Assembly: GCF_020271745.1 (NCBI RefSeq)
Contig: NZ_CP084296.1
Coordinates: 1,984,001 to 2,048,000, forward strand
Source of the DNA: Providencia alcalifaciens
GTDB taxonomy: Bacteria; Pseudomonadota; Gammaproteobacteria; Enterobacterales; Enterobacteriaceae
Direction: 5' to 3'
Length of the DNA stretch: 64,000 nucleotides
The position numbers and the translations under genes were made by a program. The stretch's first letter is position 1; every line of letters starts with the position of its first letter. Positions 1-64,000 of this stretch are shown piece by piece. The notes under the pieces are model-generated. The model was given only the letters and a program-made list of their open reading frames with translations. It was not told where the DNA came from and did no database searches.

Positions 1-2
1 AA

Positions 3-1292
3 GAACATCAGAAGTATAGAAATCTGACTGGTTTTAACTACAAAAACAATTTTTTCATAAGTGGATATATACAATCTGAGTGGTTCGATAATTTTCAAGA
101 TACCTCATCTCCAAATGCTGATCTCTTCATTAGTGAAAAGAGTGATGGGAATAAAGTTTTAGCTATGCTGCTAAAAGAACTGCGCAACAAAACAGCCGAG
201 ATTTATCAGGGGTTCCTTAGAGAAAGAGCTGTTCAGCTTGTCGATTCTTTCGAAGAAAAAGGATATTTTCCTGTTTACAATTGGGAGTCTGACGAAGATC
301 GTTCCTTTAGAATTGCACATACGAAGAAATTAGTAACTAGTATCTGCGTTGCTGATCCAGCAGCTTTTAATGGGCTAAAGGCTAAGCAAACAAAAATTAT
401 AATCGGTTTGCTTGATAGGCTATCTACATCAAGTGAAAATGATAGTTTGATAGATATATTGGAAGGCGTTTTAGACTTAAATAAGGAGCAAATGGATGAA
501 TTTGCATCTCAAATAAGTAAATCTAAACTTGATTATATAATTAGCACGATTGGACACATTCATAAGCGAGATCTAGTCGTACAGAAAATGAAGTACCTTT
601 TTAAAGAGCACGCTAAAGAAGTTCTAGAAACACCAGACTTACAAGGTATTATTGAGGCTAATACATGGTTGTTTGGCCCTCAGTACACAACTATAGGTGC
701 CGAAGAGGATGACTTTTCTAATACAGCTAGAAATCTTCGGAATTCAGATATTGAAATATTGGATGGGGACGATATCAGTACCAGTGATCTTATTGAAGGC
801 GCTACCATAGAGGGGGCAAAAGGCCAAGTAGATTTGTTTCTTGCACGCAAAATGGTCACAATTGATCATTCTACACAAGAAGAATTTATTAAATGTACGA
901 TCATTGAAATAAAAAGACCAAGTGTAGCATTGAATAAGAAACATTTAGCTCAAGCTGAACGTTATGCTGAGGTACTTGATAAGCATCCTGCCTTTAATGA
1001 TGAGAGAATGAGATTTGATGTTGTTCTTGTTGGAACTAAAATCTCCCAGAATGATACTCAAATTACAAGGCGGTTGAAAGACCTTGCTGGTAAGGGCGGC
1101 GCGGGCCTTGTTTCCGGGGCGGATGAAAGAATTCGAGTATACGTTAAAAGTTGGTCTACAATTTTTAATGATTTCGAGGTGACTCATAGTGCTTTATTAC
1201 AAAAGCTAAAAATAAAGAGAAGCGAGCTAGAGTATAAATCTAAGCAAACCCTTGTGGATGAATTGCAAATACCTCTCTCTGAGGCGTCGTGA
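3..1292 (+). CDS. Shedu/DUF4263-like nuclease domain protein, 5' end outside window
   Basis: The frame is open from base 3, so the true start lies before the window; the first internal ATG is at 165. The visible ~429 residues end in a PD-(D/E)XK-like core: GQVDLFLARK supplies the acidic residue and, about 25 residues on, TIIEIKRP the E-x-K pair, followed by a helix with QAERYAEVL. This arrangement is typical of the DUF4263 (Shedu SduA) nuclease family, which acts in phage defence. The upstream part is helical with no motif I can name; in many relatives a sensor or ATPase domain precedes the nuclease, and that part would lie outside the window. It faces the int operon across a ~130-bp gap, a place where ICEs carry variable cargo. 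A defence role is inference from the family. The nuclease fold is a good match by motif; no search was run. Confidence 0.6.
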   Translation, partial: EHQKYRNLTGFNYKNNFFISGYIQSEWFDNFQDTSSPNADLFISEKSDGNKVLAMLLKELRNKTAEIYQGFLRERAVQLVDSFEEKGYFPVYNWESDEDRSFRIAHTKKLVTSICVADPAAFNGLKAKQTKIIIGLLDRLSTSSENDSLIDILEGVLDLNKEQMDEFASQISKSKLDYIISTIGHIHKRDLVVQKMKYLFKEHAKEVLETPDLQGIIEANTWLFGPQYTTIGAEEDDFSNTARNLRNSDIEILDGDDISTSDLIEGATIEGAKGQVDLFLARKMVTIDHSTQEEFIKCTIIEIKRPSVALNKKHLAQAERYAEVLDKHPAFNDERMRFDVVLVGTKISQNDTQITRRLKDLAGKGGAGLVSGADERIRVYVKSWSTIFNDFEVTHSALLQKLKIKRSELEYKSKQTLVDELQIPLSEAS

Positions 1293-1314
1293 GACTTATA
1301 ATAATTATTCGATA

Positions 1315-1344
1315 AGTTGTTTTTTTGTAACTGGAAAAACAACT
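1315..1344. terminator. AT-rich hairpin between convergent genes
   Basis: A perfect 10-bp stem (AGTTGTTTTT at 1315-1324, AAAAACAACT at 1335-1344) lies just after the Shedu-like gene and before the end of the convergent int gene. The U-rich and A-rich arms could end transcription in both directions. The stem is weak, so this is tentative. Confidence 0.35.
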
Positions 1345-1421
1345 AATCTAAACCGAGCCAAATGCACTACTTGACTCGGTCATTTGTACTAGCTCAGTCT
1401 CTTCCTTAATTCAGCTACCCC

Positions 1422-2663
1422 TTATTGTCCGAAACGCCAGTTGAATGGAAAGCCTGTCGGCTCGATGATGGTTTCTAGTTGTTGATACCAAACGTCGTAA
1501 GCATGACGCATTTCGTCCAGGTACTGATATTGGTTGTAGATAGCATCCAGCCCTTTTTTGCTGTGGCCAATCATCAACTCGGCAACTTCTTGCGTCGTGA
1601 TGGCAGACATTCGCGTTCGCATCGTTCTGCGAAGATCATGCATAGACCAGTGTTCCATCTCAATACCAAGCGATCTGCGAGCCCAGATTTTCACATTGTT
1701 AGGAATAGTGGTATCAAAGCCATTTGTGGCAAGCTCTTCTTGTCCGTTCGCGGGAAACAAGTAAGTTGATTTGCTCATCTGCATCGCCAGTTCAATCAGC
1801 TCAATAGCTGGCTTAATCAATGGCCGCATGATCGGCGCTCCAATTTTCTCACCTTGTTTGCGGATCTCTATGGGCACTGTCCACATTGCAGATTGCAAGT
1901 CAAAGTGATGCTTTTCAGCTTGAATGAGTTCGCCCTTGCGCCCTCCCAATAAGAGAAGCAGTTTTATGTAGATGCGATTCTTCTCAGTGATTTTTGACTC
2001 ATGCAAATAGCGCCAAAGTATCCTGATCTCGTTGTCATTTAGCACCCGAGTTCGTTTTCCTTTTTTACCGCCAACCTTTTTTGCTGTGATCCCAGCGGCA
2101 GCGTTAATTTCCAAAATTTGTTCATCAATCAGCCAGTCATAGAACTTATGCAGTACAGACACTAGGCGCTCTGTGTTTGACGGAGACGATTCCGAAACCT
2201 CACGAAGACAGTTTCGCAAGGACAATTCAGTGATGTCAGTTAATGGATACTTGCCAAGTCGGGGCAGCAAATATATTTCACTGCTGCGTTTTTGGTAGTG
2301 CCACGTTTTCTCCTTTAGCCCTTGCTTACCGGCAGAGTCTATCCAGTCTCGAAAAATCGATTCGAAGCTTTGATTAGCAGAATACTTAGCCCGTTCCTGC
2401 TGTAGGTAAAGCTTGGGGTTTCGGCCTTGATCAAGTACTGCCCTTAACCTATCCAGCTCATTCCTGGCTTCAGCCAGCTTCATAAGGGGGTAAGTACCTA
2501 TGTCTACCCGCTGTTGCTTGCCATCGAACCGATAACGAAACTGAAAAACAATTTTGCCCTTGGGCGATACCCGAGCACTTAGCCCATCTCGGTCGGCTTT
2601 TACTACGGTTTCTTTTGCTTCTTTATTTAACCTGGCATCGAGCCAGCTAACTGATAACGCCAT
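1422..2663 (-). CDS. int: SXT/R391-type ICE integrase (tyrosine recombinase)
   Basis: 413 aa, the known length of the SXT integrase, which recombines attP of the ICE with the 5' part of chromosomal prfC. The N-terminal ~90 residues are the arm-binding DUF4102 domain of P4-like integrases. The catalytic domain shows Arg I in LLGGRKGEL, the box HDLRR (H-x-x-R), GHSKKG, and a Tyr in the YNQYQY stretch about 35 residues before the C-terminus. It is the last gene of an operon running right to left: srpM, srpR, int. The srpR stop is 1 bp from the int start, so partition and integration are probably co-transcribed. No prfC sequence or attL core is seen to its left; a Shedu-like gene lies there instead. 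Confidence 0.9.
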   Translation of the reverse strand: MALSVSWLDARLNKEAKETVVKADRDGLSARVSPKGKIVFQFRYRFDGKQQRVDIGTYPLMKLAEARNELDRLRAVLDQGRNPKLYLQQERAKYSANQSFESIFRDWIDSAGKQGLKEKTWHYQKRSSEIYLLPRLGKYPLTDITELSLRNCLREVSESSPSNTERLVSVLHKFYDWLIDEQILEINAAAGITAKKVGGKKGKRTRVLNDNEIRILWRYLHESKITEKNRIYIKLLLLLGGRKGELIQAEKHHFDLQSAMWTVPIEIRKQGEKIGAPIMRPLIKPAIELIELAMQMSKSTYLFPANGQEELATNGFDTTIPNNVKIWARRSLGIEMEHWSMHDLRRTMRTRMSAITTQEVAELMIGHSKKGLDAIYNQYQYLDEMRHAYDVWYQQLETIIEPTGFPFNWRFGQ

Positions 2664-2664
2664 G

Positions 2665-2940
2665 TTATAAGCCCAGCCCTAGTTTTGATTTTAATGATTG
2701 TTTACGTGTTTCTGCTTTGGGTTCTGGCGCTGTACTCATAGAAGTAACTTCACCATCTGGTGCAAGGCCATCCACCGGTACAGATGTCGTGGATAGATTG
2801 GGTTGGCTCATTTGAATTAACCCAAAGGTTGCCAGCATCCGCAGACGCTCAGCGCGTTCCCGTGGTGGCGTCTTTTCCAATTCTTTGAGTAGTTCTGGGT
2901 GGCTCCCTGGGGGAATGTTGACGACAACTCTCATGATCAT
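2665..2940 (-). CDS. srpR: ParR/SrpR-like partition DNA-binding protein
   Basis: 91 aa. The N-terminal half, starting RVVVNIPPGSHPELL and continuing through a helix ending RMLATFGLI, fits a ribbon-helix-helix DNA-binding adaptor; the C-terminal half is Pro/Ser/Thr-rich and probably disordered, ending KSKLGLGL, as in StbB/ParR proteins where the tail contacts the actin-like filament. Its start overlaps the stop of the upstream actin-like gene by 4 bp (ATGA) and its stop lies 1 bp from int. In SXT/R391 ICEs the srpMRC system partitions the transiently replicating circular ICE; assignment as SrpR rests mainly on this context. Confidence 0.75.
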   Translation of the reverse strand: MIMRVVVNIPPGSHPELLKELEKTPPRERAERLRMLATFGLIQMSQPNLSTTSVPVDGLAPDGEVTSMSTAPEPKAETRKQSLKSKLGLGL

Positions 2941-3911
2941 GCCCCATAAAACCAGAAGCCTCGGACGTTCGCCAAAACAGACTGCTCAGGCACGATGATC
3001 TTGCTTCGTGAAAAAATCTCCTTGGCCGCTTCCTTATAAGCCAAGGCTCCACCTCCGGCGATCAATACCAAGTCCGCATTAATGCTTTCGTCACGCATGG
3101 ATTGACGCATGGCTGTAAGAGCAACAGGCGCTACCTTTTTCATGGCAGCATTCAGATAAGGTGAAATATCGACTTTTTCTCCAAATAGCAGGACCTGTAA
3201 GTCGCCGGTTCTCATGGCTTTTTCAAGTCGATCCATTCCGACTTTGGCACCATGATCTTCCGAAATCAGCTTATCGATGGTTTCCAGTAGCACGGACATT
3301 GCCTGAAGACTGGTTCCTGATGAGCTGTAGCGAATTTCTCCGGCCTCAAGGGCAACCCAATCAACAGAAAAGAAGCCGGGATCAATGACGACGACACGAC
3401 CTTCTTCAATCAAGCCCAGATCACCACCCGTTTGAACCAGATCCATATAGGCACCGGCAGGCTGTGGTAGTACTTTGACGTCATGAACGGTGATGCTGCG
3501 CTTAGGCGTCACTTGATGGACACCTTTTAAACGCTGCACAAGGTCAGACTTACGTTGTGGTTCATGAAACTGGGAAACCGGTAATCCAGTGACAACCAAA
3601 TCGATGGATTCTGTTTCAGCCATTAACAAGGCGGCATGAAAAAGTGCCTTATAGGTTTTTGTGGTGGGATATTCCGGGTGAAGCTCTCGTTCCCAGCCTT
3701 GAAGGCGTCCAGCAGGAACACCAGCGGCCCAGCGCTCATTATCGACAGAGACATACAAACAAGTTTCATCATCGCCTCCACCGATACGCTCCGGCATACG
3801 ATCCGCTGGACCGGCACCCGCAGGTAGAATAATGGTTTTCGGTTCACTACCTGATTGGCCAATTGCCAGCTTCAGGTTTGAGTAACCGATATCTACGCCT
3901 AGTACAAACAT
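2937..3911 (-). CDS. srpM: ParM/StbA-like actin-fold partition ATPase
   Basis: Actin/Hsp70-fold protein of the ParM/StbA family, motor of type II plasmid-like partition. Phosphate-1 motif VLGVDIGYSNLKLAIG at the N-terminus, phosphate-2 region VVVIDPGFFSVDWVAL mid-protein, and the adenosine motif LIAGGGALAY near the C-terminus are all present, giving a complete fold of 324 aa. I take the ATG at 3911 because an AGGAG ribosome site lies 6 bases before it; the frame extends to a TTG at 3932 without such support. It is the first gene of the srpM-srpR-int operon, and its upstream region carries short repeats that may serve as centromere and operator. Confidence 0.85.
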   Translation of the reverse strand: MFVLGVDIGYSNLKLAIGQSGSEPKTIILPAGAGPADRMPERIGGGDDETCLYVSVDNERWAAGVPAGRLQGWERELHPEYPTTKTYKALFHAALLMAETESIDLVVTGLPVSQFHEPQRKSDLVQRLKGVHQVTPKRSITVHDVKVLPQPAGAYMDLVQTGGDLGLIEEGRVVVIDPGFFSVDWVALEAGEIRYSSSGTSLQAMSVLLETIDKLISEDHGAKVGMDRLEKAMRTGDLQVLLFGEKVDISPYLNAAMKKVAPVALTAMRQSMRDESINADLVLIAGGGALAYKEAAKEIFSRSKIIVPEQSVLANVRGFWFYGA

Positions 3912-3925
3912 ACTTATCTCCTGTG

Positions 3926-4350
3926 CACTCAAAGTGCTCTAACGGTTTTCAATCAACCGCGCTGTTCACGCTTGGGCATTTCCAAGTGCTCTGGCGGTTT
4001 ACTCAAATGTCATTATCAGGATTCGGTGCACTGGCGGTGGGCAGAAAGGTGACAAATCCTTTCATCTATCTGCCTATTGCATTTTTGCAAAAGTATGAGA
4101 ATAGGCTCTGTTTGGCGGCTGGTGACCTAGCCAAAAAAATTGAGACGCCAAACGTCGTTTGCATTCTGGCCTGAACTTGCCAAACGGTTTGTATCTTCAT
4201 GGCGATACGTCTTTTTAGGTGTTTTTAAGTGAAATCAGCCTGTATCCCTTGTCGGGTATGGGATTGAGCGAGTCGATTTATATCGAGACGCCAAACAGTG
4301 ATTGTGACGGCAGTTTTACGTTTGGCGTTTCGATCCAAAAGCCAAACGGA
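3926..4350. repeat. Iteron-rich region, candidate srpC centromere and operon control region
   Basis: Gene-free interval between srpM and the next gene. Near srpM three related boxes recur: AGTGCTCTAACGGTTT (about 3933), AGTGCTCTGGCGGTTT (about 3985) and GTGCACTGGCGGTGG (about 4026). Farther out an 8-mer, GCCAAACG, occurs at 4147, 4179 and 4341, reversed at 4319, with near copies at 4290 and, reversed, at 4110. Arrays of short repeats next to a parMR pair are the usual form of a type II centromere and autoregulatory operator. The function is inferred; two different repeat families suggest two binding proteins. Confidence 0.55.
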
Positions 4351-4375
4351 TAGTGGTTTTGGCTTTAGGGGTTAA

Positions 4376-4819
4376 TTGGATGGGGAAATTGGTTTGGTAG
4401 AAATCGTCAATGAACAATGGAAAGCAGATGTATCAGATTTACTTCAGCAAGAAACGGACAGGCTAAAAGCGCTGGCACGAGCTGAAGTTGATGACTTTTG
4501 GGTTACCCATTACAAGGTTCGAGAGAATGAGCCCTTTAAAGACTGGGGTCTGCTTGGTGTCCGTATCAGAGACTTTAAGTATGGCTTTGGCATAGAGTGG
4601 TATATCAACAGTTTTCACGGTCAACGAGGCAAACGCGTGGTCTTTAGCAAGGGGCTGCGTATCTCAAAGACGAAGCTGAGATACGCATTTTTAGACTGCC
4701 AAGGTTTGGCCAAAGAATGGGAGCTAGCGCTGGCCATGGAGAAAGAGGAATTCTTCAGTGATATTCGACGCCAGGTTGATAAGCTCAACATGCTGCGTCG
4801 CAGAGTGAATGCGTATTGA
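4376..4819 (+). CDS. Hypothetical ICE backbone protein between srpM and rumB
   Basis: 147 aa, no family recognised. Start is a TTG at 4376 directly after a stop codon in frame and preceded by a purine-rich TAGGGG ribosome site at 4366-4371; no ATG occurs early in the frame. The protein is charged, with an aromatic central part (FGIEWYINSF) and a Lys/Arg-rich helical C-terminus; no membrane segment or signal peptide. It is transcribed away from the iteron region and converges on rumB, 10 bp away. Its place suggests a conserved SXT/R391 gene of unknown role. Confidence 0.7.
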   Translation: MDGEIGLVEIVNEQWKADVSDLLQQETDRLKALARAEVDDFWVTHYKVRENEPFKDWGLLGVRIRDFKYGFGIEWYINSFHGQRGKRVVFSKGLRISKTKLRYAFLDCQGLAKEWELALAMEKEEFFSDIRRQVDKLNMLRRRVNAY

Positions 4820-4829
4820 GTCAACTGCG

Positions 4830-6002
4830 CTACTTCACTCGCGGTAACTGGTCCCAGCGTGTTGTATAAGCGGGAGACAAATGCTCTCGCTTCATCGACC
4901 AATCTTTCTTGAGTCCTTGTCCAGCAAAGAAAACCTTTCCGGCACCGCTTTGGTTAATGGTGTCCAATACAGACATTAGCTGCTGGCTATTAGAGCGGGT
5001 CGATACGTCATCGAATAGTCCTGGTTGAAACATGCCAGGATCGTAAAAGTCAGACAGCATGACGCCCGCTTTGGCATAACGAAAACCATCCTTCCATATC
5101 CGCTTGAGTAAGTGATTGGCCAGCTCGATAAAATCCCGCGTGTCGCAACTGGGGATTAGCAATTCACCCGATGCAGAGTTGCTGTACTGCGGCTCGTTGT
5201 CCTTAAAGGGGCTGGTACGTATGAACACGGTCAGCACTTTGGCTTGCTGCTGTTCTTTGCGAAGTTTCTCAGTGGCGCGGGTTGCGTATTCGCATACGGC
5301 TTCACTTAAAAATTCAAAGTGCGTCACTTTTACGCCAAATGAACGGCTACAGACGATTTGCTTCTTAGTTGGCGGGATCTCTTCAAGTTCAATGCACGAC
5401 TCACCATTGAGCTCTCTGACGGTTCTTTCTAAAACCTCTGAAAACTGGTCTCTGATGGCTCTAGGAGAGGCATTGGCGAGATCTAAGGCTGTGGTGATAC
5501 CCAACGCATTTAAACGCTTAGAAAGCCGTCTACCAACGCCCCAAACATCATCAACCGGGACTAATGCGAGCAATCGACGTTGCCGATCTGGATTGGTCAG
5601 GTCTACAACCCCCTGAGTAGCTGGATATTTTTTGGCGGCATGGTTAGCCAGTTTGGCGAGTGTTTTAGTCGGTGCAATGCCTACACAGACGGTGATCCCA
5701 ATCCAGTGGCCTATGCGCTCTCGCACTTGTTGTCCGAACTCGACAAGAGATATGGCAGACTCAATACCGGTTAAATCCAAAAACGCTTCGTCAATAGAGT
5801 AAACCTCTACTCGTGGTGCCATCTCCTCCAAAGTGCGCATCACTCGACTGCTTAAATCTGCATACAGCGCGTACAGTTGGCTAAGAATTCCCGCTAAAAA
5901 TAGACGAGTAAGTGAGCAACCATTCTGCCGCATGGGTTGCTGGCGTCTAACACCAGAAAAATCACCCAGCCCAACCCGCTGTCTATTTTTTAAGGTGGGC
6001 AT
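4830..6002 (-). pseudogene. rumB: RumB, UmuC-like Y-family DNA polymerase subunit, 5' end lost to insertion
   Basis: Downstream of about 5880 the frame matches UmuC/RumB well: LYADLSSRVM, the palm motif YSIDEAFLDLTG with the catalytic Asp-Glu, the thumb helix-hairpin-helix around VDDVWGVGRR, a little-finger domain, and a C-terminal tail with QPGLFDD that could hold a beta-clamp motif. The first ~45 residues of the open frame do not match, and the N-terminal palm part with the first metal-binding Asp and the steric-gate region is missing. A normal family member is ~420 aa. rumA, the UmuD-like partner, is not in the window and should lie beyond the right end. Insertion of ISCR2 resistance DNA in rumB is the textbook SXT arrangement. 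Confidence 0.85.
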
Positions 6003-6285
6003 TCATCTACATGTCTAATTTTTTACCAATTTGATCGCTAAGATGTACTAATTTGATTACCGAGGGAGACTGACGGACTAATTACTTAGGGGCTTAATCG
6101 TACAATCTCCACTCGACACCACACAACTCACTTCTGGACATTTCTGAGTTGCATTTTAGCTAATTTAGAAAAACATGAATTAGATAAAGTATGGAAATTT
6201 CAAATCAATATGAGGCGGACATGAAGAAATTGAAAAAAGTAGCTTAACTGGGTTGGTCAATTTTGGTTGACCACGTCATGTTCCG
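6003..6285. other. Junction DNA between rumB and Tn3 relic, no gene seen
   Basis: AT-rich sequence with no convincing coding frame. An inverted repeat TGGTCAA...TTGACCA sits near 6254-6273. It probably is left-over DNA of the older Tn3-type element or of the insertion junction. Confidence 0.4.
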
Positions 6286-6853
6286 GTGAGTACGCAAGTC
6301 ATTGGCGCTAACGAATATGAAGGTCACTTTGCTTTTGACTTACTCTATAACAACTCTTCAGATATACAGCCTAATACCTTATCGACCGATACGCATGGTA
6401 CCAATAATGTTAACTTCGCTATATTAGATTTCTTTGGTTACACATTCGCCCCTCGATACGCGAAAATGAAAAAGGTGTTTTTTGAGCTATTTGAAGTGAC
6501 TGAAGAGAACGGAGGCCGTATTCAATTAAAGAAAGATATTAATCATAAGCTAATTGCTGAAGAATGGGACAATATTCAGCATATTGTTTGTTCATTGAGT
6601 CGTAAAACCACCACTCAAAGCACAATCATTAGAAAGTTGAGTAACGGCAAGAGCCGAAGATTGTCAGCATTGCATGAGTACGACCGTTTAATTAAATCTA
6701 TTTATGTTTTGGAGTATGTTGATAATTCAACGTTGCGTCATTACGTCCAGCAAGCCTTGAACAGAGGTGAAGCATACCATCAGTTAAAACGTGCTATTAC
6801 TTCAGTTAATGGCAATAAATTTCGTGGGGGGAATGATTACCAAGTATCACAAT
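6286..6853 (+). pseudogene. Tn3-family transposase C-terminal fragment
   Basis: About 190 residues clearly related to the C-terminal catalytic part of the complete transposase downstream: NEYEGHFAFDLLYNNSSDI, LSTDTHGTNNVNFAILD (second catalytic Asp) and RGEAYHQLKRAI (catalytic Glu) align one to one, but the proteins differ at many positions, so this is a distinct older element. It is cut at its 3' end exactly by the left inverted repeat of the next element; the last residues of the open frame (SRDFPL) come from that repeat. The continuation of the gene is not found beyond the right inverted repeat, so DNA was lost or rearranged there. Confidence 0.85.
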
Positions 6854-9800
6854 GGGGTTCTAGGGATTTTCCCCTCTAAAAAGACTTAATCCTCTGTAGA
6901 CCACACCAATAAATGGCTGCGGAGGTGGGTTACTACTTATAAGTGTGGCAAATTAGGTAAATATCGTACATTTAATACGGAACAGCCCTGATATGGCCAT
7001 CAAAAACGAAATTACTATTCTCACGAGAGCAGAACAGGCAGATCTTTATTCCCCACCCATTTTTTCAATCGAAGAACAACGTCTGTACTTTTCTCTGAAC
7101 GATGCGGAATTGGCAGTTTTTCGGTCAATTCGTCTCAGAGCTCATAGATGTTACTTTGTCGCGATTTTGGGATACTTCAAATCAAAGCCCGTCATCCTAG
7201 ATATCGCTTACTCGCAGGTTTCTAAGGATTTAATGTTCATCAGTAAAGAGCTGCTTGGCGGCAAGGGGCTCAGACCATTCACTCCCTCACAAAAACAAAA
7301 AGATCGACTCTACGCAAAAGTATTAGACCTTGCTGGTTATCACAAATGGGACGAAAGTCAGCACTTCAATTCTCTTTTCGACCACCTTGTTCAGGTGGGC
7401 AATGCCTGGCTGGAGCCGCGTTACCTCTTTGATACTGCTATTGAATTCCTAACCAGTCACAGCATTGCTATCCCTAGGTACACCGTACTCCAGAGACTGA
7501 TAAGCAGAGCGATGCAGCAGGTCAGAAAAGACCTGGCGCACCAACTTAATCAACTCACCAGTCCTGAACTTCACGTCTTTCTGGACAGCATAACAGCCAT
7601 TGATGACGGACTAAGCCTGAACCAGCTCAGAGGCGGTGCAAAAAGTCTGACCGTACCTGAACTTAAAAAAGAGCTTGCCCTTTATCATCAGTTAGCGCCA
7701 TGGCGCACGCAAATCAATGGCGTTATCGATGGGCTTAATCTGTCTCTTAAAAATCGACAACACTTCGGTGAGCTCATCAACTATTACGGTAGTAAACTCA
7801 AACGATTCAAACGCGCACAGCAGCATCTATGGTTGCTATGTCACCTGACAGAGCGGATACAACTGGCACTGGAACGGTTAACTGATGGGTTCATTTACCA
7901 TATCCGCAAGCAACAAGAAGCTGCCAACACCTTTGCACAACAAGCAGTGTTCCTGTCCTGGCAGTCAGCCGCGGACAATGTCACGAAAGCGGCAGAGTTA
8001 CTGCATCTGTTTGTGGATGAGAACATTGATGATAATCAACCCTTCTCAGTAGTCAGACAACAGGCATTGAAGGTCATGAATGACAGGGATATCCAGACCC
8101 TCTGCCTTTACCTGAAAAAACAGAAACGGACCGTGGAAGAGTACCAGTGGCAACATTACGATGAACAATGCAATCTCCTGGAGCAACTGTTAAGGCAGGT
8201 GTTCTTGTGCCTTGAATGTGAGGCCGGTAAAGGCTCAGAAGCCGTCGTCGCCCAACTTCAACAGATGCAGACGGAAATCGCATTCGGTGGACCACTGAAG
8301 ACGATGGATACGTCGCTCATCCCGAAAAAGCACCTCCCATGGTTGGTTAAACAGGATAACGTTAACCCGCAACGTTACGAATGGCTGCTCTACCGGCAGT
8401 TAACCTCACGACTGAATGGACGCATTTATTTGCCAAATGTTACCAAATACCGCGCACTGAAAGACGACCTGATCCCCCAGACATCGCAGGATACCTTGCT
8501 GGCCTCATCAACACTGGACAGACTAAAACAGCCCGCAGAGTTATTGTTACAGGAGAAACAACACCGGCTGGAAAGTGCACTCAAAGACGTTGCTCTCCAT
8601 ATTGATGAGGGAGACAATCGAAATGTGATCATGAAAAATCGTACCGGTACCCGCTGGCGTCTGCCGACCAAAAGCGCTACATCTCTGGTCAACAATCCCT
8701 TTTTTAAGCGAATGCAACCGGTCGGTATCGCGGATGTACTGCGGTATGTAGAGCGCGAAACCGGGTTCATGAAATGTCTGACTCATGTACTTCCGATACA
8801 AAAACAAGGGTTCACTCATCAGGATGATTTACTGGCCATTCTGATTGCCAACGCCACTCACCGTGGTGTGTATGGCATGGCGCAGATCTCCGATCGAAGC
8901 TATGAACACCTGAGTACGGTGCAGGCCAACTATATCCGGCCTGAAACGCTGCATGACGCCAGCGACGTGATCAATAATGCGGTTGCAGCGCTACCCATCT
9001 TCCGCCACTACCATATTCAGGAGGACCAGCTGCATGCCAGTGCGGATGGTCAGAAATTCGAAACCCATCTGGAAACCTTTAAAACCCGGTACTCCTCTAA
9101 GTATTTCGGCACCAACAAAGGGATCACGGCCATGACACTGGTGGCCAACCACAGCGCCCTCAATGCTCGGATCATCGGTTCCAACGAGCACGAATCACAC
9201 TATATTTATGACCTGTTACAATCCAACAGCAGTGAAATCAAACCTGACGTACTCTCGACAGATACACACGGTGTCAATCATGTTAACTTCGCCTTACTGG
9301 ATCTATGCGGTTACAGTTTTGCACCGCGATACGCGCAGTTCAGTAGTGTCATCAATGATCTGTTTGATGTGACTGAAAGTGAACAAGGCAGCACCATACT
9401 GGCGCTAAAGAAGCCTATCAGAACGAATGTTATTACAACGGGATGGCAAGATATCAGGCGTATTGTTCTGTCACTTCAGACAAAGCGGACGACACAAGCA
9501 ATGCTGGTAAGAAAGTTGTCTGGTTACCCTTCTGGACACCCAATATTACAGGCTCTGACGGAGTATAATCGACTGGTTAAAGCGCAATATTTACTTGACT
9601 ACATCGACGATGCCAGTTTGCGGCAGTATGTGCAACGTGCCCTGAACCGGGGAGAAGCATGGCACTTCCTTAGACGAGCCATTGCGTCGGTGAATGGTGA
9701 TCAGTTCCGTGGCAAAAACGAGTCTGAAATCGCTATCTGGAATGAATGCGCAAGATTGCTTGCCAACGCGATCATCTACTTCAACTCCGCGATACTGAGT

Positions 9801-10065
9801 CATCTTCTGGGACACTTTGAAGCGAGAGGAGATGAAGAGAAAGCGGGTATCACTCGTGCTGTTTCGCCCGTTGCGTGGCAAAATATCAACTTAAGCGGAA
9901 CGTATAACTTCACTAATACTGGGAAATTGCCCAATATTGGCGAAATAACAAGGCCGATAGTGGATGATTAGGCTCCAAGCTGAAAGTAAACCACCTCCGC
10001 AGCCATTTATTGGTGTGGTCTACAGAGGATTATGTCTTTTTAGAGGGGAAAATCCCTAGAACCCC
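6854..10065 (+). mobile_element. Tn3-family element with 75-bp terminal inverted repeats and one gene
   Basis: The ends at 6854-6928 and 9991-10065 are inverted repeats of 75 bp with a single mismatch, starting GGGGTTCTAGGGATTTT. The only gene inside is the transposase; no resolvase or cargo is seen, so it is of the IS1071-like minimal type. The inverted repeats are longer than the 38 bp usual for Tn3. Flanking pentamers (acaat left, acctt right) do not match, so the usual 5-bp target duplication is absent. Confidence 0.9.
6993..9971 (+). CDS. tnpA: Tn3-family DDE transposase
   Basis: 992 aa, full family length. The N-terminus has the DUF4158 domain of Tn3-type transposases; the middle is helical and binds the ends. 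The RNase H-like catalytic core shows ADGQKFETHLETFK (first Asp), LSTDTHGVNHVNFALLD (second Asp) and NRGEAWHFLRRAIASVNG (Glu) in order, so the enzyme looks active. ATG at 6993 is 64 bp inside the left inverted repeat end; the stop is 19 bp before the right repeat, a tight fit that supports a self-contained element. It does cut-and-paste-free replicative transposition by cointegrates; without a resolvase it would leave cointegrates unresolved. Confidence 0.93.
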   Translation: MAIKNEITILTRAEQADLYSPPIFSIEEQRLYFSLNDAELAVFRSIRLRAHRCYFVAILGYFKSKPVILDIAYSQVSKDLMFISKELLGGKGLRPFTPSQKQKDRLYAKVLDLAGYHKWDESQHFNSLFDHLVQVGNAWLEPRYLFDTAIEFLTSHSIAIPRYTVLQRLISRAMQQVRKDLAHQLNQLTSPELHVFLDSITAIDDGLSLNQLRGGAKSLTVPELKKELALYHQLAPWRTQINGVIDGLNLSLKNRQHFGELINYYGSKLKRFKRAQQHLWLLCHLTERIQLALERLTDGFIYHIRKQQEAANTFAQQAVFLSWQSAADNVTKAAELLHLFVDENIDDNQPFSVVRQQALKVMNDRDIQTLCLYLKKQKRTVEEYQWQHYDEQCNLLEQLLRQVFLCLECEAGKGSEAVVAQLQQMQTEIAFGGPLKTMDTSLIPKKHLPWLVKQDNVNPQRYEWLLYRQLTSRLNGRIYLPNVTKYRALKDDLIPQTSQDTLLASSTLDRLKQPAELLLQEKQHRLESALKDVALHIDEGDNRNVIMKNRTGTRWRLPTKSATSLVNNPFFKRMQPVGIADVLRYVERETGFMKCLTHVLPIQKQGFTHQDDLLAILIANATHRGVYGMAQISDRSYEHLSTVQANYIRPETLHDASDVINNAVAALPIFRHYHIQEDQLHASADGQKFETHLETFKTRYSSKYFGTNKGITAMTLVANHSALNARIIGSNEHESHYIYDLLQSNSSEIKPDVLSTDTHGVNHVNFALLDLCGYSFAPRYAQFSSVINDLFDVTESEQGSTILALKKPIRTNVITTGWQDIRRIVLSLQTKRTTQAMLVRKLSGYPSGHPILQALTEYNRLVKAQYLLDYIDDASLRQYVQRALNRGEAWHFLRRAIASVNGDQFRGKNESEIAIWNECARLLANAIIYFNSAILSHLLGHFEARGDEEKAGITRAVSPVAWQNINLSGTYNFTNTGKLPNIGEITRPIVDD

Positions 10066-10277
10066 ACCTTGAGACAGAACGCGCCTTGGTCAGAATCCCA
10101 GTCGCTGGGCGGGTTTGCGCCTACGCTCTTGACCCCCACGAGGTCTGGAAAGGGTACGACAACGCCAAAGAATACGCGGCCTTCGTGACCAAGACGCTGG
10201 TCAACAAGGACGGCGATATTAAGCGCCGGATCATGTCGATGTTTAGCCCAGAGGAACGCCCAGACGACAGGGAGTGA
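10066..10277 (+). pseudogene. C-terminal fragment of unrecognised protein
   Basis: About 70 codons open from the edge of the Tn3-family element to a stop supplied in the first bases of ISCR2 (ggagTGAc). Residues such as ALDPHEVWKGYDN and IKRRIMSMFSPEERP are visible but I do not recognise the family. No start codon with ribosome site is present, so it is a 5'-truncated leftover trapped between two mobile elements. Confidence 0.5.
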
Positions 10278-12117
10278 CGGGCACTGGCTGGCAATGTCTA
10301 GCAACGGCAGGCATTTCGGCTGAGGGTAAAAGAACTTTCCGCTAAGCGATAGACTGTATGTAAACACAGTATTGCAAGGACGCGGAACATGCCTCATGTG
10401 GCGGCCAGGACGGCCAGCCGGGATCGGGATACTGGTCGTTACCAGAGCCACCGACCCGAGCAAACCCTTCTCTATCAGATCGTTGACGAGTATTACCCGG
10501 CATTCGCTGCGCTTATGGCAGAGCAGGGAAAGGAATTGCCGGGCTATGTGCAACGGGAATTTGAAGAATTTCTCCAATGCGGGCGGCTGGAGCATGGCTT
10601 TCTACGGGTTCGCTGCGAGTCTTGCCACGCCGAGCACCTGGTCGCTTTCAGCTGTAAGCGTCGCGGTTTCTGCCCGAGCTGTGGGGCGCGGCGGATGGCC
10701 GAAAGTGCCGCCTTGCTGGTTGATGAAGTACTGCCTGAACAACCCATGCGTCAGTGGGTGTTGAGCTTCCCGTTTCAGCTGCGTTTCCTGTTTGCCAGCC
10801 GGCCCGAGATCATGGGGTGGGTGCTGGGCATCGTTTACCGCGTCATTGCCACGCACCTGGTCAAGAAAGCGGGCCATACCCACCAAGTGGCCAAGACGGG
10901 CGCGGTCACCCTGATCCAGCGTTTTGGATCGGCGCTCAATCTGAATGTTCACTTCCACATGCTGTTTCTCGACGGTGTGTATGTCGAGCAATCCCACGGC
11001 TCAGCGCGTTTCCGCTGGGTCAAGGCGCCGACCAGCCCAGAGCTCACCCAGCTGACGCACACCATCGCCCACCGGGTGGGTCGCTATCTGGAACGGCAAG
11101 GCCTGCTGGAACGGGATGTCGAAAACAGCTATCTGGCCTCGGATGCGGTGGATGACGACCCGATGACACCCCTGCTGGGGCACTCGATCACTTACCGTAT
11201 CGCTGTCGGTTCACAGGCGGGGCGAAAGGTGTTCACTTTGCAAACTCTGCCGACCAGTGGTGATCCGTTCGGTGACGGGATTGGCAAGGTAGCCGGGTCC
11301 AGCCTGCACGCCGGCGTGGCGGCCAGGGCCGATGAACGCAAGAAGCTCGAACGGCTGTGCCGGTACATCAGCCGCCCGGCGGTATCCGAGAAGCGGCTGT
11401 CGTTAACACGAGGCGGCAACGTGCGCTACCAGCTCAAGACGCCGTACCGGGACGGCACCACGCACGTCATTTTCGAACCATTGGATTTCATTGCAAGGCT
11501 GGCCGCCCTGGTACCGAAGCCCAGAGTCAACCTAACCCGCTTCCACGGGGTGTTCGCACCCAACAGTCGGCACCGGGCGTTGGTCACGCCGGCAAAACGG
11601 GGCAGGGGCAACAAGGTCAGGGTGGCTGATGAACCGGCAACACCAGCACAACGGCGAGCGTCGATGACATGGGCGCAACGGCTCAAGCGTGTTTTCAATA
11701 TCGACATCGAGACCTGCAGCGGCTGCGGCGGCGCCATGAAAGTCATCGCCTGCATTGAAGACCCTATAGTGATCAAGCAGATCCTTGATCACCTGAAGCA
11801 CAAAGCCGAAACCAGCGGGACCAGGGCGTTACCCGAAAGCCGGGCGCCACCGGCTGAGCTGCTCCTGGGTCTGTTTGACTGACGAGCCTGAAGGCCAACG
11901 ATACCAATCAAAATGCTGCGTTCACAGCGCCGCGGCAGGGATCCGCCGTGCTGGTTGTCGGAAAAGGAGCCGCTAGTGGGAAAGAGGAGGGTAAATTTTC
12001 AGCGTTGCTGGCTCCCCGTCAGCCGGATTGGGTTGCATCGCAGGGGTGTCGAAAGAGTCAACTGCGGTCCAAAGCTGTTGGACTTGGGTGAAAAGGGCGT
12101 TTATTCTTCCTATACGT
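10274..12117 (+). mobile_element. ISCR2 copy 1
   Basis: 1,844-bp unit shared by all regular copies, from GTGACGGGCACTGGCTGG on the transposase 5' side (terIS end) to TTATTCTTCCTATACGT on the 3' side (oriIS end). The borders were set by where the flanks of different copies diverge. There is no terminal inverted repeat or target duplication, as expected for IS91-like rolling-circle elements. Also called ISVsa3 in the literature. Confidence 0.92.
10389..11882 (+). CDS. rcr2: ISCR2 rolling-circle (HUH) transposase
   Basis: 497 aa, IS91/ISCR family. An N-terminal zinc-binding region (CESCHAEH...CPSCG) is followed by the HUH metal motif NVHFHMLFLDGVY and the catalytic tyrosine region LERLCRYISRPAVSEKRL; a C-terminal Cys cluster ETCSGCGGAMKVIACIEDP closes the protein. 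ATG is preceded by AAGGA. The protein nicks at oriIS 3' of its gene and replicates toward terIS 5' of it; missed termination carries away DNA upstream of the gene. All eight regular copies encode the same protein. Confidence 0.95.
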   Translation: MPHVAARTASRDRDTGRYQSHRPEQTLLYQIVDEYYPAFAALMAEQGKELPGYVQREFEEFLQCGRLEHGFLRVRCESCHAEHLVAFSCKRRGFCPSCGARRMAESAALLVDEVLPEQPMRQWVLSFPFQLRFLFASRPEIMGWVLGIVYRVIATHLVKKAGHTHQVAKTGAVTLIQRFGSALNLNVHFHMLFLDGVYVEQSHGSARFRWVKAPTSPELTQLTHTIAHRVGRYLERQGLLERDVENSYLASDAVDDDPMTPLLGHSITYRIAVGSQAGRKVFTLQTLPTSGDPFGDGIGKVAGSSLHAGVAARADERKKLERLCRYISRPAVSEKRLSLTRGGNVRYQLKTPYRDGTTHVIFEPLDFIARLAALVPKPRVNLTRFHGVFAPNSRHRALVTPAKRGRGNKVRVADEPATPAQRRASMTWAQRLKRVFNIDIETCSGCGGAMKVIACIEDPIVIKQILDHLKHKAETSGTRALPESRAPPAELLLGLFD

Positions 12118-12797
12118 GCCGCGTTCCAGGCGGCGACTATGAGGGCTATGTCGATGCCCATGTGCGCCGGCTGGAGGCGCTACGCCGGGCCGGTATCGTC
12201 GAGCGGATCGACGCCGACCAATGGCGCATCCCCGATGATCTGGTCAGCCGTGCCGCCGCCCATGACGCCGGCCGAGACAGTCAGGCCAGCGTTCGCGTCC
12301 TTTCCCCGGTCGATCTGAACAAACAGATCGGATCGGACGGCGCGACCTGGCTGGACCGGCGGCTGATCCACGGCGAGACGGCCGACCTTGCGCCAACCGG
12401 CTTCGGGCAACAAGTCCGCGAAGCCATGGACCAGCGCCGCGAGCACCATATCGAACAGGGCGACGCCACCCGCAGCCGGGACAGCCGCGTCTTCTACCGG
12501 CGCAACCTTCTCGCCATCCTGCGGGAGCGCGAGGTAGCCGGCGTCGGATCGGATATGGCTTTGAGTAAGGGCCTGCCGTTCCGCGCCGCCACGGACGGCG
12601 AGAGCGTCAGCGGCAAGTTTACCGGAACCGTGCATCTATCGAGCGGCAAGTTCGCCGTGGTCGAGAAATCCCATGAGTTCACCCTTGTCCCGTGGCGGCC
12701 GATCATCGACCGCCAACTCGGCCGCGAGGTTATGGGCATCGTGCAGGGCGGGTCGGTGTCGTGGCAGTTAGGGCGGCAGAGGGGGCTGGAACGCTGA
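12118..12797 (+). pseudogene. Relaxase (VirD2-like, DUF3363) C-terminal fragment
   Basis: About 226 residues in frame with the ISCR2 tail, hence without a start of its own. The sequence GYVDAHVRRLEALRRAGIVER, DLAPTGFGQQVREAMDQRR and VMGIVQGGSVSWQLGRQRG is that of the C-terminal DUF3363 part of VirD2-like relaxases. The nuclease domain is gone. A relaxase remnant directly upstream of floR next to ISCR2 is a well-known arrangement and marks the plasmid origin of the floR block. Confidence 0.8.
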
Positions 12798-12877
12798 GTG
12801 CGCCCATGCCGCATTGCGAAGCAAAAGATAATCTGATAAAATGTAGCAATTCATATTCGTAAGCGTGGAGTAATCAG

Positions 12878-12907
12878 ATGGGAAATTCCAAGTCAGCAGA
12901 CAAGTAA
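12878..12907 (+). CDS. Putative 9-aa leader peptide of floR (MGNSKSADK)
   Basis: ATG to TAA encodes MGNSKSADK, preceded by GTGGAG eight bases upstream. It closely resembles the 9-residue leader of the phenicol exporter gene cmlA (ending KNADK), which controls translation by drug-induced ribosome stalling. Here it lies 112 bp before floR and is followed without gap by a strong hairpin. That it controls floR is inference from the parallel. Confidence 0.6.
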   Translation: MGNSKSADK

Positions 12908-12936
12908 GCCGCAACAACCAGTATTGTTGTTGCGGC
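12908..12936 (+). promoter_or_regulatory. Hairpin after floR leader, possible attenuator
   Basis: Perfect 11-bp stem GCCGCAACAAC (12908-12918) with GTTGTTGCGGC (12926-12936), 7-nt loop, starting at the base after the leader stop. A second pair, AATCAGATG (12872-12880, covering the leader ATG) and CATCTGATT (12955-12963), could enclose it and offers an alternative fold. Such switching structures fit translational attenuation. No poly-T follows the stem, so a plain terminator is less likely. Confidence 0.55.
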
Positions 12937-13019
12937 GCTCTGTAAGGCTAGTCTCATCTGATTGCTGACGAGCAGACGTCGCCCGGTATTCCTTAATCTT
13001 AATCGAGGGTTGATTCGTC

Positions 13020-14291
13020 ATGACCACCACACGCCCCGCGTGGGCCTATACGCTGCCGGCAGCACTGCTGCTGATGGCTCCTTTCGACATCCTCGCTTCA
13101 CTGGCGATGGATATTTATCTCCCTGTCGTTCCAGCGATGCCCGGCATCCTGAACACGACGCCCGCTATGATCCAACTCACGTTGAGCCTCTATATGGTGA
13201 TGCTCGGCGTGGGCCAGGTGATTTTTGGTCCGCTCTCAGACAGAATCGGGCGACGGCCAATTCTACTTGCGGGCGCAACGGCTTTCGTCATTGCGTCTCT
13301 GGGAGCAGCTTGGTCTTCAACTGCACCGGCCTTTGTCGCTTTCCGTCTACTTCAAGCAGTGGGCGCGTCGGCCATGCTGGTGGCGACGTTCGCGACGGTT
13401 CGCGACGTTTATGCCAACCGTCCTGAGGGTGTCGTCATCTACGGCCTTTTCAGTTCGATGCTGGCGTTCGTGCCTGCGCTCGGCCCTATCGCCGGAGCAT
13501 TGATCGGCGAGTTCTTGGGATGGCAGGCGATATTCATTACTTTGGCTATACTGGCGATGCTCGCACTCCTAAATGCGGGTTTCAGGTGGCACGAAACCCG
13601 CCCTCTGGATCAAGTCAAGACGCGCCGATCTGTCTTGCCGATCTTCGCGAGTCCGGCTTTTTGGGTTTACACTGTCGGCTTTAGCGCCGGTATGGGCACC
13701 TTCTTCGTCTTCTTCTCGACGGCTCCCCGTGTGCTCATAGGCCAAGCGGAATATTCCGAGATCGGATTCAGCTTTGCCTTCGCCACTGTCGCGCTTGTAA
13801 TGATCGTGACAACCCGTTTCGCGAAGTCCTTTGTCGCCAGATGGGGCATCGCAGGATGCGTGGCGCGTGGGATGGCGTTGCTTGTTTGCGGAGCGGTCCT
13901 GTTGGGGATCGGCGAACTTTACGGCTCGCCGTCATTCCTCACCTTCATCCTACCGATGTGGGTTGTCGCGGTCGGTATTGTCTTCACGGTGTCCGTTACC
14001 GCGAACGGCGCTTTGGCAGAGTTCGACGACATCGCGGGATCAGCGGTCGCGTTCTACTTCTGCATCCAAAGCCTGATAGTCAGTATCGTCGGGACATTGG
14101 CGGTGACGCTGTTAAACGGCGATACAGCGTGGCCCGTGATTTGTTACGCCACGGCAATGGCAGTGCTGGTGTCGTTGGGGCTGGCGCTCCTTCGATCCCG
14201 TGATGCTGCCACCGAGAAGTCGCCAGTCGTCTACCGACGACTGGTAGCAGGCCCGCTCCGATGCGGCGCACTAACCATCGAAACCTCGTGA
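13020..14291 (+). CDS. floR: FloR chloramphenicol/florfenicol exporter, C-terminally extended variant
   Basis: Major-facilitator drug:H+ antiporter of 12 membrane segments that exports chloramphenicol and florfenicol. Motif A appears as GPLSDRIGRRP after TM2; the N-terminus MTTTRPAWAYTLP is that of FloR. Usual FloR is 404 aa and ends EKSPVV. Here one base is missing at the stop (TCTACCG instead of TCTAACCG), so the frame runs on for 19 residues to 423 aa and overlaps the lysR fragment. The last ~50 usual residues also carry substitutions (CIQSL, AVTLLNGD, LALLRSRDA) compared with the truncated copy at 31 kb. Start ATG follows GAGGGT 10 bases upstream. Likely still functional; the tail effect is unknown. 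Confidence 0.95.
   Translation: MTTTRPAWAYTLPAALLLMAPFDILASLAMDIYLPVVPAMPGILNTTPAMIQLTLSLYMVMLGVGQVIFGPLSDRIGRRPILLAGATAFVIASLGAAWSSTAPAFVAFRLLQAVGASAMLVATFATVRDVYANRPEGVVIYGLFSSMLAFVPALGPIAGALIGEFLGWQAIFITLAILAMLALLNAGFRWHETRPLDQVKTRRSVLPIFASPAFWVYTVGFSAGMGTFFVFFSTAPRVLIGQAEYSEIGFSFAFATVALVMIVTTRFAKSFVARWGIAGCVARGMALLVCGAVLLGIGELYGSPSFLTFILPMWVVAVGIVFTVSVTANGALAEFDDIAGSAVAFYFCIQSLIVSIVGTLAVTLLNGDTAWPVICYATAMAVLVSLGLALLRSRDAATEKSPVVYRRLVAGPLRCGALTIETS
14223..14244 (+). terminator. Hairpin over the former floR stop
   Basis: CCAGTCGTC (14223-14231) pairs with GACGACTGG (14236-14244) around a 4-nt loop that should hold the floR stop; here the loop lacks one base. No clear T-run follows, so termination is uncertain. 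The same hairpin is at 31914-31936 with the normal stop and at 53638-53659 with the deletion. Confidence 0.4.
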
Positions 14292-14566
14292 ATGTCGGTA
14301 TCCTGTCTGGCAGGATACCGCTCATTTCCCTTGTTCAGTTCATCGCCGTCGCCGAGCATCTGAATTTTCGGCATGCGGCCAAGGCACTTGGTATCAGCCA
14401 GTCGAGCGTCAGCGCGCGTGTGAAAGCGCTGGAGGATAACCTTGGTGTCCTGCTATTTGAGCGCCATGCGCGGGGCGTTCGGCTAACAGACGCAGGCAGG
14501 CACTTCATGGAGCGTGTCACGGCGGGTGTCGATCAACTCGATCACGCAGTGAAGACCGCGGAGTGA
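14261..14566 (+). pseudogene. LysR-type regulator, N-terminal fragment
   Basis: About 100 residues with the LysR helix-turn-helix: LVQFIAVAEHLNFRHAAKAL, GISQSSVSARVKALED and LFERHARGVRLTDAG. The effector-binding domain (~200 residues) is removed by ISCR2, whose terIS edge provides the stop (gagTGAc). It follows floR in the common floR-lysR-ISCR2 arrangement. A DNA-binding-only fragment could still bind DNA but is most likely non-functional. Confidence 0.9.
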
Positions 14567-14656
14567 CGGGCACTGGCTGGCAATGTCTAGCAACGGCAGG
14601 CATTTCGGCTGAGGGTAAAAGAACTTTCCGCTAAGCGATAGACTGTATGTAAACAC

Positions 14657-15705
14657 GGGGTATCCCTTTAGCTCCACAAGTGGCACAATCTCCCAATGGA
14701 CATGCCAATAACTAACCCGATAGGTGGAAAAGATTATCCAACGACTTGGGTTCAATTCCTGGATTGGTTCCACTCTGAACAAGCGTGCCGCGATTATTTG
14801 GAAAGGCTACGCTGGTCGGATGGACTGATTTGCCCGAAGTGTGGGGTAGTATCGCAAGTCCAGCGACGCAGTCGCGGCAGATTGATCTGTCCAGCGTGCA
14901 GGCATCAAGCAACGGTAACAGCAGGCACCATTTTTGATAAAACGCGAACTGAGCTTCGCGTCTGGTTCGCTGCCATTTGGTACATCACAAACCAAAAACA
15001 TGGTGTCAGCGCATTGGGATTGCAGCGTGTACTTGGCCTTGGCAGCTATGAGACAGCATGGACCATGCTGCACAGACTACGCCGCGCAATGGTTCGCCCG
15101 GATAGAGAGTTGCTCCATGGGGAGGTTGAGGTCGATGAAACCTATCTGGCACTCACTGACCGAATAGAGCCGTTGAGTGCGGTGGGACGGAAGGGCAACA
15201 CCACCAAGGTTTTGGTCGCCATAGCGGTGGAGATTCTGCAGCCCAAGGGGTTTGGAAGAATACGGATCCAGCGGATTGAGCGTGGTGACCGCGATAGCCT
15301 GATGCCGTTCATTAAAGCCTCCATTCGTCCAGGATCGCTCATTCATACTGATGGATCATCTGCTTACCGCCAACTCAAGGAAAGCGGATATGAGCACCGA
15401 CAAACGGTTCATCTTGGTTCAACCACACCAGCCCATGAATCAATGCCGGGAGTCCACCGTGTGGCATCACTCCTGCAACGCTGGATGATGGGCACACACC
15501 ATGGTGCAGTCCAGCCAGGACAGTTGGACAATTACCTTGACGAATATGTATTTCGATTTAATCGCCGTAAATCAAAATCAAGAGGCTTACTGTTTTATCG
15601 CTTGCTCCAGCAAGTAGTTGTGACAAAGCCCGTTACTTACCAAGAGGTGGTGGAGCAGCGAGGAAAATCTGGAAATTAAGGCCTGTGGAGCTAAAGGGAT
15701 ACCCC
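14657..15705 (+). mobile_element. IS1595-family insertion sequence (1,049 bp)
   Basis: Ends are perfect 22-bp inverted repeats beginning GGGGTATCCCTTTAGCTCC. The flanks at 14645-14656 and 15706-15717 are the same 12 bp, GTATGTAAACAC, present once in uninterrupted ISCR2 copies, which proves insertion. It lies upstream of rcr2 copy 2, between its terIS end and start codon. Confidence 0.93.
14696..15679 (+). CDS. IS1595-family transposase (ISXO2-like)
   Basis: 327 aa. An N-terminal zinc ribbon (LICPKCGVV...LICPACRHQ) precedes the ISXO2-like DDE domain: EVEVDETYLAL gives the first Asp, LIHTDGSSAY the second, and the C-terminal region LDEYVFRFNRRKSKSRGLLFYRLL is typical of the family, which often has Asn or Glu as the third residue here. 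Two in-frame ATGs (14696, 14702) are possible starts. It probably is active, given clean ends and an exact target repeat. Confidence 0.9.
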   Translation: MDMPITNPIGGKDYPTTWVQFLDWFHSEQACRDYLERLRWSDGLICPKCGVVSQVQRRSRGRLICPACRHQATVTAGTIFDKTRTELRVWFAAIWYITNQKHGVSALGLQRVLGLGSYETAWTMLHRLRRAMVRPDRELLHGEVEVDETYLALTDRIEPLSAVGRKGNTTKVLVAIAVEILQPKGFGRIRIQRIERGDRDSLMPFIKASIRPGSLIHTDGSSAYRQLKESGYEHRQTVHLGSTTPAHESMPGVHRVASLLQRWMMGTHHGAVQPGQLDNYLDEYVFRFNRRKSKSRGLLFYRLLQQVVVTKPVTYQEVVEQRGKSGN

Positions 15706-15738
15706 GTATGTAAACACAGTATTGCAAGGACGCGGAAC

Positions 15739-17232
15739 ATGCCTCATGTGGCGGCCAGGACGGCCAGCCGGGATCGGGATACTGGTCGTTACCAGAGCCA
15801 CCGACCCGAGCAAACCCTTCTCTATCAGATCGTTGACGAGTATTACCCGGCATTCGCTGCGCTTATGGCAGAGCAGGGAAAGGAATTGCCGGGCTATGTG
15901 CAACGGGAATTTGAAGAATTTCTCCAATGCGGGCGGCTGGAGCATGGCTTTCTACGGGTTCGCTGCGAGTCTTGCCACGCCGAGCACCTGGTCGCTTTCA
16001 GCTGTAAGCGTCGCGGTTTCTGCCCGAGCTGTGGGGCGCGGCGGATGGCCGAAAGTGCCGCCTTGCTGGTTGATGAAGTACTGCCTGAACAACCCATGCG
16101 TCAGTGGGTGTTGAGCTTCCCGTTTCAGCTGCGTTTCCTGTTTGCCAGCCGGCCCGAGATCATGGGGTGGGTGCTGGGCATCGTTTACCGCGTCATTGCC
16201 ACGCACCTGGTCAAGAAAGCGGGCCATACCCACCAAGTGGCCAAGACGGGCGCGGTCACCCTGATCCAGCGTTTTGGATCGGCGCTCAATCTGAATGTTC
16301 ACTTCCACATGCTGTTTCTCGACGGTGTGTATGTCGAGCAATCCCACGGCTCAGCGCGTTTCCGCTGGGTCAAGGCGCCGACCAGCCCAGAGCTCACCCA
16401 GCTGACGCACACCATCGCCCACCGGGTGGGTCGCTATCTGGAACGGCAAGGCCTGCTGGAACGGGATGTCGAAAACAGCTATCTGGCCTCGGATGCGGTG
16501 GATGACGACCCGATGACACCCCTGCTGGGGCACTCGATCACTTACCGTATCGCTGTCGGTTCACAGGCGGGGCGAAAGGTGTTCACTTTGCAAACTCTGC
16601 CGACCAGTGGTGATCCGTTCGGTGACGGGATTGGCAAGGTAGCCGGGTCCAGCCTGCACGCCGGCGTGGCGGCCAGGGCCGATGAACGCAAGAAGCTCGA
16701 ACGGCTGTGCCGGTACATCAGCCGCCCGGCGGTATCCGAGAAGCGGCTGTCGTTAACACGAGGCGGCAACGTGCGCTACCAGCTCAAGACGCCGTACCGG
16801 GACGGCACCACGCACGTCATTTTCGAACCATTGGATTTCATTGCAAGGCTGGCCGCCCTGGTACCGAAGCCCAGAGTCAACCTAACCCGCTTCCACGGGG
16901 TGTTCGCACCCAACAGTCGGCACCGGGCGTTGGTCACGCCGGCAAAACGGGGCAGGGGCAACAAGGTCAGGGTGGCTGATGAACCGGCAACACCAGCACA
17001 ACGGCGAGCGTCGATGACATGGGCGCAACGGCTCAAGCGTGTTTTCAATATCGACATCGAGACCTGCAGCGGCTGCGGCGGCGCCATGAAAGTCATCGCC
17101 TGCATTGAAGACCCTATAGTGATCAAGCAGATCCTTGATCACCTGAAGCACAAAGCCGAAACCAGCGGGACCAGGGCGTTACCCGAAAGCCGGGCGCCAC
17201 CGGCTGAGCTGCTCCTGGGTCTGTTTGACTGA
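15739..17232 (+). CDS. rcr2: ISCR2 transposase, copy 2
   Basis: Same 497-aa protein as copy 1. The open frame extends upstream to 15685 inside the IS1595 end, but the ATG at 15739 with its AAGGA site is the native start. The inserted IS separates the gene from its terIS and may change its promoter. Confidence 0.93.
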   Translation: MPHVAARTASRDRDTGRYQSHRPEQTLLYQIVDEYYPAFAALMAEQGKELPGYVQREFEEFLQCGRLEHGFLRVRCESCHAEHLVAFSCKRRGFCPSCGARRMAESAALLVDEVLPEQPMRQWVLSFPFQLRFLFASRPEIMGWVLGIVYRVIATHLVKKAGHTHQVAKTGAVTLIQRFGSALNLNVHFHMLFLDGVYVEQSHGSARFRWVKAPTSPELTQLTHTIAHRVGRYLERQGLLERDVENSYLASDAVDDDPMTPLLGHSITYRIAVGSQAGRKVFTLQTLPTSGDPFGDGIGKVAGSSLHAGVAARADERKKLERLCRYISRPAVSEKRLSLTRGGNVRYQLKTPYRDGTTHVIFEPLDFIARLAALVPKPRVNLTRFHGVFAPNSRHRALVTPAKRGRGNKVRVADEPATPAQRRASMTWAQRLKRVFNIDIETCSGCGGAMKVIACIEDPIVIKQILDHLKHKAETSGTRALPESRAPPAELLLGLFD

Positions 17233-17427
17233 CGAGCCTGAAGGCCAACGATACCAATCAAAATGCTGCGTTCACAGCGCCGCGGCAGGGATCCGCCGTG
17301 CTGGTTGTCGGAAAAGGAGCCGCTAGTGGGAAAGAGGAGGGTAAATTTTCAGCGTTGCTGGCTCCCCGTCAGCCGGATTGGGTTGCATCGCAGGGGTGTC
17401 GAAAGAGTCAACTGCGGTCCAAAGCTG

Positions 17428-17457
17428 TTGGACTTGGGTGAAAAGGGCGTTTATTCT
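17428..17457 (+). promoter_or_regulatory. Possible outward promoter in the ISCR2 3' tail
   Basis: TTGGAC (17428-17433), 18-bp spacer, TATTCT (17452-17457), pointing out of ISCR2 across the oriIS end toward the next gene, whose ATG is 27 bp farther. The same boxes sit at the same place in the other regular tails. Match to sigma-70 consensus is moderate; this is a proposal. Confidence 0.35.
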
Positions 17458-17483
17458 TCCTATACGTCAATCAAGGAGGTTTT

Positions 17484-19108
17484 ATGTCCAAATTTTTGCA
17501 GCTTAATCAGTTGTCTTATGGTTTGCCAAATGGCAACGCAGTTTTTTCAGACTTAACTTATACATTCTCTCAGCCAATCACAGCTTTGATTGGGCGAAAT
17601 GGCGTTGGCAAAAGCTTATTGGCACAAATCATGGCGGGGCGATTATTGCCAACGGAAGGCTCATGTATCAATAGTGATTTAGTTTATTACTTATCACAAA
17701 AAGCCCATGAAAAAAGCGCTGAAACCATTGCTGAAGCATTGGGAATTCAATATATATTGAATTCATTGCAACGCATCGAAAATGGTAGTGTTGATCCTGA
17801 TGATTTTGAAACTGTGGGTTCGCGTTGGTGCATTCAGGATGAGGCTCTGAATTTATTGGCTGATCTGTCTTTATCCCATGTTTCGTTAGCAACTGCTATG
17901 CAGCAATTAAGCGGTGGTGAGCAAATGCGTATTCGCATTGCGGCTGCTTTTTTATCACAAGCGCAGATTTTGATTCTAGATGAACCTAGCAACCATTTGG
18001 ATTATCACTATAAACAAGTTTTATGGTCGATGATTCAATCATGGCAAGGGCAGGTGGTCATTATCACCCATGATCGTTATTTGTTGAACCGAGTGAGCGC
18101 CATTGTGGAATTATCTGCTAAAGGCTTAACAGCATACAGCGGTGCTTATCAAGATTATATTGAGCAAAGGGATGCCGAATTAGCTTCTGCTATTCAGCAG
18201 TTGAATGCGGTGAAACAGACAGAGAAAAAGCGCTTGGCAGTTGCACAGCAACAATTAGAACGACAAGCGAAACGATCCTCTCAAGCCAATAAACAACGTG
18301 GTGAGCAAAATCAAGCGAAGATATTGCTAGATCGTCAAAAGAATCGCAGTGAATTAAGTTCAGGCAAAGCCAAACAACAAAGAGATCAGATTGCTGAACA
18401 AGGCAAGCTAGCCATTCAATCTGCAAAAGATCGTCTAGATCAGCAAGAAACAGTTGTGTTACATGGTTATGATGTGGACGCTTTTGTGCCAAAAGTATTG
18501 GCAGAATTGAATCAGCTTACATTGCCACATTTATCTGAGCATTTGCGAGAATTTCATGGGCAGATTGAAAAAGGCGATCGCATTGCTATTGTGGGCAAAA
18601 ATGGCAGTGGCAAATCTGTATTACTGAAAACATTGGCAGGGTTGGTTTCACCCTTACAAGGCGAAGTGAAGCATCATGTGAATTTTGCTTATTTGGATCA
18701 GCAATTGTCTTCATTGGATTTATCACAATCTATTTTGGATCAAATTTCAGATGGGCAAACTAAAGAAAAAATTACAGATTTAAGAATGCAATTGGCACAA
18801 TTGGGTTTGGATAATACAGTGATTAATCAACCCATGAATGCTTTAAGTGGCGGAGAGCAATTGAAAGCTGCTTTGATTCTGTCTTTATATCAAAAAAAGA
18901 ACCTGCACAATTATTGTTATTGGATGAGCCCAATAACCATTTGGATTTGCCATCATTACAAGCATTGGAGCAATTATTGCAGAGTTATCGAGGTGCTTTG
19001 GTGATTGTTGCACATGACCAAGAGTTTTTAGCGAATATTGGTATTACCAAATATTTAGTGGCGACTGAAAGTGGTTGGCAGTGGCAGGAAAAATTCCCAG
19101 CCATGTAA
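17484..19108 (+). pseudogene. ABC-F ATPase, copy 1 with frameshift
   Basis: Same gene as the intact one at 39238, but the A-run at 18892-18898 has seven A instead of five, which shifts the frame near codon 470 and removes the second Walker B (LLLLDEPNNHLD) from the continuous frame; the rest continues in another frame to 19108. Since other homopolymers in this copy are also longer than in the sister copies, the shift may be sequence error. See the copy at 39238 for the domain description. Confidence 0.85.
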
Positions 19109-19132
19109 TGGACAATGCAATAGGTTTAAGCT

Positions 19133-19157
19133 CTATCCCTCCTACTGAGAGGGATAG
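19133..19157. terminator. Shared terminator between convergent ABC-F and acetyltransferase genes
   Basis: Nine-bp stem CTATCCCTC (19133-19141) and GAGGGATAG (19149-19157) with a 7-nt loop, followed by TTTC, in the 70-bp gap between two convergent genes. Confidence 0.7.
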
Positions 19158-19178
19158 TTTCATTGATAATAACAATAA

Positions 19179-19808
19179 TTAAAATGGATAATTTTTCTCA
19201 GCTTCAATCAATGCTTCAATATTATTTTGCGTTAAGAATGGGCGAAGTACCTGAAATTTCTCAGGTGCCCAATCATAAATATGCAATGCTAATAATTGTT
19301 GAATGATTTCTGGTGGAAATCTATATTTCATTAATTGCGCAGGTGATCCACCCACAATGGCATAAGGCTCGACATCTTTTGTCACAATGCTGCCTGCAGC
19401 AATGATTGCACCTTCACCAATTGTAATACCAGGCATAATCATCGCTCGCATGCCTATCCAATCGCCATCGTGAATATGTGTATCACCTTTGCTTTGATAA
19501 GCTTCTTCGATTGTTTCCATAAAAGGATATAAGCTGAACCAATCAGCGCGATGTGTATGATTGCCGCCCATAAGAATCACAGCTTCTGCACCAATGCAGA
19601 CATAATCACCAATGTATAGCTGATCAATATGCCATAAAGGCTCCCACTTTAAGCTTTCTTCATCGCCATATAAATAGCGCACAACAGAAGCTTCAAAGCC
19701 TTGATCCCAGCAATCGCTGTAATAGCTATGTTGACCTTTAATGATAATGTTTGAGTTTTTAACAGTTTCGTGGAGATATTCCACTTTTGACCAATGTTTT
19801 TTTTCCAT
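19179..19808 (-). CDS. CatB-type xenobiotic acetyltransferase
   Basis: 209 aa, left-handed beta-helix (hexapeptide repeat) enzyme of the XAT/CatB class, which acetylates chloramphenicol or related hydroxyl drugs with acetyl-CoA as a trimer. Visible features: SYYSDCWDQGFEASVVRYLYGDEE, LYIGDYVCIGAEAVILMGGNHTHRADW with the His region expected at the active site, hexapeptide runs IHDGDWIGMRAMIMPGITIGEGAIIAAGSIVTKDV and the family signature AIVGGSPAQLMKYRF. Length and signature match CatB. Drug range is inferred. It is divergent from marR over a 230-bp gap and shares low GC with that block. Confidence 0.85.
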   Translation of the reverse strand: MEKKHWSKVEYLHETVKNSNIIIKGQHSYYSDCWDQGFEASVVRYLYGDEESLKWEPLWHIDQLYIGDYVCIGAEAVILMGGNHTHRADWFSLYPFMETIEEAYQSKGDTHIHDGDWIGMRAMIMPGITIGEGAIIAAGSIVTKDVEPYAIVGGSPAQLMKYRFPPEIIQQLLALHIYDWAPEKFQVLRPFLTQNNIEALIEAEKNYPF

Positions 19809-19967
19809 GACAAAGCTCCAAATAAAATGGCAAATACATGGAATGTTTTATCGATTCGATGCACTACATTCCAAGTGCATCAACCACGAGCGATTCTCGG
19901 CTTTTTTTCAGTAAAGGATTATTGATCATTGAGACATTATAAGTATTTATCAAGCTAACTCAAATTT

Positions 19968-20020
19968 ATAGTTAACCAGTTGACAATAATTTAAATCAAG
20001 AATATAGTTAACTGGTAAAC
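19968..20020 (+). promoter_or_regulatory. marR promoter with flanking operator repeats
   Basis: TTGACA (19980-19985), 17-bp spacer, TATAGT (20003-20008): near-consensus sigma-70 promoter 31 bp before marR. Two similar boxes, ATAGTTAACCAGTTGACA (19968-19985) and TATAGTTAACTGGTAAAC (20003-20020), overlap the -35 and -10. Together they are the natural binding sites for autorepression by the MarR protein. Confidence 0.75.
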
Positions 20021-20038
20021 AAAGTTAGGGCGATAATT

Positions 20039-20488
20039 ATGGCAACACAAACAGAAAAAATGTATCGAGCTTTAGTAAAGTTAACGCATGCACAGGAAAT
20101 TCATCGAGAAAAAAAGCGTGAAACTTTATTGAAGGATTTAGGCAATTACACATTGACACAATTGCATATCTTGAGCTGTATTCAGCAGCATGATGCTGTG
20201 AATAATAAAGTGCTCAGCGATGCTTTGGCATTAACAAAAGCAGCAGTTTCAAAGGCTGTGAATAAATTATTGAAGGATGAATTGATCACAACATATCAAG
20301 TTGAGGATAACCAAAAGTCGATCTTTTATCAGTTAACGAAAGAAGGTGAGCATATTGCTGATATTCATCATGTATTGCATGAGCAAGCCAAAGCAAATTA
20401 CTTGAATTTCTTAGCAACAATGGATGATGAAACATTGGCTAAAGCCCAGCTGTTCTTGGAAGCTTTAACAAATTACTTAGAAGAATAA
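20039..20488 (+). CDS. MarR-family transcriptional repressor
   Basis: 149 aa winged-helix regulator. The core reads TLTQLHILSCIQQHD, VLSDALALTKAAVSKAVNKL (recognition helix) and the wing ELITTYQVEDNQKSIFYQLT, flanked by dimerisation helices. Such proteins are released from DNA by small aromatic ligands. It sits under a strong promoter with paired operator boxes and its stop overlaps the next small frame, so it is likely autoregulated and may control the divergent acetyltransferase as well. Confidence 0.9.
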   Translation: MATQTEKMYRALVKLTHAQEIHREKKRETLLKDLGNYTLTQLHILSCIQQHDAVNNKVLSDALALTKAAVSKAVNKLLKDELITTYQVEDNQKSIFYQLTKEGEHIADIHHVLHEQAKANYLNFLATMDDETLAKAQLFLEALTNYLEE

Positions 20489-20508
20489 TGAAAAAAGGAG
20501 ATCAAAAC

Positions 20509-20898
20509 ATGCATAAATATCAGAAATTAGTGGCTGAATCATTTGAAGTATTATTCGATGCGAATCAATCAGTGGATGATGTTAGACCGTTTTTTGCAAA
20601 TAACTATACACAATGGGTGGATGGTAAAAGCTTGGATTACGATGGTTTCTTTCAGCATGTTGTCGCATTGAAAGAAGTGATTGCTACAGCTCATGTAGAA
20701 TTCATTGAATTTATGGTGGAAGGCGATACAGCTGCGGATATTCACGATGTATTTGTGACTAAAAAGAATGGTGAAACATTACATGTACGAGTGATTGCAT
20801 TTTTCACGTTTGAGAACAATCAAATTGCTTCTGTGCGTGAAATGACACATCTATTGGAAGGTAATGAAAGCGATCACGATTTAGGTTCAAGAACCTAA
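20509..20898 (+). CDS. NTF2/SnoaL-like fold protein
   Basis: 129 aa from the ATG at 20509, which has AAGGAG at 20495-20500; a longer frame starts at 20488 within the ribosome site and is less likely. The cone-like NTF2 fold is suggested by the order helix-helix (YQKLVAESFEVLF), FFANNYTQWVDG, and beta strands HVEFIEFMVEGD, HDVFVTKKNGETLHVRVIAFFTFENNQIASVREMT. Members bind or isomerise small molecules. It is the second gene after marR, so it may be induced together with it. Confidence 0.75.
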   Translation: MHKYQKLVAESFEVLFDANQSVDDVRPFFANNYTQWVDGKSLDYDGFFQHVVALKEVIATAHVEFIEFMVEGDTAADIHDVFVTKKNGETLHVRVIAFFTFENNQIASVREMTHLLEGNESDHDLGSRT

Positions 20899-20968
20899 TC
20901 CCAAAATTAAAATCATTGCGCTATAATCGAGCATCAAATTAAAAAGATGTAGCAAAAGTGAGATCATC

Positions 20969-21334
20969 GTGACAAACCAACCAAAACGCGTTTTAACTAT
21001 CCAATCCCATGTTGCTTTTGGGCATGTTGGCAACTCGGCAGCTGTATTTACATTACAAAGAATGGGCATTGAAGCGATGCCAATTAATACTGTGCAATTC
21101 TCTAATCACAGTGGCCTGAATATTTTGATTACTGCATATTTTACAGCTTTAGGTGCGGCTAAATATTCTCTCATCATTGCTGCATTACATAGCTTAGTGT
21201 TTGTTTTGATTGGTATTGCAATTTTCCCACGGATATTTGGCATTGATGGCATTTGGCTAACCAGTGTTGTGGCAGAAACGTTGACAGTTTTCATCGGATT
21301 AAAGTTAGTCAGCATCGTGAACAGAAAGATATAA
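20969..21334 (+). CDS. Chimeric ORF: pyridoxal kinase N-terminus joined to MATE exporter C-terminus
   Basis: 121 aa, GTG start. Residues 1-49 are the start of PdxY/PdxK pyridoxal kinases ([31 protein letters not shown]). From about residue 50 the protein changes into hydrophobic segments ([41 protein letters not shown]) typical of the last two or three helices of a MATE drug exporter. The join at about 21116 keeps frame. Neither part holds a complete domain, so function is doubtful; it most likely is a deletion scar in the ancestor of this block. Confidence 0.75.
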
Positions 21335-21370
21335 ATGATATTGTTATTACCTCAATCAAGGATCAAAAAA

Positions 21371-22167
21371 ATGATAAACAATTTACCCATTAATATTCGT
21401 GAACATTTGGGCGATCGCACTTATCGAATTGATAATGTTGGCATGTCGAATGCTAATGTGATGTTTTATGAAGATTTGGTCTTGAAGGTTGAAAAATCTA
21501 CTGCTGAAGCTCAGCGTGAACATCAAATGTATCAATGGTTACAAGGTCAATTACCATTACCAAATATTGTTAAAGCCATGGAGCATGAAGAACATCATTA
21601 TCTTTTAATGGAAAAGTTAAAAGGTGAATATGCATGCTCTGATTTTTGGTTAAAACAACCTGAATCATTGGTGGAAATGTTGGTGCAAGCGCTACAAATG
21701 TTATGGAATATTCCGATTGAGCATTGTCCTTATGATGCGACATTGTCGCAGAAATTAAAGCATGCAGAATACAATGTGGAACATGGTTTGTGTGATATGG
21801 ATGATGCAGAAGCGGGTACTTATGGTGAGAATGGTTTTTTTCGTCACCCAAAGCATTACTAGAATGGTTGAAACAAAATCAGCCTGAGGAAGATCTCGTT
21901 TTTTCTCATGGTGATTTCTGTTTGCCCAATATCTTTATCGATCAAGGTGAGATCAGTGGTTTTATTGATTTAGGCCGAAGTGGTATTGCTGATCGTTATC
22001 AGGATATTGCATTGTGCTATCGCAGTTTATTGCATAATTTTGATGGACGATATAACGGCGGAATGGCTTACCCAAATTTTGATCCCAATATGCTGTTTGA
22101 GAAGTTGAATATCACACCTGATTGGGAAAAGATTCGCTATTACATTTTATTGGATGAATTGTTCTAA
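21371..22167 (+). pseudogene. APH(3')-like aminoglycoside kinase, copy 1 with frameshift
   Basis: Same gene as the intact one at 43119, but the T-run at 21835-21841 has seven T instead of five, which shifts the frame before the catalytic loop; the remainder, with HGDFCLPNIFID, continues in another frame from 21868. If real, this copy is dead. The pattern of longer homopolymers in this copy suggests a base-calling error. Confidence 0.8.
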
Positions 22168-22592
22168 TGTTAAAAAATCGATTAACACAACAACAAAAAG
22201 CGGCTATTTATATTTTTGAAGAAGGCGATCCTAATGAAAATCCTTGGGTGAAAGGTAAACCTGAGCAAGTACATATTGAAATAGTCGCGCATGATCCTGA
22301 TTGGCTTGCACGATTTAGCGTACAAAAATCTTTGATTAAGAGTGCTTTGGGTGATTTAGTATTATCAATTGATCATGTTGGATCAACAGCAGTTGAAGGC
22401 TTAGCCGCTAAACCAATCATTGATATTGATTTGATTGTAGAAAATCCTGAAGATGAAGCATCTTATCTTCTAGCTTTGGAAGCATTGGGTTATGAGCTGA
22501 CGATTCGTGAACCATCGTGGTATCAGCATCGTATGCTGAAATTGCACCATCCTATGGTGAATTTGCATGTATTTGGTAAGGATTGTCCTTAA
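22167..22592 (+). CDS. GrpB/UPF0157 nucleotidyltransferase-fold protein, C-terminally truncated
   Basis: 141 aa. GrpB-type motif: VEIVAHDPDWLARF-like N-terminus, then IDHVGSTAVEGLAAKPIIDIDLIV, the nucleotidyltransferase-like GS and DxD core. Relatives are ~170-190 aa and continue after GKDCPE; here the stop falls right after GKDCP, so the 3' end was cut at a recombination point at about 22590. Its ATG overlaps the stop of the kinase gene. GrpB domains are often next to or fused with aminoglycoside-modifying or dephospho-CoA kinase genes; cellular role is not known. Confidence 0.75.
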   Translation: MLKNRLTQQQKAAIYIFEEGDPNENPWVKGKPEQVHIEIVAHDPDWLARFSVQKSLIKSALGDLVLSIDHVGSTAVEGLAAKPIIDIDLIVENPEDEASYLLALEALGYELTIREPSWYQHRMLKLHHPMVNLHVFGKDCP

Positions 22593-22759
22593 TATTATCG
22601 CCACTTGCATACGCCGTAAAATGGCGCATTTATCCGCTCAAAATAAATTTTTTTACAAGAAATTTCTGAGCATGGTATTTTTGATGGTATTGTGAATATG
22701 CTTCTTTGTAACTGTTTGAAAATAAATAGAAATATGCACTCATTTACAATCGAGTGGGA
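22593..22759. other. AT-rich spacer before variant ISCR, no gene seen
   Basis: No coding frame supported. It ends with CGAGTGGGAGTGAC at the ISCR border, the same border sequence that elsewhere is the natural end of guaA. Confidence 0.5.
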
Positions 22760-24612
22760 GTGACTGGCACTCACAGGCAATGTCTGGCACTGGCTGGCAT
22801 CACAGCTGAGACTTCAATATCTCGCAGCTGAGCGATAAACTGTATAAAAAAAACACAGTATCGCAAGGATGCGGATCATGCCCCAAGTGGCGGCCAGGAT
22901 GGCCAGCCGGGACGAGAACACTGGTCGTTACCAGCGTCACCGGCCCGAGCAAACCCTGCTCTATCGGATCGTCGAAGAATACTACCCGACGTTCGCTGCC
23001 CATTTGGCGGCGCAGGGCAGGGAACTGCCCGGTTATGTGCAACGCGAGTTTGACGCCTACCTCAAATGCGGCCGTCTCGAACACGGCTTTCTGCGGGTGC
23101 GTTGTGAGTCGTGTCACGCTGAGCACCTGGTTGCGTTCAGCTGCAAACGTCGGGGCTTCTGTCCTAGTTGTGGCGCACGGCGTATGGCCGAAAGCGCCGC
23201 GCTACTGGTCGATGAGGTTCTGCCCGTACAGCCCATGCGCCAATGGGTACTCAGCTTTCCCTTTCAATTGCGCTTTCTGTTCGCCAGCCGGCCGGAGGTC
23301 ATGGGCCGGGTGTTGGGCATCGTTTACCGCGTCATCGCCACGCATCTGGTCAAGAAAGCGGGCTATACCCACCAAGCGGCCAAGACCGGTGCCGTCACCC
23401 TGATCCAGCGCTTCGGCAGTGCACTGAACCTCAACATTCACTTTCACATGCTGTTCCTCGATGGCGTGTACGTTGAGCGTCCCAATGGAACAGCCCGGTT
23501 CCTCTGGGTCAGGGCGCCGACCAGCGCCGAACTCACCCAACTGGCGCACACCATCGCCCATCGGGTCGGCCGCTATTTGGAGCGGCAAGGCCTACTGGAG
23601 CGGGATGCTGAAAACAGTTACCTGGCCTTGGATGCGGTGGATGAAGATGCGATGACTCCACTGCTGGGGCATTCCATCACGTATCGCATCGCCGTGGGGC
23701 CACAGGCAGGGCGCAAGGTGTTCACCCTGCAGACACTGCCCGCCTGCGACCCGGAAGATCAGTTTGGTGACATGCCCGGTAAGGTTGCCGGTTTCTCGCT
23801 ACATGCCGGCGTAGCGGCCAAGGCCCATGAGCGCAGCAAACTCGAACGGCTGTGCCGGTACATCAGCCGCCCGGCGGTATCCGAGAAGCGGCTGTCGTTA
23901 ACACGAGGCGGCAACGTGCGCTACCAGCTCAAGACGCCGTACCGGGACGGCACCACGCACGTCATTTTCGAACCATTGGATTTCATTGCAAGGCTGGCCG
24001 CCCTGGTACCGAAGCCCAGAGTCAACCTAACCCGCTTCCACGGGGTGTTCGCACCCAACAGTCGGCACCGGGCGTTGGTCACGCCGGCAAAACGGGGCAG
24101 GGGCAACAAGGTCAGGGTGGCTGATGAACCGGCAACACCAGCACAACGGCGAGCGTCGATGACATGGGCGCAACGGCTCAAGCGTGTTTTCAATATCGAC
24201 ATCGAGACCTGCAGCGGCTGCGGCGGCGCCATGAAAGTCATCGCCTGCATTGAAGACCCTATAGTGATCAAGCAGATCCTTGATCACCTGAAGCACAAAG
24301 CCGAAACCAGCGGGACCAGGGCGTTACCCGAAAGCCGGGCGCCACCGGCTGAGCTGCTCCTGGGTCTGTTTGACTGACGAGCCTGAAGGCCAACGATACC
24401 AATCAAAATGCTGCGTTCACAGCGCCGCGGCAGGGATCCGCCGTGCTGGTTGTCGGAAAAGGAGCCGCTAGTGGGAAAGAGGAGGGTAAATTTTCAGCGT
24501 TGCTGGCTCCCCGTCAGCCGGATTGGGTTGCATCGCAGGGGTGTCGAAAGAGTCAACTGCGGTCCAAAGCTGTTGGACTTGGGTGAAAAGGGCGTTTATT
24601 CTTCCTATACGT
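22760..24612 (+). mobile_element. Hybrid ISCR2-like element, copy 3 (variant 5' half, ISCR2 3' half)
   Basis: The terIS side (GTGACTGGCACTCACAGG) and the first two thirds of the transposase gene differ from ISCR2 throughout. From about 23845 to the oriIS end the DNA is the same as ISCR2. The switch is sharp, so the element is a recombinant of ISCR2 with a related ISCR. Confidence 0.9.
22878..24377 (+). CDS. Hybrid ISCR transposase
   Basis: 499 aa from the ATG at 22878 (MPQVAARMASRDENTG); an in-frame ATG three codons earlier is possible. The zinc-binding and HUH parts (NIHFHMLFLDGVY) are intact but carry many substitutions relative to Rcr2, and there is a small length difference before AGVAAKAHERSK. 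From LERLCRYISRP, which includes the catalytic Tyr, to the C-terminus the protein equals Rcr2. All family residues are kept, so it may act on its own terIS and the ISCR2 oriIS. Confidence 0.9.
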   Translation: MPQVAARMASRDENTGRYQRHRPEQTLLYRIVEEYYPTFAAHLAAQGRELPGYVQREFDAYLKCGRLEHGFLRVRCESCHAEHLVAFSCKRRGFCPSCGARRMAESAALLVDEVLPVQPMRQWVLSFPFQLRFLFASRPEVMGRVLGIVYRVIATHLVKKAGYTHQAAKTGAVTLIQRFGSALNLNIHFHMLFLDGVYVERPNGTARFLWVRAPTSAELTQLAHTIAHRVGRYLERQGLLERDAENSYLALDAVDEDAMTPLLGHSITYRIAVGPQAGRKVFTLQTLPACDPEDQFGDMPGKVAGFSLHAGVAAKAHERSKLERLCRYISRPAVSEKRLSLTRGGNVRYQLKTPYRDGTTHVIFEPLDFIARLAALVPKPRVNLTRFHGVFAPNSRHRALVTPAKRGRGNKVRVADEPATPAQRRASMTWAQRLKRVFNIDIETCSGCGGAMKVIACIEDPIVIKQILDHLKHKAETSGTRALPESRAPPAELLLGLFD

Positions 24613-24613
24613 T

Positions 24614-24793
24614 GTTCAGAATAACATTGTTCCGCCAACAATCAATTCGGTAGATATTGAACCTGAATATAGGGATATATTTAACTTGACGTTACACCAA
24701 TCACAACAACGGCAAGTGAATTACGCAATGAGTAATACTTTTGGTTTTGGCGGACACATTGCCACAAGTATTTTTAAAAAATATGCTGAATAG
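24614..24793 (+). pseudogene. fabF: FabF C-terminal remnant
   Basis: About 59 codons open from the ISCR2 edge, ending LHQSQQRQVNYAMSNTFG then FGGHIATSIFKKYAE. This is the C-terminal end of 3-oxoacyl-ACP synthase II; the IVPPTINSVDIEPEY part and the SNTFGFGGH motif resemble Bacteroidetes enzymes. It shows which chromosome the tet(X) block was taken from: the ISCR2 oriIS end cut into a fabF gene upstream of the resistance genes. Confidence 0.7.
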
Positions 24794-24947
24794 AGAGTAG
24801 GTGCTAACTTCGGTTTGCTCGTGTTGGCGCTAAATCGAAAGTTCAAGTATCCCAACATGTTCCTTCGTATAGAAGTTAAAAGTTGGCAATTATCGTAGAA
24901 CAACCTACAGACAACACCAATATGTAACCGATAAATAATTACAAAAT

Positions 24948-26485
<1,538 letters not shown>

Positions 26486-26502
26486 AACAGAAAGGCGAGG
26501 AA

Positions 26503-27363
26503 ATGAAAGAGAAAATAGTTAAAAAAAACGGAATAAGACTTTTTACCGAAAGTTTTGGATGTGAAAAAGATCCGGCAATACTCTTGATTGCGGGAGCAAC
26601 GGTATCCATGTTGTATTGGGATGCTGAATTTTGCCAGAAACTATCTGAAAAGGGATTTTTTGTTATTCGCTACGACAATAGGGACGTAGGAAAATCTACT
26701 AATTACGAACCGGGTTCAACCCCCTATGATATTGTTGACTTAACCCATGATGCTATTTCAATTTTGGACGGCTATAAAATAGTCAAAGCCAATTTTGTGG
26801 GAATTTCACTGGGCGGACTGATTTCTCAAATAGCATCAATAAAATATGCCGACAGGGTAAGTTCAATAACACTAATCTCATCAGGTCCTTGGGGCGACTC
26901 AGACCCCACAATTCCTGAAATGGATACGCGTATTTTAGATTTTCACGGAAAAGCTGAAACCGTAGATTGGACAAATGAAGACAGTGTGGCAAATTATTTA
27001 ATTCAAGGTGCTGAATTGATGAGCGGCAGGAAACAATTTGACAAACAAAGAAGTGAAAAACTGATTAGAGCCGAATTTAAAAGAGCTAATAACTATATAA
27101 GTATGTTCAATCATGCGGCACTGCAAGGTGGTGAAGAATACTGGAACAGATTGAGCGAAATCAATCAACCAACCTTAATTGTACACGGAACGGACGATAA
27201 AATATGGCATTTTAAGAATTCAGCAGTTTTACTTGAAAAGATAAACGGCTCAAAACTAATAACGCTTGATGGAACCGGACACGAACTACATTTCGAAGAT
27301 TGGAATAAAATTATTGATGGAATAACGCAACATACAACAAATAACAAAAGAATGAACAAATAG
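26503..27363 (+). CDS. estT: EstT-like macrolide esterase (alpha/beta hydrolase)
   Basis: 286 aa serine hydrolase with nucleophile elbow NFVGISLGGLIS (Ser ~105), acid region HGTDDKIWH and catalytic His in LDGTGHELHFED. EstT opens the lactone of 16-membered macrolides (tylosin, tilmicosin, tildipirosin) and is known beside tet(X) genes from Bacteroidetes. It follows tet(X) by 17 bp with GCGAGGAA before the ATG, giving one operon. Earlier papers list the gene as abh in tet(X6) blocks. Product assignment is by length, motif and context. Confidence 0.88.
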   Translation: MKEKIVKKNGIRLFTESFGCEKDPAILLIAGATVSMLYWDAEFCQKLSEKGFFVIRYDNRDVGKSTNYEPGSTPYDIVDLTHDAISILDGYKIVKANFVGISLGGLISQIASIKYADRVSSITLISSGPWGDSDPTIPEMDTRILDFHGKAETVDWTNEDSVANYLIQGAELMSGRKQFDKQRSEKLIRAEFKRANNYISMFNHAALQGGEEYWNRLSEINQPTLIVHGTDDKIWHFKNSAVLLEKINGSKLITLDGTGHELHFEDWNKIIDGITQHTTNNKRMNK

Positions 27364-27369
27364 GGTATT

Positions 27370-27423
27370 ATGTATTTCCAAATCAACGGTTTAGAGATTG
27401 AAGCTAATATCAATGTGTTATGA
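27370..27423 (+). pseudogene. 17-codon start of a lost gene after estT
   Basis: ATG begins [16 protein letters not shown], then a stop arises at the junction with guaA DNA (about 27419). It is low-GC and Bacteroidetes-like. It is the 5' stub of the next gene in the donor operon. The same stub is at 36854, 49113 and 58582. Confidence 0.5.
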
Positions 27424-27896
27424 CGCTCAAGCTGGTGGAGCCGCTGCGCGAGCTGTTTAAAGATGAGGTGCGCAAGATCGGTATGGAGTTAGGTCTGCCC
27501 TACGACATGGTTTACCGTCATCCCTTCCCTGGCCCTGGCTTGGGTGTGCGTATTCTTGGCGAAGTAAAAAAAGAATATGCCGACAGGTTGCGCTTGGCTG
27601 ATGCCATCTTTATCGAAGAGCTGTATGCCGCTGACCTGTATCACAAAACCAGCCAAGCCTTCGCTGTATTCTTGCCAGTGAAGTCGGTTGGCGTAGTGGG
27701 CGATGCCCGCCGCTATGAGTATGTGGTGGCATTGCGCGCAGTAGAAACTATCGATTTTATGACAGCGCGCTGGGCACACTTGCCGTATGAGTTTTTAGAA
27801 ACGGTTTCTAGCCGCATCATTAATGAGATTCCCGGTATTTCGCGGGTAACCTACGATGTTTCCTCAAAGCCGCCGGCAACTATTGAGTGGGAGTGA
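27420..27896 (+). pseudogene. guaA: GuaA C-terminal fragment ending at ISCR2
   Basis: 158 residues of GMP synthase (glutamine-hydrolysing) C-terminal dimerisation domain: [51 protein letters not shown] and the invariant end PPATIEWE. The native stop TGA lies within the ISCR2 border GAGTGGGAGTGAC. The DNA is much richer in GC than the tet(X) block. The 3' end of guaA is the known integration site of the island GIsul2, which carries ISCR2 at one end, so this junction is probably a relic of that island. Confidence 0.92.
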
Positions 27897-29736
27897 CGGG
27901 CACTGGCTGGCAATGTCTAGCAACGGCAGGCATTTCGGCTGAGGGTAAAAGAACTTTCCGCTAAGCGATAGACTGTATGTAAACACAGTATTGCAAGGAC
28001 GCGGAACATGCCTCATGTGGCGGCCAGGACGGCCAGCCGGGATCGGGATACTGGTCGTTACCAGAGCCACCGACCCGAGCAAACCCTTCTCTATCAGATC
28101 GTTGACGAGTATTACCCGGCATTCGCTGCGCTTATGGCAGAGCAGGGAAAGGAATTGCCGGGCTATGTGCAACGGGAATTTGAAGAATTTCTCCAATGCG
28201 GGCGGCTGGAGCATGGCTTTCTACGGGTTCGCTGCGAGTCTTGCCACGCCGAGCACCTGGTCGCTTTCAGCTGTAAGCGTCGCGGTTTCTGCCCGAGCTG
28301 TGGGGCGCGGCGGATGGCCGAAAGTGCCGCCTTGCTGGTTGATGAAGTACTGCCTGAACAACCCATGCGTCAGTGGGTGTTGAGCTTCCCGTTTCAGCTG
28401 CGTTTCCTGTTTGCCAGCCGGCCCGAGATCATGGGGTGGGTGCTGGGCATCGTTTACCGCGTCATTGCCACGCACCTGGTCAAGAAAGCGGGCCATACCC
28501 ACCAAGTGGCCAAGACGGGCGCGGTCACCCTGATCCAGCGTTTTGGATCGGCGCTCAATCTGAATGTTCACTTCCACATGCTGTTTCTCGACGGTGTGTA
28601 TGTCGAGCAATCCCACGGCTCAGCGCGTTTCCGCTGGGTCAAGGCGCCGACCAGCCCAGAGCTCACCCAGCTGACGCACACCATCGCCCACCGGGTGGGT
28701 CGCTATCTGGAACGGCAAGGCCTGCTGGAACGGGATGTCGAAAACAGCTATCTGGCCTCGGATGCGGTGGATGACGACCCGATGACACCCCTGCTGGGGC
28801 ACTCGATCACTTACCGTATCGCTGTCGGTTCACAGGCGGGGCGAAAGGTGTTCACTTTGCAAACTCTGCCGACCAGTGGTGATCCGTTCGGTGACGGGAT
28901 TGGCAAGGTAGCCGGGTCCAGCCTGCACGCCGGCGTGGCGGCCAGGGCCGATGAACGCAAGAAGCTCGAACGGCTGTGCCGGTACATCAGCCGCCCGGCG
29001 GTATCCGAGAAGCGGCTGTCGTTAACACGAGGCGGCAACGTGCGCTACCAGCTCAAGACGCCGTACCGGGACGGCACCACGCACGTCATTTTCGAACCAT
29101 TGGATTTCATTGCAAGGCTGGCCGCCCTGGTACCGAAGCCCAGAGTCAACCTAACCCGCTTCCACGGGGTGTTCGCACCCAACAGTCGGCACCGGGCGTT
29201 GGTCACGCCGGCAAAACGGGGCAGGGGCAACAAGGTCAGGGTGGCTGATGAACCGGCAACACCAGCACAACGGCGAGCGTCGATGACATGGGCGCAACGG
29301 CTCAAGCGTGTTTTCAATATCGACATCGAGACCTGCAGCGGCTGCGGCGGCGCCATGAAAGTCATCGCCTGCATTGAAGACCCTATAGTGATCAAGCAGA
29401 TCCTTGATCACCTGAAGCACAAAGCCGAAACCAGCGGGACCAGGGCGTTACCCGAAAGCCGGGCGCCACCGGCTGAGCTGCTCCTGGGTCTGTTTGACTG
29501 ACGAGCCTGAAGGCCAACGATACCAATCAAAATGCTGCGTTCACAGCGCCGCGGCAGGGATCCGCCGTGCTGGTTGTCGGAAAAGGAGCCGCTAGTGGGA
29601 AAGAGGAGGGTAAATTTTCAGCGTTGCTGGCTCCCCGTCAGCCGGATTGGGTTGCATCGCAGGGGTGTCGAAAGAGTCAACTGCGGTCCAAAGCTGTTGG
29701 ACTTGGGTGAAAAGGGCGTTTATTCTTCCTATACGT
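27893..29736 (+). mobile_element. ISCR2 copy 4
   Basis: Regular 1,844-bp copy. terIS side joins guaA stop; oriIS side joins a Gram-positive-like segment. Confidence 0.92.
28008..29501 (+). CDS. rcr2: ISCR2 transposase, copy 4
   Basis: 497 aa, same protein as copy 1 with HUH motif and catalytic Tyr; no change seen. Confidence 0.95.
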   Translation: MPHVAARTASRDRDTGRYQSHRPEQTLLYQIVDEYYPAFAALMAEQGKELPGYVQREFEEFLQCGRLEHGFLRVRCESCHAEHLVAFSCKRRGFCPSCGARRMAESAALLVDEVLPEQPMRQWVLSFPFQLRFLFASRPEIMGWVLGIVYRVIATHLVKKAGHTHQVAKTGAVTLIQRFGSALNLNVHFHMLFLDGVYVEQSHGSARFRWVKAPTSPELTQLTHTIAHRVGRYLERQGLLERDVENSYLASDAVDDDPMTPLLGHSITYRIAVGSQAGRKVFTLQTLPTSGDPFGDGIGKVAGSSLHAGVAARADERKKLERLCRYISRPAVSEKRLSLTRGGNVRYQLKTPYRDGTTHVIFEPLDFIARLAALVPKPRVNLTRFHGVFAPNSRHRALVTPAKRGRGNKVRVADEPATPAQRRASMTWAQRLKRVFNIDIETCSGCGGAMKVIACIEDPIVIKQILDHLKHKAETSGTRALPESRAPPAELLLGLFD

Positions 29737-29775
29737 ATAGGAAACCTTTATTATACGGTTATAGTAAAAAGGGGG

Positions 29776-29800
29776 AGAGGAATCTTCCTCTTTTTTATTT
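29776..29800 (+). terminator. Hairpin with T-run
   Basis: AGAGG (29776-29780) pairs with CCTCT (29787-29791); the flanking AA/TT extend it, and TTTTTATTTT follows. It lies before the small peptide gene and may be a terminator or a leader attenuator. Confidence 0.5.
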
Positions 29801-29816
29801 TAAAGGGAGATCTCCC

Positions 29817-29924
29817 ATGACACTTCGTAGAAAAGGGTACATCAATGAATTTGATGGCTTATTTGTGATACCAACAATCGGATTAATCCTGTTGAAATTT
29901 TATATTTCTATATTTAGAGCATAG
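29817..29924 (+). CDS. 35-aa hydrophobic peptide, unrecognised
   Basis: ATG preceded by AAAGGGAGA, part of the palindrome GGGAGATCTCCC (29805-29816). The protein has a basic start (MTLRRKGYINEFDG) and one membrane-length segment (LFVIPTIGLILLKFYISIF). It is closed by its own terminator. A leader-like hairpin, short membrane peptide and terminator resemble Gram-positive small toxin or leader genes, but I do not recognise the family. Confidence 0.5.
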   Translation: MTLRRKGYINEFDGLFVIPTIGLILLKFYISIFRA

Positions 29925-29945
29925 GCAGATTGCCTGTGCTCTTTA
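29918..29945 (+). terminator. Terminator after the small peptide gene
   Basis: GAGCATAGGC and GCCTGTGCTC form an almost perfect stem around AGATT, followed by TTTATTTTG. It overlaps the last codons of the peptide gene. Confidence 0.65.
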
Positions 29946-30010
29946 TTTTGTTTGTTTTAAATTGGTATTGAATGATACCAATATTACATGATTAATGGAG
30001 GAGATTATTT

Positions 30011-30886
30011 ATGACATTTAATAACAATGAAAATACACGTGTGTGGTTTATTACAGGTGCAAGCAGTGGACTAGGATACGAATTCACAAAAAAAGCATTG
30101 GAGTCAGGAGAGAAGGTTGTTGGTGTTGCTAGAAATATTGAAAAACTGAATGAGTTAAAATGCCAGTTTGAAGGAATGTTACTTCCTTTAAGTCTTGATG
30201 TTACTGATAGAAGTGCTGTTTCGACTACAGTGGAAACTGCCATTAAACATTTTGGAAGACTCGATATTGTCATTAACAATGCAGGGAATATGGTAATGGG
30301 AATGATTGAAGAATTTAGTGAAGATGAAGTTAGAAGCCAAATGGAAACTAATTTCTTCGGTACAGTATGGGTAAGTCAAGCTGTTATGCCGTACTTGCGG
30401 GCACAAGAATCAGGTCATATTATCCAGATATCTAGTATTGGTGGACTGATTAGTGGTCCAATGTCGGGAATCTATAGCGCTAGTAAATTTGCTTTAGAAG
30501 GATTTAGCGAGGCTTTAGCACAAGAAGCTGCACATTTTGGTATAAAAGTATCTATCGTAGAACCTGGAGGTTACTGGACGAATCTATACTTAAAAATGAG
30601 TTTTACTACACAGAAAAAAGAGTATGATTCATTACGTGAAAAGTTGGCCCAACAATATTCAAACGAATCGGTGGATAGTGATCCTAAGTTAGCCGCCGAA
30701 GCTATAATGAAACTGGTTAATAGTGAGAATCCGCCTCTCCGATTAGTTCTGGGAAGCCTTGTATATGATTTAGCTGTTGAAAATGCAGAAAAACGTATAT
30801 TTACATGGAAAGAGTGGGAATCAGTCAGTCGTTCTTCGGAACATGGGATTCCTGCACCAGAAGGATACGGAATAATTGAGGAATAG
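30011..30886 (+). CDS. Short-chain dehydrogenase/reductase of Gram-positive type
   Basis: 291 aa classical SDR: cofactor motif TGASSGLGYEF at residues ~15-25, NNAG in INNAGNMVMG, catalytic Ser in IQISSIGG and Y-x-x-x-K in YSASKFALEG, then VEPGGYWTN. The C-terminal extension of ~90 residues is usual for this subgroup. NAD(P)-dependent oxidoreduction of an unknown substrate. Strong GGAGGAG ribosome site, low GC and preceding terminator point to a Firmicutes source. It is found only in the first of the two floR slots and ends 74 bp before the truncated floR. Confidence 0.88.
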   Translation: MTFNNNENTRVWFITGASSGLGYEFTKKALESGEKVVGVARNIEKLNELKCQFEGMLLPLSLDVTDRSAVSTTVETAIKHFGRLDIVINNAGNMVMGMIEEFSEDEVRSQMETNFFGTVWVSQAVMPYLRAQESGHIIQISSIGGLISGPMSGIYSASKFALEGFSEALAQEAAHFGIKVSIVEPGGYWTNLYLKMSFTTQKKEYDSLREKLAQQYSNESVDSDPKLAAEAIMKLVNSENPPLRLVLGSLVYDLAVENAEKRIFTWKEWESVSRSSEHGIPAPEGYGIIEE

Positions 30887-30959
30887 AAACCCTAAGAAAT
30901 AAACTCTCTAAACTACAAAAACTAATTAATGATTTAATATGTTTATTAACTTAATCGCC

Positions 30960-31923
30960 GGGCGCAACGGCTTTCGTCATTGCGTCTCTGGGAGCAGCTT
31001 GGTCTTCAACTGCACCGGCCTTTGTCGCTTTCCGTCTACTTCAAGCAGTGGGCGCGTCGGCCATGCTGGTGGCGACGTTCGCGACGGTTCGCGACGTTTA
31101 TGCCAACCGTCCTGAGGGTGTCGTCATCTACGGCCTTTTCAGTTCGATGCTGGCGTTCGTGCCTGCGCTCGGCCCTATCGCCGGAGCATTGATCGGCGAG
31201 TTCTTGGGATGGCAGGCGATATTCATTACTTTGGCTATACTGGCGATGCTCGCACTCCTAAATGCGGGTTTCAGGTGGCACGAAACCCGCCCTCTGGATC
31301 AAGTCAAGACGCGCCGATCTGTCTTGCCGATCTTCGCGAGTCCGGCTTTTTGGGTTTACACTGTCGGCTTTAGCGCCGGTATGGGCACCTTCTTCGTCTT
31401 CTTCTCGACGGCTCCCCGTGTGCTCATAGGCCAAGCGGAATATTCCGAGATCGGATTCAGCTTTGCCTTCGCCACTGTCGCGCTTGTAATGATCGTGACA
31501 ACCCGTTTCGCGAAGTCCTTTGTCGCCAGATGGGGCATCGCAGGATGCGTGGCGCGTGGGATGGCGTTGCTTGTTTGCGGAGCGGTCCTGTTGGGGATCG
31601 GCGAACTTTACGGCTCGCCGTCATTCCTCACCTTCATCCTACCGATGTGGGTTGTCGCGGTCGGTATTGTCTTCACGGTGTCCGTTACCGCGAACGGCGC
31701 TTTGGCAGAGTTCGACGACATCGCGGGATCAGCGGTCGCGTTCTACTTCTGCGTTCAAAGCCTGATAGTCAGCATTGTCGGGACATTGGCGGTGGCACTT
31801 TTAAACGGTGACACAGCGTGGCCCGTGATCTGTTACGCCACGGCGATGGCGGTACTGGTTTCGTTGGGGCTGGTGCTCCTTCGGCTCCGTGGGGCTGCCA
31901 CCGAGAAGTCGCCAGTCGTCTAA
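30960..31923 (+). pseudogene. floR: floR lacking its first ~84 codons
   Basis: Homology to floR begins abruptly at GGGCGCAACGG (codon 84 region, between TM2 and TM3) right after the SDR segment. The rest is intact to the normal stop after EKSPVV (TCTAACCG). An internal ATG at 31048 would give 291 residues without the first three membrane helices, so export activity is not expected. Its 3' end has the usual FloR residues (CVQSL, AVALLNGD, LVLLRLRGA) and differs from the other two copies only in the last ~170 bp. Confidence 0.92.
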
Positions 31924-31950
31924 CCGACGACTGGTAGCAGGCCCGCTCCG

Positions 31951-32256
31951 ATGCGGCGCACTAACCATCGAAACCTCGTGAATGTCGGTATCCTGTCTGG
32001 CAGGATACCGCTCATTTCCCTTGTTCAGTTCATCGCCGTCGCCGAGCATCTGAATTTTCGGCATGCGGCCAAGGCACTTGGTATCAGCCAGTCGAGCGTC
32101 AGCGCGCGTGTGAAAGCGCTGGAGGATAACCTTGGTGTCCTGCTATTTGAGCGCCATGCGCGGGGCGTTCGGCTAACAGACGCAGGCAGGCACTTCATGG
32201 AGCGTGTCACGGCGGGTGTCGATCAACTCGATCACGCAGTGAAGACCGCGGAGTGA
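31951..32256 (+). pseudogene. LysR-type N-terminal fragment, second copy
   Basis: Same 101-codon fragment as at 14261, here starting 27 bp after the normal floR stop and closed by the ISCR2 edge. Confidence 0.9.
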
Positions 32257-34096
32257 CGGGCACTGGCTGGCAATGTCTAGCAACGGCAGGCATTTCGGCT
32301 GAGGGTAAAAGAACTTTCCGCTAAGCGATAGACTGTATGTAAACACAGTATTGCAAGGACGCGGAACATGCCTCATGTGGCGGCCAGGACGGCCAGCCGG
32401 GATCGGGATACTGGTCGTTACCAGAGCCACCGACCCGAGCAAACCCTTCTCTATCAGATCGTTGACGAGTATTACCCGGCATTCGCTGCGCTTATGGCAG
32501 AGCAGGGAAAGGAATTGCCGGGCTATGTGCAACGGGAATTTGAAGAATTTCTCCAATGCGGGCGGCTGGAGCATGGCTTTCTACGGGTTCGCTGCGAGTC
32601 TTGCCACGCCGAGCACCTGGTCGCTTTCAGCTGTAAGCGTCGCGGTTTCTGCCCGAGCTGTGGGGCGCGGCGGATGGCCGAAAGTGCCGCCTTGCTGGTT
32701 GATGAAGTACTGCCTGAACAACCCATGCGTCAGTGGGTGTTGAGCTTCCCGTTTCAGCTGCGTTTCCTGTTTGCCAGCCGGCCCGAGATCATGGGGTGGG
32801 TGCTGGGCATCGTTTACCGCGTCATTGCCACGCACCTGGTCAAGAAAGCGGGCCATACCCACCAAGTGGCCAAGACGGGCGCGGTCACCCTGATCCAGCG
32901 TTTTGGATCGGCGCTCAATCTGAATGTTCACTTCCACATGCTGTTTCTCGACGGTGTGTATGTCGAGCAATCCCACGGCTCAGCGCGTTTCCGCTGGGTC
33001 AAGGCGCCGACCAGCCCAGAGCTCACCCAGCTGACGCACACCATCGCCCACCGGGTGGGTCGCTATCTGGAACGGCAAGGCCTGCTGGAACGGGATGTCG
33101 AAAACAGCTATCTGGCCTCGGATGCGGTGGATGACGACCCGATGACACCCCTGCTGGGGCACTCGATCACTTACCGTATCGCTGTCGGTTCACAGGCGGG
33201 GCGAAAGGTGTTCACTTTGCAAACTCTGCCGACCAGTGGTGATCCGTTCGGTGACGGGATTGGCAAGGTAGCCGGGTCCAGCCTGCACGCCGGCGTGGCG
33301 GCCAGGGCCGATGAACGCAAGAAGCTCGAACGGCTGTGCCGGTACATCAGCCGCCCGGCGGTATCCGAGAAGCGGCTGTCGTTAACACGAGGCGGCAACG
33401 TGCGCTACCAGCTCAAGACGCCGTACCGGGACGGCACCACGCACGTCATTTTCGAACCATTGGATTTCATTGCAAGGCTGGCCGCCCTGGTACCGAAGCC
33501 CAGAGTCAACCTAACCCGCTTCCACGGGGTGTTCGCACCCAACAGTCGGCACCGGGCGTTGGTCACGCCGGCAAAACGGGGCAGGGGCAACAAGGTCAGG
33601 GTGGCTGATGAACCGGCAACACCAGCACAACGGCGAGCGTCGATGACATGGGCGCAACGGCTCAAGCGTGTTTTCAATATCGACATCGAGACCTGCAGCG
33701 GCTGCGGCGGCGCCATGAAAGTCATCGCCTGCATTGAAGACCCTATAGTGATCAAGCAGATCCTTGATCACCTGAAGCACAAAGCCGAAACCAGCGGGAC
33801 CAGGGCGTTACCCGAAAGCCGGGCGCCACCGGCTGAGCTGCTCCTGGGTCTGTTTGACTGACGAGCCTGAAGGCCAACGATACCAATCAAAATGCTGCGT
33901 TCACAGCGCCGCGGCAGGGATCCGCCGTGCTGGTTGTCGGAAAAGGAGCCGCTAGTGGGAAAGAGGAGGGTAAATTTTCAGCGTTGCTGGCTCCCCGTCA
34001 GCCGGATTGGGTTGCATCGCAGGGGTGTCGAAAGAGTCAACTGCGGTCCAAAGCTGTTGGACTTGGGTGAAAAGGGCGTTTATTCTTCCTATACGT
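32253..34096 (+). mobile_element. ISCR2 copy 5
   Basis: Regular copy; terIS side on lysR fragment, oriIS side on fabF remnant. Confidence 0.92.
32368..33861 (+). CDS. rcr2: ISCR2 transposase, copy 5
   Basis: 497 aa, unchanged. Confidence 0.95.
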   Translation: MPHVAARTASRDRDTGRYQSHRPEQTLLYQIVDEYYPAFAALMAEQGKELPGYVQREFEEFLQCGRLEHGFLRVRCESCHAEHLVAFSCKRRGFCPSCGARRMAESAALLVDEVLPEQPMRQWVLSFPFQLRFLFASRPEIMGWVLGIVYRVIATHLVKKAGHTHQVAKTGAVTLIQRFGSALNLNVHFHMLFLDGVYVEQSHGSARFRWVKAPTSPELTQLTHTIAHRVGRYLERQGLLERDVENSYLASDAVDDDPMTPLLGHSITYRIAVGSQAGRKVFTLQTLPTSGDPFGDGIGKVAGSSLHAGVAARADERKKLERLCRYISRPAVSEKRLSLTRGGNVRYQLKTPYRDGTTHVIFEPLDFIARLAALVPKPRVNLTRFHGVFAPNSRHRALVTPAKRGRGNKVRVADEPATPAQRRASMTWAQRLKRVFNIDIETCSGCGGAMKVIACIEDPIVIKQILDHLKHKAETSGTRALPESRAPPAELLLGLFD

Positions 34097-34097
34097 T

Positions 34098-34277
34098 GTT
34101 CAGAATAACATTGTTCCGCCAACAATCAATTCGGTAGATATTGAACCTGAATATAGGGATATATTTAACTTGACGTTACACCAATCACAACAACGGCAAG
34201 TGAATTACGCAATGAGTAATACTTTTGGTTTTGGCGGACACATTGCCACAAGTATTTTTAAAAAATATGCTGAATAG
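34098..34277 (+). pseudogene. fabF: FabF C-terminal remnant, second copy
   Basis: Identical position at the ISCR2 oriIS edge as at 24614. Here the neighbouring ISCR2 is a regular copy, not the hybrid, and the junction is the same because the hybrid has an ISCR2 3' end. Confidence 0.7.
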
Positions 34278-34431
34278 AGAGTAGGTGCTAACTTCGGTTT
34301 GCTCGTGTTGGCGCTAAATCGAAAGTTCAAGTATCCCAACATGTTCCTTCGTATAGAAGTTAAAAGTTGGCAATTATCGTAGAACAACCTACAGACAACA
34401 CCAATATGTAACCGATAAATAATTACAAAAT

Positions 34432-35969
<1,538 letters not shown>

Positions 35970-35986
35970 AACAGAAAGGCGAGGAA

Positions 35987-36847
35987 ATGAAAGAGAAAAT
36001 AGTTAAAAAAAACGGAATAAGACTTTTTACCGAAAGTTTTGGATGTGAAAAAGATCCGGCAATACTCTTGATTGCGGGAGCAACGGTATCCATGTTGTAT
36101 TGGGATGCTGAATTTTGCCAGAAACTATCTGAAAAGGGATTTTTTGTTATTCGCTACGACAATAGGGACGTAGGAAAATCTACTAATTACGAACCGGGTT
36201 CAACCCCCTATGATATTGTTGACTTAACCCATGATGCTATTTCAATTTTGGACGGCTATAAAATAGTCAAAGCCAATTTTGTGGGAATTTCACTGGGCGG
36301 ACTGATTTCTCAAATAGCATCAATAAAATATGCCGACAGGGTAAGTTCAATAACACTAATCTCATCAGGTCCTTGGGGCGACTCAGACCCCACAATTCCT
36401 GAAATGGATACGCGTATTTTAGATTTTCACGGAAAAGCTGAAACCGTAGATTGGACAAATGAAGACAGTGTGGCAAATTATTTAATTCAAGGTGCTGAAT
36501 TGATGAGCGGCAGGAAACAATTTGACAAACAAAGAAGTGAAAAACTGATTAGAGCCGAATTTAAAAGAGCTAATAACTATATAAGTATGTTCAATCATGC
36601 GGCACTGCAAGGTGGTGAAGAATACTGGAACAGATTGAGCGAAATCAATCAACCAACCTTAATTGTACACGGAACGGACGATAAAATATGGCATTTTAAG
36701 AATTCAGCAGTTTTACTTGAAAAGATAAACGGCTCAAAACTAATAACGCTTGATGGAACCGGACACGAACTACATTTCGAAGATTGGAATAAAATTATTG
36801 ATGGAATAACGCAACATACAACAAATAACAAAAGAATGAACAAATAG
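35987..36847 (+). CDS. estT: EstT-like macrolide esterase, second copy
   Basis: Same 286-aa product as at 26503. Confidence 0.88.
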   Translation: MKEKIVKKNGIRLFTESFGCEKDPAILLIAGATVSMLYWDAEFCQKLSEKGFFVIRYDNRDVGKSTNYEPGSTPYDIVDLTHDAISILDGYKIVKANFVGISLGGLISQIASIKYADRVSSITLISSGPWGDSDPTIPEMDTRILDFHGKAETVDWTNEDSVANYLIQGAELMSGRKQFDKQRSEKLIRAEFKRANNYISMFNHAALQGGEEYWNRLSEINQPTLIVHGTDDKIWHFKNSAVLLEKINGSKLITLDGTGHELHFEDWNKIIDGITQHTTNNKRMNK

Positions 36848-36903
36848 GGTATTATGTATTTCCAAATCAACGGTTTAGAGATTGAAGCTAATATCAATGT
36901 GTT

Positions 36904-37380
36904 ATGACGCTCAAGCTGGTGGAGCCGCTGCGCGAGCTGTTTAAAGATGAGGTGCGCAAGATCGGTATGGAGTTAGGTCTGCCCTACGACATGGTTTACC
37001 GTCATCCCTTCCCTGGCCCTGGCTTGGGTGTGCGTATTCTTGGCGAAGTAAAAAAAGAATATGCCGACAGGTTGCGCTTGGCTGATGCCATCTTTATCGA
37101 AGAGCTGTATGCCGCTGACCTGTATCACAAAACCAGCCAAGCCTTCGCTGTATTCTTGCCAGTGAAGTCGGTTGGCGTAGTGGGCGATGCCCGCCGCTAT
37201 GAGTATGTGGTGGCATTGCGCGCAGTAGAAACTATCGATTTTATGACAGCGCGCTGGGCACACTTGCCGTATGAGTTTTTAGAAACGGTTTCTAGCCGCA
37301 TCATTAATGAGATTCCCGGTATTTCGCGGGTAACCTACGATGTTTCCTCAAAGCCGCCGGCAACTATTGAGTGGGAGTGA
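36904..37380 (+). pseudogene. guaA: GuaA C-terminal fragment, second copy
   Basis: Same fragment and same stop-codon junction with ISCR2 as at 27420. Confidence 0.92.
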
Positions 37381-39221
37381 CGGGCACTGGCTGGCAATGT
37401 CTAGCAACGGCAGGCATTTCGGCTGAGGGTAAAAGAACTTTCCGCTAAGCGATAGACTGTATGTAAACACAGTATTGCAAGGACGCGGAACATGCCTCAT
37501 GTGGCGGCCAGGACGGCCAGCCGGGATCGGGATACTGGTCGTTACCAGAGCCACCGACCCGAGCAAACCCTTCTCTATCAGATCGTTGACGAGTATTACC
37601 CGGCATTCGCTGCGCTTATGGCAGAGCAGGGAAAGGAATTGCCGGGCTATGTGCAACGGGAATTTGAAGAATTTCTCCAATGCGGGCGGCTGGAGCATGG
37701 CTTTCTACGGGTTCGCTGCGAGTCTTGCCACGCCGAGCACCTGGTCGCTTTCAGCTGTAAGCGTCGCGGTTTCTGCCCGAGCTGTGGGGCGCGGCGGATG
37801 GCCGAAAGTGCCGCCTTGCTGGTTGATGAAGTACTGCCTGAACAACCCATGCGTCAGTGGGTGTTGAGCTTCCCGTTTCAGCTGCGTTTCCTGTTTGCCA
37901 GCCGGCCCGAGATCATGGGGTGGGTGCTGGGCATCGTTTACCGCGTCATTGCCACGCACCTGGTCAAGAAAGCGGGCCATACCCACCAAGTGGCCAAGAC
38001 GGGCGCGGTCACCCTGATCCAGCGTTTTGGATCGGCGCTCAATCTGAATGTTCACTTCCACATGCTGTTTCTCGACGGTGTGTATGTCGAGCAATCCCAC
38101 GGCTCAGCGCGTTTCCGCTGGGTCAAGGCGCCGACCAGCCCAGAGCTCACCCAGCTGACGCACACCATCGCCCACCGGGTGGGTCGCTATCTGGAACGGC
38201 AAGGCCTGCTGGAACGGGATGTCGAAAACAGCTATCTGGCCTCGGATGCGGTGGATGACGACCCGATGACACCCCTGCTGGGGCACTCGATCACTTACCG
38301 TATCGCTGTCGGTTCACAGGCGGGGCGAAAGGTGTTCACTTTGCAAACTCTGCCGACCAGTGGTGATCCGTTCGGTGACGGGATTGGCAAGGTAGCCGGG
38401 TCCAGCCTGCACGCCGGCGTGGCGGCCAGGGCCGATGAACGCAAGAAGCTCGAACGGCTGTGCCGGTACATCAGCCGCCCGGCGGTATCCGAGAAGCGGC
38501 TGTCGTTAACACGAGGCGGCAACGTGCGCTACCAGCTCAAGACGCCGTACCGGGACGGCACCACGCACGTCATTTTCGAACCATTGGATTTCATTGCAAG
38601 GCTGGCCGCCCTGGTACCGAAGCCCAGAGTCAACCTAACCCGCTTCCACGGGGTGTTCGCACCCAACAGTCGGCACCGGGCGTTGGTCACGCCGGCAAAA
38701 CGGGGCAGGGGCAACAAGGTCAGGGTGGCTGATGAACCGGCAACACCAGCACAACGGCGAGCGTCGATGACATGGGCGCAACGGCTCAAGCGTGTTTTCA
38801 ATATCGACATCGAGACCTGCAGCGGCTGCGGCGGCGCCATGAAAGTCATCGCCTGCATTGAAGACCCTATAGTGATCAAGCAGATCCTTGATCACCTGAA
38901 GCACAAAGCCGAAACCAGCGGGACCAGGGCGTTACCCGAAAGCCGGGCGCCACCGGCTGAGCTGCTCCTGGGTCTGTTTGACTGACGAGCCTGAAGGCCA
39001 ACGATACCAATCAAAATGCTGCGTTCACAGCGCCGCGGCAGGGATCCGCCGTGCTGGTTGTCGGAAAAAGGAGCCGCTAGTGGGAAAGAGGAGGGTAAAT
39101 TTTCAGCGTTGCTGGCTCCCCGTCAGCCGGATTGGGTTGCATCGCAGGGGTGTCGAAAGAGTCAACTGCGGTCCAAAGCTGTTGGACTTGGGTGAAAAGG
39201 GCGTTTATTCTTCCTATACGT
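37377..39221 (+). mobile_element. ISCR2 copy 6
   Basis: Regular copy with one extra A in the 3' tail (GGAAAAAGG near 39064). Confidence 0.92.
37492..38985 (+). CDS. rcr2: ISCR2 transposase, copy 6
   Basis: 497 aa, unchanged. Confidence 0.95.
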   Translation: MPHVAARTASRDRDTGRYQSHRPEQTLLYQIVDEYYPAFAALMAEQGKELPGYVQREFEEFLQCGRLEHGFLRVRCESCHAEHLVAFSCKRRGFCPSCGARRMAESAALLVDEVLPEQPMRQWVLSFPFQLRFLFASRPEIMGWVLGIVYRVIATHLVKKAGHTHQVAKTGAVTLIQRFGSALNLNVHFHMLFLDGVYVEQSHGSARFRWVKAPTSPELTQLTHTIAHRVGRYLERQGLLERDVENSYLASDAVDDDPMTPLLGHSITYRIAVGSQAGRKVFTLQTLPTSGDPFGDGIGKVAGSSLHAGVAARADERKKLERLCRYISRPAVSEKRLSLTRGGNVRYQLKTPYRDGTTHVIFEPLDFIARLAALVPKPRVNLTRFHGVFAPNSRHRALVTPAKRGRGNKVRVADEPATPAQRRASMTWAQRLKRVFNIDIETCSGCGGAMKVIACIEDPIVIKQILDHLKHKAETSGTRALPESRAPPAELLLGLFD

Positions 39222-39237
39222 CAATCAAGGAGGTTTT

Positions 39238-40860
39238 ATGTCCAAATTTTTGCAGCTTAATCAGTTGTCTTATGGTTTGCCAAATGGCAACGCAGTTTTT
39301 TCAGACTTAACTTATACATTCTCTCAGCCAATCACAGCTTTGATTGGGCGAAATGGCGTTGGCAAAAGCTTATTGGCACAAATCATGGCGGGGCGATTAT
39401 TGCCAACGGAAGGCTCATGTATCAATAGTGATTTAGTTTATTACTTATCACAAAAAGCCCATGAAAAAAGCGCTGAAACCATTGCTGAAGCATTGGGAAT
39501 TCAATATATATTGAATTCATTGCAACGCATCGAAAATGGTAGTGTTGATCCTGATGATTTTGAAACTGTGGGTTCGCGTTGGTGCATTCAGGATGAGGCT
39601 CTGAATTTATTGGCTGATCTGTCTTTATCCCATGTTTCGTTAGCAACTGCTATGCAGCAATTAAGCGGTGGTGAGCAAATGCGTATTCGCATTGCGGCTG
39701 CTTTTTTATCACAAGCGCAGATTTTGATTCTAGATGAACCTAGCAACCATTTGGATTATCACTATAAACAAGTTTTATGGTCGATGATTCAATCATGGCA
39801 AGGGCAGGTGGTCATTATCACCCATGATCGTTATTTGTTGAACCGAGTGAGCGCCATTGTGGAATTATCTGCTAAAGGCTTAACAGCATACAGCGGTGCT
39901 TATCAAGATTATATTGAGCAAAGGGATGCCGAATTAGCTTCTGCTATTCAGCAGTTGAATGCGGTGAAACAGACAGAGAAAAAGCGCTTGGCAGTTGCAC
40001 AGCAACAATTAGAACGACAAGCGAAACGATCCTCTCAAGCCAATAAACAACGTGGTGAGCAAAATCAAGCGAAGATATTGCTAGATCGTCAAAAGAATCG
40101 CAGTGAATTAAGTTCAGGCAAAGCCAAACAACAAAGAGATCAGATTGCTGAACAAGGCAAGCTAGCCATTCAATCTGCAAAAGATCGTCTAGATCAGCAA
40201 GAAACAGTTGTGTTACATGGTTATGATGTGGACGCTTTTGTGCCAAAAGTATTGGCAGAATTGAATCAGCTTACATTGCCACATTTATCTGAGCATTTGC
40301 GAGAATTTCATGGGCAGATTGAAAAAGGCGATCGCATTGCTATTGTGGGCAAAAATGGCAGTGGCAAATCTGTATTACTGAAAACATTGGCAGGGTTGGT
40401 TTCACCCTTACAAGGCGAAGTGAAGCATCATGTGAATTTTGCTTATTTGGATCAGCAATTGTCTTCATTGGATTTATCACAATCTATTTTGGATCAAATT
40501 TCAGATGGGCAAACTAAAGAAAAAATTACAGATTTAAGAATGCAATTGGCACAATTGGGTTTGGATAATACAGTGATTAATCAACCCATGAATGCTTTAA
40601 GTGGCGGAGAGCAATTGAAAGCTGCTTTGATTCTGTCTTTATATCAAAAAGAACCTGCACAATTATTGTTATTGGATGAGCCCAATAACCATTTGGATTT
40701 GCCATCATTACAAGCATTGGAGCAATTATTGCAGAGTTATCGAGGTGCTTTGGTGATTGTTGCACATGACCAAGAGTTTTTAGCGAATATTGGTATTACC
40801 AAATATTTAGTGGCGACTGAAAGTGGTTGGCAGTGGCAGGAAAAATTCCCAGCCATGTAA
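39238..40860 (+). CDS. ABC-F family ATPase, possible ribosome protection protein
   Basis: 540 aa soluble twin-ATPase without membrane segments. First domain: Walker A IGRNGVGKSLL, signature LSGGEQMRIRIAAAF, Walker B ILILDEPSNHLD and switch His ITHDRYLLNRV. A long Gln/Lys-rich coiled linker (about residues 225-310) follows. Second domain: GKNGSGKSVLLKTLAG, LSGGEQLKAALIL, LLLLDEPNNHLD, VAHDQEFL. This is the ABC-F architecture; some members (Vga, Msr, OptrA) displace antibiotics from ribosomes, others (Uup, EttA) are housekeeping. The resistance setting favours the first, but it is not a member I recognise. Strong AAGGAGG site; the gene starts 17 bp after the ISCR2 end, so its own promoter is lost. 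Confidence 0.88.
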   Translation: MSKFLQLNQLSYGLPNGNAVFSDLTYTFSQPITALIGRNGVGKSLLAQIMAGRLLPTEGSCINSDLVYYLSQKAHEKSAETIAEALGIQYILNSLQRIENGSVDPDDFETVGSRWCIQDEALNLLADLSLSHVSLATAMQQLSGGEQMRIRIAAAFLSQAQILILDEPSNHLDYHYKQVLWSMIQSWQGQVVIITHDRYLLNRVSAIVELSAKGLTAYSGAYQDYIEQRDAELASAIQQLNAVKQTEKKRLAVAQQQLERQAKRSSQANKQRGEQNQAKILLDRQKNRSELSSGKAKQQRDQIAEQGKLAIQSAKDRLDQQETVVLHGYDVDAFVPKVLAELNQLTLPHLSEHLREFHGQIEKGDRIAIVGKNGSGKSVLLKTLAGLVSPLQGEVKHHVNFAYLDQQLSSLDLSQSILDQISDGQTKEKITDLRMQLAQLGLDNTVINQPMNALSGGEQLKAALILSLYQKEPAQLLLLDEPNNHLDLPSLQALEQLLQSYRGALVIVAHDQEFLANIGITKYLVATESGWQWQEKFPAM

Positions 40861-40884
40861 TGGACAATGCAATAGGTTTAAGCT

Positions 40885-40909
40885 CTATCCCTCCTACTGA
40901 GAGGGATAG
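40885..40909. terminator. Terminator between ABC-F and acetyltransferase, second copy
   Basis: Same 9-bp stem as at 19133. Confidence 0.7.
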
Positions 40910-40930
40910 TTTCATTGATAATAACAATAA

Positions 40931-41560
40931 TTAAAATGGATAATTTTTCTCAGCTTCAATCAATGCTTCAATATTATTTTGCGTTAAGAATGGGCGAAGT
41001 ACCTGAAATTTCTCAGGTGCCCAATCATAAATATGCAATGCTAATAATTGTTGAATGATTTCTGGTGGAAATCTATATTTCATTAATTGCGCAGGTGATC
41101 CACCCACAATGGCATAAGGCTCGACATCTTTTGTCACAATGCTGCCTGCAGCAATGATTGCACCTTCACCAATTGTAATACCAGGCATAATCATCGCTCG
41201 CATGCCTATCCAATCGCCATCGTGAATATGTGTATCACCTTTGCTTTGATAAGCTTCTTCGATTGTTTCCATAAAAGGATATAAGCTGAACCAATCAGCG
41301 CGATGTGTATGATTGCCGCCCATAAGAATCACAGCTTCTGCACCAATGCAGACATAATCACCAATGTATAGCTGATCAATATGCCATAAAGGCTCCCACT
41401 TTAAGCTTTCTTCATCGCCATATAAATAGCGCACAACAGAAGCTTCAAAGCCTTGATCCCAGCAATCGCTGTAATAGCTATGTTGACCTTTAATGATAAT
41501 GTTTGAGTTTTTAACAGTTTCGTGGAGATATTCCACTTTTGACCAATGTTTTTTTTCCAT
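40931..41560 (-). CDS. CatB-type xenobiotic acetyltransferase, second copy
   Basis: Same 209-aa product as at 19179. Confidence 0.85.
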   Translation of the reverse strand: MEKKHWSKVEYLHETVKNSNIIIKGQHSYYSDCWDQGFEASVVRYLYGDEESLKWEPLWHIDQLYIGDYVCIGAEAVILMGGNHTHRADWFSLYPFMETIEEAYQSKGDTHIHDGDWIGMRAMIMPGITIGEGAIIAAGSIVTKDVEPYAIVGGSPAQLMKYRFPPEIIQQLLALHIYDWAPEKFQVLRPFLTQNNIEALIEAEKNYPF

Positions 41561-41717
41561 GACAAAGCTCCAAATAAAATGGCAAATACATGGAATGTTT
41601 TATCGATTCGATGCACTACATTCCAAGTGCATCAACCACGAGCGATTCTCGGCTTTTTCAGTAAAGGATTATTGATCATTGAGACATTATAAGTATTTAT
41701 CAAGCTAACTCAAATTT

Positions 41718-41770
41718 ATAGTTAACCAGTTGACAATAATTTAAATCAAGAATATAGTTAACTGGTAAAC
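41718..41770 (+). promoter_or_regulatory. marR promoter and operator, second copy
   Basis: TTGACA at 41730 and TATAGT at 41753 with the same paired boxes as at 19968. Confidence 0.75.
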
Positions 41771-41788
41771 AAAGTTAGGGCGATAATT

Positions 41789-42238
41789 ATGGCAACACAA
41801 ACAGAAAAAATGTATCGAGCTTTAGTAAAGTTAACGCATGCACAGGAAATTCATCGAGAAAAAAAGCGTGAAACTTTATTGAAGGATTTAGGCAATTACA
41901 CATTGACACAATTGCATATCTTGAGCTGTATTCAGCAGCATGATGCTGTGAATAATAAAGTGCTCAGCGATGCTTTGGCATTAACAAAAGCAGCAGTTTC
42001 AAAGGCTGTGAATAAATTATTGAAGGATGAATTGATCACAACATATCAAGTTGAGGATAACCAAAAGTCGATCTTTTATCAGTTAACGAAAGAAGGTGAG
42101 CATATTGCTGATATTCATCATGTATTGCATGAGCAAGCCAAAGCAAATTACTTGAATTTCTTAGCAACAATGGATGATGAAACATTGGCTAAAGCCCAGC
42201 TGTTCTTGGAAGCTTTAACAAATTACTTAGAAGAATAA
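41789..42238 (+). CDS. MarR-family repressor, second copy
   Basis: Same 149-aa product as at 20039. Confidence 0.9.
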   Translation: MATQTEKMYRALVKLTHAQEIHREKKRETLLKDLGNYTLTQLHILSCIQQHDAVNNKVLSDALALTKAAVSKAVNKLLKDELITTYQVEDNQKSIFYQLTKEGEHIADIHHVLHEQAKANYLNFLATMDDETLAKAQLFLEALTNYLEE

Positions 42239-42258
42239 TGAAAAAAGGAGATCAAAAC

Positions 42259-42648
42259 ATGCATAAATATCAGAAATTAGTGGCTGAATCATTTGAAGTA
42301 TTATTCGATGCGAATCAATCAGTGGATGATGTTAGACCGTTTTTTGCAAATAACTATACACAATGGGTGGATGGTAAAAGCTTGGATTACGATGGTTTCT
42401 TTCAGCATGTTGTCGCATTGAAAGAAGTGATTGCTACAGCTCATGTAGAATTCATTGAATTTATGGTGGAAGGCGATACAGCTGCGGATATTCACGATGT
42501 ATTTGTGACTAAAAAGAATGGTGAAACATTACATGTACGAGTGATTGCATTTTTCACGTTTGAGAACAATCAAATTGCTTCTGTGCGTGAAATGACACAT
42601 CTATTGGAAGGTAATGAAAGCGATCACGATTTAGGTTCAAGAACCTAA
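42259..42648 (+). CDS. NTF2/SnoaL-like protein of the low-GC block, second copy
   Basis: Same 129-aa product as at 20509. Confidence 0.75.
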   Translation: MHKYQKLVAESFEVLFDANQSVDDVRPFFANNYTQWVDGKSLDYDGFFQHVVALKEVIATAHVEFIEFMVEGDTAADIHDVFVTKKNGETLHVRVIAFFTFENNQIASVREMTHLLEGNESDHDLGSRT

Positions 42649-42716
42649 TCCCAAAATTAAAATCATTGCGCTATAATCGAGCATCAAATTAAAAGATGTA
42701 GCAAAGTGAGATCATC

Positions 42717-43082
42717 GTGACAAACCAACCAAAACGCGTTTTAACTATCCAATCCCATGTTGCTTTTGGGCATGTTGGCAACTCGGCAGCTGTATTTACA
42801 TTACAAAGAATGGGCATTGAAGCGATGCCAATTAATACTGTGCAATTCTCTAATCACAGTGGCCTGAATATTTTGATTACTGCATATTTTACAGCTTTAG
42901 GTGCGGCTAAATATTCTCTCATCATTGCTGCATTACATAGCTTAGTGTTTGTTTTGATTGGTATTGCAATTTTCCCACGGATATTTGGCATTGATGGCAT
43001 TTGGCTAACCAGTGTTGTGGCAGAAACGTTGACAGTTTTCATCGGATTAAAGTTAGTCAGCATCGTGAACAGAAAGATATAA
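42717..43082 (+). CDS. PdxK-MATE chimeric ORF, second copy
   Basis: Same 121-aa product as at 20969; the preceding spacer is shorter by one A in each of two A-runs. Confidence 0.75.
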
Positions 43083-43118
43083 ATGATATTGTTATTACCT
43101 CAATCAAGGATCAAAAAA

Positions 43119-43913
43119 ATGATAAACAATTTACCCATTAATATTCGTGAACATTTGGGCGATCGCACTTATCGAATTGATAATGTTGGCATGTCGAATG
43201 CTAATGTGATGTTTTATGAAGATTTGGTCTTGAAGGTTGAAAAATCTACTGCTGAAGCTCAGCGTGAACATCAAATGTATCAATGGTTACAAGGTCAATT
43301 ACCATTACCAAATATTGTTAAAGCCATGGAGCATGAAGAACATCATTATCTTTTAATGGAAAAGTTAAAAGGTGAATATGCATGCTCTGATTTTTGGTTA
43401 AAACAACCTGAATCATTGGTGGAAATGTTGGTGCAAGCGCTACAAATGTTATGGAATATTCCGATTGAGCATTGTCCTTATGATGCGACATTGTCGCAGA
43501 AATTAAAGCATGCAGAATACAATGTGGAACATGGTTTGTGTGATATGGATGATGCAGAAGCGGGTACTTATGGTGAGAATGGTTTTTCGTCACCCAAAGC
43601 ATTACTAGAATGGTTGAAACAAAATCAGCCTGAGGAAGATCTCGTTTTTTCTCATGGTGATTTCTGTTTGCCCAATATCTTTATCGATCAAGGTGAGATC
43701 AGTGGTTTTATTGATTTAGGCCGAAGTGGTATTGCTGATCGTTATCAGGATATTGCATTGTGCTATCGCAGTTTATTGCATAATTTTGATGGACGATATA
43801 ACGGCGGAATGGCTTACCCAAATTTTGATCCCAATATGCTGTTTGAGAAGTTGAATATCACACCTGATTGGGAAAAGATTCGCTATTACATTTTATTGGA
43901 TGAATTGTTCTAA
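43119..43913 (+). CDS. APH(3')-like aminoglycoside phosphotransferase, intact copy
   Basis: 264 aa from the ATG at 43119, preceded by AAGGA; the frame also opens at 43083 without a site. Kinase-like fold: N-lobe VMFYEDLVLKVEK (ATP-binding Lys) and EHHYLLMEKLKGE hinge; C-lobe catalytic loop VFSHGDFCLPNIFID (catalytic Asp, metal Asn) and GFIDLGRSGIADRYQDIALCYRSL (metal Asp), ending KIRYYILLDELF as in APH(3')-III and relatives. It would phosphorylate the 3'-hydroxyl of kanamycin/neomycin-type drugs with ATP. Not an allele I can name. Located 4 bp after the chimeric ORF and overlapping grpB by one base, so part of the marR-led transcript. Confidence 0.85.
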   Translation: MINNLPINIREHLGDRTYRIDNVGMSNANVMFYEDLVLKVEKSTAEAQREHQMYQWLQGQLPLPNIVKAMEHEEHHYLLMEKLKGEYACSDFWLKQPESLVEMLVQALQMLWNIPIEHCPYDATLSQKLKHAEYNVEHGLCDMDDAEAGTYGENGFSSPKALLEWLKQNQPEEDLVFSHGDFCLPNIFIDQGEISGFIDLGRSGIADRYQDIALCYRSLLHNFDGRYNGGMAYPNFDPNMLFEKLNITPDWEKIRYYILLDELF

Positions 43914-44338
43914 TGTTAAAAAATCGATTAACACAACAACAAAAAGCGGCTATTTATATTTTTGAAGAAGGCGATCCTAATGAAAATCCTTGGGTGAAAG
44001 GTAAACCTGAGCAAGTACATATTGAAATAGTCGCGCATGATCCTGATTGGCTTGCACGATTTAGCGTACAAAAATCTTTGATTAAGAGTGCTTTGGGTGA
44101 TTTAGTATTATCAATTGATCATGTTGGATCAACAGCAGTTGAAGGCTTAGCCGCTAAACCAATCATTGATATTGATTTGATTGTAGAAAATCCTGAAGAT
44201 GAAGCATCTTATCTTCTAGCTTTGGAAGCATTGGGTTATGAGCTGACGATTCGTGAACCATCGTGGTATCAGCATCGTATGCTGAAATTGCACCATCCTA
44301 TGGTGAATTTGCATGTATTTGGTAAGGATTGTCCTTAA
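43913..44338 (+). CDS. GrpB-like truncated protein, second copy
   Basis: Same 141-aa product as at 22167 with the same truncation point. Confidence 0.75.
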   Translation: MLKNRLTQQQKAAIYIFEEGDPNENPWVKGKPEQVHIEIVAHDPDWLARFSVQKSLIKSALGDLVLSIDHVGSTAVEGLAAKPIIDIDLIVENPEDEASYLLALEALGYELTIREPSWYQHRMLKLHHPMVNLHVFGKDCP

Positions 44339-44505
44339 TATTATCGCCACTTGCATACGCCGTAAAATGGCGCATTTATCCGCTCAAAATAAATTTTTTT
44401 ACAAGAAATTTCTGAGCATGGTATTTTTGATGGTATTGTGAATATGCTTCTTTGTAACTGTTTGAAAATAAATAGAAATATGCACTCATTTACAATCGAG
44501 TGGGA

Positions 44506-46355
44506 GTGACTGGCACTCACAGGCAATGTCTGGCACTGGCTGGCATCACAGCTGAGACTTCAATATCTCGCAGCTGAGCGATAAACTGTATAAAAACACA
44601 GTATCGCAAGGATGCGGATCATGCCCCAAGTGGCGGCCAGGATGGCCAGCCGGGACGAGAACACTGGTCGTTACCAGCGTCACCGGCCCGAGCAAACCCT
44701 GCTCTATCGGATCGTCGAAGAATACTACCCGACGTTCGCTGCCCATTTGGCGGCGCAGGGCAGGGAACTGCCCGGTTATGTGCAACGCGAGTTTGACGCC
44801 TACCTCAAATGCGGCCGTCTCGAACACGGCTTTCTGCGGGTGCGTTGTGAGTCGTGTCACGCTGAGCACCTGGTTGCGTTCAGCTGCAAACGTCGGGGCT
44901 TCTGTCCTAGTTGTGGCGCACGGCGTATGGCCGAAAGCGCCGCGCTACTGGTCGATGAGGTTCTGCCCGTACAGCCCATGCGCCAATGGGTACTCAGCTT
45001 TCCCTTTCAATTGCGCTTTCTGTTCGCCAGCCGGCCGGAGGTCATGGGCCGGGTGTTGGGCATCGTTTACCGCGTCATCGCCACGCATCTGGTCAAGAAA
45101 GCGGGCTATACCCACCAAGCGGCCAAGACCGGTGCCGTCACCCTGATCCAGCGCTTCGGCAGTGCACTGAACCTCAACATTCACTTTCACATGCTGTTCC
45201 TCGATGGCGTGTACGTTGAGCGTCCCAATGGAACAGCCCGGTTCCTCTGGGTCAGGGCGCCGACCAGCGCCGAACTCACCCAACTGGCGCACACCATCGC
45301 CCATCGGGTCGGCCGCTATTTGGAGCGGCAAGGCCTACTGGAGCGGGATGCTGAAAACAGTTACCTGGCCTTGGATGCGGTGGATGAAGATGCGATGACT
45401 CCACTGCTGGGGCATTCCATCACGTATCGCATCGCCGTGGGGCCACAGGCAGGGCGCAAGGTGTTCACCCTGCAGACACTGCCCGCCTGCGACCCGGAAG
45501 ATCAGTTTGGTGACATGCCCGGTAAGGTTGCCGGTTTCTCGCTACATGCCGGCGTAGCGGCCAAGGCCCATGAGCGCAGCAAACTCGAACGGCTGTGCCG
45601 GTACATCAGCCGCCCGGCGGTATCCGAGAAGCGGCTGTCGTTAACACGAGGCGGCAACGTGCGCTACCAGCTCAAGACGCCGTACCGGGACGGCACCACG
45701 CACGTCATTTTCGAACCATTGGATTTCATTGCAAGGCTGGCCGCCCTGGTACCGAAGCCCAGAGTCAACCTAACCCGCTTCCACGGGGTGTTCGCACCCA
45801 ACAGTCGGCACCGGGCGTTGGTCACGCCGGCAAAACGGGGCAGGGGCAACAAGGTCAGGGTGGCTGATGAACCGGCAACACCAGCACAACGGCGAGCGTC
45901 GATGACATGGGCGCAACGGCTCAAGCGTGTTTTCAATATCGACATCGAGACCTGCAGCGGCTGCGGCGGCGCCATGAAAGTCATCGCCTGCATTGAAGAC
46001 CCTATAGTGATCAAGCAGATCCTTGATCACCTGAAGCACAAAGCCGAAACCAGCGGGACCAGGGCGTTACCCGAAAGCCGGGCGCCACCGGCTGAGCTGC
46101 TCCTGGGTCTGTTTGACTGACGAGCCTGAAGGCCAACGATACCAATCAAAATGCTGCGTTCACAGCGCCGCGGCAGGGATCCGCCGTGCTGGTTGTCGGA
46201 AAAGGAGCCGCTAGTGGGAAAGAGGAGGGTAAATTTTCAGCGTTGCTGGCTCCCCGTCAGCCGGATTGGGTTGCATCGCAGGGGTGTCGAAAGAGTCAAC
46301 TGCGGTCCAAAGCTGTTGGACTTGGGTGAAAAGGGCGTTTATTCTTCCTATACGT
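44506..46355 (+). mobile_element. Hybrid ISCR2-like element, copy 7
   Basis: Same hybrid as at 22760, three bases shorter because an A-run before the gene is five instead of eight. Confidence 0.9.
44621..46120 (+). CDS. Hybrid ISCR transposase, second copy
   Basis: Same 499-aa product as at 22878. Confidence 0.9.
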   Translation: MPQVAARMASRDENTGRYQRHRPEQTLLYRIVEEYYPTFAAHLAAQGRELPGYVQREFDAYLKCGRLEHGFLRVRCESCHAEHLVAFSCKRRGFCPSCGARRMAESAALLVDEVLPVQPMRQWVLSFPFQLRFLFASRPEVMGRVLGIVYRVIATHLVKKAGYTHQAAKTGAVTLIQRFGSALNLNIHFHMLFLDGVYVERPNGTARFLWVRAPTSAELTQLAHTIAHRVGRYLERQGLLERDAENSYLALDAVDEDAMTPLLGHSITYRIAVGPQAGRKVFTLQTLPACDPEDQFGDMPGKVAGFSLHAGVAAKAHERSKLERLCRYISRPAVSEKRLSLTRGGNVRYQLKTPYRDGTTHVIFEPLDFIARLAALVPKPRVNLTRFHGVFAPNSRHRALVTPAKRGRGNKVRVADEPATPAQRRASMTWAQRLKRVFNIDIETCSGCGGAMKVIACIEDPIVIKQILDHLKHKAETSGTRALPESRAPPAELLLGLFD

Positions 46356-46356
46356 T

Positions 46357-46536
46357 GTTCAGAATAACATTGTTCCGCCAACAATCAATTCGGTAGATAT
46401 TGAACCTGAATATAGGGATATATTTAACTTGACGTTACACCAATCACAACAACGGCAAGTGAATTACGCAATGAGTAATACTTTTGGTTTTGGCGGACAC
46501 ATTGCCACAAGTATTTTTAAAAAATATGCTGAATAG
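46357..46536 (+). pseudogene. fabF: FabF C-terminal remnant, third copy
   Basis: As at 24614, next to a hybrid ISCR. Confidence 0.7.
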
Positions 46537-46690
46537 AGAGTAGGTGCTAACTTCGGTTTGCTCGTGTTGGCGCTAAATCGAAAGTTCAAGTATCCCAACA
46601 TGTTCCTTCGTATAGAAGTTAAAAGTTGGCAATTATCGTAGAACAACCTACAGACAACACCAATATGTAACCGATAAATAATTACAAAAT

Positions 46691-48228
<1,538 letters not shown>

Positions 48229-48245
48229 AACAGAAAGGCGAGGAA

Positions 48246-49106
48246 ATGAAAGAGAAAATAGTTAAAAAAAACGGAATAAGACTTTTTACCGAAAGTTTTG
48301 GATGTGAAAAAGATCCGGCAATACTCTTGATTGCGGGAGCAACGGTATCCATGTTGTATTGGGATGCTGAATTTTGCCAGAAACTATCTGAAAAGGGATT
48401 TTTTGTTATTCGCTACGACAATAGGGACGTAGGAAAATCTACTAATTACGAACCGGGTTCAACCCCCTATGATATTGTTGACTTAACCCATGATGCTATT
48501 TCAATTTTGGACGGCTATAAAATAGTCAAAGCCAATTTTGTGGGAATTTCACTGGGCGGACTGATTTCTCAAATAGCATCAATAAAATATGCCGACAGGG
48601 TAAGTTCAATAACACTAATCTCATCAGGTCCTTGGGGCGACTCAGACCCCACAATTCCTGAAATGGATACGCGTATTTTAGATTTTCACGGAAAAGCTGA
48701 AACCGTAGATTGGACAAATGAAGACAGTGTGGCAAATTATTTAATTCAAGGTGCTGAATTGATGAGCGGCAGGAAACAATTTGACAAACAAAGAAGTGAA
48801 AAACTGATTAGAGCCGAATTTAAAAGAGCTAATAACTATATAAGTATGTTCAATCATGCGGCACTGCAAGGTGGTGAAGAATACTGGAACAGATTGAGCG
48901 AAATCAATCAACCAACCTTAATTGTACACGGAACGGACGATAAAATATGGCATTTTAAGAATTCAGCAGTTTTACTTGAAAAGATAAACGGCTCAAAACT
49001 AATAACGCTTGATGGAACCGGACACGAACTACATTTCGAAGATTGGAATAAAATTATTGATGGAATAACGCAACATACAACAAATAACAAAAGAATGAAC
49101 AAATAG
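48246..49106 (+). CDS. estT: EstT-like macrolide esterase, third copy
   Basis: Same product as at 26503. Confidence 0.88.
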   Translation: MKEKIVKKNGIRLFTESFGCEKDPAILLIAGATVSMLYWDAEFCQKLSEKGFFVIRYDNRDVGKSTNYEPGSTPYDIVDLTHDAISILDGYKIVKANFVGISLGGLISQIASIKYADRVSSITLISSGPWGDSDPTIPEMDTRILDFHGKAETVDWTNEDSVANYLIQGAELMSGRKQFDKQRSEKLIRAEFKRANNYISMFNHAALQGGEEYWNRLSEINQPTLIVHGTDDKIWHFKNSAVLLEKINGSKLITLDGTGHELHFEDWNKIIDGITQHTTNNKRMNK

Positions 49107-49162
49107 GGTATTATGTATTTCCAAATCAACGGTTTAGAGATTGAAGCTAATATCAATGTGTT

Positions 49163-49639
49163 ATGACGCTCAAGCTGGTGGAGCCGCTGCGCGAGCTGTT
49201 TAAAGATGAGGTGCGCAAGATCGGTATGGAGTTAGGTCTGCCCTACGACATGGTTTACCGTCATCCCTTCCCTGGCCCTGGCTTGGGTGTGCGTATTCTT
49301 GGCGAAGTAAAAAAAGAATATGCCGACAGGTTGCGCTTGGCTGATGCCATCTTTATCGAAGAGCTGTATGCCGCTGACCTGTATCACAAAACCAGCCAAG
49401 CCTTCGCTGTATTCTTGCCAGTGAAGTCGGTTGGCGTAGTGGGCGATGCCCGCCGCTATGAGTATGTGGTGGCATTGCGCGCAGTAGAAACTATCGATTT
49501 TATGACAGCGCGCTGGGCACACTTGCCGTATGAGTTTTTAGAAACGGTTTCTAGCCGCATCATTAATGAGATTCCCGGTATTTCGCGGGTAACCTACGAT
49601 GTTTCCTCAAAGCCGCCGGCAACTATTGAGTGGGAGTGA
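49163..49639 (+). pseudogene. guaA: GuaA C-terminal fragment, third copy
   Basis: Same fragment and junction as at 27420. Confidence 0.92.
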
Positions 49640-51479
49640 CGGGCACTGGCTGGCAATGTCTAGCAACGGCAGGCATTTCGGCTGAGGGTAAAAGAACTTT
49701 CCGCTAAGCGATAGACTGTATGTAAACACAGTATTGCAAGGACGCGGAACATGCCTCATGTGGCGGCCAGGACGGCCAGCCGGGATCGGGATACTGGTCG
49801 TTACCAGAGCCACCGACCCGAGCAAACCCTTCTCTATCAGATCGTTGACGAGTATTACCCGGCATTCGCTGCGCTTATGGCAGAGCAGGGAAAGGAATTG
49901 CCGGGCTATGTGCAACGGGAATTTGAAGAATTTCTCCAATGCGGGCGGCTGGAGCATGGCTTTCTACGGGTTCGCTGCGAGTCTTGCCACGCCGAGCACC
50001 TGGTCGCTTTCAGCTGTAAGCGTCGCGGTTTCTGCCCGAGCTGTGGGGCGCGGCGGATGGCCGAAAGTGCCGCCTTGCTGGTTGATGAAGTACTGCCTGA
50101 ACAACCCATGCGTCAGTGGGTGTTGAGCTTCCCGTTTCAGCTGCGTTTCCTGTTTGCCAGCCGGCCCGAGATCATGGGGTGGGTGCTGGGCATCGTTTAC
50201 CGCGTCATTGCCACGCACCTGGTCAAGAAAGCGGGCCATACCCACCAAGTGGCCAAGACGGGCGCGGTCACCCTGATCCAGCGTTTTGGATCGGCGCTCA
50301 ATCTGAATGTTCACTTCCACATGCTGTTTCTCGACGGTGTGTATGTCGAGCAATCCCACGGCTCAGCGCGTTTCCGCTGGGTCAAGGCGCCGACCAGCCC
50401 AGAGCTCACCCAGCTGACGCACACCATCGCCCACCGGGTGGGTCGCTATCTGGAACGGCAAGGCCTGCTGGAACGGGATGTCGAAAACAGCTATCTGGCC
50501 TCGGATGCGGTGGATGACGACCCGATGACACCCCTGCTGGGGCACTCGATCACTTACCGTATCGCTGTCGGTTCACAGGCGGGGCGAAAGGTGTTCACTT
50601 TGCAAACTCTGCCGACCAGTGGTGATCCGTTCGGTGACGGGATTGGCAAGGTAGCCGGGTCCAGCCTGCACGCCGGCGTGGCGGCCAGGGCCGATGAACG
50701 CAAGAAGCTCGAACGGCTGTGCCGGTACATCAGCCGCCCGGCGGTATCCGAGAAGCGGCTGTCGTTAACACGAGGCGGCAACGTGCGCTACCAGCTCAAG
50801 ACGCCGTACCGGGACGGCACCACGCACGTCATTTTCGAACCATTGGATTTCATTGCAAGGCTGGCCGCCCTGGTACCGAAGCCCAGAGTCAACCTAACCC
50901 GCTTCCACGGGGTGTTCGCACCCAACAGTCGGCACCGGGCGTTGGTCACGCCGGCAAAACGGGGCAGGGGCAACAAGGTCAGGGTGGCTGATGAACCGGC
51001 AACACCAGCACAACGGCGAGCGTCGATGACATGGGCGCAACGGCTCAAGCGTGTTTTCAATATCGACATCGAGACCTGCAGCGGCTGCGGCGGCGCCATG
51101 AAAGTCATCGCCTGCATTGAAGACCCTATAGTGATCAAGCAGATCCTTGATCACCTGAAGCACAAAGCCGAAACCAGCGGGACCAGGGCGTTACCCGAAA
51201 GCCGGGCGCCACCGGCTGAGCTGCTCCTGGGTCTGTTTGACTGACGAGCCTGAAGGCCAACGATACCAATCAAAATGCTGCGTTCACAGCGCCGCGGCAG
51301 GGATCCGCCGTGCTGGTTGTCGGAAAAGGAGCCGCTAGTGGGAAAGAGGAGGGTAAATTTTCAGCGTTGCTGGCTCCCCGTCAGCCGGATTGGGTTGCAT
51401 CGCAGGGGTGTCGAAAGAGTCAACTGCGGTCCAAAGCTGTTGGACTTGGGTGAAAAGGGCGTTTATTCTTCCCTGCCGT
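49636..51479 (+). mobile_element. ISCR2 copy 8, oriIS end altered
   Basis: Regular up to TTATTCTTCC at 51472; the last bases read CTGCCGT instead of TATACGT, where a stretch rich in indels begins. If real, the oriIS end is damaged; sequence error is more likely. Confidence 0.85.
49751..51244 (+). CDS. rcr2: ISCR2 transposase, copy 8
   Basis: 497 aa, unchanged. Confidence 0.95.
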   Translation: MPHVAARTASRDRDTGRYQSHRPEQTLLYQIVDEYYPAFAALMAEQGKELPGYVQREFEEFLQCGRLEHGFLRVRCESCHAEHLVAFSCKRRGFCPSCGARRMAESAALLVDEVLPEQPMRQWVLSFPFQLRFLFASRPEIMGWVLGIVYRVIATHLVKKAGHTHQVAKTGAVTLIQRFGSALNLNVHFHMLFLDGVYVEQSHGSARFRWVKAPTSPELTQLTHTIAHRVGRYLERQGLLERDVENSYLASDAVDDDPMTPLLGHSITYRIAVGSQAGRKVFTLQTLPTSGDPFGDGIGKVAGSSLHAGVAARADERKKLERLCRYISRPAVSEKRLSLTRGGNVRYQLKTPYRDGTTHVIFEPLDFIARLAALVPKPRVNLTRFHGVFAPNSRHRALVTPAKRGRGNKVRVADEPATPAQRRASMTWAQRLKRVFNIDIETCSGCGGAMKVIACIEDPIVIKQILDHLKHKAETSGTRALPESRAPPAELLLGLFD

Positions 51480-52197
51480 GCCGCGTTCCCGGGCGGCGGC
51501 GACGCTATGAGGCTATGTCGATGCCCATGTGCGCCGGCTGGAGGCGCTGCTGCTCGGAGCCGGTATCGTCAGGCGGATCGACGCGCCGAAGCCAATGGCG
51601 CATCCCGATGATCTGGTCAGCCGTGCCGCCGCGCATGGCAGCGCGGCCGAGCAGTCGAGGCCGGCGTTCGCGTCGCTTTCGGTCGATCTGAACGGAAACC
51701 GGAATCGGATCGGACGAGAAAGCGCGACCTGGCTGGGCCGGCTGGCTGATCCACGGCGAGACGCCGACCTTGCGCCAACCGGCTTCCGGGCAGCAAGTCC
51801 CTACGCAAGCCATGGACCAGCGCCGCGAAGCTCATATCGAACAGGGCGACGCCACCCTGCTGCCGGGACAGCCGCGTCTTCTGCGGCGCAGCTTCTCGCC
51901 ATACTCCTGCGGGAGGCTGCAGGTCGCCGGCGTCGGATCGGATATGGCTTTGGTAGGGCCTGCCGTTCCGCGCGCCGCCACGACTGGCGAGAGCGTCGGC
52001 GGCAAAGTTTACCGGAACACGTGCATCTGTCGAGGCGGCAAGTTCGCCGTATGGTCGAGAAATCCCATGAGATTCACGCTTGTCCCGTGGCGGCCGTCAT
52101 CGACCACCGCCAGCTCGGCCACGCACGGAGTTATGGGCATCGTGCAGGGCGGGTCGGTGTCGTGGCAGTTAGGGCGGCAGAGGGCTGGAGACGCTGA
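51480..52197 (+). pseudogene. Relaxase (DUF3363) fragment, indel-scarred copy
   Basis: Aligns base by base with 12118-12797 but carries dozens of small insertions, deletions and substitutions that break every frame. Compare GGCGACTATGAGGGC at the first copy with GGCGACGCTATGAGGC here. The downstream floR leader is also ruined (no MGNSKSADK frame, hairpin arms mismatched). Confidence 0.8.
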
Positions 52198-52434
52198 GTG
52201 CGCCCATGCCGCGTGCAGAAGCAAAAGATAATCGGATAAAATGTGGCAATTCATGTTCGGCAGCGTGGAGTAATCAGATGGGAAATTCCAGAGTCAGCGA
52301 ACCAAAAGTGAGCCACGCAACAACCGGTATTGTGCATTGCGAAGGCGCTCTCTGCTGGAAACTAGTCTCTCATCTTCTGATTGCGAGGCGAGCAGACGTC
52401 GCCGGTATTCGCTTAATCGAGGTTGATTCGTCGC
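52198..52434 (+). other. Damaged floR leader region
   Basis: Counterpart of 12798-13019. The leader ATG and ribosome site are recognisable (GTGGAGTAATCAGATGGG near 52265) but the frame continues differently, and the hairpin arms no longer pair. Normal sequence returns exactly at the floR ATG. Confidence 0.6.
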
Positions 52435-53706
52435 ATGACCACCACACGCCCCGCGTGGGCCTATACGCTGCCGGCAGCACTGCTGCTGATGGCTCCTTTC
52501 GACATCCTCGCTTCACTGGCGATGGATATTTATCTCCCTGTCGTTCCAGCGATGCCCGGCATCCTGAACACGACGCCCGCTATGATCCAACTCACGTTGA
52601 GCCTCTATATGGTGATGCTCGGCGTGGGCCAGGTGATTTTTGGTCCGCTCTCAGACAGAATCGGGCGACGGCCAATTCTACTTGCGGGCGCAACGGCTTT
52701 CGTCATTGCGTCTCTGGGAGCAGCTTGGTCTTCAACTGCACCGGCCTTTGTCGCTTTCCGTCTACTTCAAGCAGTGGGCGCGTCGGCCATGCTGGTGGCG
52801 ACGTTCGCGACGGTTCGCGACGTTTATGCCAACCGTCCTGAGGGTGTCGTCATCTACGGCCTTTTCAGTTCGATGCTGGCGTTCGTGCCTGCGCTCGGCC
52901 CTATCGCCGGAGCATTGATCGGCGAGTTCTTGGGATGGCAGGCGATATTCATTACTTTGGCTATACTGGCGATGCTCGCACTCCTAAATGCGGGTTTCAG
53001 GTGGCACGAAACCCGCCCTCTGGATCAAGTCAAGACGCGCCGATCTGTCTTGCCGATCTTCGCGAGTCCGGCTTTTTGGGTTTACACTGTCGGCTTTAGC
53101 GCCGGTATGGGCACCTTCTTCGTCTTCTTCTCGACGGCTCCCCGTGTGCTCATAGGCCAAGCGGAATATTCCGAGATCGGATTCAGCTTTGCCTTCGCCA
53201 CTGTCGCGCTTGTAATGATCGTGACAACCCGTTTCGCGAAGTCCTTTGTCGCCAGATGGGGCATCGCAGGATGCGTGGCGCGTGGGATGGCGTTGCTTGT
53301 TTGCGGAGCGGTCCTGTTGGGGATCGGCGAACTTTACGGCTCGCCGTCATTCCTCACCTTCATCCTACCGATGTGGGTTGTCGCGGTCGGTATTGTCTTC
53401 ACGGTGTCCGTTACCGCGAACGGCGCTTTGGCAGAGTTCGACGACATCGCGGGATCAGCGGTCGCGTTCTACTTCTGCATCCAAAGCCTGATAGTCAGTA
53501 TCGTCGGGACATTGGCGGTGACGCTGTTAAACGGCGATACAGCGTGGCCCGTGATTTGTTACGCCACGGCAATGGCAGTGCTGGTGTCGTTGGGGCTGGC
53601 GCTCCTTCGATCCCGTGATGCTGCCACCGAGAAGTCGCCAGTCGTCTACCGACGACTGGTAGCAGGCCCGCTCCGATGCGGCGCACTAACCATCGAAACC
53701 TCGTGA
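52435..53706 (+). CDS. floR: FloR exporter, C-terminally extended variant, full-length second copy
   Basis: Same 423-aa product as at 13020 with the same missing base at the stop. An in-frame ATG four codons upstream (52423) results from altered upstream sequence; the native start is 52435. Upstream control sequence is scarred in this copy. Confidence 0.93.
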   Translation: MTTTRPAWAYTLPAALLLMAPFDILASLAMDIYLPVVPAMPGILNTTPAMIQLTLSLYMVMLGVGQVIFGPLSDRIGRRPILLAGATAFVIASLGAAWSSTAPAFVAFRLLQAVGASAMLVATFATVRDVYANRPEGVVIYGLFSSMLAFVPALGPIAGALIGEFLGWQAIFITLAILAMLALLNAGFRWHETRPLDQVKTRRSVLPIFASPAFWVYTVGFSAGMGTFFVFFSTAPRVLIGQAEYSEIGFSFAFATVALVMIVTTRFAKSFVARWGIAGCVARGMALLVCGAVLLGIGELYGSPSFLTFILPMWVVAVGIVFTVSVTANGALAEFDDIAGSAVAFYFCIQSLIVSIVGTLAVTLLNGDTAWPVICYATAMAVLVSLGLALLRSRDAATEKSPVVYRRLVAGPLRCGALTIETS

Positions 53707-53981
53707 ATGTCGGTATCCTGTCTGGCAGGATACCGCTCATTTCCCTTGTTCAGTTCATCGCCGTCGCCGAGCATCTGAATTTTCGGCATGCGGCCAAGGC
53801 ACTTGGTATCAGCCAGTCGAGCGTCAGCGCGCGTGTGAAAGCGCTGGAGGATAACCTTGGTGTCCTGCTATTTGAGCGCCATGCGCGGGGCGTTCGGCTA
53901 ACAGACGCAGGCAGGCACTTCATGGAGCGTGTCACGGCGGGTGTCGATCAACTCGATCACGCAGTGAAGACCGCGGAGTGA
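53676..53981 (+). pseudogene. LysR-type N-terminal fragment, third copy
   Basis: As at 14261, overlapping the extended floR end. Confidence 0.9.
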
Positions 53982-55824
53982 CGGGCACTGGCTGGCAATG
54001 TCTAGCAACGGCAGGCATTTCGGCTGAGGGTAAAAGAACTTTCCGCTAAGCGATAGACTGTATGTAAACACAGTATTGCAAGGACGCGGAACATGCCTCA
54101 TGTGGCGGCCAGGACGGCCAGCCGGGATCGGGATACTGGTCGTTACCAGAGCCACCGACCCGAGCAAACCCTTCTCTATCAGATCGTTGACGAGTATTAC
54201 CCGGCATTCGCTGCGCTTATGGCAGAGCAGGGAAAGGAATTGCCGGGCTATGTGCAACGGGAATTTGAAGAATTTCTCCAATGCGGGCGGCTGGAGCATG
54301 GCTTTCTACGGGTTCGCTGCGAGTCTTGCCACGCCGAGCACCTGGTCGCTTTCAGCTGTAAGCGTCGCGGTTTCTGCCCGAGCTGTGGGGCGCGGCGGAT
54401 GGCCGAAAGTGCCGCCTTGCTGGTTGATGAAGTACTGCCTGAACAACCCATGCGTCAGTGGGTGTTGAGCTTCCCGTTTCAGCTGCGTTTCCTGTTTGCC
54501 AGCCGGCCCGAGATCATGGGGTGGGTGCTGGGCATCGTTTACCGCGTCATTGCCACGCACCTGGTCAAGAAAGCGGGCCATACCCACCAAGTGGCCAAGA
54601 CGGGCGCGGTCACCCTGATCCAGCGTTTTGGATCGGCGCTCAATCTGAATGTTCACTTCCACATGCTGTTTCTCGACGGTGTGTATGTCGAGCAATCCCA
54701 CGGCTCAGCGCGTTTCCGCTGGGTCAAGGCGCCGACCAGCCCAGAGCTCACCCAGCTGACGCACACCATCGCCCACCGGGTGGGTCGCTATCTGGAACGG
54801 CAAGGCCTGCTGGAACGGGATGTCGAAAACAGCTATCTGGCCTCGGATGCGGTGGATGACGACCCGATGACACCCCTGCTGGGGCACTCGATCACTTACC
54901 GTATCGCTGTCGGTTCACAGGCGGGGCGAAAGGTGTTCACTTTGCAAACTCTGCCGACCAGTGGTGATCCGTTCGGTGACGGGATTGGCAAGGTAGCCGG
55001 GTCCAGCCTGCACGCCGGCGTGGCGGCCAGGGCCGATGAACGCAAGAAGCTCGAACGGCTGTGCCGGTACATCAGCCGCCCGGCGGTATCCGAGAAGCGG
55101 CTGTCGTTAACACGAGGCGGCAACGTGCGCTACCAGCTCAAGACGCCGTACCGGGACGGCACCACGCACGTCATTTTCGAACCATTGGATTTCATTGCAA
55201 GGCTGGCCGCCCTGGTACCGAAGCCCAGAGTCAACCTAACCCGCTTCCACGGGGTGTTCGCACCCAACAGTCGGCACCGGGCGTTGGTCACGCCGGCAAA
55301 ACGGGGCAGGGGCAACAAGGTCAGGGTGGCTGATGAACCGGCAACACCAGCACAACGGCGAGCGTCGATGACATGGGCGCAACGGCTCAAGCGTGTTTTC
55401 AATATCGACATCGAGACCTGCAGCGGCTGCGGCGGCGCCATGAAAGTCATCGCCTGCATTGAAGACCCTATAGTGATCAAGCAGATCCTTGATCACCTGA
55501 AGCACAAAGCCGAAACCAGCGGGACCAGGGCGTTACCCGAAAGCCGGGCGCCACCGGCTGAGCTGCTCCTGGGTCTGTTTGACTGAGACGAGGCGGTAGC
55601 AGTACAATGATACCAATCAAAATGCTGCGCTCCACAGCGCCAGGCGTGGCAGGGATCCGCCGTGCTGGATTTGGCCGGAAAAGGAGCCGCTAGTGGGAAA
55701 GAGAGAGTAAATCAGCGCTGCATGGCGTCGCCGGACGGTTGCATCGCAGGGAGTGTCGAAAGAGTCAACTGCGGTCCAAAGCTGTTGGACTTGGGTGAAA
55801 AGGGCGTTTATTCTTCCTATACGT
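53978..55824 (+). mobile_element. ISCR2 copy 9, 3' tail scarred
   Basis: Gene and 5' side regular. From the transposase stop to about 55755 the tail has many indels compared with all other copies; the last ~65 bp to TATACGT are normal. Confidence 0.88.
54093..55586 (+). CDS. rcr2: ISCR2 transposase, copy 9
   Basis: 497 aa, unchanged; damage begins directly after its stop codon. Confidence 0.95.
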   Translation: MPHVAARTASRDRDTGRYQSHRPEQTLLYQIVDEYYPAFAALMAEQGKELPGYVQREFEEFLQCGRLEHGFLRVRCESCHAEHLVAFSCKRRGFCPSCGARRMAESAALLVDEVLPEQPMRQWVLSFPFQLRFLFASRPEIMGWVLGIVYRVIATHLVKKAGHTHQVAKTGAVTLIQRFGSALNLNVHFHMLFLDGVYVEQSHGSARFRWVKAPTSPELTQLTHTIAHRVGRYLERQGLLERDVENSYLASDAVDDDPMTPLLGHSITYRIAVGSQAGRKVFTLQTLPTSGDPFGDGIGKVAGSSLHAGVAARADERKKLERLCRYISRPAVSEKRLSLTRGGNVRYQLKTPYRDGTTHVIFEPLDFIARLAALVPKPRVNLTRFHGVFAPNSRHRALVTPAKRGRGNKVRVADEPATPAQRRASMTWAQRLKRVFNIDIETCSGCGGAMKVIACIEDPIVIKQILDHLKHKAETSGTRALPESRAPPAELLLGLFD

Positions 55825-55825
55825 T

Positions 55826-56005
55826 GTTCAGAATAACATTGTTCCGCCAACAATCAATTCGGTAGATATTGAACCTGAATATAGGGATATATTTAACTTG
55901 ACGTTACACCAATCACAACAACGGCAAGTGAATTACGCAATGAGTAATACTTTTGGTTTTGGCGGACACATTGCCACAAGTATTTTTAAAAAATATGCTG
56001 AATAG
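55826..56005 (+). pseudogene. fabF: FabF C-terminal remnant, fourth copy
   Basis: As at 24614. Confidence 0.7.
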
Positions 56006-56159
56006 AGAGTAGGTGCTAACTTCGGTTTGCTCGTGTTGGCGCTAAATCGAAAGTTCAAGTATCCCAACATGTTCCTTCGTATAGAAGTTAAAAGTTGGCA
56101 ATTATCGTAGAACAACCTACAGACAACACCAATATGTAACCGATAAATAATTACAAAAT

Positions 56160-57697
<1,538 letters not shown>

Positions 57698-57714
57698 AAC
57701 AGAAAGGCGAGGAA

Positions 57715-58575
57715 ATGAAAGAGAAAATAGTTAAAAAAAACGGAATAAGACTTTTTACCGAAAGTTTTGGATGTGAAAAAGATCCGGCAATACTCTTGAT
57801 TGCGGGAGCAACGGTATCCATGTTGTATTGGGATGCTGAATTTTGCCAGAAACTATCTGAAAAGGGATTTTTTGTTATTCGCTACGACAATAGGGACGTA
57901 GGAAAATCTACTAATTACGAACCGGGTTCAACCCCCTATGATATTGTTGACTTAACCCATGATGCTATTTCAATTTTGGACGGCTATAAAATAGTCAAAG
58001 CCAATTTTGTGGGAATTTCACTGGGCGGACTGATTTCTCAAATAGCATCAATAAAATATGCCGACAGGGTAAGTTCAATAACACTAATCTCATCAGGTCC
58101 TTGGGGCGACTCAGACCCCACAATTCCTGAAATGGATACGCGTATTTTAGATTTTCACGGAAAAGCTGAAACCGTAGATTGGACAAATGAAGACAGTGTG
58201 GCAAATTATTTAATTCAAGGTGCTGAATTGATGAGCGGCAGGAAACAATTTGACAAACAAAGAAGTGAAAAACTGATTAGAGCCGAATTTAAAAGAGCTA
58301 ATAACTATATAAGTATGTTCAATCATGCGGCACTGCAAGGTGGTGAAGAATACTGGAACAGATTGAGCGAAATCAATCAACCAACCTTAATTGTACACGG
58401 AACGGACGATAAAATATGGCATTTTAAGAATTCAGCAGTTTTACTTGAAAAGATAAACGGCTCAAAACTAATAACGCTTGATGGAACCGGACACGAACTA
58501 CATTTCGAAGATTGGAATAAAATTATTGATGGAATAACGCAACATACAACAAATAACAAAAGAATGAACAAATAG
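57715..58575 (+). CDS. estT: EstT-like macrolide esterase, fourth copy
   Basis: Same product as at 26503. Confidence 0.88.
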   Translation: MKEKIVKKNGIRLFTESFGCEKDPAILLIAGATVSMLYWDAEFCQKLSEKGFFVIRYDNRDVGKSTNYEPGSTPYDIVDLTHDAISILDGYKIVKANFVGISLGGLISQIASIKYADRVSSITLISSGPWGDSDPTIPEMDTRILDFHGKAETVDWTNEDSVANYLIQGAELMSGRKQFDKQRSEKLIRAEFKRANNYISMFNHAALQGGEEYWNRLSEINQPTLIVHGTDDKIWHFKNSAVLLEKINGSKLITLDGTGHELHFEDWNKIIDGITQHTTNNKRMNK

Positions 58576-58631
58576 GGTATTATGTATTTCCAAATCAACG
58601 GTTTAGAGATTGAAGCTAATATCAATGTGTT

Positions 58632-59108
58632 ATGACGCTCAAGCTGGTGGAGCCGCTGCGCGAGCTGTTTAAAGATGAGGTGCGCAAGATCGGTATGGAG
58701 TTAGGTCTGCCCTACGACATGGTTTACCGTCATCCCTTCCCTGGCCCTGGCTTGGGTGTGCGTATTCTTGGCGAAGTAAAAAAAGAATATGCCGACAGGT
58801 TGCGCTTGGCTGATGCCATCTTTATCGAAGAGCTGTATGCCGCTGACCTGTATCACAAAACCAGCCAAGCCTTCGCTGTATTCTTGCCAGTGAAGTCGGT
58901 TGGCGTAGTGGGCGATGCCCGCCGCTATGAGTATGTGGTGGCATTGCGCGCAGTAGAAACTATCGATTTTATGACAGCGCGCTGGGCACACTTGCCGTAT
59001 GAGTTTTTAGAAACGGTTTCTAGCCGCATCATTAATGAGATTCCCGGTATTTCGCGGGTAACCTACGATGTTTCCTCAAAGCCGCCGGCAACTATTGAGT
59101 GGGAGTGA
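58632..59108 (+). pseudogene. guaA: GuaA C-terminal fragment, fourth copy
   Basis: Same fragment and junction as at 27420. Confidence 0.92.
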
Positions 59109-60948
59109 CGGGCACTGGCTGGCAATGTCTAGCAACGGCAGGCATTTCGGCTGAGGGTAAAAGAACTTTCCGCTAAGCGATAGACTGTATGTAAACACAG
59201 TATTGCAAGGACGCGGAACATGCCTCATGTGGCGGCCAGGACGGCCAGCCGGGATCGGGATACTGGTCGTTACCAGAGCCACCGACCCGAGCAAACCCTT
59301 CTCTATCAGATCGTTGACGAGTATTACCCGGCATTCGCTGCGCTTATGGCAGAGCAGGGAAAGGAATTGCCGGGCTATGTGCAACGGGAATTTGAAGAAT
59401 TTCTCCAATGCGGGCGGCTGGAGCATGGCTTTCTACGGGTTCGCTGCGAGTCTTGCCACGCCGAGCACCTGGTCGCTTTCAGCTGTAAGCGTCGCGGTTT
59501 CTGCCCGAGCTGTGGGGCGCGGCGGATGGCCGAAAGTGCCGCCTTGCTGGTTGATGAAGTACTGCCTGAACAACCCATGCGTCAGTGGGTGTTGAGCTTC
59601 CCGTTTCAGCTGCGTTTCCTGTTTGCCAGCCGGCCCGAGATCATGGGGTGGGTGCTGGGCATCGTTTACCGCGTCATTGCCACGCACCTGGTCAAGAAAG
59701 CGGGCCATACCCACCAAGTGGCCAAGACGGGCGCGGTCACCCTGATCCAGCGTTTTGGATCGGCGCTCAATCTGAATGTTCACTTCCACATGCTGTTTCT
59801 CGACGGTGTGTATGTCGAGCAATCCCACGGCTCAGCGCGTTTCCGCTGGGTCAAGGCGCCGACCAGCCCAGAGCTCACCCAGCTGACGCACACCATCGCC
59901 CACCGGGTGGGTCGCTATCTGGAACGGCAAGGCCTGCTGGAACGGGATGTCGAAAACAGCTATCTGGCCTCGGATGCGGTGGATGACGACCCGATGACAC
60001 CCCTGCTGGGGCACTCGATCACTTACCGTATCGCTGTCGGTTCACAGGCGGGGCGAAAGGTGTTCACTTTGCAAACTCTGCCGACCAGTGGTGATCCGTT
60101 CGGTGACGGGATTGGCAAGGTAGCCGGGTCCAGCCTGCACGCCGGCGTGGCGGCCAGGGCCGATGAACGCAAGAAGCTCGAACGGCTGTGCCGGTACATC
60201 AGCCGCCCGGCGGTATCCGAGAAGCGGCTGTCGTTAACACGAGGCGGCAACGTGCGCTACCAGCTCAAGACGCCGTACCGGGACGGCACCACGCACGTCA
60301 TTTTCGAACCATTGGATTTCATTGCAAGGCTGGCCGCCCTGGTACCGAAGCCCAGAGTCAACCTAACCCGCTTCCACGGGGTGTTCGCACCCAACAGTCG
60401 GCACCGGGCGTTGGTCACGCCGGCAAAACGGGGCAGGGGCAACAAGGTCAGGGTGGCTGATGAACCGGCAACACCAGCACAACGGCGAGCGTCGATGACA
60501 TGGGCGCAACGGCTCAAGCGTGTTTTCAATATCGACATCGAGACCTGCAGCGGCTGCGGCGGCGCCATGAAAGTCATCGCCTGCATTGAAGACCCTATAG
60601 TGATCAAGCAGATCCTTGATCACCTGAAGCACAAAGCCGAAACCAGCGGGACCAGGGCGTTACCCGAAAGCCGGGCGCCACCGGCTGAGCTGCTCCTGGG
60701 TCTGTTTGACTGACGAGCCTGAAGGCCAACGATACCAATCAAAATGCTGCGTTCACAGCGCCGCGGCAGGGATCCGCCGTGCTGGTTGTCGGAAAAGGAG
60801 CCGCTAGTGGGAAAGAGGAGGGTAAATTTTCAGCGTTGCTGGCTCCCCGTCAGCCGGATTGGGTTGCATCGCAGGGGTGTCGAAAGAGTCAACTGCGGTC
60901 CAAAGCTGTTGGACTTGGGTGAAAAGGGCGTTTATTCTTCCTATACGT
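59105..60948 (+). mobile_element. ISCR2 copy 10
   Basis: Regular 1,844-bp copy leading into the third low-GC block. Confidence 0.92.
59220..60713 (+). CDS. rcr2: ISCR2 transposase, copy 10
   Basis: 497 aa, unchanged. Confidence 0.95.
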   Translation: MPHVAARTASRDRDTGRYQSHRPEQTLLYQIVDEYYPAFAALMAEQGKELPGYVQREFEEFLQCGRLEHGFLRVRCESCHAEHLVAFSCKRRGFCPSCGARRMAESAALLVDEVLPEQPMRQWVLSFPFQLRFLFASRPEIMGWVLGIVYRVIATHLVKKAGHTHQVAKTGAVTLIQRFGSALNLNVHFHMLFLDGVYVEQSHGSARFRWVKAPTSPELTQLTHTIAHRVGRYLERQGLLERDVENSYLASDAVDDDPMTPLLGHSITYRIAVGSQAGRKVFTLQTLPTSGDPFGDGIGKVAGSSLHAGVAARADERKKLERLCRYISRPAVSEKRLSLTRGGNVRYQLKTPYRDGTTHVIFEPLDFIARLAALVPKPRVNLTRFHGVFAPNSRHRALVTPAKRGRGNKVRVADEPATPAQRRASMTWAQRLKRVFNIDIETCSGCGGAMKVIACIEDPIVIKQILDHLKHKAETSGTRALPESRAPPAELLLGLFD

Positions 60949-60964
60949 CAATCAAGGAGGTTTT

Positions 60965-62587
60965 ATGTCCAAATTTTTGCAGCTTAATCAGTTGTCTTAT
61001 GGTTTGCCAAATGGCAACGCAGTTTTTTCAGACTTAACTTATACATTCTCTCAGCCAATCACAGCTTTGATTGGGCGAAATGGCGTTGGCAAAAGCTTAT
61101 TGGCACAAATCATGGCGGGGCGATTATTGCCAACGGAAGGCTCATGTATCAATAGTGATTTAGTTTATTACTTATCACAAAAAGCCCATGAAAAAAGCGC
61201 TGAAACCATTGCTGAAGCATTGGGAATTCAATATATATTGAATTCATTGCAACGCATCGAAAATGGTAGTGTTGATCCTGATGATTTTGAAACTGTGGGT
61301 TCGCGTTGGTGCATTCAGGATGAGGCTCTGAATTTATTGGCTGATCTGTCTTTATCCCATGTTTCGTTAGCAACTGCTATGCAGCAATTAAGCGGTGGTG
61401 AGCAAATGCGTATTCGCATTGCGGCTGCTTTTTTATCACAAGCGCAGATTTTGATTCTAGATGAACCTAGCAACCATTTGGATTATCACTATAAACAAGT
61501 TTTATGGTCGATGATTCAATCATGGCAAGGGCAGGTGGTCATTATCACCCATGATCGTTATTTGTTGAACCGAGTGAGCGCCATTGTGGAATTATCTGCT
61601 AAAGGCTTAACAGCATACAGCGGTGCTTATCAAGATTATATTGAGCAAAGGGATGCCGAATTAGCTTCTGCTATTCAGCAGTTGAATGCGGTGAAACAGA
61701 CAGAGAAAAAGCGCTTGGCAGTTGCACAGCAACAATTAGAACGACAAGCGAAACGATCCTCTCAAGCCAATAAACAACGTGGTGAGCAAAATCAAGCGAA
61801 GATATTGCTAGATCGTCAAAAGAATCGCAGTGAATTAAGTTCAGGCAAAGCCAAACAACAAAGAGATCAGATTGCTGAACAAGGCAAGCTAGCCATTCAA
61901 TCTGCAAAAGATCGTCTAGATCAGCAAGAAACAGTTGTGTTACATGGTTATGATGTGGACGCTTTTGTGCCAAAAGTATTGGCAGAATTGAATCAGCTTA
62001 CATTGCCACATTTATCTGAGCATTTGCGAGAATTTCATGGGCAGATTGAAAAAGGCGATCGCATTGCTATTGTGGGCAAAAATGGCAGTGGCAAATCTGT
62101 ATTACTGAAAACATTGGCAGGGTTGGTTTCACCCTTACAAGGCGAAGTGAAGCATCATGTGAATTTTGCTTATTTGGATCAGCAATTGTCTTCATTGGAT
62201 TTATCACAATCTATTTTGGATCAAATTTCAGATGGGCAAACTAAAGAAAAAATTACAGATTTAAGAATGCAATTGGCACAATTGGGTTTGGATAATACAG
62301 TGATTAATCAACCCATGAATGCTTTAAGTGGCGGAGAGCAATTGAAAGCTGCTTTGATTCTGTCTTTATATCAAAAAGAACCTGCACAATTATTGTTATT
62401 GGATGAGCCCAATAACCATTTGGATTTGCCATCATTACAAGCATTGGAGCAATTATTGCAGAGTTATCGAGGTGCTTTGGTGATTGTTGCACATGACCAA
62501 GAGTTTTTAGCGAATATTGGTATTACCAAATATTTAGTGGCGACTGAAAGTGGTTGGCAGTGGCAGGAAAAATTCCCAGCCATGTAA
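60965..62587 (+). CDS. ABC-F family ATPase, third copy, intact
   Basis: Same 540-aa product as at 39238; the critical A-run has five A, as in the second copy. Confidence 0.88.
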   Translation: MSKFLQLNQLSYGLPNGNAVFSDLTYTFSQPITALIGRNGVGKSLLAQIMAGRLLPTEGSCINSDLVYYLSQKAHEKSAETIAEALGIQYILNSLQRIENGSVDPDDFETVGSRWCIQDEALNLLADLSLSHVSLATAMQQLSGGEQMRIRIAAAFLSQAQILILDEPSNHLDYHYKQVLWSMIQSWQGQVVIITHDRYLLNRVSAIVELSAKGLTAYSGAYQDYIEQRDAELASAIQQLNAVKQTEKKRLAVAQQQLERQAKRSSQANKQRGEQNQAKILLDRQKNRSELSSGKAKQQRDQIAEQGKLAIQSAKDRLDQQETVVLHGYDVDAFVPKVLAELNQLTLPHLSEHLREFHGQIEKGDRIAIVGKNGSGKSVLLKTLAGLVSPLQGEVKHHVNFAYLDQQLSSLDLSQSILDQISDGQTKEKITDLRMQLAQLGLDNTVINQPMNALSGGEQLKAALILSLYQKEPAQLLLLDEPNNHLDLPSLQALEQLLQSYRGALVIVAHDQEFLANIGITKYLVATESGWQWQEKFPAM

Positions 62588-62611
62588 TGGACAATGCAAT
62601 AGGTTTAAGCT

Positions 62612-62636
62612 CTATCCCTCCTACTGAGAGGGATAG
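62612..62636. terminator. Terminator between ABC-F and acetyltransferase, third copy
   Basis: Same stem as at 19133. Confidence 0.7.
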
Positions 62637-62657
62637 TTTCATTGATAATAACAATAA

Positions 62658-63287
62658 TTAAAATGGATAATTTTTCTCAGCTTCAATCAATGCTTCAATA
62701 TTATTTTGCGTTAAGAATGGGCGAAGTACCTGAAATTTCTCAGGTGCCCAATCATAAATATGCAATGCTAATAATTGTTGAATGATTTCTGGTGGAAATC
62801 TATATTTCATTAATTGCGCAGGTGATCCACCCACAATGGCATAAGGCTCGACATCTTTTGTCACAATGCTGCCTGCAGCAATGATTGCACCTTCACCAAT
62901 TGTAATACCAGGCATAATCATCGCTCGCATGCCTATCCAATCGCCATCGTGAATATGTGTATCACCTTTGCTTTGATAAGCTTCTTCGATTGTTTCCATA
63001 AAAGGATATAAGCTGAACCAATCAGCGCGATGTGTATGATTGCCGCCCATAAGAATCACAGCTTCTGCACCAATGCAGACATAATCACCAATGTATAGCT
63101 GATCAATATGCCATAAAGGCTCCCACTTTAAGCTTTCTTCATCGCCATATAAATAGCGCACAACAGAAGCTTCAAAGCCTTGATCCCAGCAATCGCTGTA
63201 ATAGCTATGTTGACCTTTAATGATAATGTTTGAGTTTTTAACAGTTTCGTGGAGATATTCCACTTTTGACCAATGTTTTTTTTCCAT
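62658..63287 (-). CDS. CatB-type xenobiotic acetyltransferase, third copy
   Basis: Same product as at 19179. Confidence 0.85.
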   Translation of the reverse strand: MEKKHWSKVEYLHETVKNSNIIIKGQHSYYSDCWDQGFEASVVRYLYGDEESLKWEPLWHIDQLYIGDYVCIGAEAVILMGGNHTHRADWFSLYPFMETIEEAYQSKGDTHIHDGDWIGMRAMIMPGITIGEGAIIAAGSIVTKDVEPYAIVGGSPAQLMKYRFPPEIIQQLLALHIYDWAPEKFQVLRPFLTQNNIEALIEAEKNYPF

Positions 63288-63444
63288 GACAAAGCTCCAA
63301 ATAAAATGGCAAATACATGGAATGTTTTATCGATTCGATGCACTACATTCCAAGTGCATCAACCACGAGCGATTCTCGGCTTTTTCAGTAAAGGATTATT
63401 GATCATTGAGACATTATAAGTATTTATCAAGCTAACTCAAATTT

Positions 63445-63497
63445 ATAGTTAACCAGTTGACAATAATTTAAATCAAGAATATAGTTAACTGGTAAAC
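63445..63497 (+). promoter_or_regulatory. marR promoter and operator, third copy
   Basis: TTGACA at 63457 and TATAGT at 63480 with the paired boxes. Confidence 0.75.
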
Positions 63498-63515
63498 AAA
63501 GTTAGGGCGATAATT

Positions 63516-63965
63516 ATGGCAACACAAACAGAAAAAATGTATCGAGCTTTAGTAAAGTTAACGCATGCACAGGAAATTCATCGAGAAAAAAAGCGTGAAA
63601 CTTTATTGAAGGATTTAGGCAATTACACATTGACACAATTGCATATCTTGAGCTGTATTCAGCAGCATGATGCTGTGAATAATAAAGTGCTCAGCGATGC
63701 TTTGGCATTAACAAAAGCAGCAGTTTCAAAGGCTGTGAATAAATTATTGAAGGATGAATTGATCACAACATATCAAGTTGAGGATAACCAAAAGTCGATC
63801 TTTTATCAGTTAACGAAAGAAGGTGAGCATATTGCTGATATTCATCATGTATTGCATGAGCAAGCCAAAGCAAATTACTTGAATTTCTTAGCAACAATGG
63901 ATGATGAAACATTGGCTAAAGCCCAGCTGTTCTTGGAAGCTTTAACAAATTACTTAGAAGAATAA
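63516..63965 (+). CDS. MarR-family repressor, third copy
   Basis: Same product as at 20039. Confidence 0.9.
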   Translation: MATQTEKMYRALVKLTHAQEIHREKKRETLLKDLGNYTLTQLHILSCIQQHDAVNNKVLSDALALTKAAVSKAVNKLLKDELITTYQVEDNQKSIFYQLTKEGEHIADIHHVLHEQAKANYLNFLATMDDETLAKAQLFLEALTNYLEE

Positions 63966-63985
63966 TGAAAAAAGGAGATCAAAAC

Positions 63986-64000
63986 ATGCATAAATATCAG
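63986..64000 (+). CDS. NTF2/SnoaL-like protein, third copy, cut by window end
   Basis: Only ATG and four codons (MHKYQ) are inside the window; the array continues to the right. Confidence 0.6.

What the first reader, a model, noticed from the sequence alone, without database searches (positions are those of the whole stretch)
10274..64000. Ten ISCR2-type elements in one orientation with four tet(X)-estT operons
Eight regular ISCR2 and two hybrid copies, all on the + strand, separate repeated resistance blocks. tet(X) and estT occur four times with no difference seen. Known: ISCR2 forms circles and tandem arrays by rolling-circle transposition and recombination. Inference: copy number, and so tigecycline resistance, may vary between cells and under selection. 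Arrays of this size are unusual.
Basis: partly seen in the sequence, partly recalled or inferred. Interest (0 to 1): 0.8.

Follow-up and report, generated by a model that had tools for sequence, protein, structure and literature searches.

The report
Nested ISCR2 array repeating tet(X6)-estT
A chromosomal mobile element of a bacterium that is probably a Providencia carries, in its assembled sequence, four identical copies of a tigecycline-resistance block between ISCR2 mobile elements, arranged as a repeat inside a larger repeat; arrays of this kind are known, the exact copy number here is doubtful because two stretches look like uncorrected sequencing reads, and extra copies would probably not raise resistance much.

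Summary
The array runs past the window: a third hybrid ends near window-equivalent 68089, then sul2 and a second identical Tn3. It sits in the rumB/umuC region of an SXT/R391-type element in a 4.2-Mb contig, probably of Providencia. Blocks form a nested repeat, B-H-A-I-C-I-A-I, of 21.7 kb. Copies differ mainly in single-base-run lengths, except that C1 is another version of C, and that 51473-52433 and 55585-55752 are indel-rich (76% and 73% of differences; 12% in a truly diverged pair): most likely unpolished long-read sequence. The count of four is therefore provisional. Four copies is uncommon, not unprecedented (up to 7 tet(X) places per E. coli genome). New member of a known kind.

The parts
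1422..2663 (-). tyrosine integrase of the SXT/R391-type element (413 aa)
   Evidence: weak integrase-model hits, below their cut-offs; DNA 100% identical to a CDS annotated tyrosine-type recombinase in E. coli WP4-S18-ESBL-08
4830..6002 (-). umuC/rumB fragment: the gene interrupted by the resistance region
   Evidence: UmuC model 531 bits, profile positions 69-422 matched; the E. coli element has a further umuC piece and umuD on the far side of its resistance genes
6852..10065 (+). Tn3-family transposon, left copy; an identical direct copy lies at window-equivalent 69564-72777
10271..12117 (+). ISCR2 copy I1
12118..14559 (+). block C0: DUF3363/virD2-like gene, floR, lysR
   Evidence: same order in L059
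14560..17467 (+). ISCR2 copy I2, split upstream of its transposase frame by an IS1595-family insertion (about 14657-15693)
17468..22756 (+). block B1: ABC-F, catB-like (-), MarR, SnoaL-like, APH(3')-like, GrpB; the ABC-F and APH(3')-like frames are shorter than in B2 because of run-length differences
22757..24612 (+). hybrid ISCR copy H1; about 79% to ISCR2 in its head, last 772 bp (23841-24612) identical to ISCR2
24613..27889 (+). block A1: ORF 24948-25325 (weakly SnoaL-like, below Pfam's cut-off), tet(X6) 25322-26485, estT 26503-27363, guaA 3' fragment
27890..29736 (+). ISCR2 copy I3
29737..32249 (+). block C1: SDR oxidoreductase, 5'-truncated floR, lysR; same block complete in Acinetobacter records at up to 100%
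32250..34096 (+). ISCR2 copy I4
34097..37373 (+). block A2: tet(X6)-estT-guaA'
37374..39221 (+). ISCR2 copy I5
39222..44502 (+). block B2
44503..46355 (+). hybrid ISCR copy H2
46356..49632 (+). block A3: tet(X6)-estT-guaA'
49633..51472 (+). ISCR2 copy I6; identical to I1 up to 51472, where the error-like stretch begins
51473..52433 (.). error-like stretch in block C2: 35 substitutions, 82 insertions, 29 deletions against I1/C0
51473..53974 (+). block C2: error-like virD2-like region, then floR-lysR identical to C0 from 52434
53975..55824 (+). ISCR2 copy I7, with an error-like stretch at 55585-55752
55825..59101 (+). block A4: tet(X6)-estT-guaA'
59102..60948 (+). ISCR2 copy I8
60949..64000 (+). 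block B3, cut by the window end; continues to 66229 and is followed by hybrid H3 to about 68089

Best explanation
This is the resistance region of an SXT/R391-type mobile element, in which ISCR2 and hybrid ISCR2-type elements in one orientation separate four identical tet(X6)-estT blocks in a nested 21.7-kb repeat that was likely built by homologous recombination between ISCR2 copies, with rolling-circle transposition likely having supplied the single units. Shown: order, orientation, identity and block borders, which fall at the ISCR2 3' end (CTTCCTATACGT) and at its 5' end. Inferred: unequal crossing-over between identical ISCR2 copies (1.85 kb), or between ISCR2 and the 772-bp identical end of the hybrids, duplicates or deletes whole blocks, both single A-ISCR2 units of 5.12 kb and the 21.7-kb unit. 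The two direct Tn3 copies would likewise allow loss of the whole region. The number of units probably differs between cells; effects on tigecycline resistance are predicted to be small.
For: A blocks 4 of 4 identical; B blocks 3 of 3 identical after run-length compression; of the 7 ISCR2 copies without insertion, 4 exactly identical, a fifth differing by one run base, the other two identical up to the error-like stretches. Period 21727-21754 bp measured six ways from A, B and H starts. Each of the 4 A blocks starts with the same bases, whether behind an ISCR2 (2) or a hybrid (2). The stretch 28670-37055, holding C1-I4 and most of A2, matches A. baumannii X4-300 but for one base, so blocks travel together. 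A. variabilis pTB2-2B-tetX carries its own tandem of a unit with several mobile elements (tet(X) CDS 11.81 kb apart) plus a 4.36-kb C1-ISCR2 tandem. Published ISCR2-mediated tet(X4) repeats of 4.6-20 kb (PMC7190383, passages).
Against: C1 and C2 differ, so the second large unit is not a plain copy of the first; exchange of a block or faulty assembly must be added. The two error-like stretches lie in C2 and in the ISCR2 behind it. Lack of divergence among A blocks does not date the amplification: of the first 15 listed of 323 matching plasmid-collection records, from several species, 14 carry A at 99.9-100% and one at 99.8%. No record of that collection holds 80% of the stretch 28008-52000 in one place, so the order is not confirmed by another isolate. 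No circular form, read depth or spanning read was available.
Confidence: 0.62

Rival explanations
1. The array is real but shorter or different: the second large unit (around C2) is partly an assembly product, or a minority arrangement in the sequenced culture taken into the consensus.
For: 51473-52433 has 35 substitutions, 82 insertions and 29 deletions against I1/C0, indel share 0.76; 55585-55752 has 10, 15 and 12, share 0.73; a truly diverged pair (ISCR2 against hybrid head) has 201, 14 and 14, share 0.12. The first stretch lies in the part of C where C1 has no similarity to C0. Other differences among A, B and H copies are run lengths and, in H3, one substitution. PMC7190383 reports that arrays longer than the reads or of mixed length defeat assembly (passage).
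Against: C2 from 52434 on is identical to C0, I6 up to 51472 and I7 up to 55584 are identical to I1, and A, B and H copies on both sides are clean.
Confidence: 0.3
2. The array arose by repeated rolling-circle transposition alone, each ISCR2-block circle inserting next to an existing ISCR2, without general recombination.
For: All borders are ISCR2 ends and all copies share one orientation; a 4.6-kb tet(X4)-ISCR2 circle is described (PMC7190383, passage), and 3 of the 60 listed E. coli tet(X) records are replicons of 4607-4608 bp.
Against: The 21.7-kb period holds four ISCR2-type elements and keeps B with H; recombination explains that in one step. No call shows ISCR2 inserting preferentially beside ISCR2.
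Confidence: 0.15
3. One reading: copy number sets the tigecycline resistance level.
For: Four complete Tet(X) frames over the family cut-off; relative tet(X4) expression rises with tigecycline concentration, and the paper's discussion links copy gain to drug pressure (PMC8694195).
Against: For tet(X4), MIC and absolute expression did not rise significantly with copies (PMC7190383; PMC8694195); several tet(X) variants had no additive effect (PMC7722449). Not tested for tet(X6) copies in any passage read.
Confidence: 0.15

Closest known systems
ISCR2-mediated tet(X4) tandem repeats on E. coli plasmids (PMC7190383, PMC8694195; passages read)
   Same: ISCR2-bounded tandem units, repeats of 4.6-20 kb, copy number differs between molecules; one plasmid with four 7-kb units
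   Different: Here tet(X6) with estT and guaA', in a chromosomal SXT/R391-type element, with two repeat sizes nested and hybrid ISCR copies
tet(X6)- or tet(X)-carrying SXT/R391 elements, e.g. ICEPreChnRF14-2 in Providencia rettgeri (PMC7190383) and ICEPciChn2 in Proteus cibarius (PMC8557919); passages read
   Same: tet(X) with ISCR2 in variable region III / rumB
   Different: No multi-copy array is mentioned in the passages read; ICEPciChn2's region is 30.5 kb
Acinetobacter variabilis pTB2-2B-tetX (NZ_CP130330)
   Same: C1-ISCR2-A-ISCR2 stretch nearly letter for letter; tandem repeats of two sizes
   Different: Plasmid; the 11.8-kb unit pairs tet(X3) with tet(X6)-type; no ABC-F/catB block annotated in bases 1-45000
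IncC plasmids pZA25-tetX-168kb and pZN3-tetX-171kb of Proteus
   Same: hybrid-A-ISCR2 order and a hybrid before the floR block; tet(X6) DNA of pZA25 identical
   Different: Single tet(X6); another ABC-F block, with ABC-F in the opposite orientation
SXT/R391-type element of E. coli WP4-S18-ESBL-08 (NZ_AP022095)
   Same: 100% identical DNA over window 1-10273; Tn3, repA fragment, ISCR2, virD2-like, floR, lysR
   Different: One full ISCR2 annotated in the stretch, no tet(X); a partial IS91-type piece, aph(6)-Id, aph(3'')-Ib and sul2 follow

Membership tests
ISCR2 (IS91-like, common region element) | transposase and element sequence of ISCR2/ISVsa3 | tested here: met
   I3 with flank (26882-29736) is an exact match to pZA25, covering a CDS annotated ISVsa3 family; the counterpart of I1 in L059 is annotated ISCR2
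ISCR2 (IS91-like, common region element) | NCBIfam transposase model over its curated cut-off | tested here: not met
   Best model ISCR_clade_Ia 670.8 bits against cut-off 925; IS91 107.2 against 125. No call shows whether ISCR2 is meant to fall in clade Ia, so this lowers only that label
ISCR2 (IS91-like, common region element) | constant 3' end with the block border right behind it | tested here: met
   10 of 11 copies end in CTTCCTATACGT followed by one of five different starts; the eleventh (I6) runs into the error-like stretch
ISCR2 (IS91-like, common region element) | rolling-circle transposition and circles | not testable with these tools
   no reads or PCR
SXT/R391 element | int, mobI, ParM-like gene and rumB/umuC with resistance insertion | tested here: met
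   (names from the annotation of identical E. coli DNA)
SXT/R391 element | integration in prfC and full transfer gene set | not tested
   the chromosome borders and tra genes were not examined
Tet(X6) | identity to recorded tet(X6) | tested here: met
   4 of 4 copies DNA-identical to the pZA25 gene, which PLSDB lists as tet(X6) 100% by rgi and tet(X5) 98.94% by AMRFinder; Tet(X) model 864 bits over 750
ISCR2-tet(X) tandem array | several head-to-tail units, each bounded by ISCR2 | tested here: met
   in the assembly
ISCR2-tet(X) tandem array | copy number varies between molecules | not testable with these tools
   no reads

The most novel reading that the evidence does not exclude
The element is a two-tier resistance amplifier: blocks are gained, lost and swapped at every ISCR2, so that 5.1-kb tet(X6)-estT units and a 21.7-kb multi-resistance unit change number independently in a chromosomal conjugative element, and the culture that was sequenced was a mixture of arrangements, of which C1 and C2 are two.
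Probability: 0.3. Interest if true: 0.55.

Novelty: new member of a known kind. Interest (0 to 1): 0.33.

Why it matters
It shows a tet(X6) array on a chromosomal SXT/R391-type element, for which the passages read mention no multi-copy array, with blocks shared almost letter for letter with Acinetobacter and Proteus records. It also shows how an assembled array can carry its own warning: indel-rich stretches beside clean copies. Published copy-number data for tet(X4) make the leap from more copies to more resistance doubtful, which leaves open why these arrays persist.

Tried and rejected
Rejected: that C2's virD2-like region is a real divergent homologue (indel share 0.76; against C1 only 9-base word matches, against C0 87.5% over 793 columns with 59 gap positions). 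Rejected: that the hybrid is special to this array; in 4 of the 10 listed E. coli rows the whole hybrid with its GrpB neighbour occurs at 99.2-99.7%, on plasmids. Rejected: Proteus as host; the 14-kb stretch L015:1-14000 left of the element had 4 hits, all Erwinia plasmids, and none to the P. mirabilis chromosomes held in that collection, and the 4.5-kb rRNA stretch matches the one listed Providencia record (P. alcalifaciens) at 96.6% over 69% of the query against P. mirabilis 86.8% over 78%. Providencia is an inference. Led nowhere: the genome-contig scan with Tet(X) gave 39 loci, none that names the host; the genus search found Tet(X) over the cut-off in 1 of 24 genomes, the window's own, with only sub-threshold matches in the other 23. 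Literature: 6 searches were answered; none of the listed titles and abstract starts, and none of the passages read, describes this array in Providencia, but only open-licence papers are held, listings showed at most 20 rows, and no supplement was read. A first count for the C2 stretch had 7 extra inserted bases from a misplaced slice edge, and a draft of this report gave its start as 51467; one search replaces both.
Full report
What is there. The window is bases 1984001-2048000 of a single 4,196,542-base contig. Its first 10,273 bases are 100% identical to a chromosomal element in E. coli WP4-S18-ESBL-08, annotated there with integrase, ParM-like gene, mobI and a umuC fragment, the marks of an SXT/R391 element with its resistance region in rumB (family knowledge; the same site is described for a tet(X) element in PMC8557919, passages read). 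Integration in prfC and the transfer genes were not examined. Host genus is inferred as Providencia from the rRNA stretch.

Array anatomy. From 10271 the order is I1-C0-I2-B1-H1-A1-I3-C1-I4-A2-I5-B2-H2-A3-I6-C2-I7-A4-I8-B3-H3, then sul2 and a second Tn3 copy identical to the left one. I is ISCR2, H a hybrid ISCR; A is a small ORF, tet(X6), estT and a guaA 3' fragment; B is ABC-F, catB-like, MarR, SnoaL-like, APH(3')-like and GrpB; C is a floR block. The third hybrid and the end of the array lie beyond the window. All 11 ISCR-type copies are on the + strand. The large period is 21,727-21,754 bp.

How alike the copies are. A: 4 of 4 identical. B: 3 of 3 identical after collapsing runs of one base; the run-length differences shorten two frames in B1. 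ISCR2: of the 7 copies without insertion, I1, I3, I4 and I8 are identical, I5 differs by one run base, I6 and I7 are identical up to the error-like stretches. H1 and H2 are identical after collapsing runs; H3 differs from them by run lengths and one substitution. C0 and C2 are identical from 52434 of C2 on; C1 is a different version, with an SDR gene and a 5'-truncated floR, 20 mismatches and one gap away over the shared 1291 columns.

Assembly quality. Two stretches stand out. At 51473-52433, C2 differs from the end of I1 plus C0 by 35 substitutions, 82 insertions and 29 deletions; at 55585-55752, I7 differs from I1 by 10, 15 and 12. Indels are 76% and 73% of the differences. The control, ISCR2 against the diverged head of the hybrid, has 201 substitutions and 28 indels, 12%. 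Such a pattern fits uncorrected single-molecule reads better than evolution (inference). The stretches lie in C2 and in the ISCR2 behind it, on which the second 21.7-kb unit hangs. The four-fold count is therefore what the assembly says, not a settled fact. No record of the plasmid collection covers 80% of 28008-52000 in one place, so no second isolate confirms the order.

The hybrid. Its head is about 79% identical to ISCR2, and its last 772 bp are identical. It is not special to this genome: the whole hybrid with GrpB upstream is on E. coli plasmids at 99.2-99.7% (4 of 10 listed rows), and a copy stands beside tet(X6) on Proteus IncC plasmids. Its shared end gives general recombination a place to join hybrids and ISCR2 (inference).

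Where the blocks are known. 323 plasmid-collection records match block A; 22 cover at least 80% of it, and of the first 22 rows 16 are Acinetobacter, 4 Proteus and 2 'uncultured bacterium'. C1 is covered over 80% in 7 of 2263 matching records; the 7 best rows are Acinetobacter. The stretch 28670-37055 matches A. baumannii X4-300 but for one base. Block B is covered over 80% by none of 107 matching records; its ABC-F/catB/MarR part is 91.6% identical to the version in the 12 best listed rows, so B is a less common version.

How unusual. In E. coli, 142 of 5426 genomes have a tet(X) place; median 1, highest 7. The plasmid search lists records with 4 and 5 places for block A, and some tet(X4) records with up to 6, but such counts include other tet(X) variants and partial matches: pTB2-2B-tetX with 4 places has two tet(X6)-type and two tet(X3) genes. 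In the genus, 1 of 24 genomes has Tet(X) over the cut-off.

Mechanism. Block borders at ISCR2 ends fit both rolling-circle units and recombination; the 21.7-kb period with hybrids behind every B fits unequal crossing-over between ISCR2 copies better. C1 against C2 needs one block exchange more, or an assembly fault. None of these steps was observed.

Resistance. For tet(X4), papers report copy gain after passage but no significant change in MIC or absolute expression (PMC7190383; PMC8694195), and no additive effect of several variants in Acinetobacter (PMC7722449). For tet(X6) in this host nothing is measured here.

Verdict. A nested ISCR2 array in the assembly; a known kind, in a less usual place, with a doubtful exact copy number.

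Noticed in passing
6852-10065 and window-equivalent 69564-72777: Two identical Tn3-family copies in the same orientation bracket the whole array (3214 bp each); recombination between them would be expected to remove the region.
   Followed up: partly
43083-43913 (and the counterparts in B1, B3): An APH(3')-like gene (275 bits over the general APH(3') cut-off of 205, below the cut-off of each subtype model listed) sits in block B; best solved structure is an APH(3') at 163 bits. Possibly an unnamed subtype.
   Followed up: partly
27420-27896 and about 44480-44509: The guaA fragment in block A ends in frame seven bases inside ISCR2 (GGAGTGA), and block B runs into the hybrid with letters that, read by eye, spell the same last codons; the ISCR2 5' end may preserve a guaA 3' end.
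   Followed up: no
G000:C1:424046-429193 (L019 9081-14434): A second chromosomal locus with a partial and a full ISCR2 around virD2-like-floR-lysR; 3141 bp of it are identical to window 30959-34099.
   Followed up: partly
L016 4419-19824 (window-equivalent 68419-83824): Beyond the array: sul2, second Tn3, APH(3')-Ia, IS21-family transposase, further Tn3 pieces, tet(A).
   Followed up: partly
14657-15693: IS1595-family insertion, found in ISCR2 copy I2 only among the array copies; a unique anchor for placing reads.
   Followed up: no
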